From Chlamydoabsidia padenii (lineage: Eukaryota > Mucoromycota > Mucoromycetes > Mucorales > Cunninghamellaceae), in assembly GCA_025330725.1 (NCBI GenBank), contig JAIWND010000033.1:62001-126000 (forward strand): a DNA stretch of 64,000 nucleotides, given 5' to 3'. Below, in pieces: positions 1-64,000 of this stretch. The translations under genes were made by a program, and so were the position numbers. The notes under the pieces were generated by a model. That model saw only the letters and a program-made list of their open reading frames with translations. It was not told the DNA's origin and did no database searches. Within the stretch, counting starts at the first letter, position 1. Each line of letters starts with the position of its first letter.

Positions 1-3000
1 CACCAATACCGAATCCGATGTCGAGGAGAGAGGATAAATAAAGATTTGTCGTAAGAAGGATGAGCCCGAAGGAAATCACGCTGCATCGCTCTTCGTTCTT
101 CGAGATCGTCTGCCGAGATATCCTCCACCGAGGCGGAAATGTTGACCCGAAGAGATGGCGCCAGGGCATGCCGGAGAGTGTTGTCGCCATGTTCGTTATC
201 GCCTTGTTTTCGATTAATGTCATAAAAAGTTTGCAATTGGTCGAATGTTGCCTGTCCATCAAATAGCATACTTCTCCTTTGAGCCGCGTTTACAAATCGA
301 GGTTGTTGTTTAAGCCTAGAAAACCTAGAGTTTACACTTTGCCAGATATAACCAAACGGTTGTTGTTTGAATGATATTGCTTCTTGTTGACGCCGCCGAC
401 CACCACTAGATTTCAGTTTCTTGTCATCGTCTTGTTGAGGAATAGTATGTTGTTGGCCACCGTCATTCATAAAGTCCCTAATGTCACTTTTTTGTAAAGG
501 CAGTTTGAGATTTGCTGGTATACTGTCGATTGTCACATTCTTCGGGTTGGGTCGTAGATATCTGTAAATGTTCCAACGGCTGATGATTGCTTCGGCATTG
601 GCTTTCACCGAGTCATGTTTTTTGGCGTAATGATGTACTTGTCGTTGACGTTTTTCTTCTTCCGCAGTTTCAAAATTTTCCATCAAGATAGTGATAAACA
701 TGTTGACCATGATAACTATAATAGTAATGTAGAGTTAGTAATCAAGTTTTTGGTTTCTTTTTGTTGACGGTTTTTACTTACAGTTTGAGAAGGCAAACCA
801 GATTGACAAAAAGAGGGCATTTACAGCAGCATTGCCTGACGGGGCACCAAATTGCATTGCATTGTAAAGTACGGTAGTCCAATCTTCCCCTGAGAAGAGC
901 TATGTAAGAATAAGAATACAATACATGTCAGTAAACTAGTGACCAGGTGATTGATTGATTACTGCTTATTTGTTACCTGGTATAGACCAACAAAGGAGTT
1001 GTAAATGGAGAAGAAGCGCATTTCGCCTTCAGCTTCATTCAGTTCACCTTCCAGTAATTGGAAAGCCTACAAGATAATAATGAAAGGATGAGTACATATC
1101 TATCCACTTCAATCCCTAAGCTATACTCTTTTCATTTTGATCGACTACTTACGATGATAGCACATATTATAGTGGATAGAGTGATAAAGAAGATCAAGTT
1201 GACAAAACCATATACACTACCAAGTACTCGTGCCTAAACAGTATGAAATCACTTGGTTAGTCAATGGGATAAAGAAGAGTAGGTGAAAGTTTACCAATAA
1301 TTTCCGGAGTCGAGGTATGGCCAATAGCACGCGATAGATTCGCATCACCTGGAAGCCACTGAGCCAAGCGAAAGCCACAGCATTGGAATGAATAGCAGGA
1401 ATCCAAATAATACAAGACATAATTGAGATGATCATATCTGCCCGGTTAACCTTGTCGTTAAAGAAGAGTGACAGTTGCCGCCTTTGAGAGACCAATCTAA
1501 GCAGGATTTCGATCAAGAAGGCGATACTAAATCCACATTCCACAGAGTCTAAAAAAAGAGAGAGAGAGAGAGAGATAAACGATGAGCAATCCGTGCCCCT
1601 CTTCATTTTTATCATACGTACCTAATGTTGTCACTTGGTCTTCAGTCATGTCGTTGTTTTTGATAGCCATCGTCACCAAATCGACAACAACAAGAAGAAT
1701 CCATAATGGTTTGGAGGCAGCCACCCATTCTTGTAATAACGATTTTCGTGATTTCTTTGAGATATCACTATCACCAAAGGACCAACCACCTTCTGCGTCA
1801 GCCAAGACAGTAGTAGCTCTAATGATAATGTCATAAACAAAATGAGTAAGATTTTTTTTCCTGAAAGCTTTTACCATAATTTTGATTCATACTTTGATGT
1901 TGTAAAGGCCGAGTGTTGGTTATCTTCGCGAATCTTGGCAAACATTTCATTAATCACTGCGACAAACAAATTTAGAAGCCAAAAGTTCATAACAATGACG
2001 ATGACAATAAAGTAGAGACATGCCACAAAGTATTCCGCATCCATCATATCGTACATTCGATCCGTCCATGATTGTTCTATAGCACCCCCCCCAAAAAAAA
2101 GAGAGAATTGATTAGAATGAATAATGTGCTTAATACCCTTGTACTTACTTCCTGTTATAACCAGTACCATTAGCATGGATGAAAAGACATTGTCCATACT
2201 AAAAGTATTCCCAAACGGATTTGCAGTTTCCTAAAGCGGAGAATAAAAGTTAATCTATGCATTTTTTCTTTTTGTGTATGCACTTACTTTGCATACAAGA
2301 CCATTGTCGCACAAAAAGCCCTTATCCCAAGATGCAGGAGTGTTGTCCAATTTGATATATGGCTGCGGGATTCCATTTTCTAGATAACCACCACAGTATT
2401 GTTGGAGTTCTTGAGTATTCGAGCTATTCGTTGGATCTAGAAGGAAGATGAATATGAGTTTGAGTTTTTGCCGGCAACATCCATTCCCTTTTACCTGTCC
2501 AAACACAATGCCGTAATAAAGATCCCTTGAATGATTGCACACCAATGACTCTATTAAAACAAAAGAGTATATTTGTTAGTCTTCATACAACCTGTCTACC
2601 ATTTTTTTTTTTCAACTTACGCAAATATGATAAAAAAGAAGAGCACAAAGAAGGTGACATTCACCAAAAGTGGTGCCGCCTTTTTCAGACTATGGAGGAT
2701 AACAGTATTGCCTTTGGTGATGTTCAAGAGTCGCATAAGAATGATAGCAGACATCATTTTAAATACTGTAATCCTTTTCGAGTCGCCCACGATTTCTTGG
2801 TTGGTGATTAGTAAGGCAAAATGGACCCAATAAGACACCACCGAGACAAAATCCACTCGGTTCCAGCTATGTCGTAAGAATGGTTTTGATGTACGGTCGC
2901 TTTGTTGAGTTTCAGTTGCCGTCATCCCTCCTTCTTGTTGCTGTGTTCCGTCCTGTTTGATATATACAAAACCAAATACCACAATGCGCATTAAAGAGTA

Positions 3001-4378
3001 GATCCTATGTTCAATGACAGCATATCGAGTTAATTATCCCTTCGTCACTTCCATCGCCCCAGTGACTTACGTGTAAAAACAAAAGATACCAAATATCACA
3101 AATTGTTCCCAGCTTTCACCCCATCTCGAAGGAGGTTCCGGATTTGGTCCATTATCCCACCCAGCAGCCAACAGTACACAGCCGTGCAATACGATAATCA
3201 TCATGATAATTGTTTCCGTCCATCTACATACGATAAAAACGCGAGTCGTTTAGTTTCAAACATAAACATACATATATCTTTACTTACTTCCCCAACAAGA
3301 GTCTGGCGATCCATTTTCTAAATAAATTGTCAGATCCAAACAACCAGCAACTATTACCGACCAGTGCAATTTGGTGCTTCTTTGTTTTCTTGGACCCCGA
3401 GTTGGTGGAGGTTGGAGCAGGTGTGGTGGATGTTGAGCCATAAGGTTGGTTTCCATGGCGACTTGAGGTAGGTGTCATAGGTATCGTTTCTTCATTTACA
3501 TGAGGTATCAAGTTGTCGTTTTCGAGAGAGACAGTCAAATCATTGGATGATGAGCCATTGTGGGTCATATATGGTTGTCGTTTTGATGATGGATCGCCCC
3601 TGTCGATGTCTCTGCCCATTTCCATGTGATTGATAGTGTCGGTCTGTTTGCTATTGTTGATATCATTGTTATTACTCTGCTGAGGTGGTGATAAGAGGAC
3701 AGCATCGTTGATGTTTTCAATATTGACAACACGTTTAGCCGTATTTCGTAGTTGGAGAGAGAGCAGATCACCAAAGTCGACTAACTGCTTCCTTAAAGAG
3801 ATCCGCTCAATGTGATTATTGTGCTGGCGGTCGATTGTGGCTGGTTGATAAGTCCGTCGAATGCTTCGTGCCGCTGTAGGTAGCTGTGAAGAAGAATGCA
3901 AGGTGGTGCCATTGTCGCCATGTGCCATTCCAGCAGGATGATCTGTAAGTTTTGCCGTATCAGAGAATTCCATATCATCAGTAGTGTCATAGATAGATGT
4001 GTCAAAATCTTCATGTGGACTTTGCTTTTCGAATCGAGGTTCCGTGAAGGAATCGAATTTATCATTATCGTCATGAATCGTTAGTGGTGGTGCCGGTGGT
4101 GCCGGTGGTGGTGGTGGTAAAGGTTCAGCTTGTTCAAAGGCATGCCTAAAGTCTTGGATATTCACAGAAGGAGTGCGTTGGGTATAGGATCGTTCAAGTG
4201 AAGAAGCCACAGTAGGTGAGGATGGCGACTTAATATTGAAGTTCATAAAAGTTGTTGGTGACAGGTCAGCTTGGTCAGGTTGTGAGGATGATGCTATCGA
4301 TATTGACACATGCTTGTAAGGATTGTTGGACGATTGTCGTGCATTGAGAGTTTCTCGTTTAGGTGGAGGAAGTGACAT
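1..4378 (-). CDS. CCH1: Voltage-gated calcium channel alpha subunit, Cch1 type (5' part; gene runs off the window)
   Basis: Pore subunit of the plasma-membrane high-affinity calcium channel. Exons, 5' to 3' on the minus strand: 4378-3288, 3223-3071, 3004-2621, 2550-2495, 2436-2288, 2230-2149, 2076-1893, 1818-1622, 1548-1295, 1233-1153, 1066-977, 899-782 and 715 to the edge; all keep frame, giving about 1184 visible residues. Residues 1-350 are a low-complexity cytosolic tail with a poly-Pro stretch. Repeat I follows: the AVIGVQSFKGSLLRHCVW block near residue 543, a Cys-rich extracellular loop, then a pore segment TGKQSWTD near 640. Repeat II has an S4-like helix (FQVMRIYRVLLAIPRLRKLL) and pore GEDWT near 911, followed by the post-S6 segment NMFITILMENFETAEEEKR. 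Repeats III and IV lie outside. Repeat I has Gln where animal Cav channels carry Glu. The TTTAAATCCCGC motif lies 113 bp upstream of the ATG. Confidence 0.9.
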
Positions 4379-4490
4379 CCACTATGTTCAAATGAAGAGA
4401 AGTTAGAATAAAAGGAAGAGAGAGAAAAGGGGAGCGCCCAAAAATAAAAATAAAAAGATATAATTTTGTAAAGATCATGTTTTAAATCCC

Positions 4491-4502
4491 GCTACGATTT
4501 TA
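4491..4502 (+). promoter_or_regulatory. TTCAAATCCCGC-type upstream motif of CCH1
   Basis: TTTAAATCCCGC lies 113 bp upstream of the CCH1 start codon. It matches a motif repeated upstream of many genes here. A role is inferred only from its recurrence and spacing. Confidence 0.4.
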
Positions 4503-4588
4503 TTGGCTATACGTTTTTATAAGCTAGATAGTAAAGTTGATCCTACCACCACAATAAATAAAGAGAGGCATTGCTTGATCCGTCTAAA

Positions 4589-5285
4589 GGGCTTGTTTGT
4601 CAGTGAGGCTAAACCAACCATCCAGTCTTCTGATCGACTTTGTTATCCTAAACAAATACAAAACAGTTGGTGATCTTGTGTCCATGTACCACTTCTCCTT
4701 TCTATTACCTACCTAGCATTTCCATGGCTGTGCAAATAATAAAGTACGTTTCCCAATTGCTGGCTGTTTTTATCTCTTCGCCACTACAAATGGTTAGATT
4801 GGAATGAGAACTCTTTTTTCTACATACATAGAGTGCACATTACCTTCATTTTCCATCTATATGATTTAGTCAGTCATTTCATAGCAGCCCCAGCCCCACA
4901 ACTTCGAGTAATGTTTCATCCGTTCATCCTAAGCCCACCGGGTGGTCCAAATGAGGGTTCTACAAATCAAGTATTCAAATAAGCAGAGTCATCTTTTACC
5001 TGGTAATCCACCTAGTTTTTAATTTATATGTACTATAACCAGTTTGATAAGCACGGTCAACACCAGCACTTGCCTATTCCAATTTCATTTCATTTCCAAG
5101 AAGAGCATTGTCCTTTCCATCAAGTCTGTTGTTGCTATTAATGTCTTGTTCATGTCTTTTGTTGTTGTTGATTGTGAATCCATTACTGGTCTTGTCTTGT
5201 CAAATGAGTAAATTTTTGTTGATGTGTGTCGTTGATAATTGGAGCGCCAAAGACTAATTCCGTGGTTGTAAATTGCTATGGCCAT
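4589..5285 (-). other. Possible small spliced gene or decayed gene, unassigned
   Basis: The minus strand holds several short open blocks bounded by plausible splice signals: a block from an ATG at 5285, a block giving GLPEPSFGPPGGLRMNG across an intron near 4980, and a block near 4735-4800 (QLGNVLYYLHSHGNA in one frame, NWETYFIICTAMEML in another) that can splice to a tail ending near 4589. I could not join them into one uninterrupted reading frame, because stops intervene between blocks. It may be a gene with exons I have misplaced, a pseudogene, or noise. No family recognised. Confidence 0.15.
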
Positions 5286-5587
5286 AAAGTGTAATATTGT
5301 GTGCTGAATAATAATGGATTATACATAGTGGGAATATGGATCAGAGAGTAAAAAGAAAAAGAAAAGAGATTTACCCCTTTCTTCCTTTTAATACATTTTA
5401 AATCCCGCCTTTCCAGACTCTTGAGCGAGTGGCTTCCTAGGCGTCATTTCATTAATGCGAACTGTTATAATTTGACAATGTATGGATTTTGATCATCTGA
5501 TTTTTTCTTTTTCACAGCATATAAAGGAGCTTTGTATATAAATTCTTTTCAACTTTCCTTGGGGATGCCCACCCAAACAACAACAAC

Positions 5588-5907
5588 ATGTCGGTCACTT
5601 CTTGGAATGAGAATATGGCTAGCAACCCCCCTTTGAGAGGAAAGGGTACAGCCAACGGTAAGTGAAAAAGAAAAGGAAACCACATACTTACACATAATAC
5701 TTACTGATATTGCGTTCTTCGCTTATTCGACGAAAAATTCAAGTTACCCCAGACTCTTCATCATACAACTCGAAACCCATCGTAGTAATGATCATAGATC
5801 ACAAGACTAGTAGACATAAAAATACCGCTCAAGGGGTCGATTATACATTGCTTTTATTAACATGTCATTTTGATGTCTTTATTATTTCAGAATACAAAGA
5901 TTGTTAA
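5588..5907 (+). CDS. Small hypothetical spliced gene
   Basis: A TATA-like TATATAAA near 5536 precedes an ATG at 5588 in a CAACAACAACATG context. Exon 1 (5588-5657) encodes MSVTSWNENMASNPPLRGKG and ends at a good GTAAGT donor. The next AG (ending 5743) restores a frame giving VTPDSSSYNSKPIVVMIIDH and running to a stop at 5907. A further intron is possible: donor at GTAGAC (near 5808), a branch-like TATTAAC and the acceptor TTATTTCAG (ending 5890) would give a protein of about 50 residues with the same KDC tail. No known family recognised. The neighbouring gene on the other strand converges on it. Confidence 0.35.
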
Positions 5908-6023
5908 ACTGTTCCTAATACTAGTTTATTATAAGATCAAATAAATGTGATGATGGTGTACATTATAGTGGATGCACGAGTGTGTGTGAATGTATAAAAG
6001 GGAGAGCGGGGGAGTTTCTACAT

Positions 6024-8116
6024 CTAAAAGTTGATAGCGTTACCAGTAGAGGCGATCAAAGCAGCTTCACGCATGGCTTCAGAGAGAGTAGGGTGAGCGT
6101 GCTATTTTGATTTTCATCAAGACAAAATAAAATAAAAAACTCCAGTCAGTCAGTGTGCTTTGGACAATACCAACCCTGATATCTTCTTTTCTCTTACCAT
6201 AGTTCGTCCGACATCTTCAGCAGAAGCACCGTATCTATAATGGAGATCAGTTAGTTGTTATCCTTCAGTATACATAAATCCATGATTGTGACTTACTCCA
6301 TAGCAAGGACACCTTCGGCAATCATTTCACCGGCGTTAGGACCAATGATGTGGACACCCAAGATACGGTCAGTTTCAGCATCAGCAATCACCTTGACAGA
6401 GCCATCCATGTCGTCATTTGTACGAGCACGAGAGTTGGCAACGAAGGGGAAGCTACCAGTCTTGTATTTGACACCTTCGCTCTTCAATTCAGCTTCGTTC
6501 TTACCAACCCAGGCAACTTCAGGGTGAGTGTAGATCACAGAGGGGACGGCATCATAGTTGACATGACCATGACCAGTACCAATGATTTCAGCAACAGCGA
6601 AACCTTCATCTTCAGCCTTGTGAGCCAACATGGGACCGAAAGTCACATCACCAATACAACGGATGTTGGGCACGTTGGTCTTGTATTCGCTATCAATCAC
6701 CACACGTCCACGGTTGTCCACTTCTACACCAACGTTTTCCAATCCGAGACCCTTGGTGTAAGGACGACGACCAATAGAGACCAACACAGCATCAGCTTCC
6801 AACTAGATTATTAGTAATTACAAAAAAAAAAAAAATATTTAATACAATCGATCCTTCTCCCCCACCTCTATTAAACTTACAGTTTCGGCCTTGCCACCCT
6901 TGGAGGCTTCCACATCCACCTTGACGATATCACCTTCAACCTTGGCACCATTCACCTTGGTAGACATCTTGAATTTGAGACCTTGCTTGGACAGGAGACG
7001 ATGGAAAGTCTTGGCCATTTCAGGGTCCATACCAGCACCAATAGCATCCAAGTATTCAACCACAGTAACTTCAGCACCGAGACGAGACCAAACGGAACCC
7101 AATTCCAAACCGATCACACCAGCACCGATCACGACCATCTTCTTGGGCACCTTGGACAATTCCAAAGCGCCAGTGGAGGACACAATCTTCTTTTCATCGA
7201 TTTCAATACCAGGAATAGGAGTCACTTCGGAACCAGTAGCAATGATAAAGTTCTTACCCTTCAAAGTAGTTTGTTTACCATCCAAGCCTTCGACATTGAC
7301 TTCGCTAGTAGACTTGAAAGAGCCAGTTCCCTTCAAGTAGTCCACCTTGTACTTTTTGAAGAGGAATTCCACACCCTTGGTCAAACCGTTGACTGCCTTG
7401 ACACGAGCCTTGTGCATGTTGTCCAAGTTGAGTTGAACGTCACCGACGTCAATACCGCGGCTCTTCAATCCATGCTTGGTGTCATGGTAGATATGAGAGT
7501 TGTTCAACATGGCCTTGGAGGGGATACAACCGACGTTCAAACAGGTACCACCGAGAGTACCACGCTTTTCAATACAGGCAACCTTCAAGATAATAAAATA
7601 AAATAAAAAGTATTATTAATAAGACGAGAAAGATGAGTTATCAAAAGGAAGCTTCACTTTACCTTGAGACCTTGTTGAGCAGCCTTGATGGCAGCAGGGT
7701 AACCGCCAGGTCCTAAATCATACCAAAAACAGATAAAATGTTGAGTATTTCCAATCCGTATTCCTTATTAATCCAACTTACCACCACCAATAACAACAAC
7801 ATCGTATTCAGTGTCTACATAAAAGTAAAAGATTATAATAGCAAGTTAATGAATGTAAAAGCCTTTTCAAACTAGTAACCTACCAGCAGGGGAGCTGTAG
7901 AAGCGATAGAATTGGTTGGCAATAGGAGCACGCACTGACTTGACGGCAGCGTTACGGGCAGCAACCTATAATATAAAAAAAAAGTGTGTGAGTTGGTTCC
8001 CCCAAAGATGGATCCCCAACCAAATCATGGGTATTTCCCCCCTTCTTTTTTCCAAACTAGTGTATCAAATCGATACTTACGTTGGCTAAAGGCTTGGAAG
8101 TCACCAATCGAAACAT
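6024..8116 (-). CDS. LPD1: Dihydrolipoamide dehydrogenase, mitochondrial (E3)
   Basis: FAD flavoprotein that reoxidises dihydrolipoamide in the pyruvate, 2-oxoglutarate and branched-chain dehydrogenase complexes and the glycine cleavage system of the mitochondrial matrix. Eight exons: 8116-8081, 7965-7884, 7814-7782, 7712-7663, 7582-6881, 6802-6297, 6234-6198 and 6101-6024; 507 residues, normal for the family. The first 40 residues ([20 protein letters not shown] onward) are a basic, acid-free mitochondrial presequence. The FAD-binding GGGPGG lies near residue 49, the redox-active disulfide GGTCLNVGC is at C81/C86, the NAD-binding [13 protein letters not shown] lies in the central domain, and the catalytic dimer-interface His-Glu pair is H485/E490 (HPTLSE). 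Exon 2 encodes most of the presequence. The gene looks intact. Confidence 0.97.
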
Positions 8117-8413
8117 GATTATAAAAGGTTGTTAAATAAAGAAGAAATGGAAAGAAAAAGGAAAAGGAAGTAATATTTAAGGGAAAACAGCGGGAAGAAA
8201 AAATTTGTGGGTCTGTTCGACGTCATTCAGTGGACAAGCGGGGAATGAAATTACTTCCGGTGGTTTCCATTTGCCTTTCTACCCCTTATTTTTCCCTTTT
8301 CTTTGTAATCAGTGATATCCATTTTTTTTTTTTTTTTGATTCTATATGAACAACTTACTTGTTCCTCCACCCTTACCCAACCCTTTCAAATGAATCATGC
8401 AGAGGTGTTTGAA

Positions 8414-8427
8414 GGCGGGATTTGAAA
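8414..8427 (+). promoter_or_regulatory. GGCGGGATTTGAAA motif between CDC10 and LPD1
   Basis: This is the fullest version of the recurrent upstream motif in the window. It lies 298 bp upstream of the LPD1 start and just past the CDC10 stop, so it is farther from a start codon than most copies. Confidence 0.35.
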
Positions 8428-8533
8428 ATAAAACTTTATTCGGCAGGAAAAGAAAGATTATTAATAGAGTCATCATAAGACTAGACATCTCCTTATGCAT
8501 ACATAAAAGGAGATTAATAGGAAAGAGCTGGAA

Positions 8534-10160
8534 CTAAGCGGGGCTTCCCACCGCAGGTGAGGCATTAACACCACTTGAGTTCATGGTAGTAGCACTGGAT
8601 GGGGCATTGGGCGTGGAGGGTTGAGACATTGGGCCAGGAGAACTCTTCCCAGCATGAGTGGATTCCTTGATAGCTAACAACTGTTTGGCTCTAAAAGCTT
8701 CATAATGAATTTGAGCAGTTGTTTCAATCAAATCCTGAAGATGAGTACGGGTCAAAAAGTTACGAAGATAGATGAATTCACAATGTTCTTCGTTCTCGAC
8801 TAATTAGCACAGAGTGAAGGGTTAGTACTAATACTAGTCAGTCATTTGCTTTAGAAAGACTTACCATTGATAATTCCGTATCGATTCTTTCTGCCACGAA
8901 CAGGTTTACCATCGATCACCACGTTTCTTTCTGATCCTACAATGGCAAAAGGTAAAAGTTCCTATTGATGAAAAGAGGGACAGTCAAAAACCGGAAAGAA
9001 CAAAATCAAGGCACAATCACTTACACGAATACTTTCATTCAATGCTTGTTCTTGTTCATCGTCTTCATCACTTTCGTACGGGTACAACTTGATGTTGTGG
9101 AAAATCAATTCAGCCTTGATCTGTCAAAGAAGAAGAAAGTGATTAAAGCGCCGTTTGAAAATGCAAAAGTTTACCCTTTGCTTAAATGCATGTCGTTCCT
9201 CGATCGTTAAAGAATCAGACTTGGCAATGACAGGAACAACATTCACTACTTCGGAAAGCTTTTTAAGGACAACGATATCGATAGGTTTCAATCTAATAAT
9301 AGATATAAATACATAAAAAAAAAACACCCCAAATGTCATCGACATCATTATTATCTTGAAAAAAGGAAGAATACAAATTGGTTATCTTGAATTTACGCAT
9401 GACCAGTAGGACTAATGAAGAAAAGACAACAATGGATTCGACTGTCTTGAATATATCGTTCTCGTGTAGCTGTTAGCTCTTTACGAAGGTAAGCTGAATG
9501 TTGATCTTTTATATATTTGATGATGGGTTCCCAACTAGGAAAAGATATGCAAAAAAAAAAAAATGAATTTCAAATCCCGACGAGAAGGAGAGTTGTTCTT
9601 TTACCAGTTTTCGTTATTCACCTGATCCCCATAACCAGGAGTATCAACAATGTTCAATCTTAAATGAACGCCATTTTCTTCAACCACTAAAAAATACAAA
9701 AAAAGATTGCCAAAAAAAGAGTGATTATAAGAAACATGATTTTTAGTGATTGTTTATGCAAATGGGTTTACAGTGAGAGACAGTTTCAATTTCGGTTGTT
9801 TGGCGATTAGGTTCATCTGCAGCCAACCTTGCTTTACTTTCAATTAGATGGGATGCAAATATGGTGTTAACCAATGTAGACTTTCCGAGCCCAGATTGTC
9901 CTAGTTTCAAGAAGTGAAGATGAATAGATAGTGAAAGGATATATGGGTTCGACTCTTTTTTTTTCAATTACCGACAACCATCACGTTAAAGTGGAATCCG
10001 CGTTTTAGCAACTTCTTTTCGATTTGCTGAGTGATGGTATCAAAACCAACATAACCTTCCAAGGATGTCTAGTATAAAACGAGTTTCCTTTAATTTAATT
10101 TTATTTTTCTTTCTCTTCACTTACAGCAACAGGATCAACGGCAAGTGAACTTGACGACAT
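8534..10160 (-). CDS. CDC10: Septin, Cdc10 class
   Basis: GTP-binding septin that assembles into heteromeric rods and filaments at septation sites and hyphal branch points. Nine exons: 10160-10125, 10068-9972, 9900-9772, 9686-9605, 9534-9397, 9292-9175, 9120-9025, 8961-8865 and 8799-8534; 352 residues. G1 is GQSGLGKST (residues 45-53), G3 is DTPG (102-105) and G4 is AKSD (184-187). The start TSLEGYVGFDTITQQIEKKL, the block CWEPIIKYIKDQHSAYLRKE and LKPIDIVVLKKL are the sequences I associate with Cdc10. Like Cdc10, it lacks the C-terminal coiled coil of other septins and ends instead in a short Ser/Pro/Ala-rich tail. It shares a 359-bp divergent promoter with NAA38. Confidence 0.95.
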
Positions 10161-10519
10161 TTGATTTAGTTTTAAAGCTGAAGAAAAAGAAAAAGAAAAA
10201 GAGAAAGGGAATGTGAGTCTTAATCGGCTTTTGTAGATGTAAAAAAAAAAAAAAAAAAAAAAAAAAGGAGAGGAAAAGAGAACAAAGGAGATTGACGAAT
10301 AAAGTAGGTATATTTCTTCTGTAATAGGGTGAGTGTTACTGTCTATCCCATCACAAGGAGAGGTTCCATCCCTTTTGATGCCTGGGACTCCTACTTTCCA
10401 CCCCCTTTTGCATGAATCTATCCTATTTTCCCATCGATTTGAAAACCCGACAATCTCATGACTTTCTTTCGAAAACATTCATATTCCGCCCTTTCTCTTT
10501 TCCTTTTGTCATTCTACAC

Positions 10520-10859
10520 ATGGGCATCACGGACGTCAACAAAGTTAACTTGCTACGATCATACCTCAACTTTAAAGCAAGGGTCGAAATCTCTGATGGA
10601 AGAATATTTATAGGCACTTTTGTATGTATCGACAAGCAAAAAAACCTCATCTTGGCACAAGCAGAAGAATATCGTAAAGGTAAGATATTGGCTCAACTTG
10701 AAAAAAGCGCAATTCTTATAGTGCTAACTATCTCTCTCTCTTTTGTCTGTACTGGCAACATGTATAAATATAGATGAACAGCGTCTTGTTGGACTTGTCA
10801 TGATTCCTGGTGTGCACCTTGTTAAAATGGAAACTGAAGACCTAGATTTATATACCTGA
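10520..10859 (+). CDS. NAA38: NatC N-terminal acetyltransferase auxiliary subunit, LSm-like
   Basis: Sm-fold auxiliary subunit of the NatC complex (Mak3/Mak10/Mak31 in yeast), which acetylates N-terminal Met-hydrophobic residues. Exons 10520-10679 and 10774-10859 give 81 residues. The Sm1 motif shows as RVEISDGRIFIGTFVCIDKQ with NLILAQAEEY, and the Sm2-like part as RLVGLVMIPGVHLVKMET, which resembles human LSMD1 (LGLAMVPGHHIVSIE) rather than the spliceosomal LSm proteins. The start ATG follows ACAC in a pyrimidine-rich leader. A poly(A)-signal-like AATAAA lies near 10984. LSm8 is the main alternative; the Sm2 wording argues against it. Confidence 0.85.
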
Positions 10860-11610
10860 TTTCCATACATCTCCCCTTCCCTCGTGTATATATTGTTGTA
10901 CCTTTTTTTTTTTTAATTTTATTTTACCTTACCTTACCTTCCTCTTTATATTGTAACTATAGCACTGTTTGAATATCAATCTTAATAAATCAGAACATTA
11001 TTAATGTGTGATAGCATGTCATATACTTGGCTTGACTAATACGGATTCCCACTTTGTTTTACTTTGACGATAATATGTTTTGTTTAGGCACCATTGAGGC
11101 ATTGCTGTAAATTGTCTGATAACAATCTCCGCTGCAGCACAATTTGGCCAGCTATGTATCATTTGGGGATTAAAAAAAAGGTTTATCACATGTATACACA
11201 CTCAGGTAAGATGATGTACATTCCAGAGTATGTGTCCTGAATTACTCGATCAGAGCTTCATCAAGGCGTGGATCGAAACATGCTGCAATAAATAACAATC
11301 ACTTTATTTGGAAAGACAATGTACGGATGAGTGTTCCGATCCTTACATATGTAGGGCAAAAGGACCGGATTCGAATGAAAAAGTATCAATCAATGTTATC
11401 TTCTTTAAAAGTGCCATTGTTGTTGTCAACGGGACTACCGCTTAAAGGGTGTAGCATAATCGGAAGTTGAAATGTAGGCATATTTCTAAATTTGGGCGAT
11501 GTTTTGCTTTGCCGATATTTTTTTAAACCAACCGTTCTTGATTTTTTTAGTTTTACTCTCTTTCTTTCGCTTCCTGATCACTTTCCCCCCTTTCTTCTAT
11601 TCTATATACT
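10860..11610. other. Intergenic; possible tiny minus-strand exons, otherwise nothing recognised
   Basis: This 750-bp gap holds a T-rich 3' region for NAA38 and the promoter of the next gene. On the minus strand, blocks near 11345-11430 (MALLKKITLIDTFSFESGPF, overlapped in another frame by MPTFQLPIMLHPLSGSPVDN) and 11249-11283 (CFDPRLDEALIE then stop, after an ATTGCAG acceptor) look exon-like, but their splice phases do not match in the arrangement I can build. I do not call a gene. Confidence 0.2.
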
Positions 11611-14600
11611 ATGGCTCAATATCAAAAACCATTACTTCATAACAGTCAAGGTAAGATGAATGTATTCAATTCATTCACTTTTTAACCTTTATAATCCTTT
11701 AGATATGATGCAGGAACTATTTGAAGAGATCAACGGATATTTGGGTGGTAAGTAAAAAGTAGCCCCCAACCAACCAGTACTTCTTTTTTTTTTTTTTTTT
11801 TGCCACATATTGACTAACGCTTACCTGTACTTTGTTTTATAGACCAAGGAAAACCAACAGCCGACATTCCCTCAACCTCTATATTGTCGCCGTTTAATGT
11901 GTCTACCGAAGGCGAAGAAGATGATGATTCTATCGAAAACAACCAATACACCACAACTACAAACACAATAGATTCAAATAATGAAAGTATCAAGTCTCTA
12001 TCTCCTTTGCAAGCTGCCATGTTTGTAGAATCTGATGATGATGACTCGTTATCTGGTGGAAACAGGTACATCTGGGATTAATTATTTATTTTGATTCTGA
12101 AACTAAATTTCCCCTTTTTCCTCTCTGTTTGATAGATATCCAACACATCCTACTGATCATACTGAACAGGCTGTATGTGTCTGCTACAAATGCAAAGATG
12201 ACAAGGACGACAATAATAATAACAACAATGCTGCAGCAATAGAATCTCAACCTTCTTCAACCTTCACAAGTCGACTACTCCGTCGGCCCAAATCAACAAG
12301 CTCCTTTGGTGTCGTGAACAGCGCCAAACTTGCTCATATTGCCGGTCTCGTCAAACAAACCCTCAGCAGTACACCGCGTGACATTATCACTTCACCTTCA
12401 GTACCATCGTCCACCCATAACAACCTTCTTCAACCCAGCTTTGATAATGCGGAGAAACACCATACACCATCACCCAAGTACGGCTATGAACAACACAAAG
12501 ACGATCCATCGCCATTTTCAGCCCACTTGCACGAAGATGGCATACATTCTGAAAATAGCATGTCTTCTCACACGGCTTTCGAAAAAAACGACCCATCGAC
12601 TCTCTACAATGACAGTGGCTACGGGTTGTTATCTTCTCCGACTTTAATGATGGGCTCTTTTGAAGGACAGGATCTTCAATATCAAGATGTACAAGGCGCT
12701 CTGATGGATTCTTCATACAATAACACATCATTTGATTTGGATTCTTTTCCTGGTGAAAAGCAAGTATTGGTCGAACCCGTCTCTTCAACTCATTTGCCTT
12801 TTTTGACACCAAGTCTTCGTATGGGTGAACCTCATGTCATTGCTTTACGGACAAAGATGGCTCGGGATGTTGGATCTCATGACGATCGAATTAATGCTTA
12901 CAGTAAGCAAATGTGATTGAAAAAAAAAAGTATGTTTTATATCTAATATTTTTTGTTTTTGTATATACAGATAATGCGTATTCTCATTGCATCATGGCTA
13001 AAACGGATATGGTACCTTGGATTAAAAAACAATATAGCAAAGGTCCACCTGAACTGGTAACAAGTAAGTCAAAGGAGAAGAAGAAAAAGGATCAGGAAAC
13101 TAATCATGTTTTTATATTACTAGGTTATATACCACGACCCAAACGATCGTCCAAGGCTCTATTTGGTTTATTCAAACGACATTCAAAAGTGGAAGACTCT
13201 ACATCGCTTGCAGTTACTGACCTCTCTGATTTGGCAAGCACTTCCATCTCTTCTGGCAAATCTTCTTCGTTTATGATGGAATCTTTGCATACGCCATCTC
13301 CTCAACCTGCTAGATCACCATCTCAACAAAGTCAACCACAACACTTTAGCAGCAATGTCCTGTTATCACCATTAAATGGTGAAGAGTCATGCACGCCTGT
13401 CAATACTATGGAGCCAAGTAGATCATTACAACCAAAGCTTCACGGAAAACAACGTCGATCACCTTCGCCATCGTCCGGACACAAGAAATCAAACTCCTTT
13501 GCTTCAATGGAAGAACCACCTGTATCTATTTTGAAAAAGTCTTCCTCTGCTGCGAATTTGGTAGATGAACCGGTGTCTATCTTGAAACAACCTTCACCAG
13601 TATCTGGATTTATGGATGAACCTTGCTCTGGGTTAAAAAGCAGTAGATCTCAACCTGTAATTGGCTCTCATGAAGATCGGCCTACCTCGATATTAAAAAG
13701 CAGATCTCCATCGCCTAGTGTCTCAATGGAATCAAGACACCCGACCCGACATCGATCTCGCTCACCTATTCCAGCAGCAACATCCAACACTAGCAGCAAC
13801 CATCATCACCACCACAACAACAGCAATAATAAAAGAACCCAATTGCTATGCCCACCATCTGGCAGTATGTACACAACAGGTCATCTTGATCCTCAGCGTC
13901 AACGGAGCCGTAGTGTTTCGCCCTCTCCAAGATCATCTTCAACACACAAAAATCGAAGCTCGTCACCAATGTCACGCTCTTCTTCTCCTTTTGCTGAACA
14001 AGGACACAACTATCATCATTCAAATCGACAACCACCACCTCGACGATCACTCAGTCCATCACCTTCAACCCGGCATTACACCTCACAAGATCAATATCTC
14101 TCACCCAGACGACATTCCAATGTAGGAGGTCATTATCGCAGCAGTAGCAACAGCAGCTTACGGTCCTCACCATCGAATGATTACGACAATAGAAAGATTC
14201 ATCGGGCTCGATCCAGTGAATATCTTGATATGGCACCTTCTCGTGATTATGGCGGTGATTCTTATTTGTTACTCCCACTCGAACAACAAGCACCAAGACC
14301 ACGCCGATTATCGAATAGTAGCCATCAATATCATCGTCGACCTCATCCAGCATCCTTGGCTTCTACTGGACGACGTGTCACTGATCCTCCTCCTATGGCA
14401 AACAATCAAAAAGTCAGGGCTGGTCGAAGAAAATCAATGGTGATGGACGACATGAATTCGGACTACTTTACTGGGCCATCAACGCCAGCGCCCAGGCGAT
14501 GGTCCACCAATCAACAACCACCTTCTTCCCACTATTTATCCAAACGACAAACTAAAGTGGGACTCAACAATCATGCCTTGGATGATCTCTGTGCCTTTTT

Positions 14601-14709
14601 TCAACACATGCCTCGACATGTTCTCGCCAACTATTTGCAAGAGGCTCATGGTGACTTTTACTTGGCCAAGGACTTGTGTATGGAAGATATTATGGATAAC
14701 GGTATTTAG
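11611..14709 (+). CDS. Large disordered Ser/Arg/Pro-rich protein with C-terminal CUE-like domain
   Basis: Six exons (11611-11650, 11703-11747, 11843-12065, 12136-12902, 12971-13063, 13124-14709) give 917 residues. I recognise no named family. Residues 40-100 are acidic (EGEEDDDSIE, ESDDDDSL). The middle and C-terminal half are low complexity, with repeated EPVSILK-type blocks between about residues 440 and 510 (for example EEPPVSILKKSSSA, DEPVSILKQPSP, DRPTSILKSRSP), then RS/SP dipeptides and His/Asn runs. The last 43 residues (LDDLCAFFQHMPRHVLANYL then QEAHGDFYLAKDLCMEDI) have the Phe-Pro-like and di-hydrophobic pattern of a ubiquitin-binding CUE domain. The RS-rich blocks suggest phosphorylation by SR, CDK or proline-directed kinases. 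A role as a scaffold that recognises ubiquitin is inference only. Confidence 0.8.
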
Positions 14710-14842
14710 GTGATAGAATATATTAGATACCCATTTGTAATTGTTGTCTTACTTATACTTGACTTGTTTTCAATAAAAATCAAATCTTGACGCCTTTGGT
14801 GAAAAGAACAAACTATGCAAATGTGATCGGCGATTCAATTTA

Positions 14843-14854
14843 CGGAATTTGAAT
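14843..14854 (+). promoter_or_regulatory. CGGAATTTGAAT upstream motif of AHA1
   Basis: The A-variant of the recurrent motif lies 80 bp upstream of the AHA1 ATG. I looked for a regular nGAAnnTTCn heat-shock array nearby and saw only imperfect repeats. Confidence 0.35.
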
Positions 14855-14933
14855 AAATCAAAACAAAAATAAATGCTCACATCCATCCGCGACTTTCTAT
14901 CTTCTTCTTTACCTTTCTTTTTTGTAATTAATC

Positions 14934-15727
14934 ATGTCCAACTGGAAAAACGTTAACAACTGGTAAGTAACCAAAAAAAAAAAAAAAGAAGAACTGCACT
15001 TTAACCAAACTAACTAATGACTTGTTATTCTCATATAGGCACTGGTAAGGGCAGCTGACATTTATCACCCTAGTGTTGGCTAATAACTCTTTATTATTAC
15101 TATTGATAGGGTGAACAAGAACTGTTTATCTTGGGCTCAAAAGTACTTTGCTGAGCAATTAGAAGGTGTCAAGGTGGAAAACAATGGTGCGGAAGCTCAA
15201 ATTACCAAGATGGTCGAAACCGATGGTGATGTGGAATTATGTCAACGCAAAGGTAAACTCATTACTATCTTTGACGTCCGTATCCAATTAGCTTGGAAAG
15301 GTAAGTGAATCACAAAACAAGGGGGGAGGGTGAAATGCAAATTCTGGTCATGACTCATCTGCGTACTTGTGTTTTGTTTTGATTTAGGAACTGCTCCCGA
15401 TGGCACCGAAGCTTCTGGAAAACTTCTGATCCCCGAATGTGCTCATGACACCGAAGAAGATGAATATGTGGCAAGTCAATAAAAAAAAAAAAAGAACCCT
15501 CTCCTCAAACTACTTACTCATTTGTCTTTTATTTTTATTTTTATTTTTTTTTTTAGTTTGATATTACTGTAGACAATGAAACCAGTGCAAAACAACCTGT
15601 GCGTGATTTGATCAAGAAAAACATGGTGCCCATCTTGCGTAAAAAGTTATCCGCCTTTTCCTCTGACATGATCAAAAGTAAGAGGGAAAATAAGTTAATA
15701 GACAGGTTTGGGTATGATACTAACTCA

Positions 15728-15789
<62 letters not shown>

Positions 15790-16402
15790 TCATAGTTCCG
15801 ATGTTTATATTGAAAACGGACAAAATGTCATCCAACCCGGTGTCACCAAGGAACGTAGCAATGTCACTCATATCAACAAATCTTCGGCCACCACCACCAC
15901 ATCTTCTGCTCCTACAAACAAGAAAAAGGTTAACACGGTATCAATGAATGATGATATTGAATTCCAAACCTCGGCGCATGAATTGTACGAAACCTTATTA
16001 GATCCTCAACGTGTATCTGCCTGGTCTCGCGGTCCTGCCAAGATTTCTCGTGAAATCAATAGTTCTTTTGAACTGTTTAATGGTAATGTATCTGGCAAAA
16101 TCTTGGAATTGGTAAGTTTATATCATATAGTAGGGAGTGCTGTTACTCACATTGACAACTTTTATTATTATTATTAATAGGTCCCTGATAAAAAGATTGT
16201 ACAATCATGGCGATTGGGCTCTTGGCCTGCCGATCACTACTCAACTGTGACAATTGAATTCGACCAAGGATCTGATGGTACTCGATTATACCTCAAGCAA
16301 ACTGGACTTCCTTTGGGTGAAGAAGAATTGACCCGAAACAACTGGAATGGATATTACTGGCGTGCGATCAAGCAAACCTTTGGTTTTGGTGCTGTATTTT
16401 AG
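14934..16402 (+). CDS. AHA1: Hsp90 co-chaperone, activator of Hsp90 ATPase
   Basis: Stimulates the ATPase cycle of cytosolic Hsp90 by binding its middle and N-terminal domains. Seven exons: 14934-14962, 15039-15044, 15110-15300, 15388-15470, 15557-15677, 15789-16111 and 16181-16402; 324 residues. The N-terminal Aha1_N domain starts with NNWHWVNKNC, the family's conserved NxNxWHWxxK element. A Thr/Ser/Lys-rich linker around residues 165-195 leads to the SRPBCC-type AHSA1 domain (ELYETLLDPQRVSAWSRGPA to GWP-like SWPADHYSTV). Exon 2 is only 6 nt (GCACTG) and is needed to read NWHWV. Intron 4 begins GC rather than GT: GTG|GCAAGT keeps the Val of EYVFDITV. Intron 5 contains an uninterrupted run of 56 T. 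The product looks intact. Confidence 0.96.
15731..15786 (+). repeat. 56-nt poly-T tract in AHA1 intron 5
   Basis: The acceptor of intron 5 is preceded by 56 uninterrupted T bases ending in TTAG. Long T runs before acceptors are common in this window, but this is the longest. Its exact length may be uncertain in any assembly. Confidence 0.9.
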
Positions 16403-16984
16403 GTATCCCTTTTTATATTAGTTATGTTATTGGTAGTAGTTGTCATAAATAAATAAAATGTAAATCTGTCGGAGGCAATTGGATGATAATTTGCAGTTGC
16501 ATATGTAAAGCAGCACTAGTTTTATTAAAATAAGTAAAATAAACAATAAAATTAACGGTGTTTAAAGAAATGATCGAAAGCAATGATACATAGGAAAAGA
16601 AAGCAAACAGCCAGTTAGCACACATGAATAGCCCATTTTGTCTTTGGAAATGGTAAAACCTACCCGAAGGAGTCAAGGGTAGGGCTGCGATAACACCCCG
16701 GAAGAGTTAAACAAAGGAAAAGAAAAATAGGATGCAGTCTAGATGGAACATCTATCTTCATTATTGTCTGATTTGTAATCGTTTCAGTCTGGCTGGACAC
16801 ATTGGCAGTGGCGGAAGGAGAACGGAAAGAAGACAGAGGGGAGAGAGGATTCATCCAACTATATTGGAAGTGGAGGAAGGAGGGCGGAAAGAAGGGGAAA
16901 AAAAAAGTTGTCAATCAGTGTTGGGGAAATGATAGCGTGTGTAAATTGATGGTGAGCCAATCATTCAAACAATGAATAAGAATG
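16403..16984. other. Intergenic, 3' side of AHA1
   Basis: The 3' region of AHA1 has AAATAAATAAAATG near 16447. Short open frames exist on both strands (for example minus 16914-16660), but they have no start context, splice logic or recognisable sequence. I see no gene here. Confidence 0.4.
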
Positions 16985-17935
16985 CTTCAAAGATAGGAGG
17001 TGGTCAGTGCTGGGGAAATTGTACGATATTTAGGATTATATCTAGATGTAACCGATCAAATCAGTAATCCAAAAAGATGAGGTTTTTATGAGACGTCAAA
17101 TGGTTATGGTATTTAGGTTAAAAGCCAAGTACCAAGACCCTTGTGTCAATCTGTGCGATGACTTTTACCTGTCATGAAACCCACCTCGTGTTCAAATCCC
17201 GCTTTACCTTGAATCCTTACCAAGATTTTGGATGGACTCTCCTCGCTCCATTGTTAAAAGGATGCTAATGATTAAAGTGGTGAAGTGAATACTAGAACCC
17301 ATTTCCAATATACTGTACCGCAAAAGTCAAGCACCAGGATCCTTGTGTTAGTCAGTCCAAGCTTGCAATGAGGTTTATCTGTCTTTTACAAGAAATAAGG
17401 ACGCAGACTTTTTTTACAGACAGAAGCAAAAATCATTTTCAAAACCCGCCAGTCCCTAGTCAGGGTTGGAAAGGGCTCTACTCGCTCCATTGCCAACGGA
17501 TGCTAATGATTAAAGTGGCCATGTGGACACTATGACCCATTTACAACATACTTTACCGCAAAGTCAAGTACCAAGGCTTCTGCGTTAGTATGTTTAGACT
17601 TGCAATGACATTTACCTTTTCTTTGCGACGAAAGATAATTTTTTTTCTTTGTAGACGAAAGAAAGCTTCATTTTCAAACGCCGAACACCCAAATTCAATG
17701 CGCCTAGCAGTTCCCGATTTGAGGGCATGATCATGGCGGGGAAGCGATGTCAGTCGAGATTTCGTTACTCGTTGTAGAGCCCATGTATGCAGTCTCTCTC
17801 CACCCAACTTCTCCCGTGCCCCCTCTTTGCGAGGGCACTCCATTCCATTTCTATTACTATCAACACATTGTTGCGCTAAAAAGCGGGATTTCAAAGTTTT
17901 ATGAAGTTTGAGATGTCCGTACGATGTGGCAGGAT
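16985..17935 (+). repeat. Dispersed repeat, locus A (two tandem units of about 240 bp plus a longer 3' part)
   Basis: A noncoding repeat that also occurs at 27055-27660, at 39240-39415 (reverse) and in divergent form at 56040-56735. Two tandem units are visible: TTCAAATCCCGC at 17191 and TTTTCAAAACCCGCC at 17437, GATGCTAATGATTAAAGTGG near 17262 and 17502, so the period is about 240 bp. Each unit runs from the CCCGC motif through GGCTCTACTCGCTCCATTG to CCATTT-CAACATACTTTACC and CAAGTACCAAGGC. The 3' part (17590-17935) matches locus B closely and holds a minus-strand open frame (17894-17553). That frame has matching words in B (LQRVTKS-LTSLP-HDHA-KSG, EFGC-AFENEAF), but most differences between the copies change the amino acid, so it is probably not a protein under selection. 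Confidence 0.85.
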
Positions 17936-18044
17936 TTTATTTATATAGAAGAGTGTTTTGTTGTATTATTATATTTTAAATCAATAGCTATGATATAGTC
18001 TACGTTGTGTATCCCCTGCTCCCTTTAACCTTTGGTCAAATGGT

Positions 18045-18180
18045 CGGCACCCTATGGGTGCGGTCAACATCGACGTTTCAAAAAAAAAAAAAAGGTCAAA
18101 AGCCTGGGATTGAACCGGAGTTTGAGATTTGTTACATTATTTTTTTAAAGAGAGATAATGTCATGCTGACCACACCCTTA
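18045..18180 (-). other. tRNA-like relic or SINE-like inverted element
   Basis: On the minus strand an A-box-like GTGGTCAGCATGA (near 18165) is followed by a B-box-like GGTTCAATCCC (near 18106-18116) and then, after GGCTTTTGACC, a run of T that could terminate Pol III. Ends that would form an acceptor stem do not pair and the T stem is imperfect, so it is not a functional tRNA. On the plus strand at 18055 a related GGGTGCGGTCAACATCGACG faces it, making a short imperfect inverted repeat. It could be chance, a decayed tRNA or a SINE fragment. Confidence 0.25.
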
Positions 18181-18421
18181 CCTTTGTCCCCTTCCATCCC
18201 TTCGTCTACTCTCACTCTCTCCTTTATATTTTTTATTATATGGATTGAAGCCACACCACGCGTGAATATGATCCCAAGGGAGACGAGACAAAAGGAGATC
18301 ACTCAAAATAAGGAGACATATATATAAAAGAAGACCATTGGTTTTTTTTTATTGTGTAAGTATAAAAATATTATAGGCTATATATATATATAAAGTGTAT
18401 AAAAGTACATGTATCTAGTGT
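18181..18421. other. Intergenic, AT-rich
   Basis: Contains TA-rich simple sequence (for example TATATATATATA near 18381) and serves as the 3' flank of the next gene. Nothing else recognised. Confidence 0.5.
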
Positions 18422-19566
18422 TTAAAGTAGTGTGGAGGGATCAAAGACAATATAAAGTTTAATACCGTCGCGCATGATATGACATGCATGAGAGAGATGA
18501 GGCTACATATTCCGATAATAAAAAAGTCAGTCAGTGAAAAGTCAAAAAAAAAAAAAAAAAAAGGGAGGGGGAGAGGTTATGAGCAACTTACCAAATGGGA
18601 ATGTGCCAACCAAGCATATAGAGCTTCTAAAACCAAGGCGTCAGGGATGGATGCATATTTCATCATGTGGTTAGTAGACACAGGGAGGATGGCAGTGTTG
18701 GCAAAATGGATACCAAAAGGAGCAAGAGTAGGATGGACCGTTTGAGGTGATTTGATGATGGTGAGTTTTAATACAAGTTTAGCTTGGCCGGTACCTTCCT
18801 CGCTGCCTAGATAAAATCGTGGATCCTTGGTGTAAAGTCGAGGGTCCATCCTGATCGTCTTGTTTAATACAACCGAATGGCCAAGAAGAGATCGAAGGCG
18901 CATACGTGAAGTCTATATGAGGACGAGAGAGAGAAATTAATATGGAAGATGAGGAGGTAATGTGTATCACTTTTTTTTTTTTACCTTGTGGATATGAGTG
19001 ATGATGATTGGGTATTGATCAAGAGTAGAAGACTGATCGTCATATTGGATGGAAGGTAGTCGGGGTTTGATTGTTGTGTAAGGTGTTGAATGAGATGGCG
19101 AAAGGTGTAAAGAAGAGGCGATCAGTGAAGTACGATTGGATGAGAAGGATGTTAATGAGCAAGTCGAGTTCCGATTGGATGATAATGGTGAGAGTGGTGG
19201 TGAGATTGGAAGTCGAATAGAACAATCAATATCTGCTGGTTTGACTACATATATATAAAAGATCATCAGTAAAAGACAAAACAAAAGGGGGGGATGATTG
19301 TTATTACCATTTGATTGTTCCAAAGTACTTATGGAAAGAGAAGATCCAGTTAACAATTGCTGTATGGCGTTTGTACTATTGTATTGTTTAGATAACCGAT
19401 CAATTTGCTTTTGAGAAACAAGATCAGGATTATATTGTTCTAGTTGAGGATGATACATGGAGGGGGATTTAGTAAAAAGGGGAAGATCGGATTGATACGT
19501 GGAGGATAAAAGATAATCATCATCAGCATTTGTAAAAACCATCATGGATGAATGTTTATGAAGCAT
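18422..19566 (-). CDS. Unassigned 306-residue protein
   Basis: Four exons (19566-19308, 19244-18985, 18912-18592, 18502-18422) join in frame. I do not recognise the family. Residues 1-170 are Ser/Thr/Pro-rich and look disordered (LPISPPLSPLSS, TSFSSNRTSLIASS). From about residue 158 there is a compact, probably folded domain: YPIIITHIHKTSRMRLRSLL, then DPRLYTKDPRFYLGSEEGTG, then QAKLVLKLTIIKSPQ and ending HIMRDGIKLYIVFDPSTLL. The start at 19566 follows a strong TTTTTTTTCAG acceptor and a TATATAAA about 85 bp upstream, so the leader may contain an intron. A further open block at 20010-19918 (SSFTISDYITLIFLDGDIGD) ends in a good donor, but its phase does not fit this start. Confidence 0.6.
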
Positions 19567-20281
19567 ATTGTAATTCTGAAAAAAAAAGTTGGGAGAAAGA
19601 GAAAGAGAAAAAAAAAAAAAAAAAAGGACGGGGTCTGGAAATGAAAATTTATATATCTCCTGGAGTGGAACCCCTGAATTCCCTTTTTCGTCACTCCCGC
19701 ATTGACCTATGTATAAACGCATGTCATGGAGAGAGGAGCTTTCTTTTCTTTCTTTTTGCATGAATATCGGTTCTACTTCATTTCATGCATCTCATATGCT
19801 TTGCCCTGGCTTGTATCATATGAAAAAAAAAAAAATTGGGAAGCAGGGAGAGGGCGTGTATAGGTGTGTCAGGGGCGGGGATTGAAAGAGGAGAGAAGAA
19901 GGTGAAGTATACCTGGGAAGAAGGAGTAGATCGCCGATATCGCCATCCAAAAAGATCAAGGTAATGTAATCGGAAATGGTAAATGAGGACCCTAAAAAGA
20001 AACGAACCTTCCTATCCCGAAAAAAAAAAAAAAAAAGGGAGAAGGAGCAAAAAAGTATGTGGGATAGCATCATCTCTATGTCTGTGCCCTCCTTTATTCT
20101 TCCAAACGTTAATATCATTCATTACGTGTATACAGTTAATTTCTTTATTAGTAAAAAGACTTTTTTAAATTGTAGGGCATAATAATATAAGTAAGGGAAG
20201 GGAAGGGAGAGTATAAATAGAGATAACAAACAGTAGATTTAACATAATATAGCATAAGGACATAATAAGAGTAGTGGTAAA
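19567..20281. other. Intergenic with a possible orphan exon
   Basis: Mostly homopolymer-rich promoter DNA. On the minus strand 20010-19918 encodes an uninterrupted block (KVRFFLGSSFTISDYITLIF then LDGDIGDLLLLP) between a CGGGATAG acceptor and a CCCAG|GTATAC donor. It may be a 5' exon of the 18422-19566 gene under a different arrangement, or of a separate short gene. Not called as CDS. Confidence 0.25.
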
Positions 20282-21396
<1,115 letters not shown>

Positions 21397-22103
21397 TCAA
21401 GAATAAGGTTGTATAGATAAAGAGATGTGAGTGTTATATAGAGTTAGTTTTCACTAAAGGGGTTTGCATAAAAAAAGAAAAAAGTTAGCGAGTTCGATTC
21501 ATTTTTGTTTTGTTTTATAGGTGCATTACATTGGTAGGTTTTAAAAAAGGTAGATCGTGAAAGAGATGTGAGGTGGATATAAAGGGAGAATGAGGAAGAA
21601 GAAGGAAAAAAAAAAGAGAGAGAGAAGGGACCTTTATATAAAGGACAAAAAAGAAGTATAAATAAGGAAAGCAAAGGAAAAAGGAAAGAGAGAGAGAAAG
21701 AGTATGCCACCTGCTCCTCTCTCTTTCTCTTTGTCTTGCGTGGTAATGTCAATCGCCGCTTGAATTGAATGGGGAAAGAAGCATGAACCTTTTTGGTCAT
21801 GAAAAGAGGATCTGCAAACCATAATTCAGTCGCCTCTTGGTCCTTTTCAAACAAGATCCCATGATTTCCCCCCCCCCCTTTTTTTTTATTCTATACCCTT
21901 TTTCTGCGTTGCCTTTTCCGGACACGTGCCGTTTCAGTGCCGGAGAAGCATCCGTTTTCAATCCCAACATTGCGCAACAGCATGTCTATATAGACTAAAA
22001 AAAGGACAATAAAGGAAGGTTGCTTTATTTATTTTATTTTTTAACAACAGGGAATTACAGTTTATTATTATTATTATTAAAAAACAGGTGGAGTAGACTA
22101 TTA
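21397..22103. other. Intergenic between divergent-end neighbours
   Basis: Promoter side of the zinc-finger gene and 3' side of GRC3. It is rich in A, AG and CT runs (GAGAGAGAAAG near 21687). A minus-strand open frame (21854-21444) is low-complexity Ser/Phe/Leu caused by these runs. TTTTCAATCCCAAC near 21956 resembles the recurrent motif weakly. Confidence 0.4.
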
Positions 22104-25100
22104 TTAGTTTTGTTGAGATCGTCGCATGAGATTGCGCCGGACATTGGACGCCCCAGAACCAACGGTGTTTATGACATCTTGAGAGATGTAAGGGACTCGC
22201 CGCCTAGGAATACCACAGATTTGATACCCACTACCATTTTGCCGATCAAAGAGACAATTGATTGGAAGCTCCAAGTCACCTTTGACAAGACTGGTGACCC
22301 GGCTTAATTGATCAAATGGCAACGGTGTTAATAAATGTATTTGGTGTTGTTCTGCATCAATCGATCGGACGATACCAACACCGTAGCATGTGGTAGTCGA
22401 TGGATTGGGTGGTGGAGAATCCATGGATGAGTGATACTTGGGTGTAATCTGGATAAAACAAAACAATAAAGTCATTACTTAGTCTCTCCCTCCACTTTAC
22501 CTGCATGCTTATTTATTGTTTTTTTTTTTTATACCTGTTCTTTATTAGTTGATGGATCGTCTGTCACATTCCCAATCAGTCCAACCATTGATCCATTGAG
22601 AGCATAGAGTAATTGAGTGCGAGGGACATCTTCAAATAAGATCCAAATACTTTTCAGACCTTGTTGCCAGTCAACTGTCCAAGGGAGCCTGTCCACCAAA
22701 CGCATATTCGTCCGCCACCAACTTCTTCTTCCTTCTACTTTGGTTCCAAATGTACGTGCATCATGATACATATAAGACATAAACATCAAATTCCTATAAT
22801 CGATTGGTTGATACCTGTCTGATAGTGTGGTAGGTTGTTGACGATGTTGTTGTTGTTGAGATGATAATAAGGCCAACAGTTGTTGTTCATGGTTGAATGT
22901 CATTCTTGACACTTCAAGTGGAATCAATTGACGGCGAGGGTGAGAAGTCTGTTCTTGTTGCATGTTGACTCGTTCTGTAAAATTCGCAGGTAAACTGTGT
23001 CCAGGTAACGAGTTGGGTGTACATCCAAAGGCAAATACATGTGTTGGCGCGACAGCATCCATTAGCGAGAATAAGAGATCATATCCAAGTCCTTTGACCC
23101 AACCATGTGTGTTGACAACAAGAGGCACAGATTGATAGAATGACGTGTCACCATCGCTTTCAGCTTCTTCTTCTCGGTAGATTCGTAAGAGTTCGTTGAT
23201 ACAATCTCGATAATACCCAGGGTCGTTCTTTGGTGTTATTGATCCGATAAAAAAGCTTCGTTTGGGTTTCAAATTGGGATGAGTAAATGGCGGGCCAAGT
23301 AGAGGTGTGTCGATAAGATACAATGAGACCAATCCAGAAGGTGTAAATTCAGCTTGTCCTACATCCGTGTCTAGATATGCCACGCGTTGGTGACTTTATG
23401 ATAAGAAACAATAGAATGGTTAAGTATTTCCACACTTTCTGTCCCCCCCCCAACTTTTTTTTTTTTTTTTGCTACTATACTAACCTTTTCAATAGACGAT
23501 TTACCATGTATCGCGCGAAGGATGATTTGCCAGCATTCTTTGTACCACAAATGATGGACACCGAAGGTACAGGTACAGAGTGATCTAAAAAGTTAAAATA
23601 AATGAAATCAGTTCATATAAATATTTCCTTTTTGGTCTTTTTGACCTTACCTTGCTCATATTTTAATACATCATCGATTCCTTTGGACCAAGAGGGTTCA
23701 ATTTTCAATGATCTGACTTCAGGTGTCACTTTGACAATCTATATGTAAATAATAAAAAAAAGGTCATTAGTATAATCATTGACCCTTCTTTTTTTTTTTT
23801 TTTTGTTTTCTTACCGGTTGGAAACCAGCAATACTACCATAGGAAGAAGTAGCGTTGAGCTCCAAATCATTCTTGTTGCCCAGTCGGAAGAGGTTTCTAA
23901 ATGTAGGCAAGATCGCCTCGAGTTGATCGGCTCCGCACCATTCCAAGCTTTTGATTACCACCATCGATTCAAATTTGTCCATTCTTGATTTGAAGGGTTC
24001 CAAAACAGATCCCAAATCCGAGAAAATGGAATCCAATTCGGTACAAGACTTGGCTGAGGTTGATTCATGTGGAATAGATCGTACCACCATCAAAGCTGAG
24101 GTTCTGGGTGAGAAGACAGGGAAGAAGGAGACAGTATGTTGATTGTTGTCTGGTCTAGTGCTGGAAATGTCTTGTTGAGATGAGATAGTTGCTCCACCGA
24201 TATCAATAGATCCATACAAGGCACCAACTAAAGCATAGCCGATAAACACCAATTGCTAGTTATATGGGTGAGTATACATCTTTCTTTTTCCCCCTCCCTA
24301 TTTTTGTGTTATTTACCTGATCCTTTTCAAACCCGATACAGTAACATGTTTCGCCATCATGTTCAAATGCAATCACGTTCTCAGGAGAGTAAGTCGATAC
24401 CGCAGTAGGATCCAGTAGCTTGTTGAGTCTAAAATGTATACAAATCAGTTATTACGTGTAAATAAAAAAAGAGTAATCTTCTTTTATTGCCTTACTCTTT
24501 AAAACGATTCTTTTCAACTTCTTGTTCCTTTTTACGCGCCAAAGTATCCTTTTCATTATCCTTTTCAGTATCCAAGTCCAAGTCCTTTTCCGAGTCGCTT
24601 TGTTCCAAAGGGGTCACAAATCCATCAGTATTATCGTCTTCTTCATCATTGATTTCGGGGAAAACAGGTGATATTGGTGGTGGTGATGGTGAATCATAAA
24701 TCCTGGAAGGTAATCTGTCCGGTCCGATGGTGGTAGTGTCAACCAGTTGCTCGACTATTGTTGTTTCGGTTGCTGCTGCTGCCACCTTTTTAGCACGTCG
24801 AGCTTCCAAAGCGCTGATAGGTTTTGAAGGTACTTGATCATCCACGGATTTACTTGGTTCAGAGGGTGTGTTAACTTCCATTGATCCTGCCGCCTTTCTA
24901 GCACGCCGAGCTTCCAAAGCACTGATGGGTTTCGGGGTTGGTTCAGAGGGTGTGCTGGTTTCCGTTGACCCTGCCGCCTTTCTAGCACGCCGAGCTTCCA
25001 AAGCACTGATGGGTTTCGGGGTTAATTCAGAGGGTGTGTTGATTTCCGTTGATTCTGCCACCAAAGCGCTGGTGGGTTTTAAAGTTGTTTGTGCTGTGTT

Positions 25101-25600
25101 GATCGGTTGAGAGGATGATGTGCTGGTTGTTGATTCTGCCGCCCGTTTGGCCCGCCGAGCTTCCAAGGCACTGACAGGCTTTTGTTGATCCCTTGGTGTT
25201 TCAGATAATGTAGGCTCGTTGGTATTTGTTGATCTTGTTGTTGCCGTCGCCGCATCTGTAAGGTTGCCGTGTATTGCTTCTTCACTGGGACGTCGATATT
25301 GGTTATCCTGTGATTTCGCAGTGGGTGGGGCCATTGTCATTGATTTGTTGACCAGTGTGGGTATCTTTCCTGTGATAGTAGGAATGTTGATATTAAAATC
25401 ACTCAACACGTCAGTAGACAGGATGCGTATCTTTTGAGCTATCAAACGAATATGCGTTAGTTATTGTCTTTTCATTCAATCCATCCTTTTGTATATATGT
25501 ATACATGTTTATTTCTTTTACCTTTTGTTAGTTCCAAGTTATCTTCTGGAGTGGGTGACCGTCTTTTGATGGCTGTGTGCTTTTTTCCTTTGTTTGCCAT
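22104..25600 (-). CDS. GRC3: Polynucleotide 5'-hydroxyl kinase Grc3/NOL9
   Basis: Nucleolar RNA kinase of the Clp1/Grc3 family, needed for ITS2 processing of pre-rRNA with the endonuclease Las1. Eight exons: 25600-25522, 25438-24496, 24428-24317, 24255-23815, 23738-23651, 23584-23485, 23393-22535 and 22448-22104; 988 residues, longer than the roughly 630-700 usual. The extra length is an N-terminal disordered part with about five copies of (V/I)SALEARRA(R/K)(R/K)AA between about residues 85 and 240. Walker A is GTKNAGKSS (568-576), followed by YLDTDVGQAEFTPSG, whose DxD-Q residues match the kinase's lid and metal sites, and by PLVVNTHGWVKGLGYDLL. An in-frame ATG 72 nt upstream exists but gives a hydrophobic start; MANKGKKHTAIKRRSP is the likelier nucleolar N-terminus. 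The TTTTTAAATTCCGCC motif lies 81 bp upstream. Confidence 0.94.
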
Positions 25601-25680
25601 TTTTATCAGAGTGATCGGAAGAGAGCAAAGAAAAGAAAAGAAAAAAGTTTTTGACTTTTTTGAAAAGGTCACGGCGAAAC

Positions 25681-25695
25681 TTTTTAAATTCCGCC
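25681..25695 (+). promoter_or_regulatory. TTTTTAAATTCCGCC upstream motif of GRC3
   Basis: A copy of the recurrent motif 81 bp upstream of the GRC3 ATG,  reading GGCGGAATTTAAAAA on the gene's own strand. Confidence 0.35.
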
Positions 25696-25844
25696 AATGG
25701 GACCAAACGCGGCGCTACCTGCTCTCCCAATGACAGGCTAATTCTTACAACTATTCAAACCACTTTTACCATTATAACTATTCAAACACCTTTTACTTGT
25801 TTATTTTTCAATAAAACGAAGCAAGTACATATTACTTTTAGTAT

Positions 25845-26060
25845 GGCAGCTCAAGGAACATTTGTAATCCCGACATACTTCAAATTTGAATCTACAACCT
25901 CACTTTTTCTCTCTTCTTCCCTTCTCGAAACACACCCATCAGACACTCTCCATGGCGTGGGCGTTTAATGGATCTAACTCTCTGTGGCTGCTTGAACCTG
26001 ACCAAGGTAAAAAATATAGAGGGGATGGCTACCTTGATCTTTGCTATGTTTTGATTTTAC

Positions 26061-26093
<33 letters not shown>

Positions 26094-26460
26094 GGTAGGG
26101 AATTATTGACCTCATATCTACTTTACACAACTACACTGAAAACAACAACCGCACAACAGGAATACCGACGATTGGGTTATACATTGGTCACTCCTTTTGA
26201 TGCTGAATGCCGATAGCGTCTTTTTGTATACGACCAGGATTCTAATGTATATCACTACGGACTCGAAACATAATCTACCCACTCTTCATATCAAAGGTGT
26301 ATGGTTTAGGTGGGTAGGGTATATTAGGCCTCGTTTGTTATGGAGAGTTTTATGGTCTACTACCTGTCTGGACCTATCTCTACCATTGGCTCCCATTCCT
26401 GTGTATCAAGATCGACTTTATATCGTCATTAATCACTTTAATAAGGTGACAAAATAATAT
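25845..26460 (+). other. Possible decayed or misread small gene
   Basis: An ATG at 25952 begins MAWAFNGSNSLWLLEPDQ and ends at a GTAAAA donor; the only acceptor after a long T tract (GGTAG at about 26098) leads into blocks that look coding in the other two frames (LLTSYLLYTTTLKTTTAQQE then YRRLGYTLVTPFDAECR; or GIIDLISTLHNYTENNN), but not in the frame the donor requires. A further block, 26300-26457, ends PLAPIPVYQDRLYIVINHFN. Frames do not join, so this may be a pseudogene. No family recognised. Confidence 0.2.
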
Positions 26461-27054
26461 TCATATTCTCTTTGATAAATGGAAACTGTTTACTCACCTC
26501 TGTCTCTTTTCTTTTTTTTCTACTTGGAAAGTAGAAAACATGAAAAACAGAGCAAAGCAACTTAATTGGCTCGCGATCGATGGTGCCTGTTCCAGTCGAT
26601 GGTATCAACTCTTAATTGTATTTCGTCTTTATTTAGTATAGTCACTTTTAAATTACACTTAAATCTAAATAAATAAACTCTTATATACTATGTGGTTTGT
26701 CAAGAACGGGGGTAACTCGATGATGTATGTTAATGTTGGAACGGTTATCTACTGTATTACATATCTGGTTTAGAGGGAAGGGGGTCGACTTGACTTGTAA
26801 TCAAAAAGTGTTTAATAGTTCCGGCTTACTGGCATGTTGATAAACAGTCAAAGGAGTACATTCATGCCATGATCTGTCCGATTTGAAACCCCGGTCGACT
26901 TTTGCTTGAAGTCGTTTAAAGGAGGCAGATAAAGAGAGTCCATCGTCAACTGTGTAAAAAGTGATCGTTTATTATCATTATATAATTCAAAGTAGCAGCT
27001 ACGGGTATCTAACCCATTGGTAATTGTATACTACATAACTATCCAAACGGGTAG
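26461..27054. other. Intergenic
   Basis: No gene recognised. GATTTGAAACCCCGG near 26879 is a distant relative of the recurrent motif. Confidence 0.4.
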
Positions 27055-27660
27055 GTTCAAAGATAGGAGGTGGTCAATATCAATAAAAAATAAGTGATAA
27101 AAAAAATGGAGTCTTCATTAAACGTCAAATGGTTATGGTATATTACAAACTTCATTTTCAAATCCCGCCAGTCCCTAGTCAGAGTTGGAGAGGGCTCTAC
27201 ACGCTCCATTGTCAACAGATGCTAATGATTAAAGTGGCCATGTGAACACTATGACCCATTTCCAACATACTTTACCGCAAATTCAAGTACCAAAACCCTT
27301 GTGTTAGTATGTTTAGTCTTGCGATGACTTTTACCTTTTCTTTGCGACAAAGATTTTTTTTTTTCTTCTTGACGCAAGAAAGCTTCATTTTCAAACGCCG
27401 GACACCCAAATTCAGTGCGCCTAGCAATTCCCGATTTGTGGGCATGATCATGGAGGGGAAGCGATGTCAGTTGAGATTTCGTTACTCGTTGTAAGTTCAG
27501 ACACTGGCCCAAATTTATATACGCAGTCTCTCTCCACCCAACTTCTCCCCGTGCCTCCTCTTTGTGGGGGGTACTCTATTACTATCAACACACTGGTGCG
27601 CAAAAAAGCGGGACTTCAAAGTTTTATGATGATGAAGAAGGGTGAGATCTCCGTATGATT
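27055..27660 (+). repeat. Dispersed repeat, locus B
   Basis: Second near-full copy of the locus A element. It shares the start AAAGATAGGAGGTGG, then GTCAAATGGTTATGGTAT, one 240-bp unit (TTTTCAAATCCCGCCAGTCC at 27156, GCTCCATTGTCAAC, GATGCTAATGATTAAAGTGG, CCATTTCCAACATACTTTACC) and the long 3' part ending in AAAAAGCGGGACTTCAAAG. It has one unit where locus A has two, so unit number varies. Substitutions are scattered and no terminal inverted repeats or target duplications are evident by eye. Confidence 0.85.
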
Positions 27661-27731
27661 TTATTATACAACAAAGAGGTAAAGAAGACATCTAATGCTA
27701 CATATATAAATAAGGTCAGAATAAAAGTATA

Positions 27732-28536
27732 TTAACCATCGAGTTCAGCCCAAGATTTGACTTTGGAGGTAACATAAGACAAGACCTTGCACTTTTGTTT
27801 CTTGACAGTGACATGACCAGGCAAGCTATCGTCCAATTGATTGTAAGCCGAGAATTGCAAGACATAGAAATCCAATTGACAGCCATCAAAACTCCAGCCT
27901 TCGTCATCGACCCGGACACAACCATTGTGTTTCTTGCCATCAGGAAGTTTCAATCCATCGAGTTCCTTGATGTAGAGAGTGGTACCAATCTTCAAATCAT
28001 TAGAAGCGACACTGACCCAGGGTTCCAATGCATTATCATCATCTGAGCCTAAACCATAAGGTGTTTTCTTGCGATTTACTTCCACAAAGGTGTTTTTACC
28101 AGAGTCAAGATTGACCATGATACCATTTTCGAGTAATCCAGTGCCTTCCATTTGGAATTTCTATTTTTTTTTAAAAAAAAAAGAATGAGTATCGGATTTT
28201 ATGTTGGATTAGCTGTTAGACTTACTTCGTAGGTGGTTTTGGATACTTTGGCAATGGTTTTGCCTTTTTTGGTCTTCAATGCTTTGGTTTTGGGACCTTT
28301 GAGAGTGACAACCTTGCCATTGTTGAGCATATCCTTGTCCCCTTGCTTGGGAATCCAATATCTGGAGTAAAAAAAAAAAAAAAGTTAGGATCATAAATTC
28401 AGGGGTATAAATGAGGTACTTACTGAGTCAAGGTGGCGTGCTTATAGCATGACTTTAATCTCTTTTCAAGAGGAGCAGCTGATGTAAGCAATGCCATCAT
28501 GGTGATGGTAATAAGAGTAAGAAGTGTGGCTTTCAT
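27732..28536 (-). pseudogene. Secreted DPBB/3D-type protein gene with a one-base frameshift
   Basis: Exons 28536-28424, 28362-28226 and 28160-27732. Exon 1 encodes a signal peptide (MKATLLTLITITMMALLTSA) and a dibasic Lys-Arg. Exon 2 begins YWIPKQGDKDMLN, then must shift one frame to read NGKVVTLKGPKTKALKTKKG and KVSKTTYE; the extra base is in the AAA at 28322-28320. Exon 3 then reads on in frame (KFQMEGTGLLENGIMVNLDS, KHNGCVRVDDEGWSFDGCQL), ending at 27732. The pattern HNGCVRVDDEGW resembles the 3D/double-psi beta-barrel fold of secreted fungal proteins; that assignment is from memory. Exon sums give 679 nt, one more than a multiple of three. It may be a real pseudogene, an assembly indel in an A run, or a polymorphism. 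Confidence 0.7.
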
Positions 28537-29446
28537 GTTGGTTGTTGTTTAATAAAGGAAGGGGGTAGTAAAAAAAAAAGTTCTATGTAAAGAAAGGAAG
28601 GGGTTAAAAGAGGACCAGCTCAGGTACAATGTGGGTTGAAGATACAAAAAAAAAAAAAAGAAGCGATCAACGCAAAAAAGAGGGTTTATATATAAATCAA
28701 GAAGATAAAGAGAAAAAAGAAAGAGAGAGAGAGAGAGAAAAAAAAAAGATTGTAAAAGATTATATAGTACAGGCTTAAAAAAAACTCTAAATGAATTCCC
28801 TATATATGGCAGGTAATATCAACGCGGGATTTGAATTTCGGTTTACCTATGCTTGGTTGGGGCACTGGAGAAATCGGGCGAAGGGTGGTACGAAAAGAAG
28901 GCTGACGGACTTGTCATATGTAACATTCGCTCCTTTTAATCACAATCAACCTGCATCAGCCATAAAATAAAAACCTCATTTGTCTTTGTGTTTCTCATTG
29001 TTCATTTGACTAATTCTGCCTTCAGGGAGCCATTGTATTCACTAATGATTTATCAATTAGGATGATTAGGAGGTTGGAGTAGCCAAGGCGCAACTGAGTG
29101 GGCGGGGTCTGAAAACTCTGTTAATGAAAAATTCAGGTACAACCAACGTTCTCGAAATGATACATAAAAGAGCATATAACCGACCTGATGGTAATTATAT
29201 ACCAGGAAATAATTCCTTTTATGTTTACCGGTTTTTTAATGTCGCTTTGTGACCACAAGTTAAAATGAAAAACACCAAAAAGGGTCTTGGAATTCCAAGA
29301 AGCATCACCATCGTCATTTAGCCCTTGGTTGTTACCAATCAAATCACACATTAAATCCTACTTTTTCTAGATTTTTCACCGAAAAACCATAAAGACAATA
29401 GTTGAAGAGGTGGGTATTTATTTTTATTATGAAGGATATAATATGG
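28537..29446. other. Intergenic
   Basis: Promoter of the secreted-protein gene with GA-rich runs (near 28720) and the motif CGCGGGATTTGAA at 28823-28835, 287 bp upstream of that gene. A minus-strand open frame (29351-29133) has no recognisable content. CGGGGTCTGAAA near 29103 is another weak motif relative. Confidence 0.4.
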
Positions 29447-30588
29447 TTAAACAAGGGAGGGTAAAATAGGTGAAAGGGAAGTACTATTGGTAGATAAAGG
29501 TAAATGACTAGCACTAGGGAAAGTTTGGTAATCAGAAGAAGTAGAATTTAGTCGAGGGTGTAACAATTGTTGAGTATTATTGCTATTGTTGTTGTTGCTG
29601 TTGATCTTGAATCCAAATATGCGTGGTACATAATGATCATCCAATTTCACTGGCACCAAAGATGGATTGCTTTGTAAAAACAGGTGGGCAAAGGTGGTGC
29701 CAAAATAAGCGCCATCCAGAGTCGAATGTCGAGGAGTGGATACGTTGTAGACATCTTTACAGTAAGGGCAGAATAGTTTGAGACTTGTTGTAAGAGGTTG
29801 ATCTGAGATTCCCACAGGTAAGAGTGGTTGATTCTTGCAAAAATACCGAGGACAGTTACCATATACTTCTTGTTTGTATTTTATCATCTATATATGTTTT
29901 ATTAAAGAGAATTCAAGTGAGTGAATGATAAATAGATCCCCCCCCTCCCCTCTTTGTACTTACCATTTTTGCCATGCCAGTATTGGTAAGAATGAATCTT
30001 GCATGAATCAACCCATACAAGTGCCTTGCCATCTTTTCAATTTCCATCCTTGTTCCTTGATCATATTCTCGATAATCTAAAATAGTCGCACGATTATGCA
30101 TGCAAAGAGAGAGAAGTGGTAAGTTTTGTTTGTTCAACATCGGTGTTTCAAAATGGTTCCTCTTCCCCCATAATGACAAGCTTACCAAAGTGATCAGTCA
30201 ACATATCCAAAGCCTCCGAGTAATAACAAGGTATATATTCATCAAGTTTGGTCAAATTGAATCTATCCATGATAAAACTATCATCCACCTTGCAAAAGTA
30301 GTCATTTCCATTCAAACCAAGGAACCAGTCGACCCAATATTTGACACGGCGCACTTGATAGTTATTAGTTGACGTCGTTGTACTATTGCGGCTTCCTTGA
30401 TCGTCCACTACAATTTAAGTTAGTACTAGAATGAGTGGAGCAATGTTTTACTTACATTTTGTTCTTTTTGCGGCAGGTGAATGTGGTGATCTTTGACTGG
30501 AAGGAGGTGAAGGAGACTTCTTTTCGAACAGTGTAGCAAACCACTGTCCAAATGAAAAATCAGAAGAAGGTGTTAGAGGGACCGACAT
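29447..30588 (-). CDS. CKB1: Casein kinase II regulatory (beta) subunit
   Basis: Regulatory subunit of the tetrameric protein kinase CK2; it dimerises through a zinc finger and docks two catalytic subunits. Four exons (30588-30456, 30407-30186, 30076-29964, 29887-29447) give 302 residues. Residues 1-45 are a Ser/Pro-rich, likely phosphorylated start. The core begins near residue 63 (KYWVDWFLGLNGNDYFCKVD) and continues with FNLTKLDEYIPCYYSEALDM. The Zn ligands are C168, C173, C196 and C199 (CPRYFC and CPYC), followed by RHSTLDGAYFGTTFAHLFLQ. The C-terminus is an Asn/Ser/Thr-rich tail. Fungi often carry two beta genes; I cannot say whether this is the CKB1 or CKB2 ortholog. Confidence 0.93.
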
Positions 30589-30604
30589 TGTAATAATATT
30601 AATA

Positions 30605-30634
30605 TTAATAATAATAATAATAATAATAATAATG
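30605..30634 (+). repeat. (AAT)n microsatellite in the CKB1 leader
   Basis: About ten AAT units directly upstream of the CKB1 start codon, probably in its 5' leader. Confidence 0.8.
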
Positions 30635-31100
30635 AAAGGATAATGTGATTAAAGAAAGGAAAGAAAAAGAGAAAAATAAGAAATCCCGTGTGGGGAAAAA
30701 TAAAAACTGGTGATCGATTCAAGAATACTCAAACCCCGACTTGATGCATTCCTGCCAAGCACTTTTAGTAGTAGGAGAAACATGAACGAGGTGGGTTCGA
30801 ATCATACTTACTATCTCTTCATTTATAAAAAAGAAGAATATAGATATCATCCAGACTTTATTGTAGAGTATGATCTAAGTAAACAAGCCAATTCTATTTC
30901 TTCCCACCACACAAAGTTTATTTCAACTATTTCCCACCCTCCATGTAAAACAACAAAGACAGATCATCATTAACACCAACCAAATTTTATTAAATACATA
31001 CATTGTAAATTTTTATATAAATACTACTACCTATGACTAAGATATAAAAAAAATAAAAATAAAAATAAAAAGAGACTACGGCTATATATTAGAGGCAACC
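30635..31100. other. Intergenic, CKB1 promoter
   Basis: Holds AAATCCCGTG at 30681 (93 bp upstream of CKB1) and CTCAAACCCCGAC near 30728, both near the recurrent motif. A plus-strand open frame 30710-30973 lies across them and looks spurious. Confidence 0.4.
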
Positions 31101-31789
31101 CTAGGTCCGTTTCTTTGTATTGTCCTGTGTCGTCCGCGTGCCTACTGCTGATCCATCATCCGGTCCTTGTAGATCACCAAATTCATCACCTTCGTTGTCG
31201 TCGTTGTTCTGTATTGATGTATCCAAAGTTCGATGGGTATTCACTAAAATCAGCAAATGATTAAATGTATTATACTTTTATGTATTCTCTTACTGTTTAC
31301 CTTGCAAGTTCTCGTCATCAGTATCTTCTTGATCACTAAAGTCGTTTAGTAATCCTTGCCTTGATTCTTCGTCATCCAAATTAGTGAATTGGTTTTGTTG
31401 TCCTCGTCTTCTGTCACCATCATCACCTCTTAATATCAGTGGGAAGCTGTATCGGTTGGGGACCAGTCGATTGGCCTTTCGGAGACAAAAGCACAAACCA
31501 ACACCTAAAACAATCACAATAGTATACTAAAAGTATAAAGAGCAGGATACATATATTAAAAAAAACAGGGGTAAAACAGGTTGGTTAGGTTAGAAGTGGG
31601 CCATTCATACAAGGTAGGAGGAAGGAGGTTTTCGCTTACAATTACTATCATGGAAGGGATATCATAAGAGGATGGTTTCTGGCCTACAGGTAATGAAGAT
31701 GGATCAGCTGTAAAAAGAAAAAAAGTACCAGTTAAACAATGTGTTTCATATCGACCATTATGCATATTATAAAACTTACGTTTGTCCAT
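31101..31789 (-). CDS. Small single-pass membrane protein, unassigned
   Basis: Four exons (31789-31780, 31707-31640, 31526-31301, 31243-31101) give 148 residues. After a short hydrophilic start (MDKPDPSSLPVGQKPSS), one hydrophobic segment spans about residues 21-43 (IPSMIVIYTIVIVLGVGLCF), followed by a basic stop-transfer (LRKANRLVPNR) and an acidic cytosolic tail (LNDFSDQEDTDDENLQ). No clear signal peptide, so type III/Nout topology by the positive-inside rule. The 10-nt first coding exon is short but the frame holds across all junctions. I do not recognise a family. The acidic tail could bind a partner or carry phosphosites. Confidence 0.65.
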
Positions 31790-32228
31790 TGTATGTATAA
31801 GGAAGATAAGAAGAGGTGAGAAAAAAAAAAAATCGAGAAAAGGTGAGAGGGTGAAAAAGGGTAATTTCAACCCCCGAAAAACAAGGCTATTTCCTGCACG
31901 AGAATTACTATCAACCCAGTCTTAGATTTAATATACTACTCTTGAAAAAGAAGTAATGTTGTAATCATATATATACTTATCATTGAAAAAAAAAGAAAGA
32001 AAGAAAGAAAGAAAGAAAAGTTATAGGTATATCATGTGTAGATAGCCACCAGATCATTTATTATCGTATTGAGATGTCAAAAAAAAAAAAAAAAGTCGGA
32101 GTGTCGAATGTCGGGATTTGAAATATATATACACCCAACTTTCATTTTTTTTTTGTAGTTGTTTTTTGTTTTTTTTTTGTTTTCCCTTCTTCTTCCCAAT
32201 TATATTCTGCATCTCTGTTTAACAGATA
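31790..32228. other. Divergent promoter region
   Basis: Shared upstream region of the 31101-31789 gene and the 32229 gene. It contains an (AAAG)n run near 31992-32016, TCGGGATTTGAAAT at 32111-32124 (105 bp upstream of the plus-strand gene) and TTTCAACCCCCGAA at 31865-31878 (75 bp upstream of the minus-strand gene). Confidence 0.45.
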
Positions 32229-33563
32229 ATGCTTCAAAACGCAACTGGTGCCAACTCATGGGGTGGTCAAGCTTCTGATATGTCAAATCAACAACAACAA
32301 TGGTCTGGTCAAGCTCACTCCGACAGTCAACGAGACGGCTCCTCTAATGAAGACTACTCTGACGATTATTATGAAACTGACGAGGAGGACGATGATTACG
32401 CTCCACTACAAATGGGAGCTTGGGGTGCACAACCAACTGGTGATCAAGCTGATGCTAATGCTATTCAAATGCCAAACTGGAATGATCGACCTACTGATGA
32501 AACTCCTTCATTGACATTTACTACCGATGGTTGGAAAAAACTGATTGATCCTACGGTGGTGGTCAAGTCTGGTATTGGCTCTGGGAATCTTCATCGAAAA
32601 GGGGCAAACTATAGACCTGTGGATGAACAATATATTTTGAATCAACGCTTAAAGATTGGTTCTTCTCCTCTGCCTGGAAGTAAGAAGAAAAGTCGCGGCG
32701 GTAAAAAGAAGAAAGCAAAGGCCCCTCCTCCTCCCTTTCCTCCTTCTTTGGCTCATCGACCTGTGGGTAAACCTGTGCCGTCTTCTCATCGTCCTCCTTT
32801 GGCCCAATCTGCTTGGGGTTCTCAACTGGCATCAACTCCTTTCTGGGAATCAGGTGGTGCCCAGGCTTCAAAATATGCTCCTACTCCTCCTGCTCCTTCA
32901 TCGAAACCACCAACTCAACGACCCGAACAGATGCGTTCACCTGGTGGACGATTACCTCCCAGCAAGGGAGCTAATAAATGGCTCACACAAGCACTACAAG
33001 AAAACCCTGTGCCATCACAACAACCGATCATTCAACAACAACAACAACAACAACCAACTGCTGCTGCTGCATCCAAATGGGCCAATCAACCACTACAAGA
33101 AAAAATTCCTGCTCCTGCTGCTCCTGCTCCTGCTGCTTCGAACTGGGGACAACCTGTGCCAGAAAATCCAACTCAATACCGACAACCACCTCCCAAGCCC
33201 ATGGGTTCAGCGGCATCCAAATATGCAACACAACCATCAGCACCAATTCAACAACAACAGCCTGCTCAAAATCAACAACAACCTGCTCAAGATCAACCTA
33301 CTGCTATTCATGGTACCATCTCTTTAACAGGATCAGCACCTATCACACCACCCAGAAAAACCATCTTCCAATTGAACATCGAACTCATTCCTGGTGTCAG
33401 CGCTATTCTTCCCGTCTATGAAACTGACGATTACACGGTATTGGTCAAGGAATTCGGGGCTAAACATCACCTCACCATTGCACCTGAAGCCGAATTCACC
33501 TTTGCCGAAAAAATCAAGCAGATGGTGGCCGCTCTCAAACAACAGCAACAACAACAACAATAA
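32229..33563 (+). CDS. Gln/Pro-rich protein with a conserved-looking C-terminal domain
   Basis: Single exon, 444 residues, from an ATG following AACAGATA. Residues 1-60 are Gln/Asp/Glu-rich (DYSDDYYETDEEDDDYAPLQ). Lys/Gly-rich GSKKKSRGGKKKKAKAPPPP lies near 150. The middle repeats ASK(Y/W)A(T/N)QP-like words and Gln runs. The last 65 residues are different: KTIFQLNIELIPGVSAILPV, YETDDYTVLVKEFGAKHHLT and FAEKIKQMVAALK read as a compact beta-alpha fold, the kind of tail seen in unnamed fungal proteins. Function unknown. Its CAG/CAA and CTG runs make antisense frames look long. Upstream motif TCGGGATTTGAAAT at 32111. Confidence 0.75.
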   Translation: MLQNATGANSWGGQASDMSNQQQQWSGQAHSDSQRDGSSNEDYSDDYYETDEEDDDYAPLQMGAWGAQPTGDQADANAIQMPNWNDRPTDETPSLTFTTDGWKKLIDPTVVVKSGIGSGNLHRKGANYRPVDEQYILNQRLKIGSSPLPGSKKKSRGGKKKKAKAPPPPFPPSLAHRPVGKPVPSSHRPPLAQSAWGSQLASTPFWESGGAQASKYAPTPPAPSSKPPTQRPEQMRSPGGRLPPSKGANKWLTQALQENPVPSQQPIIQQQQQQQPTAAAASKWANQPLQEKIPAPAAPAPAASNWGQPVPENPTQYRQPPPKPMGSAASKYATQPSAPIQQQQPAQNQQQPAQDQPTAIHGTISLTGSAPITPPRKTIFQLNIELIPGVSAILPVYETDDYTVLVKEFGAKHHLTIAPEAEFTFAEKIKQMVAALKQQQQQQQ

Positions 33564-33730
33564 CTGAATACTAGTGTATAGTTTAATTATATATATATAT
33601 TTTTTGCTATTAGTTTCGTAATAATAATGGCATAGACTTTTAATAAAAGAATGGTTTTTATCAAGTTATACTGTGTGTATGGTATTGGTTTGGTCTGACA
33701 GGTCTGACTTGGAAATCAGGAGAAGGGTAC

Positions 33731-33739
33731 TTTTGGCGC
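33731..33739 (+). promoter_or_regulatory. E2F-type site upstream of RNR1
   Basis: TTTTGGCGC matches the E2F consensus TTTSSCGC exactly and lies 191 bp upstream of the RNR1 start. RNR large-subunit genes are classical G1/S targets of E2F in animals and plants and of MBF in yeast. ACGTCGCGTT at 33757-33766, a partial CGCG element, is 18 bp downstream. Confidence 0.5.
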
Positions 33740-33929
33740 AGTCTGGAAAAAAAAACACGTCGCGTTGGTAGGACTTAAATAAAAGTTTTAAATTTTTATA
33801 CATTACCCACCTTTTCTTCTCTCTTTTACACACTTTTTTTTTTTTTTTGATTGGTAATCTAACCCAATCAACATCACCCTTTTTTTTATACTTGATCTAC
33901 CTTTTACTCAATCAATATAACCATATAAC

Positions 33930-36486
33930 ATGCCCATGTTTGTATATAAACGAGGTAAAAACCATCCCATCTTCTCACCATGGTCTTCCTGCTAACTAAG
34001 CTTTCTTTTATATAGACGGTCGACAAGAACAAGTTGCTTTTGACAAGGTATGTATTATTATAAAATAGGAATTATATAGTCCGTGAACTAATCTTCCTTG
34101 TGTTTAGATTACCGCAAGAATCAATAAGCTCTGCTATGGATTGGACACCAACTTTGTTGACCCTGTAGCTATTACTCAAAAGGTATGAACCCACCTCTCT
34201 CTATCTATCATTGTTTTCTAATTAATTCAACTGTTTTTTAAATAGGTTATCTCTGGTGTCTATCAAGGTGTGACCACAGTGGAATTGGATAACTTGGCTG
34301 CCGAAACTGCTGCTTATATGACCACGACCCATCCTGACTATGCTATCTTGGCTGCTCGTATTGCCATCTCAAACTTGCACAAGGAAACCAAAAAGGTGTT
34401 CTCTCAAGTGGTGGAAGACTTACACAACTATGTGAACCCCAAGACTGACAAGCTCTCACCCATGATCTCTGACTATACTTATGACATTGTCCTCAAGAAT
34501 GCTGATCGTCTAAACTCTGCTATCATTTATGACCGTGATTTTGGTTATAATTACTTTGGCTTCAAGACGCTGGAACGCTCCTATCTTTTGAAAATCAACG
34601 GCAAGGTGGCGGAACGTCCTCAACATTTGATCATGCGTGTGGCGGTGGGCATCCATGGTGAAGATATTGACTCGGCTATCGAAACCTACAACCTCATGTC
34701 TGAAAAATACTTTACTCACGCCAGTCCTACTTTATTCAACGCTGGTACTCCTCGTCCTCAAATGTCCTCTTGCTTCTTGCTGACCATGAAGGAAGATTCT
34801 ATTGAAGGTATTTACGAAACATTAAAGGTGTGTGCTCAAATCTCCAAGACAGCAGGTGGTATCGGGCTCAACATTCACAACATTCGTGCCACTGGCTCCT
34901 ACATTGCTGGTACAAATGGTTACTCCAATGGTATTCTTCCTATGCTCCGTGTCTTTAACAACACCGCCCGTTATGTGGATCAAGGTGGTAATAAACGTCC
35001 TGGTGCTTTTGCTATGTATCTCGAACCTTGGCATGCGGATATCTTTACCTTTTTGGATCTCCGTAAAAATGTCGGCAAGGACGAAATCCGGGCTCGTGAT
35101 CTCTTTTATGCTCTTTGGATTCCTGATCTCTTTATGAAACGTGTGGAAGCCAATGGTGACTGGTCCTTATTCTGTCCCGCTGAAGCGCCTGGTCTACAAG
35201 ATGTGTGGGGTGATGAATTTGAAGCTCTCTTTGAAAAATACGAACGCGAAGGCCGTGCTCGTCAAACTATGAAGGCACAAAAACTATGGTATGCGATCTT
35301 GGAAGCTCAAACTGAAACCGGTAACCCCTTCATGCTCTACAAGGATGCGTGCAACCGCAAGTCGAATCAACAAAACCTCGGTACCATCAAATGCAGCAAT
35401 CTTTGTACCGAAATCGTTGAATACTCTAGTCCTGATGAAGTCGCTGTGTGCAATCTTGCCAGTATCGCCTTGCCTTCCTTTGTTGTCAACCGTGAATCCT
35501 ACGACTTTAAAAAACTCCATCAGGTCACCAAAGTTATCACCAAGAACTTGAACAAGATTATCGATATCAACTATTACCCTGTGGTGGAAGCCGAACGATC
35601 CAACAAGCGTCATCGTCCTATTGGTCTTGGTGTCCAAGGTCTAGCTGATGCTTTCATGTTGATGCGATATCCTTTTGAATCTGATGAAGCCAAGAAATTA
35701 AATCAACAAATCTTTGAAACGATCTACCATGGTGCTTTGGAAGCTTCTTGTGAACTGGCGGAACGAGACGGTGCGTATGAAACTTATCAAGGTAGTCCTG
35801 TTTCTAAGGGTCAATTGCAATATGATATGTGGGGGGTCACACCTACCAGTCTATGGGATTGGGCCAGTCTAAAGGACAAGATCAGCAAACACGGCGTACG
35901 TAACTCATTACTGGTGGCACCTATGCCCACCGCCTCGACTTCGCAAATCCTCGGCTTCAACGAATGCTTTGAACCCTACACGTCCAATCTGTACACCCGT
36001 CGGGTCCTGGCTGGTGAATTCCAGATCGTCAACCCTTGGCTCTTGAAGGATCTCGTCGAATTGGGTATCTGGAACGAAGACATCAAGAACCGTATCATGT
36101 CCGACAGCGGCTCGGTGCAAAACATTCAAAACATTCCGGATCATCTCAAGGCAATGTACAAGACGGTATGGGAAATCTCACAACGGACGTTGATTGATAT
36201 GGCGGCTGATCGTGGGGCGTTCATTGACCAAAGTCAAAGTCTGAATATCTTTATTGGGGTGCCCAACTTTGGGAAATTGACAAGTATGCACTTTTATGGC
36301 TGGAAGAAGGGACTCAAGACGGGTATGTATTATTTGCGCACACGACCTGCCGTGGATGCTATCAAGTTTACTGTCGATCAATTATCGCTCAAGGATTACA
36401 AGGAACTCAAGAACAAGGATGAAAATGAAGCGGATATGGTTTGCTCATTGGATAACAAGGATGCTTGTATCAGCTGTAGTGGATAG
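33930..36486 (+). CDS. RNR1: Ribonucleoside-diphosphate reductase large subunit
   Basis: Class Ia catalytic subunit that reduces NDPs to dNDPs. Four exons (33930-33954, 34016-34047, 34108-34182, 34246-36486) give 790 residues, close to the animal length and shorter than the 888 of budding yeast. The N-terminal ATP cone starts [20 protein letters not shown], so the dATP-inhibition site is present. Catalytic residues are visible: the thiyl partner Cys near 220 ([12 protein letters not shown]), the NLCTEI loop and [10 protein letters not shown]. The C-terminal redox shuttle is [12 protein letters not shown], with a C-x2-C pair in DACISCSG. A second in-frame ATG two codons in could also serve. 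Neighbours are unrelated. Large downstream exon with codon use typical of a highly expressed gene. Confidence 0.97.
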
Positions 36487-36789
36487 AATATCTCTCTCTC
36501 CCTTTTTATTATCATCGTCATTGTATCTCCACCCCCTACTCTATCATTATTAACAAACTATTGTACATCTCATCTATTCTTTTTTTTTATATATTTTAAA
36601 CATCAATAAATATCATACTAACATTGTCATCATCAAAAACTGCCTTGTCTTCTCTGAGCCAAAATCCTGTCGAACTGAATCGGGGTTTGAATATAGTTGA
36701 ATTTGAAATGGTCAATCCTCGCCCCCTCTTCTCTTCTCTTCTTTTTCCATTCCAACTGATCGATCCATCCTCCTCTTTCTCATCAACTA

Positions 36790-38814
36790 ATGACTGGTTC
36801 TAATTTACCATCATTAAAGGATGGAAAGGTGGTGAACATGCCTCTATTAAGCAATTCATCTGAAACTACAACAGCAACGACAACAAGAACTTCTTCTCGG
36901 TGGCATACTCCAGGTAAACTTTGATCCATCTACCTACCATTTTTCATTAATCCTCATTATTTTATAGAATTCTACTTTTATTATGTCTGCTTTGCCATTA
37001 TAGTCCCATACATGTTTTATGTGGCTCACAGTTTAAGCAAAGGTGAGTCAAGTACTCTTTTTTTTTTCGGGTTAATGACTGACTCTTGTCTTTTTCCTCC
37101 ACACATAGACACCAATCGACATTATCCGGAATACGCTGCAAGACTATCAGATGGGTGGATATTTGGACGAAAAGTGGCAAGTAGCCAAACCCCATGTTAT
37201 CTATGAATATGACTAACATGGACATGTGTAGGACAATAGTGACGATCAGTATGCCTTTTTCCGCAACAATCTATTAAAGTTGGTCGTACTCGCACTTGTG
37301 TTTATTGGCTTGACTCGATCCATGGCTTTTTTTACGTCGGGTGCGAAAGGACGGTTACACTTGTTGGCCTTGACATCAACGATTATCATCGGAGCACTCC
37401 ATGGCACGAGCGTGATCAAGATCGGCATCATCATCTCCACCAGTTATGCTATTGGCCGGTTATCAGGCGGCTCTAAACTCAACCCTATTCTTACTTGGAT
37501 CTTCAACTTGGCTGTATTGTTTTTAAATGAAGTATATAATGGTTATTCATTTATTGATCTTCATTCTTCATTGGGATGGATGGTAAGTCTAAAGGATGCT
37601 CGGGGTAGGTTGTATTTTAACTCGAAATCATTTTTATTGTCTATGTATAGGATCAATACTCAGGGGTCATTTCAAGGTGGCATGTCTTATTTAACTTTGT
37701 CATGCTTCGACTTGTATCCTTCAATATGGATTATTACTGGCAACATCAAAAAACGCGCGCTCAATACAAGGTAAATCAATTTAAAGGTCATAACTGATTA
37801 CTATTTACTCTTTTGGTTTTTTTTTTTTTTTCTTTTTTTAAAAGAGAGGTGATGATGATGGGATGATGGTTGATCTCACGGATAGGGATCGTATCGAATT
37901 TCCTTGCAAATCGGATGACTACAATTACATACACTTTTTGGCATATATTTTATATACCCCTCTTTATCTATGTGGACCAATTATCACCTACAACGATTTT
38001 ATATCCCAAGTAAGTGGAAGAAAGGAAAGAAAAAAAAAAACCACAAATCAATTAACTTTCTCTCTTTCTCTCTAGATGTATGTCCCTTCACCTCATATCA
38101 CTCGGAAGTTTGTGGTTGGATATGGTCTGCGATTAATATGTGTATTGTTGTTGATGGAAGGAACCTTGCACTACATCTACGTTGTGGCGATCAGTAAAGA
38201 AAAAGCATGGGACGGCGACACTCCATTAGAATTCAGCATGATTGGCTACTTTAACCTGGTGATTATTTGGATGAAACTCTTGATCCCTTGGCGCTTCTTT
38301 CGACTCTGGGCTTTATTGGATGGTATCTGGACAGAAGAAAACATGGTGCGGTGTATGAGCAACAACTTTTCCGCCCAACGATTTTGGAAAAGCTGGCACA
38401 GGACATTCAACAGATGGCTTATTCGATATGTCTATGTCCCTCTGGGTGGGGCCGATTACTTCATGTTGAACATGTGGATCGTGTTTACCTTTGTGGCACT
38501 ATGGCACGATATCGAACTGAAACTCTTGGCGTGGGGTTGGCTTATTTGTCTCTTTTTATTACCTGAAATCATTGCATCCCAATTGTTTAGCTACAAAAAG
38601 GTAGGTAGATAATGAAAATGGCGGATGTGTACTGACTTTTTTTCCCTCTACTAGTATGGTGACAAGTCTTACTATCGTTTTGTCTGTGGTATTGGTGCGG
38701 TGGCGAATATCTTGATGATGATGGTTGCCAATTTGGTTGGATTTTGTGTTGGTCTCGATGGCATGAAGGACATGTTATCCCAAATAATTGGAACAACGGA
38801 TGGTAAAAAAAAAA

Positions 38815-38862
<48 letters not shown>

Positions 38863-39030
38863 GCGCATCATTGGGTCTTCTATCGTATACTAATTATTCT
38901 TGTTTTTTATTTTATTGTAGGTTTTGTATTTTTATTCTCGGTGGTGTGCGCCCTCTTTATCGGTGTCCAGGTAATGTTTGAAATCCGAGAATCCGAAAAA
39001 CGACGTGGTGACAAGAAATACCTCATGTAG
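36790..39030 (+). CDS. GUP1: Membrane-bound O-acyltransferase Gup1
   Basis: MBOAT enzyme of the endoplasmic reticulum that remodels GPI-anchor lipids by adding a very long acyl chain; first described in glycerol uptake. Nine exons: 36790-36913, 36968-37042, 37109-37176, 37232-37582, 37651-37770, 37845-38009, 38076-38600, 38655-38802 and 38921-39030; 561 residues. Many hydrophobic segments. The MBOAT core shows [30 protein letters not shown] and [20 protein letters not shown], with the catalytic His in LWHD. Intron 3 starts GC: GTG|GCAAGT keeps Val of FGRKVDNSDDQY. Intron 8 holds a (TAA)n run at 38817-38862. The acceptor of exon 6 was chosen at 37845 to hold frame. Converges with NTE1. Confidence 0.94.
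38817..38862 (+). repeat. (TAA)n microsatellite in GUP1 intron 8
   Basis: About fifteen uninterrupted TAA units immediately after a run of A in the intron. Confidence 0.9.
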
Positions 39031-39239
39031 AATTTAGTATAGTTACCGTTTAATGTATTTTATTACTTTTATATTCCATTTTTTTAATAGCCTATTTAAT
39101 AAACGATACATTTACACATCTATATTGTATATTTAATAATTGGGGATGTCAATGATGAAAGGCATTGGTGTGATGAGTTCACGGGGTTTGAAATATGTTT
39201 TCTTTTTTTCGAGTTCAATGGACTAAACCACATCCCTCT

Positions 39240-39415
39240 CAGCCTTGACCTTACCTACACGAGGGTCTAAACGTTTAGCTTTTGCTGTAAAGTATGTTGG
39301 AAATATAGCATAGGTTTCACAACACCACTTTAATCATTAGCATCGGTTGGTAATGGCGAGAGAAATGGTGTTTCTAATTCTGACCAAGGTCTAGGCTGGG
39401 CGGGATTTCAAAATA
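39240..39415 (-). repeat. Dispersed repeat, locus C (single reverse unit)
   Basis: One isolated unit of the 240-bp family in reverse orientation between GUP1 and NTE1. The reverse complements of locus A words appear in order: CTTTGTAA/GTAAAGTATGTTGGAAAT near 39290, CACTTTAATCATTAGCATC near 39329 and GGGCGGGATTTCAAAA at 39398-39413. The rest of the locus A element is absent. The gap to 39688 otherwise shows only 3' sequences and a TA run at 39662-39680. Confidence 0.8.
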
Positions 39416-39688
39416 CATGTAAAATCATACAGAGGTAATAATGTCTTATAACATATTTTTATAGGATGTTTCATTAGTTAGTTGTTGTTTTTTTCGAATG
39501 GAAGATGGCGCATTCCCGGAGTTTCAAAATGTCACATGCATTCATGCAGATCTACTTGTTTCCATTTTGTTACACAGGCATTCAAAAGGACATTAAAAAG
39601 AGAATGATCAAAGTTCATTACAGTGATGGATCATATGTTTTTATTAAGCTTTGATAAGAGCTATATATATATATATATATCCACTAAA

Positions 39689-42600
39689 TTATACACTATT
39701 TCTTCTTCCACGTTTACCCTTGACTTCTTTTCCCAACCACCTGCCTTGATGGTCTTCGCCTTCAGTCAATCGACCGGTCGCATAGCCCGCCTTGAGCCAT
39801 TTACCCACCACGGTCTTGCCGACACTGTAGCCCAGAGACTTTATATCATCGAACCTATTGAATTCGACCGTCCCCCACTGCTGCACGGGAAGTTTGACAT
39901 ACAGAGTACCATCAGTCAACTTGGCTTGTTCCAACTTGGCCACACTACTGACGCACGCCAGTCTACTTTGAATTTCAGCAATACTTGGGATGTTGTAGGT
40001 TCTAAATGGATTCCATCTATGCAAAAGCGCCCACCAACCACTGATTGTGTCGCCATAGTAGACGGGATTGGTATCGTCGTCCGACGCCACATCCACGGCA
40101 ATGACGATATCAGCCCCCATCTTTTTTGCGACCGTCACTGGTAGATTGTCCATATAGCCACCGTCCACCAACAAGTCACCATTTTCGCAAACGGGCGGGA
40201 GGTAGCCAGATAAAGACATGGATGCACGGATGTACCGCCAAGCATAGCCCGTGGTGTGGACTTCCATACGAGAGAAGGTGATGTTGGTCGTCACGGCAAA
40301 AAAGGGCAGCCAAAAGTCTTCCACCAGACTGTCACCGATACATTTCCACACCGCCCGATTGAATTCATGGCCGGTACACCAGGCTGTCACAGGATACGTG
40401 AGGTCAAGGATCATTCGCCACATACTGGCTAGACGATTCGCAAAGAGCTTGGCTCTGGCTATGGTAGATACCAGATCCATGTGTTGGCCATAAAGTCCCG
40501 CTATGAAGCTACCAATACTTGTACCACCAATAATATCAATGGGAACACCAGTTTCTTCTAATGCTTGAAGTACCCCGACATGACCAAGTCCTCGAGCGCC
40601 ACCACCTCCTAGCACAACCGCGACAGATCTACCACAAAGCCGGCGAGCCAGTCTACAAAAAAAAAAAAAAAAAAATCTGAGTCTATTGTTATATGATTTT
40701 TTTTTTTCATGCTCCTTACCGAGCAAAATCATTTCTTGATAAAGAGTCCACACTGGTCAAAGCATTTCCACCCTTCTTGTTCATTTCCATCAGGCTGCCA
40801 AAGGTGGGTACAACCGAATAATACTTTTCCAGTTGATCCTTGACATTATTTAGCATACTTATAGAGCTTTCCGTCATTTTGCGTCCTTGAGTCGATAGCC
40901 ATTGGGGTCGTGTACGATTGGAAGCGTAAGATCCATGTTTTTTCATCGGCATAAAGATATGATGATGTGCCTGAATCCATAGCCGGTTCTGTAACAAGAA
41001 TAATTAATGCAAGGGTTAGTGTCTTTTACGCTTTGAGCTATCACTTTTTTTTTTTTTCCTTACATACCTTTAACCAATTTTGAGTGGATCCAGGAATACA
41101 AAAACGTTCACGGTGGAGTAAGACCAGTTCTTTTCGAGCAGTCGTTTTCATATTAATCATGTAGCGTTCATATTCACCCACTGATGGATCTTCATCACCT
41201 AGCCCAACCAGTAAGATACAGTCCGCTTGTCGAATACAGGTCCGAGTCCATTTAGAGTTTACCCCGCTGTCGGCCAAATAAAGCACAATCCTAGCCTTCT
41301 CTTCTTGTTCCGCCAGCCAAGAAGCAATCTTGAGTTTGCCCATCTTTGAGAAGGCATGTTTTCCCATAACAGTGGTGATGGTGGCGCTGTTGAGTAGAAT
41401 ACAGGAAGCACTGACATCGTGCATTAGGGCGCTTTTTAGATTGGATGCAAATTCGGTCAGAGGTATCATCGAGTTAACAGGTAATATGCCGATCGTTTTG
41501 AGATTCACGTTGTTTCGTCCATAGAGTTCGGTGTGCACATTAATAGCTGGTTGGAATGATGATGGATTGGCGGAGATGGCATACTGTAAATTGAGTGAGG
41601 CATTCTTGTCTTGACCCTGGACGCTCTTGTTCATAACCAGCTGAAGTGATCGATAGGCCACCATTCGAGAGATTTGAAGAGTCACTTCGGGGTGTCGATG
41701 AGCCAATGCATTAAACAACGTCTTGGGAATACGAGCAAGCTCCGAGTCACGGATGGCATGGAGAGTGAACGTGTTAGGAGCTCCAGCTGAAAAAAAAAAA
41801 AAAGGAGGAAGTGTTAGTAATGGTTATATTCTACCTTTTTTTATGATTAATTATATAGTGATCAACTTACTTAGGACTTCCAATTCGCCCACGCTTTCAC
41901 CATGACCAAATTCTCCAAGGATTTCCAGATGACCTTCCTTTTTTTCCTTGATTGTTCGTAGACGCCCATGTAACACCATATGGATAGATTCACTTGGTTG
42001 ACCTTCACGACATATAATTTGACCAGCATTTACCTGCACCCATTCCAAAGATAAGTCAATATGCAATACTAGTTAAGAGAGAGAGTTAAAAAAAAAAAGC
42101 AAATGTGAGTATCTAGCAAGTCTTGTTTGTTATCAACAACTTACATAAGGGGCTGAGCGAATCGACGAGTTGTTTTGCAAGCTTTATCATCACCGTAGGA
42201 TTTCTATCGATAAGCCGATCCAGTGACTTTTTTGAAAGATAACCAACAAAAGTGTTTTGTTTTGCCCGGATATCGACAAAACTGGGATGACCAGTCAAGG
42301 CACCCAAGTAACCGGCCAAACCACCAGGATGGATATGGAACGCCAGTTTTTTTGTTTGCTTCTTTTTGGACTTTTTCTGCGTGCTGATTGGTTGTCGTCC
42401 TGCTGGTGCTTCAGAGGCCACCACCTGTTGAGATTTATTACTTGATTGAGTTTCCATTTTGCTGCAAAATCCCATGATTGAAGAGGATTGTTTCACAGGC
42501 CGGATTTTGTTATTATTTCCTTGTAAGATCGGGTTGGTGCTTCCTTCTTCGCCTTCAGTAGGTGTCATTGTCGCCTCCAAAAGCCCATCTATCACAAAGA

Positions 42601-45051
42601 AGAGACCAGTAAAGTGCTCTTTTTCGCGCACCAAAGTATCTCCTTTTGGGTAATACAAGATGCTGATGTCTTCAGGTGAGATATGCTTGTGCCGAGAATC
42701 TGTGCCAGAATACGCCGAAGAGATGGTAGATACATTGTCCCATTCGTCTTGTTGATGAGACTCAAGAGCATCCAATGTGGGCGAGACGGCCGTGATACCG
42801 AAGAGATCAATCGGGTAGACGGTTCTTGAATGTTGACGTGCGTCGTGAGAGTCAAAATAGGTTTTGCTGCGAGAATGAGCACAAGAGTCCTTGCTGTATG
42901 ATAATGGTGGCAGTTTGTTGTTATCAGATGGGTTGATTTCCGGTGCCATTTCAATACCAAGAGAATCGGACAAGCATTTCATTACAGCGATACGCAGATG
43001 TTCGTCGTCTTCCATACTGTAATCATCGTCTCCGGATACTTTCGAGTTGTAGTGTTGTTGTTGGCGTTTATGTCGCTGCTGTAGGTCACTTGATGTTGAG
43101 CCGATCAGATCACCGGGAGGACGCGAGTCAGTACTGACGTGTTTCAGAGTTTCGTTAACAGGTGATGACGCCAAAGTATTCATAATGTTGATCGCTTGTA
43201 TGATGCCAGGAGAGTTACTTTGTTCAATATCCACCATGGTTGATGCATGTTTATTGTTCGCGTCCTTACTTTCATCTGTTTTACTGGTAGCCTTGTTATC
43301 TTGCCCATTTTCAGCTGAAAACTTTTTTCGAAGTCGATCCACAGCACCAGAGAGATAAAAGTCACCAGCAGGTAAGTTCCAGAATACACCTTGATTGCTA
43401 ACCGAGTCTTTGGTCAATTTCTTTTCCAGTCGCAAGAGTTCAGTTGTCAGACCAAGATACCGATGGCTCGTCATCAATGTAACCCGTTGGAATCTTGTTA
43501 CAATCACCTGTACGATATGAGACGCCGCCTTGGGAAACTTTTGAGTCAGTTTATGGAAAGCTTCTTCAGTAATCACAGCCAATGTAGTGTCAACAGTAGC
43601 ACGAGCAATGATGTTGGGATGTACTGATCTGTATTGTCGTCGATAATAAGAGGAAGTGTGAGAGGTCATTTTACGTAGTCGTGGGTTGATAAAGTCGTCA
43701 TCCAAGGGCACATCAATGATATTATTTGTGTCAATATCAGTACCACTATCAACATGTTCATAGTCACCTACTTGTACTGTTGATAATAAGAAGAGGGAAT
43801 GAGTAATGCATTTAAGACAAGTTTGATAATGTTAGACTTACCTTGTGGATCCTTTACTGGTGTAGTATATAAATGTTTATTGGGTTTTCTTGATCCATGA
43901 TTACTGTTTCCAGTGCTGTCAAAAGAATCCATCCGATGATGATGATGACGACGACGTTGATCATCCTTAGGAGACATGTCAGGAGTAGCCACCACCGACG
44001 AGCTAGTCGAAATAGGCAGACTACCATCACTACCTTGATAATCCAAATTAGGAAACACATGTCGCCATTCGTCGGAAGAGGGATCACGACGCATATCAGC
44101 CGAATCTCGATGTTGAGTAGAGGATGACCTGGAAGCAGCTTGATGACGCATTGATTTGTTCTTTATTTTGATTTCAGCCCTGTTGAAGCTTTCACGGAAG
44201 ATGGAGAGGATAGTAAAGAGACTGGAGAGGGTACCGCCCTGAGTCACTTCGTTAATAAGGGTATAATGCTTGAATTCGTCGTTATATTGTTTCTTGTCGG
44301 TCCAAGGATCCATACTAACATCATCATCGCTACTGCTGTTCGTTGTTGCTGTTGTTGATTCATCCGTATCACCGAATGAGCTTCCATCATAGTCGTTAAC
44401 ATCACTGTTATCAGGTTTGACAAACATTTGCACATGTCCATCCACCACAATATAAAAAGATCGTTCCTGTTCAGGGTTCTGAAACAGTGTATCACCAGCC
44501 AGAAGTTTTTTTGTCTGAAGATGTCGCGCCAATTCATGAAACACAGGTTGTTCCAGATAACCAAAGATCTTGATACTTGACAAAAAGACAGACAAGAATT
44601 CATCAGGATAGTTTCGAATACTTGGTTTGGAGTAGCCGGCATCTTCACCAGAGTCAGGATGCAAGTCAAAGGAAGACGTAGGCTTTTGAGAGTTGATAGG
44701 CTGGAGACGTGAATAAGTGGTTAAATACCGGTACCTAATAACATAATAGCCAACAAGACACACCAATACAAGCACCATGGCCAAGGAAGAAAAGTTGAGA
44801 TGCACCGTCAATGACCAGGTTAGAATGCGATAAAAGAAGAGTGGTATAGTAATGGTGATAAAACCAATCACACGAAACAATAAAGAAGGTACAAAACCGA
44901 CCAGTCGTGTGAATATCAAAGAGTTGGCGTTAATGGAAGTCAGGTCGTCACCCATTGTTGTTTCCATACAGACGTCAAGTAAACCACCATGAGCATTGTT
45001 AAAGTACTGAGCAGCATTACCCACACATTGTTGAGCCATTGCTTGTTCCAT
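39689..45051 (-). CDS. NTE1: Lysophospholipase / neuropathy target esterase homolog
   Basis: ER serine esterase that deacylates phosphatidylcholine to glycerophosphocholine. Six exons (45051-43842, 43776-42145, 42068-41871, 41786-41068, 40988-40720, 40652-39689) give 1663 residues, normal for fungal NTE1. Membrane segments lie in residues 40-115 (VPSLLFRVIGFITITIPLFF, LAMVLVLVCLVGYYVIRYRY). Cyclic-nucleotide-binding-like domains follow (DTLFQNPEQERSFYIVVDGH; LVREKEHFTGLFFVIDGLLE; IICREGQPSESIHMVLHGRL). The patatin domain carries the oxyanion GGGGARGLGH (about 1358-1367), nucleophile S1388 in GTSIG and the Asp of VDGGYMDNLP. An upstream in-frame ATG at 45180 would add a poly-Phe stretch read from an A/T run, so I start at 45051. 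Motif TTCAAATTCCGA is 98 bp upstream. PCT1 lies next upstream on the same strand. Confidence 0.95.
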
Positions 45052-45148
45052 CAAGTATAATTGTGAATTAAAAAATTGGGAAAGTGCAAAAGAAGGGGAG
45101 CCCAAAGAAAAAAAAAAAAAAAAAAAGAGGCTGGATATTCCTCTCAAA

Positions 45149-45160
45149 TTCAAATTCCGA
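45149..45160 (+). promoter_or_regulatory. TTCAAATTCCGA upstream motif of NTE1
   Basis: Copy of the recurrent motif 98 bp upstream of the NTE1 start; a second TTTGAA half lies directly beside it (CTCAAATTCAAATTCCG). Confidence 0.35.
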
Positions 45161-45547
45161 CAATGCAGCATATAAATCAAGGAACACCCTTCCGCTGACA
45201 GAAGCTGGTATTACATATCCCATTTTGTACAACATTGATATGCTTTCATGGTAATAATATCGTCATTGGCTATTTTCAAACTTTCTGTAAATTAACAGTA
45301 TAATTTTTCCATCATCAAAGAAAGTTTCTGCGTTAATGTTACCGGGAAAACTGTCCTGCAAGTATTTCAATCTCCGTTTTCATTTACTGCTCTAATGGAT
45401 CAAAGGCAAGAGTGGTATTAATATGGTAAAAGTCAATATCTAGTTTATTTGATTAAAAGTATAATATAACAATGAGGATAAACTATAAGGCTAGGGGGGA
45501 TATATCTAACTACATAAATAAAAAAATAAAAAAGAGAGAGAGAGGAT

Positions 45548-46756
45548 CTATTCATCATCAGAATCACCTTTTATACTATTGTTACAGCTACTACTAGTAG
45601 GGGTATTTTTGCCAGAGAGAAGTCGGCCCTTGTTAATAAACTTTTCCTATTCATTATGAAAAAAAAAATGAAGGGGGAATCAGTTTAATTCATATGATCT
45701 AGTATCATCAAGAACTTACCACCATTGATTCCGCACCAAACCGAGCAGCGAATCCCATGATAAGATGATGATGTTGATTTTCCCAATTGTCAAGGTGATC
45801 TACTACCAGACTAAGAAGTTGCTTCCGAATATCATCAATGGATTTCTTTGTTTTGATTTCTTTTTCCTAGTGATAATAAAAAGAAGAGTCAGTTTCCCAG
45901 TCATGGGTTATGCTTTTTTTCGTTTTACCTTTAAAAAAGAGATATTGAGTTCCTTGGCAGTGACCCCTCGTTCCAAATTACGTCGCAGATAAGCATCATA
46001 GTCACGGACAATACGAGTGATTAGATCTGAAGTTGAGATCCCATCCGTACGTTGTGTCGGTAAGAATTTGCCTTGAGCCTTGACGAAAGAATAGACATCC
46101 CCCGAGTCGGATGACACATAAGGCTCCGCATCATGAGCAACATAATCAATTTGGTGTTTATCAATAAAGTCTTGAGTTATAATCCAAGGTGCATCTTCTA
46201 CTACTTCGTCCACCCATTTGATATGTCGCAGGGCTTCGTATCGCTCAGTATCTGTCATCACCGTTTTGCCTTTTCGTTTATGAGTTTCTTTATCGCTACA
46301 TACTAGTTGAGAATGAGTTAGTATTCAGTATACTTATTATTATAATTTTGGTAGTGTTTACCTCCAACAAGCAAATAGACATTATCAAAAGATTTCTTTG
46401 CTTGTTCAAGTGCTTTAGCATGTCCAAAGTGACACATGTCGTAGATACCATCGGCATAGACACGGATAGGTCGACCAGTAGGTGGCTATACAAAATAAAA
46501 AGAGGAGTGAGTCAATGACAATTATAATAGACAAACTGACATTACCTGATTCACTTCAAAGTCATATCCTTCACCAAGTGAGAGCACTGGAGGTAAGAGT
46601 CCTGTCTTCTTTCCAATGTCGACGGCTATAGTAGGTGATGTGCTTGGGCTAGGCAAATGAGTTTGTACCGGTGTCGTTGATGCAACTACAAGTAATATGC
46701 ATTGGTTAGTTAGTTTTTTCTAGTGTATCTATTTTCAGCACGACAAACTTACCCAT
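45548..46756 (-). CDS. PCT1: Choline-phosphate cytidylyltransferase
   Basis: Rate-setting enzyme of the CDP-choline (Kennedy) pathway: CTP + phosphocholine to CDP-choline. Six exons (46756-46753, 46685-46546, 46485-46362, 46302-45929, 45866-45720, 45646-45548) give 295 residues. The first coding exon is only ATGG. The nucleotidyltransferase core starts [20 protein letters not shown] with HFGH at 67-70, then [29 protein letters not shown] and the signature [18 protein letters not shown]. The C-terminal amphipathic membrane-binding helix of animal enzymes is not obvious; the tail is Ser-rich and acidic (KGDSDDE). An ethanolamine-phosphate enzyme would normally carry two such domains, so choline is the better substrate. 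The 497-bp gap to NTE1 holds no other gene. Confidence 0.93.
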
Positions 46757-46835
46757 AGTGTCAGTGGATGAAGTAATGAAGAAGGAAAAGAAAAGAAAAA
46801 GAAGAAAAGTGCCCGCGCTAAATAAAAAAGGGTCG

Positions 46836-46849
46836 TCGGTATTTGAAAT
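46836..46849 (+). promoter_or_regulatory. TCGGTATTTGAAAT upstream motif of PCT1
   Basis: One-mismatch copy of the recurrent motif 80 bp upstream of the PCT1 ATG, in the opposite orientation to the gene. Confidence 0.3.
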
Positions 46850-47464
46850 TTGGATTCGTTAAAAGGTGCCCCTGGAAAAATGGCTCTTTCGATCTGACTT
46901 TGTAAATATCATCTTGCCTCCACTATTTTTTCTTGGGTGGTGGTCTTTCTTTCCTAATTAGAAGAGCTGTTCCTGAATCGACCCCCTATCCTCAAGTAAC
47001 AAGAAGTAAAAAAAAAAAAAATAGAGTGGGTCCAAGTCATTTGTGTCACCAAAGGAGACAAATAAGTGACTAAACTGAAATCATCTTCACGGTGGTACGA
47101 TTCCTTCATCATGGTAGAAAAATATACTGAATAAGAAGATTCCTAAACTGTTCGTTCTTTTTCCTCTTGCTTACTCAATTGCAACAGGTTTTCAAGCCCA
47201 GAGTATGTATATTTTATCTGTAAATGGAAAAGTGTCAAAAAACAAGCCGAGTTATCGGGGTTTAAAATAAAGTCGTGCCTGACTTGGATTTTCCAAGGTT
47301 GATCAAGATTAAACTTGCTTGGACCAAAGAGTTGAAAGGGGAAAAAGAAAAAGCTGCATTCCATTTATTAGATGATCAGTGCTCACATGAAATGAATGTG
47401 GGGGATAAAGAAGGGTGGTCAAGCTAAACATAGGAGTAAGCACATTGAAAAAGAAAAAAGTCTT
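46850..47464. other. Intergenic
   Basis: Promoter of PCT1 and 3' side of the next gene. ATCGGGGTTTAAAAT near 47256 is another motif relative. A minus-strand open frame 47364-47143 is not supported by other signals. Confidence 0.4.
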
Positions 47465-48430
47465 TTATTTTGCAACTACTTTTTGCCGAGGACAATGCTG
47501 TGAGGGTGTACCAATATACCTTTTTAAGGAAACCGGCTCATCTACACTGCAAGGAGAAGAAGGTGGGGAAGGGGGGAGGATAGTGTTTTTTTTGATGGTG
47601 GTGGTATTGACTGGTTGTAAAGATCGATCCAGCGATCTTTGTAAGAAGCGTGAGGTTTGCTGTTGAGGATGACCATAATGAGAATGTGGGTGATAATGAT
47701 AGGATTGCGTGGTAGGATGGATTCTTGGTAGAGATGGAGCGGGTAGTGGGGTGATCATCACGGGCGGTGACATGGGGTAATGGTACTGACAACGGAAATG
47801 ATGTGGAGGACCACTTTGATGACTATGGCGGCGTAAACTTTGTGTTGCTGATGGTGCTACTTTGACTGCCTTGCTTGTGATGGATAACGATAGGCGATTG
47901 ATAATTCTTCGACTGACAGATGGTTTTGGCATGGGTGCAGAAGAAGGGGATGAAGATGTGATGGTGATGGATCTCATTGGTTTGATATCAAATCGTTTCA
48001 TCGTCCGACTGTCTCTTGCATCAGATGAAGATGTGGATGATGAATCACTTGACAAGGAGGATAATGAATGTTGCCACGATGTCGAGGAACGTTGATAACC
48101 TAGTAAGTTGCATGAATCGGAGTTTGTTAGTTTCAAATCCCGAGGCGCTCGTCTCTCCCTTTTACCTTCTATCAAGGGACTCGGTAACCCTTTTTCGTCC
48201 ATTCTTTGCTTCCATGAGGCTAACTTTGAATCCTTTTGTATGCATCTTTGGAAGGCTCGTTCATAAGCAGCGATACGGTCAGAGCGATTCGGAGCACTTC
48301 GAGGGCCAATCTTGGCATGACTAGGTCTTTGCTTTTTGGTAGGGGAAATACTGGAAGTAGAGGAAGGAGTAGGTGGTGTACTTTTTCTTAAAGTTAATTT
48401 TGTAGAATAAGATACAGTAGGAAATACCAT
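47465..48430 (-). CDS. Ser/Pro/His-rich protein, unassigned
   Basis: From ATG 48430 the reading frame is open to 47465, but a 66-nt intron is likely at 48165-48100: GTAAAAGG donor, CTAAC branch-like sequence and TTACTAG acceptor. Because 66 is a multiple of three and the intron has no stop, both forms stay in frame: 299 residues spliced, 321 retained. The start MVFPTVSYSTKLTLRKSTPP is followed by basic APNRSDRIAAYERAFQRCIQ, a probable helix (WKQRMDEKGLPSPLIEG), then Ser-rich and His/Tyr/Pro-rich low complexity (HPHSHYGHPQQQ). The helical words around residues 48-90 are the only compact-looking part. No known family. The retained form adds a basic RERRAPRDLKL segment. Confidence 0.6.
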   Translation of the reverse strand: MVFPTVSYSTKLTLRKSTPPTPSSTSSISPTKKQRPSHAKIGPRSAPNRSDRIAAYERAFQRCIQKDSKLASWKQRMDEKGLPSPLIEGKRERRAPRDLKLTNSDSCNLLGYQRSSTSWQHSLSSLSSDSSSTSSSDARDSRTMKRFDIKPMRSITITSSSPSSAPMPKPSVSRRIINRLSLSITSKAVKVAPSATQSLRRHSHQSGPPHHFRCQYHYPMSPPVMITPLPAPSLPRIHPTTQSYHYHPHSHYGHPQQQTSRFLQRSLDRSLQPVNTTTIKKNTILPPSPPSSPCSVDEPVSLKRYIGTPSQHCPRQKVVAK

Positions 48431-49573
48431 GGTGAATAAGAAAAGTAGTAAAGAAAGAAAACAATAACAATAACAAAAAAAAAAATTACTTTCTTTCTTT
48501 ATATATTCTATTTCCCTGTACGATAAATTGGATAAGGCCAAGTTTTTTTAGATCATCAGGTCCCTTCAAACTCCTTCCCTTGGTTTTATGTAATGAACTC
48601 CTTGAAGGGAGACCGGCTTTATATATATATATATATATATATATGCTAAAGACGATGATTATGACCAAGATGATATAATAGATTCACTTTACAAAAAAAT
48701 ACCTGTGCATTCAATGCAGCATCGTCAAAAACCCATGGTCATTGCTGATTAAGGAGCCTATTTCTCCTCTTTTCCATCCGCCTCCCTTTTTTGTTTGTTT
48801 GAGGTGTCAAGCTCCAACGTCGGCATTGTTTTTAAAACTCCGCATTTGGGAATGCTATATTTAGGTTACTTTGTGTACGAAGACAGATAAAAGAGAATGG
48901 CAAATTAACAGATGATCCCAGTATGATTCTATATGAAACGAGGAGCATCTCTTTTGCCCCCTCATTCCCGCTCGACCCATTTGCAAAGATAAAGGGTTCA
49001 CTCCTGTGAACGCATACATATATACAGTATCCACCATAAATGTGAGAAAAAGACGTATCCTATCTAAATGCACGACTTGAGCAGACCACCCATCGAATCA
49101 AGTAGGGTGACATTTTGATCTCCGCTAGATTACTGCTTTTGATTCAGGGCGTCCATCATGAATCAGTACAATGAAGTACAAGCTCAAGAGTTCATACTAC
49201 TTATCTATATACCAATGTCAATAATACACGTCCAAAGTTAAAGGATAAGACAAAGACAAAGAAGAAAAAGAAGAAAAGAGTAAAAAGAGACAAGATAAAG
49301 AAGAGAAGAGAGATTTTATTATTTATACAAGATGGATAGTTTTCGACAATACTAAAAGTAGGTAACATGTGGTAAGCACAAAAAAGAAGAATTAAAAAGT
49401 TAAGGAGGTGATCCGAAACAAACAATAAGCTAAAGAAGAAGGGAAGAAGGATAATCTAAACTAGGGGGGGGGAAGGGATAGACTTGTGGCTATATTGTAC
49501 AATAAGTGGTATGTGTGTGTGTGTGTACCTATTTATATATGTGCATGAATTGAGACAAAGAGGAGGGTATTCT
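48431..49573. other. Intergenic
   Basis: Holds a (TA)n run at 48619-48643 and AG/AAG-rich sequence. Short open frames on the minus strand (49073-48861, 49425-49201) have no supporting signals. I see no gene in this 1.1 kb. Confidence 0.4.
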
Positions 49574-50152
49574 TCATTCCGACTTGTTTTCGCCAGTGTC
49601 GTTTTTTGGTGTACCATATTTTTGTTTAGCCCGTCGAGCACTCCTAGCTTTTTGTTTAGCAATCTTGAGGGACTTTTTCGAGTTCTTGCTAAGTGAGCCA
49701 TTCCAAAGATCGTCCAGTTTTTCTTTTAAAAGTTTCCGTGCTATACCCCGATTTTCTTGCAGTGATCGTGTTTGTTGGCACTAGAAAAGAATCGTTAGTG
49801 GAAGCCCGAACGCACATACCCATTCCCCTCCTCTCCTCCCCCCTTTATTTTAGCACAGTTTTATCATCTAGCCCTCCCCCTTTTGCACGTTTTTTTTTTT
49901 CTTCTTTACCTGCACACGTATTCCAGTAGGAATATGTCGTAGATCAACACAACTAGATCGTTTATTGATACACTGTCCACCTGGTCCCGAGCCCTTGACA
50001 AACTTTTCGACCAGATCTTCGTCTTTTAAAACGATTTTTTGTCGAGTTGGTTTTATTGGTGGAGTCGTTATGAATCTTGTAAAGAAGCCACTAATAAGAG
50101 TAGTAGAAGAAGTCTTGATGGGTGAGTAGAGACGAGAAAGGATGGATTGCAT
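49574..50152 (-). CDS. Mitochondrial peptide-chain release factor-like protein (MTRFR/C12orf65 type)
   Basis: Two exons (50152-49910, 49780-49574) give 149 residues. The N-terminus ([20 protein letters not shown]) is a basic, acid-free mitochondrial presequence. The catalytic GGQ loop is [13 protein letters not shown], with GGQ at residues 58-60, followed by [20 protein letters not shown] and a Lys/Arg-rich tail ([13 protein letters not shown]) typical of ribosome-rescue factors. There is no codon-recognition domain, so it is of the short class that releases peptides from stalled mitochondrial ribosomes, like human MTRFR or yeast Rso55, not the canonical mtRF1. Motif TTTTAAAATCCCGC lies 81 bp upstream. 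Confidence 0.9.
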
Positions 50153-50232
50153 AAGAGATAGAATTAAAGGAGGGAAAGAAATGAAATGAAATGGGTCTCT
50201 CTCCCCTCGGTATAAAAAAAAAAGTAAACCCA

Positions 50233-50246
50233 TTTTAAAATCCCGC
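50233..50246 (+). promoter_or_regulatory. TTTTAAAATCCCGC upstream motif of the release-factor gene
   Basis: Copy of the recurrent motif 81 bp upstream of the start codon. Confidence 0.35.
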
Positions 50247-50455
50247 TTCTGATGGCTGTGGTCGGGATGAATAAAAAATGGGAATCCCTCCCCCTTTCTT
50301 TTCACTTTTTTTCTTTCATTTCTTCCTACTTAACCCTTCTACTGCTTATTTCCTCCGACATTACAGTATTATTGAAAAAGGGGATCCACTGAAATAGGAC
50401 CAACTCAACCGAGGTAATTGTAAACAGATATAAAGTAAACGATTGTTTTTGTCTA

Positions 50456-50675
50456 ATGCCAGGAACGAATTGGGCAATCCACATAGATTCAAGGCCACGT
50501 CTTGCTGGTCTTTGCGGTGGCAAGTCTCCTTCAAAAAGTGTGGCCACTAGATTGAAGCCCTCCTTCTGGCTTCTTCAAAAAAGGTAGTTTCCTAAAAACC
50601 ATACTACTGGTCTAACTAACTTTCTTTTACTGCCGCTTTTTTAATACCAACACTAGGATTACGAAGAACTGGTGA
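50456..50675 (+). CDS. Possible very small spliced gene
   Basis: A TATA-like GATATAAAG at about 50427 precedes ATG 50456. Exon 1 (50456-50583) reads MPGTNWAIHIDSRPRLAG then LCGGKSPSKSVATRLKPSFW, ends in AAAAAAG|GTAGTT, and a good ACACTAG acceptor (ending 50656) continues the frame RITKNW to a stop near 50674, giving about 48 basic residues. GGKSPSKSVATR superficially echoes the histone H3 tail (GGKAPRKQLATK), but the rest does not. Other exon-like blocks follow (50657 in another frame: DYEELVMKITGSF; 50764: IKGDMTPLIEQ). I cannot decide between a small gene and a relic. Confidence 0.25.
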
Positions 50676-50953
50676 TGAAAATCACAGGATCCTTCATTAT
50701 TGGGGGTAAAAGGTAATAAAGCGACAAGACTAGACTCATTAATGCATTTTTTTTTCTTGACAGATTAAGGGGGATATGACTCCTCTCATTGAACAAGTAG
50801 GTACCCAAAAGACTAATGGAAACCAGCAAAGACATTGGAATGGCTCTATAGTATAGTTACACTTTTTATTGCAGGCAAACTAGTGATAGCTTACTTTGTT
50901 TTTGATTTTTAAATAAAGATATGTATATTATAATTATGGACATCGGATGATTT

Positions 50954-51388
50954 TTAAGCAGTGACAAAACGACGTGTAACAGTGGTGGTGACAACAGGAA
51001 TAGTGATGACTCTAGTCCGGATGGGAATAGTGATGGTGAGTAACCCAAAGGGTAAAGTTGTTGTAAAGTAATCATAAGGAATACTGATGGTGGTGGTGGT
51101 AATAGGTATAGTGGTGGTTGTCTTGGTCACCACATCATCTTCTGCAGTGGTAGTCGTCGTACAGCCACAATCACTTGTTGTTGTATACTCGTCCTGTATA
51201 AAAGTATGCCCCCCTTCTTTCTTGCCAGCTTTGTATCCCTTCTCATACCCTTTATCGTACTTTTCTACTTGAGGATCGATGGGTTCGAGTTGAGTGTATC
51301 GAATCGGATTTGCATTGTGAGCTTCTTTGTGTGCGACTAGAAAGGATGGTAGTAATAGTAGCACAAATAATAGTAGATTAGGCCTCAT
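50954..51388 (-). CDS. Thr-rich secreted or cell-surface protein
   Basis: Single exon, 144 residues. A clear signal peptide (MRPNLLLFVLLLLPSFLVAH) is followed by a charged spacer with Gly/Lys repeats (DKGYEKGYKAGKKEGG) and a C-terminal half dominated by Thr, Ile and Val (TTTTIPITTTTISIPYDYFT, RTRVITIPVVTTTVTRR). Such Thr-rich runs suit O-mannosylation in the secretory path. No GPI-type hydrophobic tail is present, so it is probably secreted or wall-associated. Two adjacent Cys (DCGC) could form disulfide links. Not assigned to a family. Confidence 0.65.
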   Translation of the reverse strand: MRPNLLLFVLLLLPSFLVAHKEAHNANPIRYTQLEPIDPQVEKYDKGYEKGYKAGKKEGGHTFIQDEYTTTSDCGCTTTTTAEDDVVTKTTTTIPITTTTISIPYDYFTTTLPFGLLTITIPIRTRVITIPVVTTTVTRRFVTA

Positions 51389-52006
51389 AGTAATGATTAG
51401 AAAGAGGGAAAAAAAAAAAAAAAAAAAAAAAAAGGAGAATGGAGTATTTCTCGTTTATAGAACCTGTCAGTTTCAATTCGAACTTCCTTATTAGGGTCGG
51501 AGCAATTCGGGATGTCAAAAAAAAAGAACTTCTGGGGAAGACTGATCTGACCACATTTTCCAATAGCATAAACATGAGATCACAATATCAGTGTTTTACT
51601 TTGATGAACCTCTGGATGGACATTGAGTAAATAAAAGGGAGATAAGCATGGTGAGTAATGCTCGATATTCAAATCCCGCTATATGCAAAACTGTTCGTCC
51701 TTTCCTTATTGTATTCATACAGTTTGAAAAAAAAAAAAAGAAAAGAAAAAGGGAAACAAGGTAAAAAAATCATTTTATTTTCCACTTGATATTAAATTCA
51801 GCATGACAATGGTGAGTGCCTGATAGGAACATTCATTCCACCTATTGAGAATATTGAATACCAGCCAGCCAGCCTCATTTCTTTCAAGTCACTTTTTTGG
51901 ACCTCCGTAAATAAAGTTGGAGTTTTTTTTTTTTGTGCCTCTTCTTTTCCGAAACTTGTTTTTTTACACAAACCCCATTGTCTAAATAAACAAAATCCTT
52001 ATTACC
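51389..52006. other. Intergenic, promoters of two divergent genes
   Basis: Contains a long A run (51411-51433) and ATTCAAATCCCGC at 51667-51679, a full copy of the recurrent motif lying about 280 bp from the minus-strand start and 330 bp from the eIF4B start. Confidence 0.45.
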
Positions 52007-53623
52007 ATGTGTAAGTTTACCTCAACTCCTTTGAACTAACCTTGAACAAGACAACATTTTATGCTACATTGATCTTACTCACCTTCTCTTTTATCATAAT
52101 GAAGCTGGCAAAAAGAAAACTCAAAAGCAAAAGATGTCCTTGTCTGACTTCTTGGCAGATGAATGTAAGTAATAATGACTAAAAGATAAGAACATACTAA
52201 CCTGGTTTCTTTGTCTGTTATTATAGCCAGTGGATCCTGGGCTGATGAAATGTCTGATCTCCCCACTGCTCGTAAGTTTTACCTCTCACTCATCTAATGA
52301 AACCCTTTGTGGGTTTACTTACACCCTTCTTTTTTATACACAATGTGGTACATTATTTGTGGCATGGACTTTATAGCTTCAGGTAAATGTGTGGTTGGTG
52401 TTACTAAAGGCGGGAAAAGATCCAAAGATACTCATCCTTCTACCTTTGTTTACTATAGTTGGTAGAGAAGAAACTGGTGGTTTCGGTGGTAACAGTGGTG
52501 GTCGCTTTGGTAAGTAAATAGCTATATAATTTGTGTGTGTGTGTGTGTGTGTGTGTGGGAAATGAATGGTTTGATTTGACTCGATTTGTATTCTCCTGAT
52601 AAAAGATGACTTACCTCGTGGACCTGCTCGTAACAATGGGGATCGATATGGTGACCGTGAAGATAGACATCAAGGTGGATTCCGTGATGGTGGATTCCGT
52701 GAACAACGCGGTGGGGACCGTGAACGCTCTTTCCCTCCTCGTGGTCCTGTCGTATTACCTACCGAGCCTCCTTTCACTGCCCACATTGCCAACTTATCTT
52801 TTGATGTCAATGATGATGATTTGGTCGAATTCTTCTCTGGTTTAAAGGTATAAAAAAAATTTTATTCAACAAATGAAGGATACTAACATTTTTATATCAT
52901 ATAGGTGAACCATTTCCGTATCATGCGTGATCGTGAAAGTGATCGATCCAAGGGTTATGGTTATATCGAATTCGAAGATCTTGACTCTTTGAAGGCTGCT
53001 TTGGAATTGAATGGTGAAGTAAGTAAATAATGATATCAAATAACATGGTATGGATCATTTATAGTTTTGTATGTTTTTTACTGGTGGGGTGGTTTATTGC
53101 TAGCCTCTTCAAAACCGTGCCATCCGTGTCAATGTTGCTGATCCTCGTAAGTAAATGAAATGAAAAAATGGAAACCAAGGGTTGATGGTAAAATTAACAG
53201 CAATTTATGATAGCCAAGGAACGTCAAGAACGCCCTGAACGTCAAGATCGTACTAATGTAGGTACCTGGCGCCGTGAAGGACCTGTGGTGCTTCCTGAAC
53301 GTGAACGTCCCGAACGTACTGGTGGTTTCCGTGAACGTCAAGAACGCCCTGAACGTACCTTTGGTGATCGTCGATCGGATACGTCATGGAGTGGTGGTGC
53401 CTTTGCCAACAATAACCGTCGTCGTGATGCTCCTGCCGAAAGACCTCGTTTGAACCTTTTGCCTCGCTCTGTCAGTGGTAACAAGACTGATGAAGGTGCG
53501 GCTAAATCTAACAAGTCCAGTCCTTTTGGTCAAGCTAAACCTGTGGATACTACCAAAGTTTTGAACCGTGTGGAAGACAAGATGCAACATTTGAAGGTGG
53601 ATGATGACAAGAAGGCAGAATAG
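52007..53623 (+). CDS. TIF3: Translation initiation factor eIF4B-like protein
   Basis: RNA-binding stimulator of the eIF4A helicase and ribosome recruitment. Nine exons: 52007-52010, 52105-52164, 52227-52271, 52377-52382, 52459-52509, 52606-52847, 52905-53018, 53104-53146 and 53214-53623; 324 residues. The start reads MSGKKKTQKQKMSLSDFLAD and SSGSWADEMSDLPTAP, both typical of fungal eIF4B. An RRM spans about residues 110-190 with RNP2 AHIANLSF and RNP1 SKGYGYIEF. Arg/Gly/Asp-rich repeats surround it, including ERQERPER twice after the RRM. The first coding exon is ATGT only and exon 4 is a 6-nt micro-exon (CTTCAG). A (GT)n run at 52531-52557 lies in intron 5. Confidence 0.92.
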
Positions 53624-54610
53624 ATGACCTCGATTCTTATAAATAACTTTATACTTTTCTTTGGACAATCATTTGGCCCTCTCTTTTTTTATTGTTAGAT
53701 ATGGATATTATCCCCCCTCCCTCCCATTCATCTTTAGTTATTTTATATAGCCCCGTCTCTTTTATCATACATTTACTATTTATATAAAAAAACATTTTAT
53801 TTTTTTAAAAAAAAAAAAGTGTCTTTGCTACAGTGTGGTCTTTATTTGATGCGTTTGTGAAGGGGGGGGTGACAATAGTATAATGGATCTATGACTAAAA
53901 GGTATACATTGTTAGGATGGCGTACAATATAATGTTAAAAAAGGGAATGAATCTAGAGTTACATCTGTATATTGATTTACCTATAGCTTACCTTTGCTTT
54001 TATTCACCAATAATAATACAATGACATCGCTACAATGATTATTGAACACAAAAGCGAAGCTTGTATGCCACAACGCCATCCCTGAAAGAAAAAAAAATTA
54101 AAAAGGGCGATTTGCTACGGACACGTAGGGATTTTCCACGTAGACTTTTTCAAGGGTTTGATTTATTCTTAACTGAAATATCAGGGGCATAGGAGGGTAC
54201 ACTCATCCGTAAATAATAAATGTGGTCAGTGGACAAAAAAATGGAGTTCACACGTCTGTCGGTATTTAAATGTTGCATGATTTTCAGATTTTCATTGTTG
54301 TCAATCCTCTCCCCTTTTATCCGCTAGAGCGAATTGGCTATGAAAAATCTGTGTTCTTTGTCCACTCTCCTTTTATCTTTTATTACTCTTTTTCTTTTAC
54401 AATGACTGATCTTCTTTTATCCTGTATTCTTTGTTTGGTTCCACCTTGGTTGGTGATAAATCTACTTTCAAATCCCGCCATAAATACCCCGATCGCGGAG
54501 AGTAAAATCACATGAGGTATTAAAAAAAAAGCTGTGGTCGCATCTTTCCCCCTTTCTTTTTACTCCTCTTTTTATTGAACAATCCAACGCTTACTAAATT
54601 CTGATTCAGT
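53624..54610. other. Intergenic
   Basis: 3' region of eIF4B (long A run at 53797-53818) and promoter of the next gene, with TTTCAAATCCCGCC at 54466-54479, 132-145 bp upstream of the 54611 start. Otherwise nothing recognised. Confidence 0.45.
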
Positions 54611-55528
54611 ATGATAGGAAGCGCCGACATTGATGAAACGACTAAAAACAACAAAAGAAAGCGCTCGAGCTCATTCACTGAACGACACCATGCTGGAAAA
54701 TCATGTAAGTTGTGATGCTAAAGAAAAAATTTACAGAGCAAAGAACGATACTGATTCCTGTTTTTATTATATAGGCCTTGAAGCATGCATTAAAACTACT
54801 AAAAATTCAAAGTTCGCCAAGTTTATATCACAATACAAAAAGGACATTGCTGCTTGGTCTATTGATTGCGAATCGAAAAAAGGTAAACTTTTTTTCCCTT
54901 TACCAACTTCACATCATACATATTGGCGAAGATAATCAGCAAACGTAAGATAATTTATTCAGAATTGTATTGTAAAAAAACTGATAATAATATTATTTAT
55001 AGGTAAAAACATAAAGCAGATCCAGGAAACGGAAGGTCTTTTGAAGGAATTTCAACAAAAAGAAGCGATAAAGAAGACACGACATAAAGTATCAGATCAG
55101 CGGTACCGAAAAATCAACTACGAAAAGGTAAAGGAATGGAATCGGGTCGGCGCATTCAAGAATTCTGTTAAAAAGTTTTTTGAAAAGTACGACAATGATA
55201 AAGCTACTACCTTCACTGCGGCGATTGACATCACAGACGTTTACACAAGAAATATCCTGACAACATTGACCTCTATGCACTCACTTCTCTTACGGTACAC
55301 CGGGTAAAAGAAATACATCATGATCAAGAAGACAAGTTTACAACTCTAACTGAAACATTCGGTGAACCCTGGTTTGACAAAGAAGTACTCCCCGAATGCT
55401 TCCATGGGGAAATCGAACGTTTACCACCCTCGACAAGTCACCTCCCACTTCTGGCGACATTTTTAACTGGTGCAAACAACATCCTCGGTCTGCTCATGAG
55501 TTGGGGGTCACCCATTCTGCATGGGTGA
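54611..55528 (+). CDS. Basic spliced protein, unassigned
   Basis: Exons 54611-54704, 54775-54882, 55003-55186 and 55237-55528 join in frame to give 225 residues, but the last intron (50 nt, GTACGA...ATCACAG) is inferred because without it the frame stops near 55307. The N-terminus has a bipartite-like basic stretch (KNNKRKRSSSF). The middle is Lys-rich and helical (FAKFISQYKKDIAAWSIDCE, KEFQQKEAIKKTRHKVSDQR, KVKEWNRVGAFKNSVKKFFE). The C-terminal part (PDNIDLYALTSLTVHRVKEI, LTETFGEPWFDKEVLPECFH, TGANNILGLLMSWGSPILHG) looks like a different, more globular part. I recognise no family. A nuclear role is suggested only by the basic stretch. Confidence 0.45.
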
Positions 55529-56039
55529 CTACATAGTATAGTCCCCTCACGTTCTCTCTCTCATTGTATCATGTTCATGGTCATTGTTATCATCATTACC
55601 ATCATCATTATCATCATCAAATAAAATGTGTTTATCTTATCTCCTATGTCTTTATTTGTTTGAAAAAATGTATGCGCTGGAAAAAAAAAAAAAGAAAAAA
55701 AAGTGTTTATTCAACAATGCGTATTGGTGCTGGGTGGGGAAGGGGATGAATTACAGACGGTTTCGTTTATATTTGAGCAGGAATGACCCGGTTGCATGAA
55801 TTTTGGCCTGACATTTTAAATCCCGCCATATCAGGGCGGTCCTTGATCATCTTTAGTCATCCAAGGTAGTAGCTAGAATCATATTGTCGTTGTTAAAGTC
55901 AATTAATGGTGGTATACTGAGACCATTGTATGGCTTACTTGATAATTTACTATTTGACTATGACTTCGTCTTTGATGTTGTCTTCTTTGGTCATATTTGA
56001 TTGTGAAGATGTTTCGTCTTCTTTTATATCGTTTAATAG
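55529..56039. other. Intergenic
   Basis: Poly(A) signal-like AATAAAATG near 55621 for the previous gene and ATTTTAAATCCCGCC at 55813-55827. No gene seen. Confidence 0.4.
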
Positions 56040-56735
56040 GTTACACGGGATTTTAAATTGAATCCCCGTATGATCGTTCGTACATGACTTTCCAAATCTT
56101 GATTCTTGGGAGAGCTCTACTGCCTTAATGGACAAGTGATCCTCATGACAAAAATGACCGTGAGCATTCCTTAGCCTACTTCCAACAAAGTTTACATAAT
56201 GGCCATTGTACCAAGTCCCTTGTATGGAGCAGTACAGCCTCAGGATCGTTTTACCCTGATTTTTCTAATAAAAAAAAGTTGCAGAATGAAAATTGACACA
56301 CAAGACCAAACTTATTTGAAAACCCGCTTACTCTCGCCTGGAATCTTAAGAGAGCTCTACTGTCTCAATGAACAAGCGATGCTAAAGACAAAAGTGACTA
56401 TGTGCATTCCTTAGCCTATTTCCAACAAAGTTTACATAATGGCCATTGTACCAAGTACCTTGTATGGAGCAGTACAGCCTCAGGATCGTTTTACCCTGAT
56501 TTTTCTAATAAAAAAAAAAGTTGCAGAATGACAAATTGACACACAAGACCAAACTTATTTGAAAACCCGCTTACCCTCACCCTGAATCTTAAGAGAGCTC
56601 TACCGTCTCAATGGACAATGGATACTCATCAATAAATGGGCCATGAGCATTGCTTAGCCTATTTACAACAAACTTTACATAAAACACCAAGCGTCAAATC
56701 CTTTGTATGGAGCTGTACAGGCTTGCAGTCTTTTT
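56040..56735 (+). repeat. Dispersed repeat, locus D (three divergent tandem units)
   Basis: Three head-to-tail units of about 242 bp. GAGAGCTCTAC(T/C)G recurs near 56109, 56349 and 56594; GAAAACCCGCTTA near 56318 and 56561; GGAGCAGTACAGCCTCAGGA near 56226 and 56466. Unit architecture equals loci A-C (CCCGC motif, GCTCTACTG block, GATGCT-A-GA-AAA-GTGAC, CCTATTTCCAACAAAGTTTAC, TTGTACCAAGT), but the sequence is much diverged, so it is a separate subfamily. Adjacent units are nearly identical to each other, suggesting recent duplication or conversion inside the array. Confidence 0.8.
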
Positions 56736-58079
56736 TTCTTTTTCTTTTTCTTTTTACCTCCCGTGTCTAAAAAAGGAGAGTATCAGGTCTCACCTCGTTA
56801 TCTCAAATTGATGCCAATAAACCGAGTGTGTACTTTTATAATGTACTCTCAGTAAAAAGTCAAGCTTTCAGGTACTCAATTCAATCGAACCAAGTTTAAG
56901 GTCATATGTATTAGGCCAACAAACAATCAACTACCTTGATACTCTTTCGTTTATCACAAAGACATATGTATAAAGTGTTTGATATGATTTTTTTATTACA
57001 TCCAGTTAAAAACAAGAATCATTTCTATACTATATCTACAGCTATGACTATACTATTGTGAGAAGGAGGGGGCTGATAAAGGGATGAGAGATAAAGAATG
57101 ACAGAGACCGTCACCACTTTTGTTCATCGTTCAATCCAATCCAATGTTAAAGAGTGAGCCGCTCGTTTTTTTCCTGTTGTCTGATCATCTAATCCTACTG
57201 AATAAACCACATTAAGTTGATCATTTTACCTTTCCTGGATCTGTCGAGGTGGAGTTTTGTTAAGACGTTCATGCAAAGTGGGTGAGAGTTTTCGTGATGA
57301 GACGGTTGATGATTTGCATCCTGTTTGCTCGTGACCTGTTGATTTGTTATTCATTGTGACACACAATTGTCTTCATAGACGTCGATTCAGGTAAATAGAT
57401 GATCAGTCGTCCAAGTTGTTGCTTACGTTTGCTGGTATTTGGGTCACCTATTCACCTAGACAGATAGAAAAAGAGAAGTATCAGTATCAAAGTCTTGATA
57501 AAGGTGTTAACTCAAAAGAGAAAGACCCATTTTACAGCATCTCCTTTTTTCCCTGTTGTTTGATTGCTTTACCTTTTTCCGTATTAGCGGTGTGATGTAA
57601 TTGTTGACCAGACTGTTTGCGCCAAGAAAGTAAACCCAAGGACTTTTAACTAGTTCGTTGTCGATGGGTTCGGTAAGCCTTAAAAAAAAAATAGCAAACC
57701 AAATAATTGTCAAGGTGGATAGATTGAGCTGGTCTTGTATCCTATTAGTTCATTGTGAGTGAGAAAAAGAAAAACGAGCTGACTTTTTTCTTTTGAAGGC
57801 CCTCCTCCTCCCCTTTCCCCGCGAATATTTTTAAATCCCGCTGGTAGAAATGACAGATCACACCTGATAAAAAGAAAGGAGGAGTATGATCTTGAAACTG
57901 ATTTATATGGGATGTAACTACGTTCCCCAGATAGTGTGTGTGCTATTAAATTCAAATTCCGCTCATTTCCCCAAGTCATCAAGATTCCCACCAACAGCGG
58001 AGATAATTCTATAAAATTAAAATAATTGGCTTCCCTCGCTTTCTTCTTTACTGTAATCACTCTCACACTCTTTAAAATC
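56736..58079. other. Intergenic with one exon-like block
   Basis: On the minus strand 57678-57570 reads LTEPIDNELVKSPWVYFLGA then NSLVNNYITPLIRKK, between an acceptor (TTTTTTAAG) and a donor (AAAAAG|GTAAAG). I could find no in-frame start or partner exon: the nearest upstream ATG meets TAA and TAG at once. It may be a relic or part of a short mitochondrial-type protein. TTTAAATCCCGC at 57829-57840 and TTCAAATTCCGC at 57951-57962 are motif copies; the latter is 118-129 bp upstream of the next gene. Confidence 0.3.
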
Positions 58080-59350
58080 ATGAAAGCCTATGTTGTAAAA
58101 AAGTGGTTGAAAGGACCTGAAGAATTGACTCTTGAAGAAACACCGGTGGTGGCACCTAAACAAGGCGAAGTCCAAGTCCAAGTCAAGGCGGTGGGATTGA
58201 ACTTTTTTGACACTCTAATGGTAAAGATCTTTTTGAAAAATACAAGCTACTCGATTATAAACTTACTCTTTCTTTTATATCATAGATTCAAGGACGATAC
58301 CAAATCAAACCACCCTTTCCTTTTATCCCTGGTGGCGAACTCAGTGGGGTGGTACTCAAATCCACTGTACCTCAATTCAAGGCAGGCGATCGAGTATTTG
58401 GCTCAGGTAGTGCGTTTGCCGAAGTAGCCAATGTCGAAGCCAGCAAATTGCTTCCAATGCCCAAGAATTTCTCGTTTGAACAAGCCTCTGGACTCTATAT
58501 CACCTATCCTACTAGCTATTCTGCCTTGGTGTTGCGTGCTCAATTGAAGGCGGGTGAATACTGTTTGGTTCATGCCGCCGCTGGTGGTGTGGGTATTGCT
58601 GCTGTACAAATTGCTAAAGCCCTTGGTGCTATCGTAATTGCTACTGCTGGATCGGATGAAAAACTAGAGGTGGCCAAGAAATTCGGTGCGGATTATGCTG
58701 TTAATTATCGGGATAAGGATTGGACTGAACAGGTCAAGAAGATCACTAAAGGACATGGTGCAGATGTGGTTTATGATCCTGTAGGTTTGGTTGAACAAAG
58801 GTAATATATTGCAAGGAGGAGGGGCGGAAAGTACTGGTTGGCTAATAGTATACTATGTTATATGTATAGTACCAAATGTACTGCTTGGAATGGTCGTATC
58901 TTGATCATTGGTTTTGCTCAAGGAACGATTGAAAAGATCCCTGCGAATCGATTGCTTTTAAAGAACATCTCGGCTGTGTAAGTATAACTACATCATAACA
59001 AAGAAACTCACTCACTCACTCTTTCTCTATTCACATAGTGGATTACATTGGGGAGCGTAAGTGCATAGGAATGATCATGATGTTGGTAACACATTGATGC
59101 TAATTTACTTTTGCTTTTTTTTTTCTTTTCTTCTTTTTACCAATCAAGTTATGTCAAGAATGAACCCGAAAGAATCCCTGAAGTCTGGAATGCTTTATTC
59201 GAACTCTTTGAATCTGGTAAACTTATCCCTGCTCTTTATGAAAACGTCTACTCCTTCTCTGATCTTCCTAAAGGTCTCAAGGCAATCAACGATCGGGCTT
59301 CTTATGCAAAGGTGGTGGCCACTGTGGGTAAAAAAGATAGTAAGATTTAG
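58080..59350 (+). CDS. NADPH:quinone oxidoreductase, zeta-crystallin type (MDR family)
   Basis: Zinc-free medium-chain reductase that reduces quinones or related carbonyls with NADPH. Five exons (58080-58220, 58286-58800, 58870-58977, 59039-59056, 59149-59350) give 327 residues. The N-terminal GroES-like domain starts MKAYVVKKWLKGPEELTLEE and shows VKAVGLNFFDTLMIQGRYQI with PFIPGGELSGVV. The Rossmann dinucleotide site is VHAAAGGVGIAAVQIAKALG, then ADVVYDPVG. No zinc-ligand Cys/His pattern is visible, which excludes alcohol dehydrogenase. Exon 4 is short (18 nt, GLHWGA) yet conserved in family position. TTCAAATTCCGC lies 118 bp upstream. Confidence 0.93.
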
Positions 59351-59611
59351 ATTATAATCCTATTTTAAATAAACTTGATGTTGAAAACAATACTACTTGG
59401 TATATCATTACTCATGTGGGAATGGTAATCATTGGGTTGGTGTGATACGAACTGACAGGGCGATTATCGGGGTGTGGAAATATGTTGGCTGGCGCTTCTT
59501 GATCTTCCATTTTTTTTTTTTTTTTTTTTTATATAAAAGGGGGGATCATTTTTTATTCCTTTTCTTTTATTCCTCTTCTTCTTCTTCCTTTAATGCACAA
59601 CTACTTTTTAC

Positions 59612-60837
59612 ATGGATTCTTCCCGTCACTCAGGTACTATTATGACACACTTCAGTATCCTGCACCCTTCTTCATACATGACATCCTCCAACTTGTCACC
59701 ATCAAATACCCACACCAATGATGACAACAGTAAACCTTCTAGTCAAGCCAATAACACTTTTGTACATAAACTATACAAGTAAGTACTTTTCTCTACTAAT
59801 TGCAACTGCTAACATGAACTAATACTACTATTTTTTTTTTGTGTGTGTGGGGGGGTGTAACATGATTTAACAGTATGGTGATAGATGAACAATATCAGCA
59901 TCTCATATCTTGGAATTACCTTGGGGCATCTTTTATTGTCTGCAACATTCTGGACTTTTCAAAAGACGTACTACCAAAACACTTTAAACATAACAACTTT
60001 TCGAGTTTTGTACGTCAACTCAACTTGTAAGTTTACCCAGGCACTGTATACAATGTCTTACTTGACTCACTTTTTTTATTTATTTATTGATAACAATAGG
60101 TATGGATTCCATAAGATCAATAAATCTCCCCGGGGTCATCGTACTTTGGCCGAAAATCAGATTTGGGAATTCTCACACACCAAATTTTTACGCAACCGAC
60201 TTGATCTACTAGGCGATATTAAAAGAAAGACAGTGGAATCTGATACAACAAAACAACAAGTTGACATTCAAGCTCAACTCGAATTGATCCAGGTCACACA
60301 ATCCGATATAATCCAACAGATTAACCATTTATTCAACCAATTCAACCAAGTCGTCAAGGAGCTTGGCCAAACATCAAGAAAACAAGACTCTCATTCTTTG
60401 ATCATCAAACAATTGGCTCATCATATCTCACAAGAGACGAAAAGTAAAACAGGGGTTTTTGTATGTCTCTGATTGACTCATTAGATTTTTTTATTTTTTA
60501 TTTATTTGTAGACCATTCACTGGGGGAGATTGATCTGGACGGATTATCTCTGCAAACCAACGACAATCACCATGCTCCTTCGATACTTGTCACGTCGCAT
60601 GAATCAACACCCGCACAACATCCCACTAGTTATCGTCAGCAACAACCATTTGAACTCGATCGCTACTCATCTCCTCCATTGACTGTAAGGACACAACGTA
60701 TTGCAAACTCCTACCTTGAACAGAAAAAGCACTATTATCAATCACTTGCACATCCAGCACCATCTACACCGGCTAAACCAACAGCTTCCGACAATGATAC
60801 TTCCTTGTATTCACCACGTGCATCAACCGACTTTTGA
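59612..60837 (+). CDS. Heat-shock-factor-type transcription regulator
   Basis: Four exons (59612-59778, 59874-60026, 60100-60443, 60512-60837) give 329 residues. An HSF DNA-binding domain occupies about residues 50-150: [60 protein letters not shown] and [20 protein letters not shown]. The usual RQLNMYGFHK reads RQLNLYGFHK here. A following helix with heptad-like Leu/Ile/Gln ([36 protein letters not shown]) should trimerise. The tail is Pro/Ser/Gln-rich with [10 protein letters not shown]. There is no response-regulator receiver, so it is not a Skn7. It could be Hsf1-, Sfl1- or Mga1-like; I cannot decide. The first 50 residues are Ser/Thr/Asn-rich. Confidence 0.9.
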
Positions 60838-61540
60838 AGACACTTAATCTCTTCAACACTAGGTACTATGACTAATCAATAGATAGTTAGTTATAGTTAT
60901 GTATCTTTTATTTATGCATGTTTTTTATATTGGATCAATAAAAACTATGCAGGTCATGCCGCTTTGGTGTGTCTGTGCACCAACTTTAATGTACTTTTAT
61001 TTTATTTTTATTTTTTATTTTTTTTAAAAAAAAAAAACCCCTCAGGATGATGCTTTTGATGGGAAAGGTTACAAGGTACCAACCCTATGGTGTATTCATC
61101 ACCGTGTCACTGTATTTGGTTTTTTTGTTCGTTGAAGTACCGCTTCATGCAATTAGAACTCCGGCTGTTTTTCCTCTGACTAACATGAGATGTCTTTATT
61201 TACATTGTATCACTGTTCCCTTGATGATAATGGAACCTGAAATCACCCTGTATGTATAAACTATTCTTGCTGCAGTAACTGTAGTAAGATTGATTATGAT
61301 TACTATCAAATCGTGACAGCCATCGAACGAAGGTGTCTTTTATCACAGTGGGTTAAAGCACCACTGTCTGAATTTGAAATTGACCAAGATTTGTATTGAC
61401 TGCTTTTTCACACCAAAAAAAAAAAATACCCTCTTTGCTTTCCTCTTTTATTCTTTATCATTGTGTATTCTTCAATAGTATATCTTTATAGTGAAGGTTA
61501 TTTATACATATATATATATATATATATTCATGTTTATTCT
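60838..61540. other. Intergenic
   Basis: 3' end of the HSF-type gene (CAATAAAAAC near 60938) and promoter of the next gene, with a TA run at 61508-61527. I looked for a Zn2Cys6 exon for the downstream regulator and saw none. A plus-strand open frame 61047-61259 looks spurious. Confidence 0.4.
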
Positions 61541-63820
61541 ATGATTGCTCAAGACAAGCTCACGCCTACTTCTTATACAACAAATGCACCTTCTTTCGTC
61601 TCTGGTGAACGGCTAAATGGTCCACTTGGGCCTTTTTTAAAAGAAGCTATCCAAATTCTTATACAAGCCAGTCGCACTGTCAGTACACCACACTACAATA
61701 ACAACAACAACAATAACAACACTACTACCAGTAGGATGACGGATTATACAAACACCTCCTTCCATGATACACCTACTGATATTACCAACAATGCCGAGAA
61801 TACTACCGATACCCCACGAAGACAACAACAAAAACAACGACAAGATTCCTCTGGCGATACCCCCACTGTTACTTGGAAACTCAACCTATCACCAACCTTC
61901 ATGACACTCGATACCAACATACAAACCGTGGCTGGTCTAGTCCAAGTACTGGGTCAATTATTTGCCAACGTGGATCCACAACCCATACTCACCAACTCGT
62001 CGTCGTCATCGTCATCTTTGTCTTCACGGACCACCACCTCATCGACCTCCTCTACTCTATCACCGACACACTCTCCTCCGGCACCGTTTACAACACCTTC
62101 ACCAGCACAGACTTGTTTGACATGGACATCCACTGGTTCAAGTATCGTCTCTTTGGATCAATATAGCATGTTTGGGATCATTCATGCTATTGCTGAAGCA
62201 CTCAGGCTGTCTCAGGTACTGGTGGTGCCCCAGATGGATGTGTTCCGTCAAGTGAACACCATTCAACTAATGAAACAATGCGTCCAACTATTTATTATGT
62301 GCGACAGTGGTGCCTTTTTTATGGATGTACCTGATCTGTTGTCTAAAACTGATCTTGTCTTGACCACCGCCAACTCTACTCTCTTTAACAACAATAACAA
62401 CAACAACAACAACGAACATGCTCTGGACACACTCTTATTGCTCAGTATTTGTTGCATGATGATACGTCATGTTATGGTCCACCGTCGGGGTCATACTGCT
62501 GTCTCTGCAGGTTTGGCACATGCTTTTTATTCTCATGCTCGGGTGCGTTTACAAGACCTCTTTGATATTCCTCACATTACTGTATTGCGTTCCGCCTTTC
62601 TCCTCTCGGTCTTCCCTCATGGTTTTCTGGATCTCTTCTCTACCTCAAGGCTCTCCTCTCCTCTACTGACAAGTGCTACTAGAATGATGTTGGCTATGAA
62701 TCTTCATCAATTGGATGCACCTAATAACAACAATAACGAAGGATACGATGCGGATGAAAAGGAACGACGGCGGCGATTGGCTTGGATGATACTTTGTGCT
62801 GATCATTTCTCCACCATGAATCGGACAGGGCAATCTGGATTGATCGATGTGAATCTTTGGCACGTTGATTTCCCACAACCCTCAGAAAACGAACAAGCAG
62901 TAAAACGACGGGTGGAACTCTTCTCTCATTATTGTCGGATTGTCATGATTCGCAAGTTGGATCTCTTTCAGTCTGTCTATAGGGTGGTATCACAATCCAA
63001 CAAAGCATTGGCATCATTTATGGATCAACATTTATTCGACATGTATACAAGCACATCTGATCATCATCTTCACTTGGACCTGGATTTGGATTTGGATCAG
63101 CACCTGGCGCGACAATGGACTAAAAAGGATGATTTGGAATCTTTGTTATTGGAAAGTTTGCACTGTAACTCATTGATCATGGCTCTAGTTCCCTTCTTGC
63201 CGCGACGGTATCTGGCGACATTTGAACAAGGTATTGTTTCTCGAGAAGCGGGTATCAGGGACGTTTATCAATCCATGAAACACCAATCGTCGGCTTCCAA
63301 CTGCTCCATCACACCTTTACCGCCACGAACCCCATTCCACCATGGATACCAACGGAGTAACACTAAAGGCGGCGACAATGACGACGACGATGAAGAACAA
63401 CAACATTTGGAAATGCATACAGTGATTAGATGTTTGACGGTAGCGAATCGACTATCGTACATCTTGGAAATTCTCGGTGGAGTGGACTCGATACATTGTC
63501 ATCATCAGCCTACACATGCAGCACTTGTCTTGGCGTACGTATACGATATGATCCAGACGAATTGTCAACATTCCAAGGTGGCTATGATCTGTCGGTTGAA
63601 TCTGATCCGACTATTACGATTGGTGCAACAGGCTCGACTTGTGGATCCCGATTTGACCCTTGTCTATTTAGATCGTACACTGACCAGTTATATCGGCTCC
63701 ACCACAGATGAATCTTCAGTATCTTTGGAACGGACAACAGCGTCACTACTCTTCTCTTTACGTCAACAACAGGCCGCAGCTACATTGGATGGAATTATAA
63801 AGTCGGAACCCTTGGGTTAA
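61541..63820 (+). CDS. Fungal transcription-factor-domain protein without a visible zinc cluster
   Basis: One open exon, 759 residues from ATG 61541. An in-frame ATG at 61463 would add a Tyr/Ile run read from a TA repeat and is unlikely. Residues 45-80 and 275-290 are Asn runs; 145-195 is Ser/Thr/Pro-rich. The middle is the helical fungal-specific TF homology region: FFMDVPDLLSK, then LRSAFLLSVFPHGFLDLFST, TRMMLAMNLHQLDAP, EKERRRRLAWMILCADHFST and NRTGQSGLIDVNLWHVDFPQ. RRRLAWMIL-(C/D)ADH is the word usually seen in this family. No CxxCxxxxKCD zinc cluster occurs within it or in the 700 bp before it. It may act as a partner or co-regulator, or lack an exon I cannot see. Three helices at the end include CRLNLIRLLRLVQQARLVDP. 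Confidence 0.82.
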   Translation: MIAQDKLTPTSYTTNAPSFVSGERLNGPLGPFLKEAIQILIQASRTVSTPHYNNNNNNNNTTTSRMTDYTNTSFHDTPTDITNNAENTTDTPRRQQQKQRQDSSGDTPTVTWKLNLSPTFMTLDTNIQTVAGLVQVLGQLFANVDPQPILTNSSSSSSSLSSRTTTSSTSSTLSPTHSPPAPFTTPSPAQTCLTWTSTGSSIVSLDQYSMFGIIHAIAEALRLSQVLVVPQMDVFRQVNTIQLMKQCVQLFIMCDSGAFFMDVPDLLSKTDLVLTTANSTLFNNNNNNNNNEHALDTLLLLSICCMMIRHVMVHRRGHTAVSAGLAHAFYSHARVRLQDLFDIPHITVLRSAFLLSVFPHGFLDLFSTSRLSSPLLTSATRMMLAMNLHQLDAPNNNNNEGYDADEKERRRRLAWMILCADHFSTMNRTGQSGLIDVNLWHVDFPQPSENEQAVKRRVELFSHYCRIVMIRKLDLFQSVYRVVSQSNKALASFMDQHLFDMYTSTSDHHLHLDLDLDLDQHLARQWTKKDDLESLLLESLHCNSLIMALVPFLPRRYLATFEQGIVSREAGIRDVYQSMKHQSSASNCSITPLPPRTPFHHGYQRSNTKGGDNDDDDEEQQHLEMHTVIRCLTVANRLSYILEILGGVDSIHCHHQPTHAALVLAYVYDMIQTNCQHSKVAMICRLNLIRLLRLVQQARLVDPDLTLVYLDRTLTSYIGSTTDESSVSLERTTASLLFSLRQQQAAATLDGIIKSEPLG

Positions 63821-64000
63821 ATAGGTCCTTCATATATACATATACATACTCTCTCTCTCTCCTACTATTACTTGCTGTCATTTGATACCCCTTCCTCTTC
63901 TTTTTATATACATAGTTTATTTTATTATTACTGTATTCACTTGTTTTTTTTTTTATTATCTTCCCTTGTTACGCATTTTGTATACATGTTGCCTTTTTTT
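63821..64000. other. 3' flank, T-rich
   Basis: CT and TA-rich sequence after the previous stop; no further gene starts before the window edge. Confidence 0.5.

What the first reader, a model, noticed from the sequence alone, without database searches (positions are those of the whole stretch)
4491..57962. A recurrent motif, CGGRATTTGAA (TTCAAATYCCG), sits 80-135 bp upstream of many start codons
Copies occur upstream of CCH1 (4491), NAA38/CDC10 (10436, variant GATTTGAAAACCCG), AHA1 (14843), GRC3 (25681), CKB1 (30681, variant), the 32229 gene (32111), the 31789 gene (31865, variant), GUP1 (36681, CGGGGTTTGAA), NTE1 (45149), PCT1 (46836), the release factor (50233), the 54611 gene (54466) and the quinone reductase (57951). 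Distances to the ATG cluster between about 75 and 145 bp, in both orientations, although the genes have unrelated roles. That fits a general promoter element. The GC-rich half next to TTTGAA recalls the CDE/CHR and E2F-like elements of animal cell-cycle promoters, but most of these genes are not cell-cycle genes, so that likeness may be chance.
Basis: partly seen in the sequence, partly recalled or inferred. Interest (0 to 1): 0.8.

Follow-up and report, generated by a model that had tools for sequence, protein, structure and literature searches.

The report
Genome-wide promoter element in a Mucorales fungus
A short DNA word, roughly CGGGATTTGAA, sits about 110 letters before the start of around half of this mould's predicted genes, in either direction and next to a stretch rich in C and T, and so looks like a general landing site for a still unknown protein that opens or marks gene starts.

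Summary
CGGRATTTGAA occurs 12 times in the window (0.14 expected) and 4,571 times in the 34.2-Mb genome (reversed-word control 7); CGGVRTTTVAA occurs 10,562 times (control 101). The refined motif is RKCGGGATTTGAAWWT (17.4 bits). In 264 kb a weight matrix finds 209 sites, 185 intergenic, 187 outside the 240-bp repeat. Orientation is balanced. A pyrimidine tract lies about 55 bp downstream, the ATG about 40 bp later. I read it as the site of a general-regulatory-factor-like protein, not identified. Limits: among intergenic sites the 40-200 bp zone is enriched only two-fold (59 of 163 against 18%), and 54 of 187 sites are over 1 kb from any predicted start they could serve. The cell-cycle CDE/CHR reading is not supported: the TTTGAA half breaks LIN54's TTYRAA rule, and LIN54 and LIN9 were not detected (no positive control). 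No chromatin, RNA or cross-species data were available. The parts of my paper-search listings that were shown name no such motif.

The parts
8239..8249 (+). motif variant, 122 bp upstream of predicted ATG 8116 (- strand gene with Pyr_redox_2 domain), opposite orientation
8416..8426 (+). exact motif, 299 bp upstream of predicted ATG 8116
10439..10449 (-). motif variant CGGGTTTTCAA, 70 bp upstream of predicted ATG 10520
10478..10488 (-). motif variant CGGAATATGAA, 31 bp upstream of predicted ATG 10520
11461..11471 (+). motif variant CGGAAGTTGAA, 139 bp upstream of predicted ATG 11611
14843..14853 (+). exact motif, 80 bp upstream of predicted ATG 14934 (AHA1-like gene, Aha1_N domain just under the cut-off)
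25683..25693 (-). motif variant CGGAATTTAAA, 82 bp upstream of predicted ATG 25600
31866..31876 (-). motif variant CGGGGGTTGAA, 76 bp upstream of predicted ATG 31789
32112..32122 (+). exact motif, 106 bp upstream of predicted ATG 32229
36681..36691 (+). motif variant CGGGGTTTGAA, 98 bp upstream of predicted ATG 36790
45149..45159 (-). exact motif, 97 bp upstream of predicted ATG 45051 (gene with cNMP-binding and patatin domains, NTE1-like)
46837..46847 (+). motif variant CGGTATTTGAA, 80 bp upstream of predicted ATG 46756, opposite orientation
50235..50245 (-). motif variant CGGGATTTTAA, 82 bp upstream of predicted ATG 50152 (gene with RF-1 domain)
51668..51678 (-). exact motif between divergent predicted starts 51388 (-) and 52007 (+), 279 and 328 bp away
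54467..54477 (-). exact motif, 133 bp upstream of predicted ATG 54611, opposite orientation
57830..57840 (-). motif variant CGGGATTTAAA, 239 bp upstream of predicted ATG 58080, opposite orientation
57951..57961 (-). exact motif, 118 bp upstream of predicted ATG 58080, opposite orientation
17183..17683 (.). 240-bp repeat units carrying motif copies (17191, 17438, 17673); the minority class, counted apart from promoter sites
27146..27400 (.). 240-bp repeat units with motif copies (27157, 27390)
39182..39411 (.). 240-bp repeat units with motif copies (39182, 39401)
56046..56748 (.). 240-bp repeat units with motif copies (56046, 56058, 56316, 56559)

Best explanation
The motif RKCGGGATTTGAAWWT is the binding site of one abundant, sequence-specific protein that works like the general regulatory factors of yeasts (Reb1, Abf1, Rap1). 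Bound about 55 bp upstream of a pyrimidine-rich start zone, in either orientation, it keeps the promoter clear of nucleosomes so that transcription starts in that zone about 40 bp before the ATG. Shown here: the motif, its numbers, its enrichment at predicted promoters, its lack of a preferred orientation there, its spacing to the pyrimidine tract, and its independence from the 240-bp repeat. Inferred: that a protein binds it, that it is one protein, that it excludes nucleosomes, and that the pyrimidine tract marks the transcription start.
For: Copy number: 4,571 exact genome-wide against 7 for the reversed word; CGGVRTTTVAA 10,562 against 101. Among 10-mers seen at least 12 times in 93 kb of intergenic DNA (simple repeats left out), CGGGATTTGA is the most over-represented, 29 against 0.13 expected. 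Location: 185 of 209 matrix hits intergenic; 58 of 110 predicted starts have a hit 40-200 bp upstream against 12.9 (sd 3.6, max 28 of 500 shifts); 41 of 84 against 8.9 (sd 2.9, max 21 of 1,000 shifts) in the four segments outside the window, and similar with five other gene models. Only 3 of 110 have a non-repeat hit in the matching stretch after the ATG. Region type: non-repeat hits 2.33 per kb between divergent genes (20 of 20 regions hit), 1.94 tandem (52 of 65), 0.88 convergent (7 of 20). Orientation: 30 same, 30 opposite pairs at 40-200 bp; 85 and 81 within 1 kb. Pyrimidine tract: motif to tract median 56 bp, tract to ATG median 42 bp, 60 pairs. Without gene starts, a tract 15-75 bp away on either side at 109 of 196 sites against 497 of 2,000 control positions. 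Predicted starts with a tract carry the motif in 56 of 79 cases, those without in 2 of 31. 76 exact copies share nothing beyond about 15 bp. Precedent: general regulatory factors are replaced between yeasts, and novel nucleosome-depleted motifs were found only in the earliest-diverging species studied (PMC2897762, passages read).
Against: No binding protein was found. No nucleosome, RNA or start-site data were available. Gene starts come from my own gene finder, not from transcripts. Measured against random non-repeat intergenic positions the promoter zone is enriched only two-fold: 59 of 163 intergenic sites lie at 40-200 bp against 729 of 4,000, and 95 of 163 within 400 bp against 1,623 of 4,000; 54 of all 187 non-repeat sites are more than 1 kb from any predicted start they lie upstream of. 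Of the 49 exact copies only 23 lie within 400 bp upstream of a predicted ATG. 24 of 209 hits lie in predicted exons or introns, and convergent regions hold 11 non-repeat hits. 87 of 196 sites have no pyrimidine tract at 15-75 bp. 37 of 110 starts have a hit at 200-360 bp and 21 at 400-560 bp; same-orientation hits rise again at 250-300 bp (13 same, 5 opposite). A coarse coding profile around 76 exact copies looked asymmetric and I cannot explain that. Missed genes and first exons may account for part of this, or the element may have further roles. A dedicated activator with very many targets would look similar.
Confidence: 0.62

Rival explanations
1. A CDE/CHR-like element of a MuvB/DREAM-type complex: CGGG bound by E2F-DP and TTTGAA bound by a LIN54-type CXC protein, spread to many promoters in this lineage.
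For: TTTGAA is the LIN54 core (PMC4974476, passages; the JASPAR form ATTTGAATT is recalled). Six E2F/DP domains are in the genome. TTTAAA and TTCGAA forms also occur.
Against: LIN54 accepts TTYRAA. Genome-wide, CGGRATTTYAA, which that rule excludes (1,600; control 25), outnumbers CGGRATTCRAA, which it allows (442; control 16). PF03638, the human LIN54 DNA-binding domain and the LIN9 DIRP domain found nothing in the genome, without a positive control. CGG to TTTGAA spacing in this word is 2 bp; the paper describes 4 bp between CDE and CHR in many DREAM promoters, though a CDE is not required. T before CGG in 40% of sites does not fit GCGSSAAA. The ribonucleotide reductase large-subunit gene lacks a site within 450 bp.
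Confidence: 0.08
2. A core-promoter element read by the basal transcription machinery itself, like TATA, at a set distance from the start.
For: Spacing to the pyrimidine tract clusters (median 56 bp). Only 13 of 60 site-gene pairs have TATAWAW between motif and ATG.
Against: Equal numbers in both orientations and a spread of about 19 bp are unlike a directional core element.
Confidence: 0.1
3. The site of one dedicated activator of a large growth or housekeeping regulon, not a nucleosome-excluding general factor.
For: Present upstream of 58 of 110 predicted starts, not found at the others.
Against: The window genes with a site whose domains I could name are functionally unrelated, and 56 of 79 predicted starts with a pyrimidine tract carry it.
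Confidence: 0.15
4. Spread by a dispersed repeat (the 240-bp family or another mobile element).
For: 22 of 209 hits lie in the repeat; 27 of 209 have flanks matching another hit's flanks. One repeat unit has 74 matches genome-wide, a lower bound.
Against: 187 of 209 lie outside the repeat. The flanks of 76 exact copies share nothing beyond about 15 bp.
Confidence: 0.02
5. A TFIIIC B-box or extra-TFIIIC site (TTCAAATCC resembles the tRNA B-box; recalled).
For: The minus-strand reading TTCAAATCCCG resembles a tRNA T-loop.
Against: A B-box needs GG before TTCAAATCC (recalled), that is CC after TTTGAA; the next base is A or T in 72 of 76 copies. No tRNA was found in the window and no Rfam family reached its gathering score.
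Confidence: 0.01

Closest known systems
General regulatory factor sites of budding yeasts (Reb1, Abf1, Rap1, Cbf1)
   Same: Many unrelated promoters, upstream of the start zone, both orientations, high information content; lineage-specific turnover is described in PMC2897762 (passages).
   Different: The word differs from the Reb1 (CGGGTAA), Abf1 and Rap1 sites (recalled). No factor is known and nucleosome depletion is untested.
CDE/CHR elements of the MuvB/DREAM complex in animals
   Same: A CGG-containing half followed by TTTGAA.
   Different: Two-base instead of four-base spacing, TTTNAA rather than TTYRAA, found upstream of about half of predicted genes, no LIN54 or LIN9 detected (no positive control).
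E2F/DP sites (GCGSSAAA, PMC4862756, passage)
   Same: GCGGGA is shared by the copies with G before CGG; six E2F/DP domains are encoded.
   Different: T precedes CGG in 40% of sites, the fourth base varies, and the conserved right half TTTNAA has no counterpart in GCGSSAAA.
6mA sites of Mucorales (VATB in Phycomyces, AAAACA in Mucor; PMC11258239, passages)
   Same: Found in the same group of fungi; the motif holds one AT step.
   Different: Those are methylation contexts of 4-6 bp, not a 14-bp word; no modification data exist here.

Membership tests
General regulatory factor site | Occurs in the promoters of many functionally unrelated genes | tested here: met
   58 of 110 predicted starts against 12.9 by shifting; 41 of 84 outside the window; against intergenic background two-fold. 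Gene functions were checked for a few window genes only
General regulatory factor site | Position-dependent but orientation-independent | tested here: met
   30 same and 30 opposite pairs at 40-200 bp, 85 and 81 within 1 kb; tracts on either side. One search looked asymmetric
General regulatory factor site | Lies in a nucleosome-depleted region and is needed for it | not testable with these tools
   no chromatin data
General regulatory factor site | Bound by an abundant, usually essential DNA-binding protein | not tested
   factor not identified
MuvB/DREAM CDE-CHR element | CHR half follows the LIN54 rule TTYRAA | tested here: not met
   CGGRATTTYAA 1,600 against CGGRATTCRAA 442 genome-wide, controls 25 and 16; rule from PMC4974476
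MuvB/DREAM CDE-CHR element | Genome encodes LIN54 (CXC) and LIN9 | tested here: inconclusive
   no match, but no positive control; the query was confirmed as LIN54 by 5fd3_A
[quoted passage not shown]
   the over-represented word has two bases between CGG and TTTGAA; other spacings were not scanned, and the paper says a CDE is not required
MuvB/DREAM CDE-CHR element | Enriched at cell-cycle genes | tested here: inconclusive
   one marker gene only: ribonucleotide reductase large subunit, no hit within 450 bp
E2F/DP site | GCGSSAAA-type core | tested here: not met
   matrix: base before CGG is T in 40%; fourth base G only 66%
TFIIIC B-box | GGTTCRANNCC core (recalled) | tested here: not met
   base after TTTGAA is A or T in 72 of 76 copies
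Dispersed repeat | Copies share flanking sequence | tested here: not met
   no shared flank in the column counts of 76 exact copies; 27 of 209 hits do share flanks with another hit, 22 lie in the 240-bp repeat

The most novel reading that the evidence does not exclude
This lineage runs a large share of its promoters on a single new general factor that reads CGG and TTTNAA together on one helical turn, a DNA-binding specificity not described so far; it would define a promoter code for Mucorales distinct from the yeast Reb1/Abf1/Rap1 code.
Probability: 0.33. Interest if true: 0.8.

Novelty: new member of a known kind. Interest (0 to 1): 0.6.

Why it matters
My searches turned up little on promoter elements of early-diverging fungi. 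A 14-bp element near about half of the predicted genes gives a direct handle: a bait to pull out a main promoter factor, a marker for start sites and gene annotation, and a test of how general promoter factors are replaced over fungal evolution. It could also guide expression constructs in Mucorales used in biotechnology.

Tried and rejected
Rejected readings: repeat origin for most sites, TFIIIC B-box, E2F site and CDE/CHR. A first, coarse look at coding signal around 76 exact copies suggested a fixed orientation; the gene models showed both orientations about equally, so I dropped that idea, but I have no explanation for the asymmetry.

The four other segments are. With the models the result there is still 32 of 68 against 7.0.

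The matrix threshold was tuned on the same 264 kb (reversed matrix at most 5% of hits). The shift control does not hold sites to intergenic DNA; the later comparison with random intergenic positions gives a smaller, two-fold, enrichment. The tract distances are bounded by the chosen 40-200 bp range; the other test in that call needs no gene starts, but it drops exonic sites by my gene models, and its 27 extra loci were not filtered for repeats. The repeat-unit alignment was made from units picked for having the motif, so its conservation there is biased.

Literature: listings seen were 20 of 73; 4 of 4; 15 of 40; 3 of 3; 5 of 5; 12 of 181; 25 of 43; 3 of 3. None of the titles and abstract starts shown is about this motif; the unlisted papers were not seen. 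Of the listed papers I read passages of three (PMC11258239, PMC4974476, PMC2897762), and also passages of PMC4862756, fetched by DOI.


Full report
What was checked. The word CGGRATTTGAA is in the window 12 times exactly against 0.14 expected, and 28 times with up to one mismatch against 4.0. In the whole genome that holds the window (34,228,448 bases, 95 contigs) it occurs 2,278 + 2,293 = 4,571 times, while the same word read backwards occurs 7 times. A relaxed word, CGGVRTTTVAA, occurs 10,562 times against 101.

The organism. That the species is close to Absidia is an inference from one protein.

The motif. In 76 exact copies (49 in the 264 kb of window and tiles, 27 from further loci on contig C1), only about 15 bases are shared; base counts on both sides are unremarkable. 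Counts of single changes in 93 kb of intergenic DNA show that C1, G2, G3, A10 and A11 are nearly fixed and T6-T8 strongly preferred, while positions 4, 5 and 9 vary. A weight matrix gives RKCGGGATTTGAAWWT with 17.4 bits. At a threshold where the reversed matrix yields 10 hits, the real one yields 209 in 264 kb; scaled up, that suggests about 26,000 sites in the genome (inference).

Location. I wrote a small ab initio gene finder, since no annotation was at hand; the settings gave 110 genes. Of 209 hits 185 are intergenic, 13 in exons, 11 in introns. A hit lies 40-200 bp upstream of 58 of 110 predicted start codons; shifting the hits round each segment gives 12.9 (sd 3.6, largest 28 of 500). 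In the four segments outside the window it is 41 of 84 against 8.9 (sd 2.9, largest 21 of 1,000 shifts). Five other gene models give 32 of 68 (models), 42 of 89, 43 of 84, 44 of 88 and 44 of 89 there, each against 7.0 to 9.2. Exact 11-mers alone give 10 of 84 against 2.3 (largest 9). The matching stretch after the ATG has a non-repeat hit in 3 of 110. Non-repeat hits are densest between divergent genes (2.33 per kb, 20 of 20 regions), then tandem (1.94, 52 of 65), then convergent (0.88, 7 of 20).

Limits of the location result. Part of the enrichment is simply that sites avoid genes. Against random non-repeat intergenic positions, 59 of 163 intergenic sites lie 40-200 bp upstream of a predicted start against 729 of 4,000, and 95 of 163 within 400 bp against 1,623 of 4,000; 54 of all 187 non-repeat sites are more than 1 kb from any predicted start they lie upstream of. 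Of 49 exact copies 41 are intergenic but only 23 lie within 400 bp upstream of a predicted ATG. 37 of 110 starts have a hit at 200-360 bp and 21 at 400-560 bp, and same-orientation hits rise again at 250-300 bp (13, against 5 opposite). Missed genes and first exons may explain some of these; I could not test that.

Architecture. Aligned on the motif and turned to the gene's direction, G falls to about 0.05 and C+T rises to 0.74-0.83 at 55-85 bp downstream, in both motif orientations (30 pairs each). The best pyrimidine stretch between motif and ATG lies a median of 56 bp after the motif (sd 19), and the ATG a median of 42 bp after that (sd 26) (60 pairs). Without gene starts, a tract of at least 18 pyrimidines in 20 lies 15-75 bp from the motif on one side or the other at 109 of 196 sites, against 497 of 2,000 random non-exonic positions; 87 of 196 sites have none. 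Predicted starts with such a tract carry the motif in 56 of 79 cases, those without in 2 of 31; some of the latter may be wrong starts. TATAWAW lies between motif and ATG in 13 of 60 pairs.

The repeat. Its units carry motif-like copies and account for 22 of the 209 hits; by a flank comparison, 27 of 209 hits have relatives among the others. It does not explain the rest.

Which factor. The TTTGAA half recalls the CHR element bound by LIN54, whose rule is TTYRAA (PMC4974476, passages read). The genome does not follow that rule: CGGRATTTYAA, which it excludes, 1,600 against control 25; CGGRATTCRAA, which it allows, 442 against control 16. Pfam PF03638, the human LIN54 domain and PF06584 (LIN9) found nothing, but no positive control rang, so absence is not proven. 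E2F/DP domains are present six times, in keeping with the hybrid cell-cycle networks reported for basal fungi and 'Zygomycota' (PMC4862756, passages). The E2F core does not fit the matrix. The ribonucleotide reductase large-subunit gene (PF02867), a standard cell-cycle target (recalled), has no site within 450 bp upstream. The invariant CGG would suit a zinc-cluster protein, but that is a guess.

Mechanism. The pattern (many genes, preferred position, no orientation, next to a start-like pyrimidine zone, mostly no TATA) is that of a general regulatory factor site. In yeasts such factors change between lineages, and novel nucleosome-depleted words were reported only in the earliest-diverging species of one panel (PMC2897762, passages). 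I therefore take the motif as the site of an unidentified general factor, at 0.62 (lowered from 0.68). Binding, nucleosome exclusion and the start-site role of the tract are inferred.

Novelty. Searches for the word and for promoter motifs of Mucorales or early-diverging fungi showed no paper on this element among the rows listed; several listings were only part of the hits, and the library holds open-licence papers only. As a kind of thing it is known (general promoter factor site); as an element and, probably, a factor it appears new.

Noticed in passing
window 17183-17683, 27146-27400, 39182-39411, 56046-56748; C2-C4 segments: A dispersed, diverged repeat built of tandem units of about 240 bp, in convergent or tandem (not divergent) intergenic DNA in the 11 regions, 10 of which hold motif copies; at least 74 matches genome-wide. 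Its origin and role are unknown.
   Followed up: partly
intergenic DNA of the 264 kb sample: A second over-represented word, TTCATGCA (29 against 5.1 expected), that is not concentrated within 300 bp upstream of 107 predicted starts (4 occurrences over both strands there).
   Followed up: no
G000 C1, C7, C8, C19, C56, C67 (places): Six E2F/DP-type domains in one fungal genome, all six over the family cut-off.
   Followed up: no
window 33930-36486: Ribonucleotide reductase large-subunit gene, one of the predicted genes without a motif hit within 450 bp upstream.
   Followed up: partly
window 14828 and 14843: Two motif-like sites 15 bp apart upstream of the AHA1-like gene; 17 neighbouring pairs of non-repeat sites lie within 150 bp of each other in the sample.
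   Followed up: no
window 61541-63820: A single-exon gene with a fungal-specific transcription factor domain (PF04082), with a CTG-variant site 162 bp upstream.
   Followed up: no
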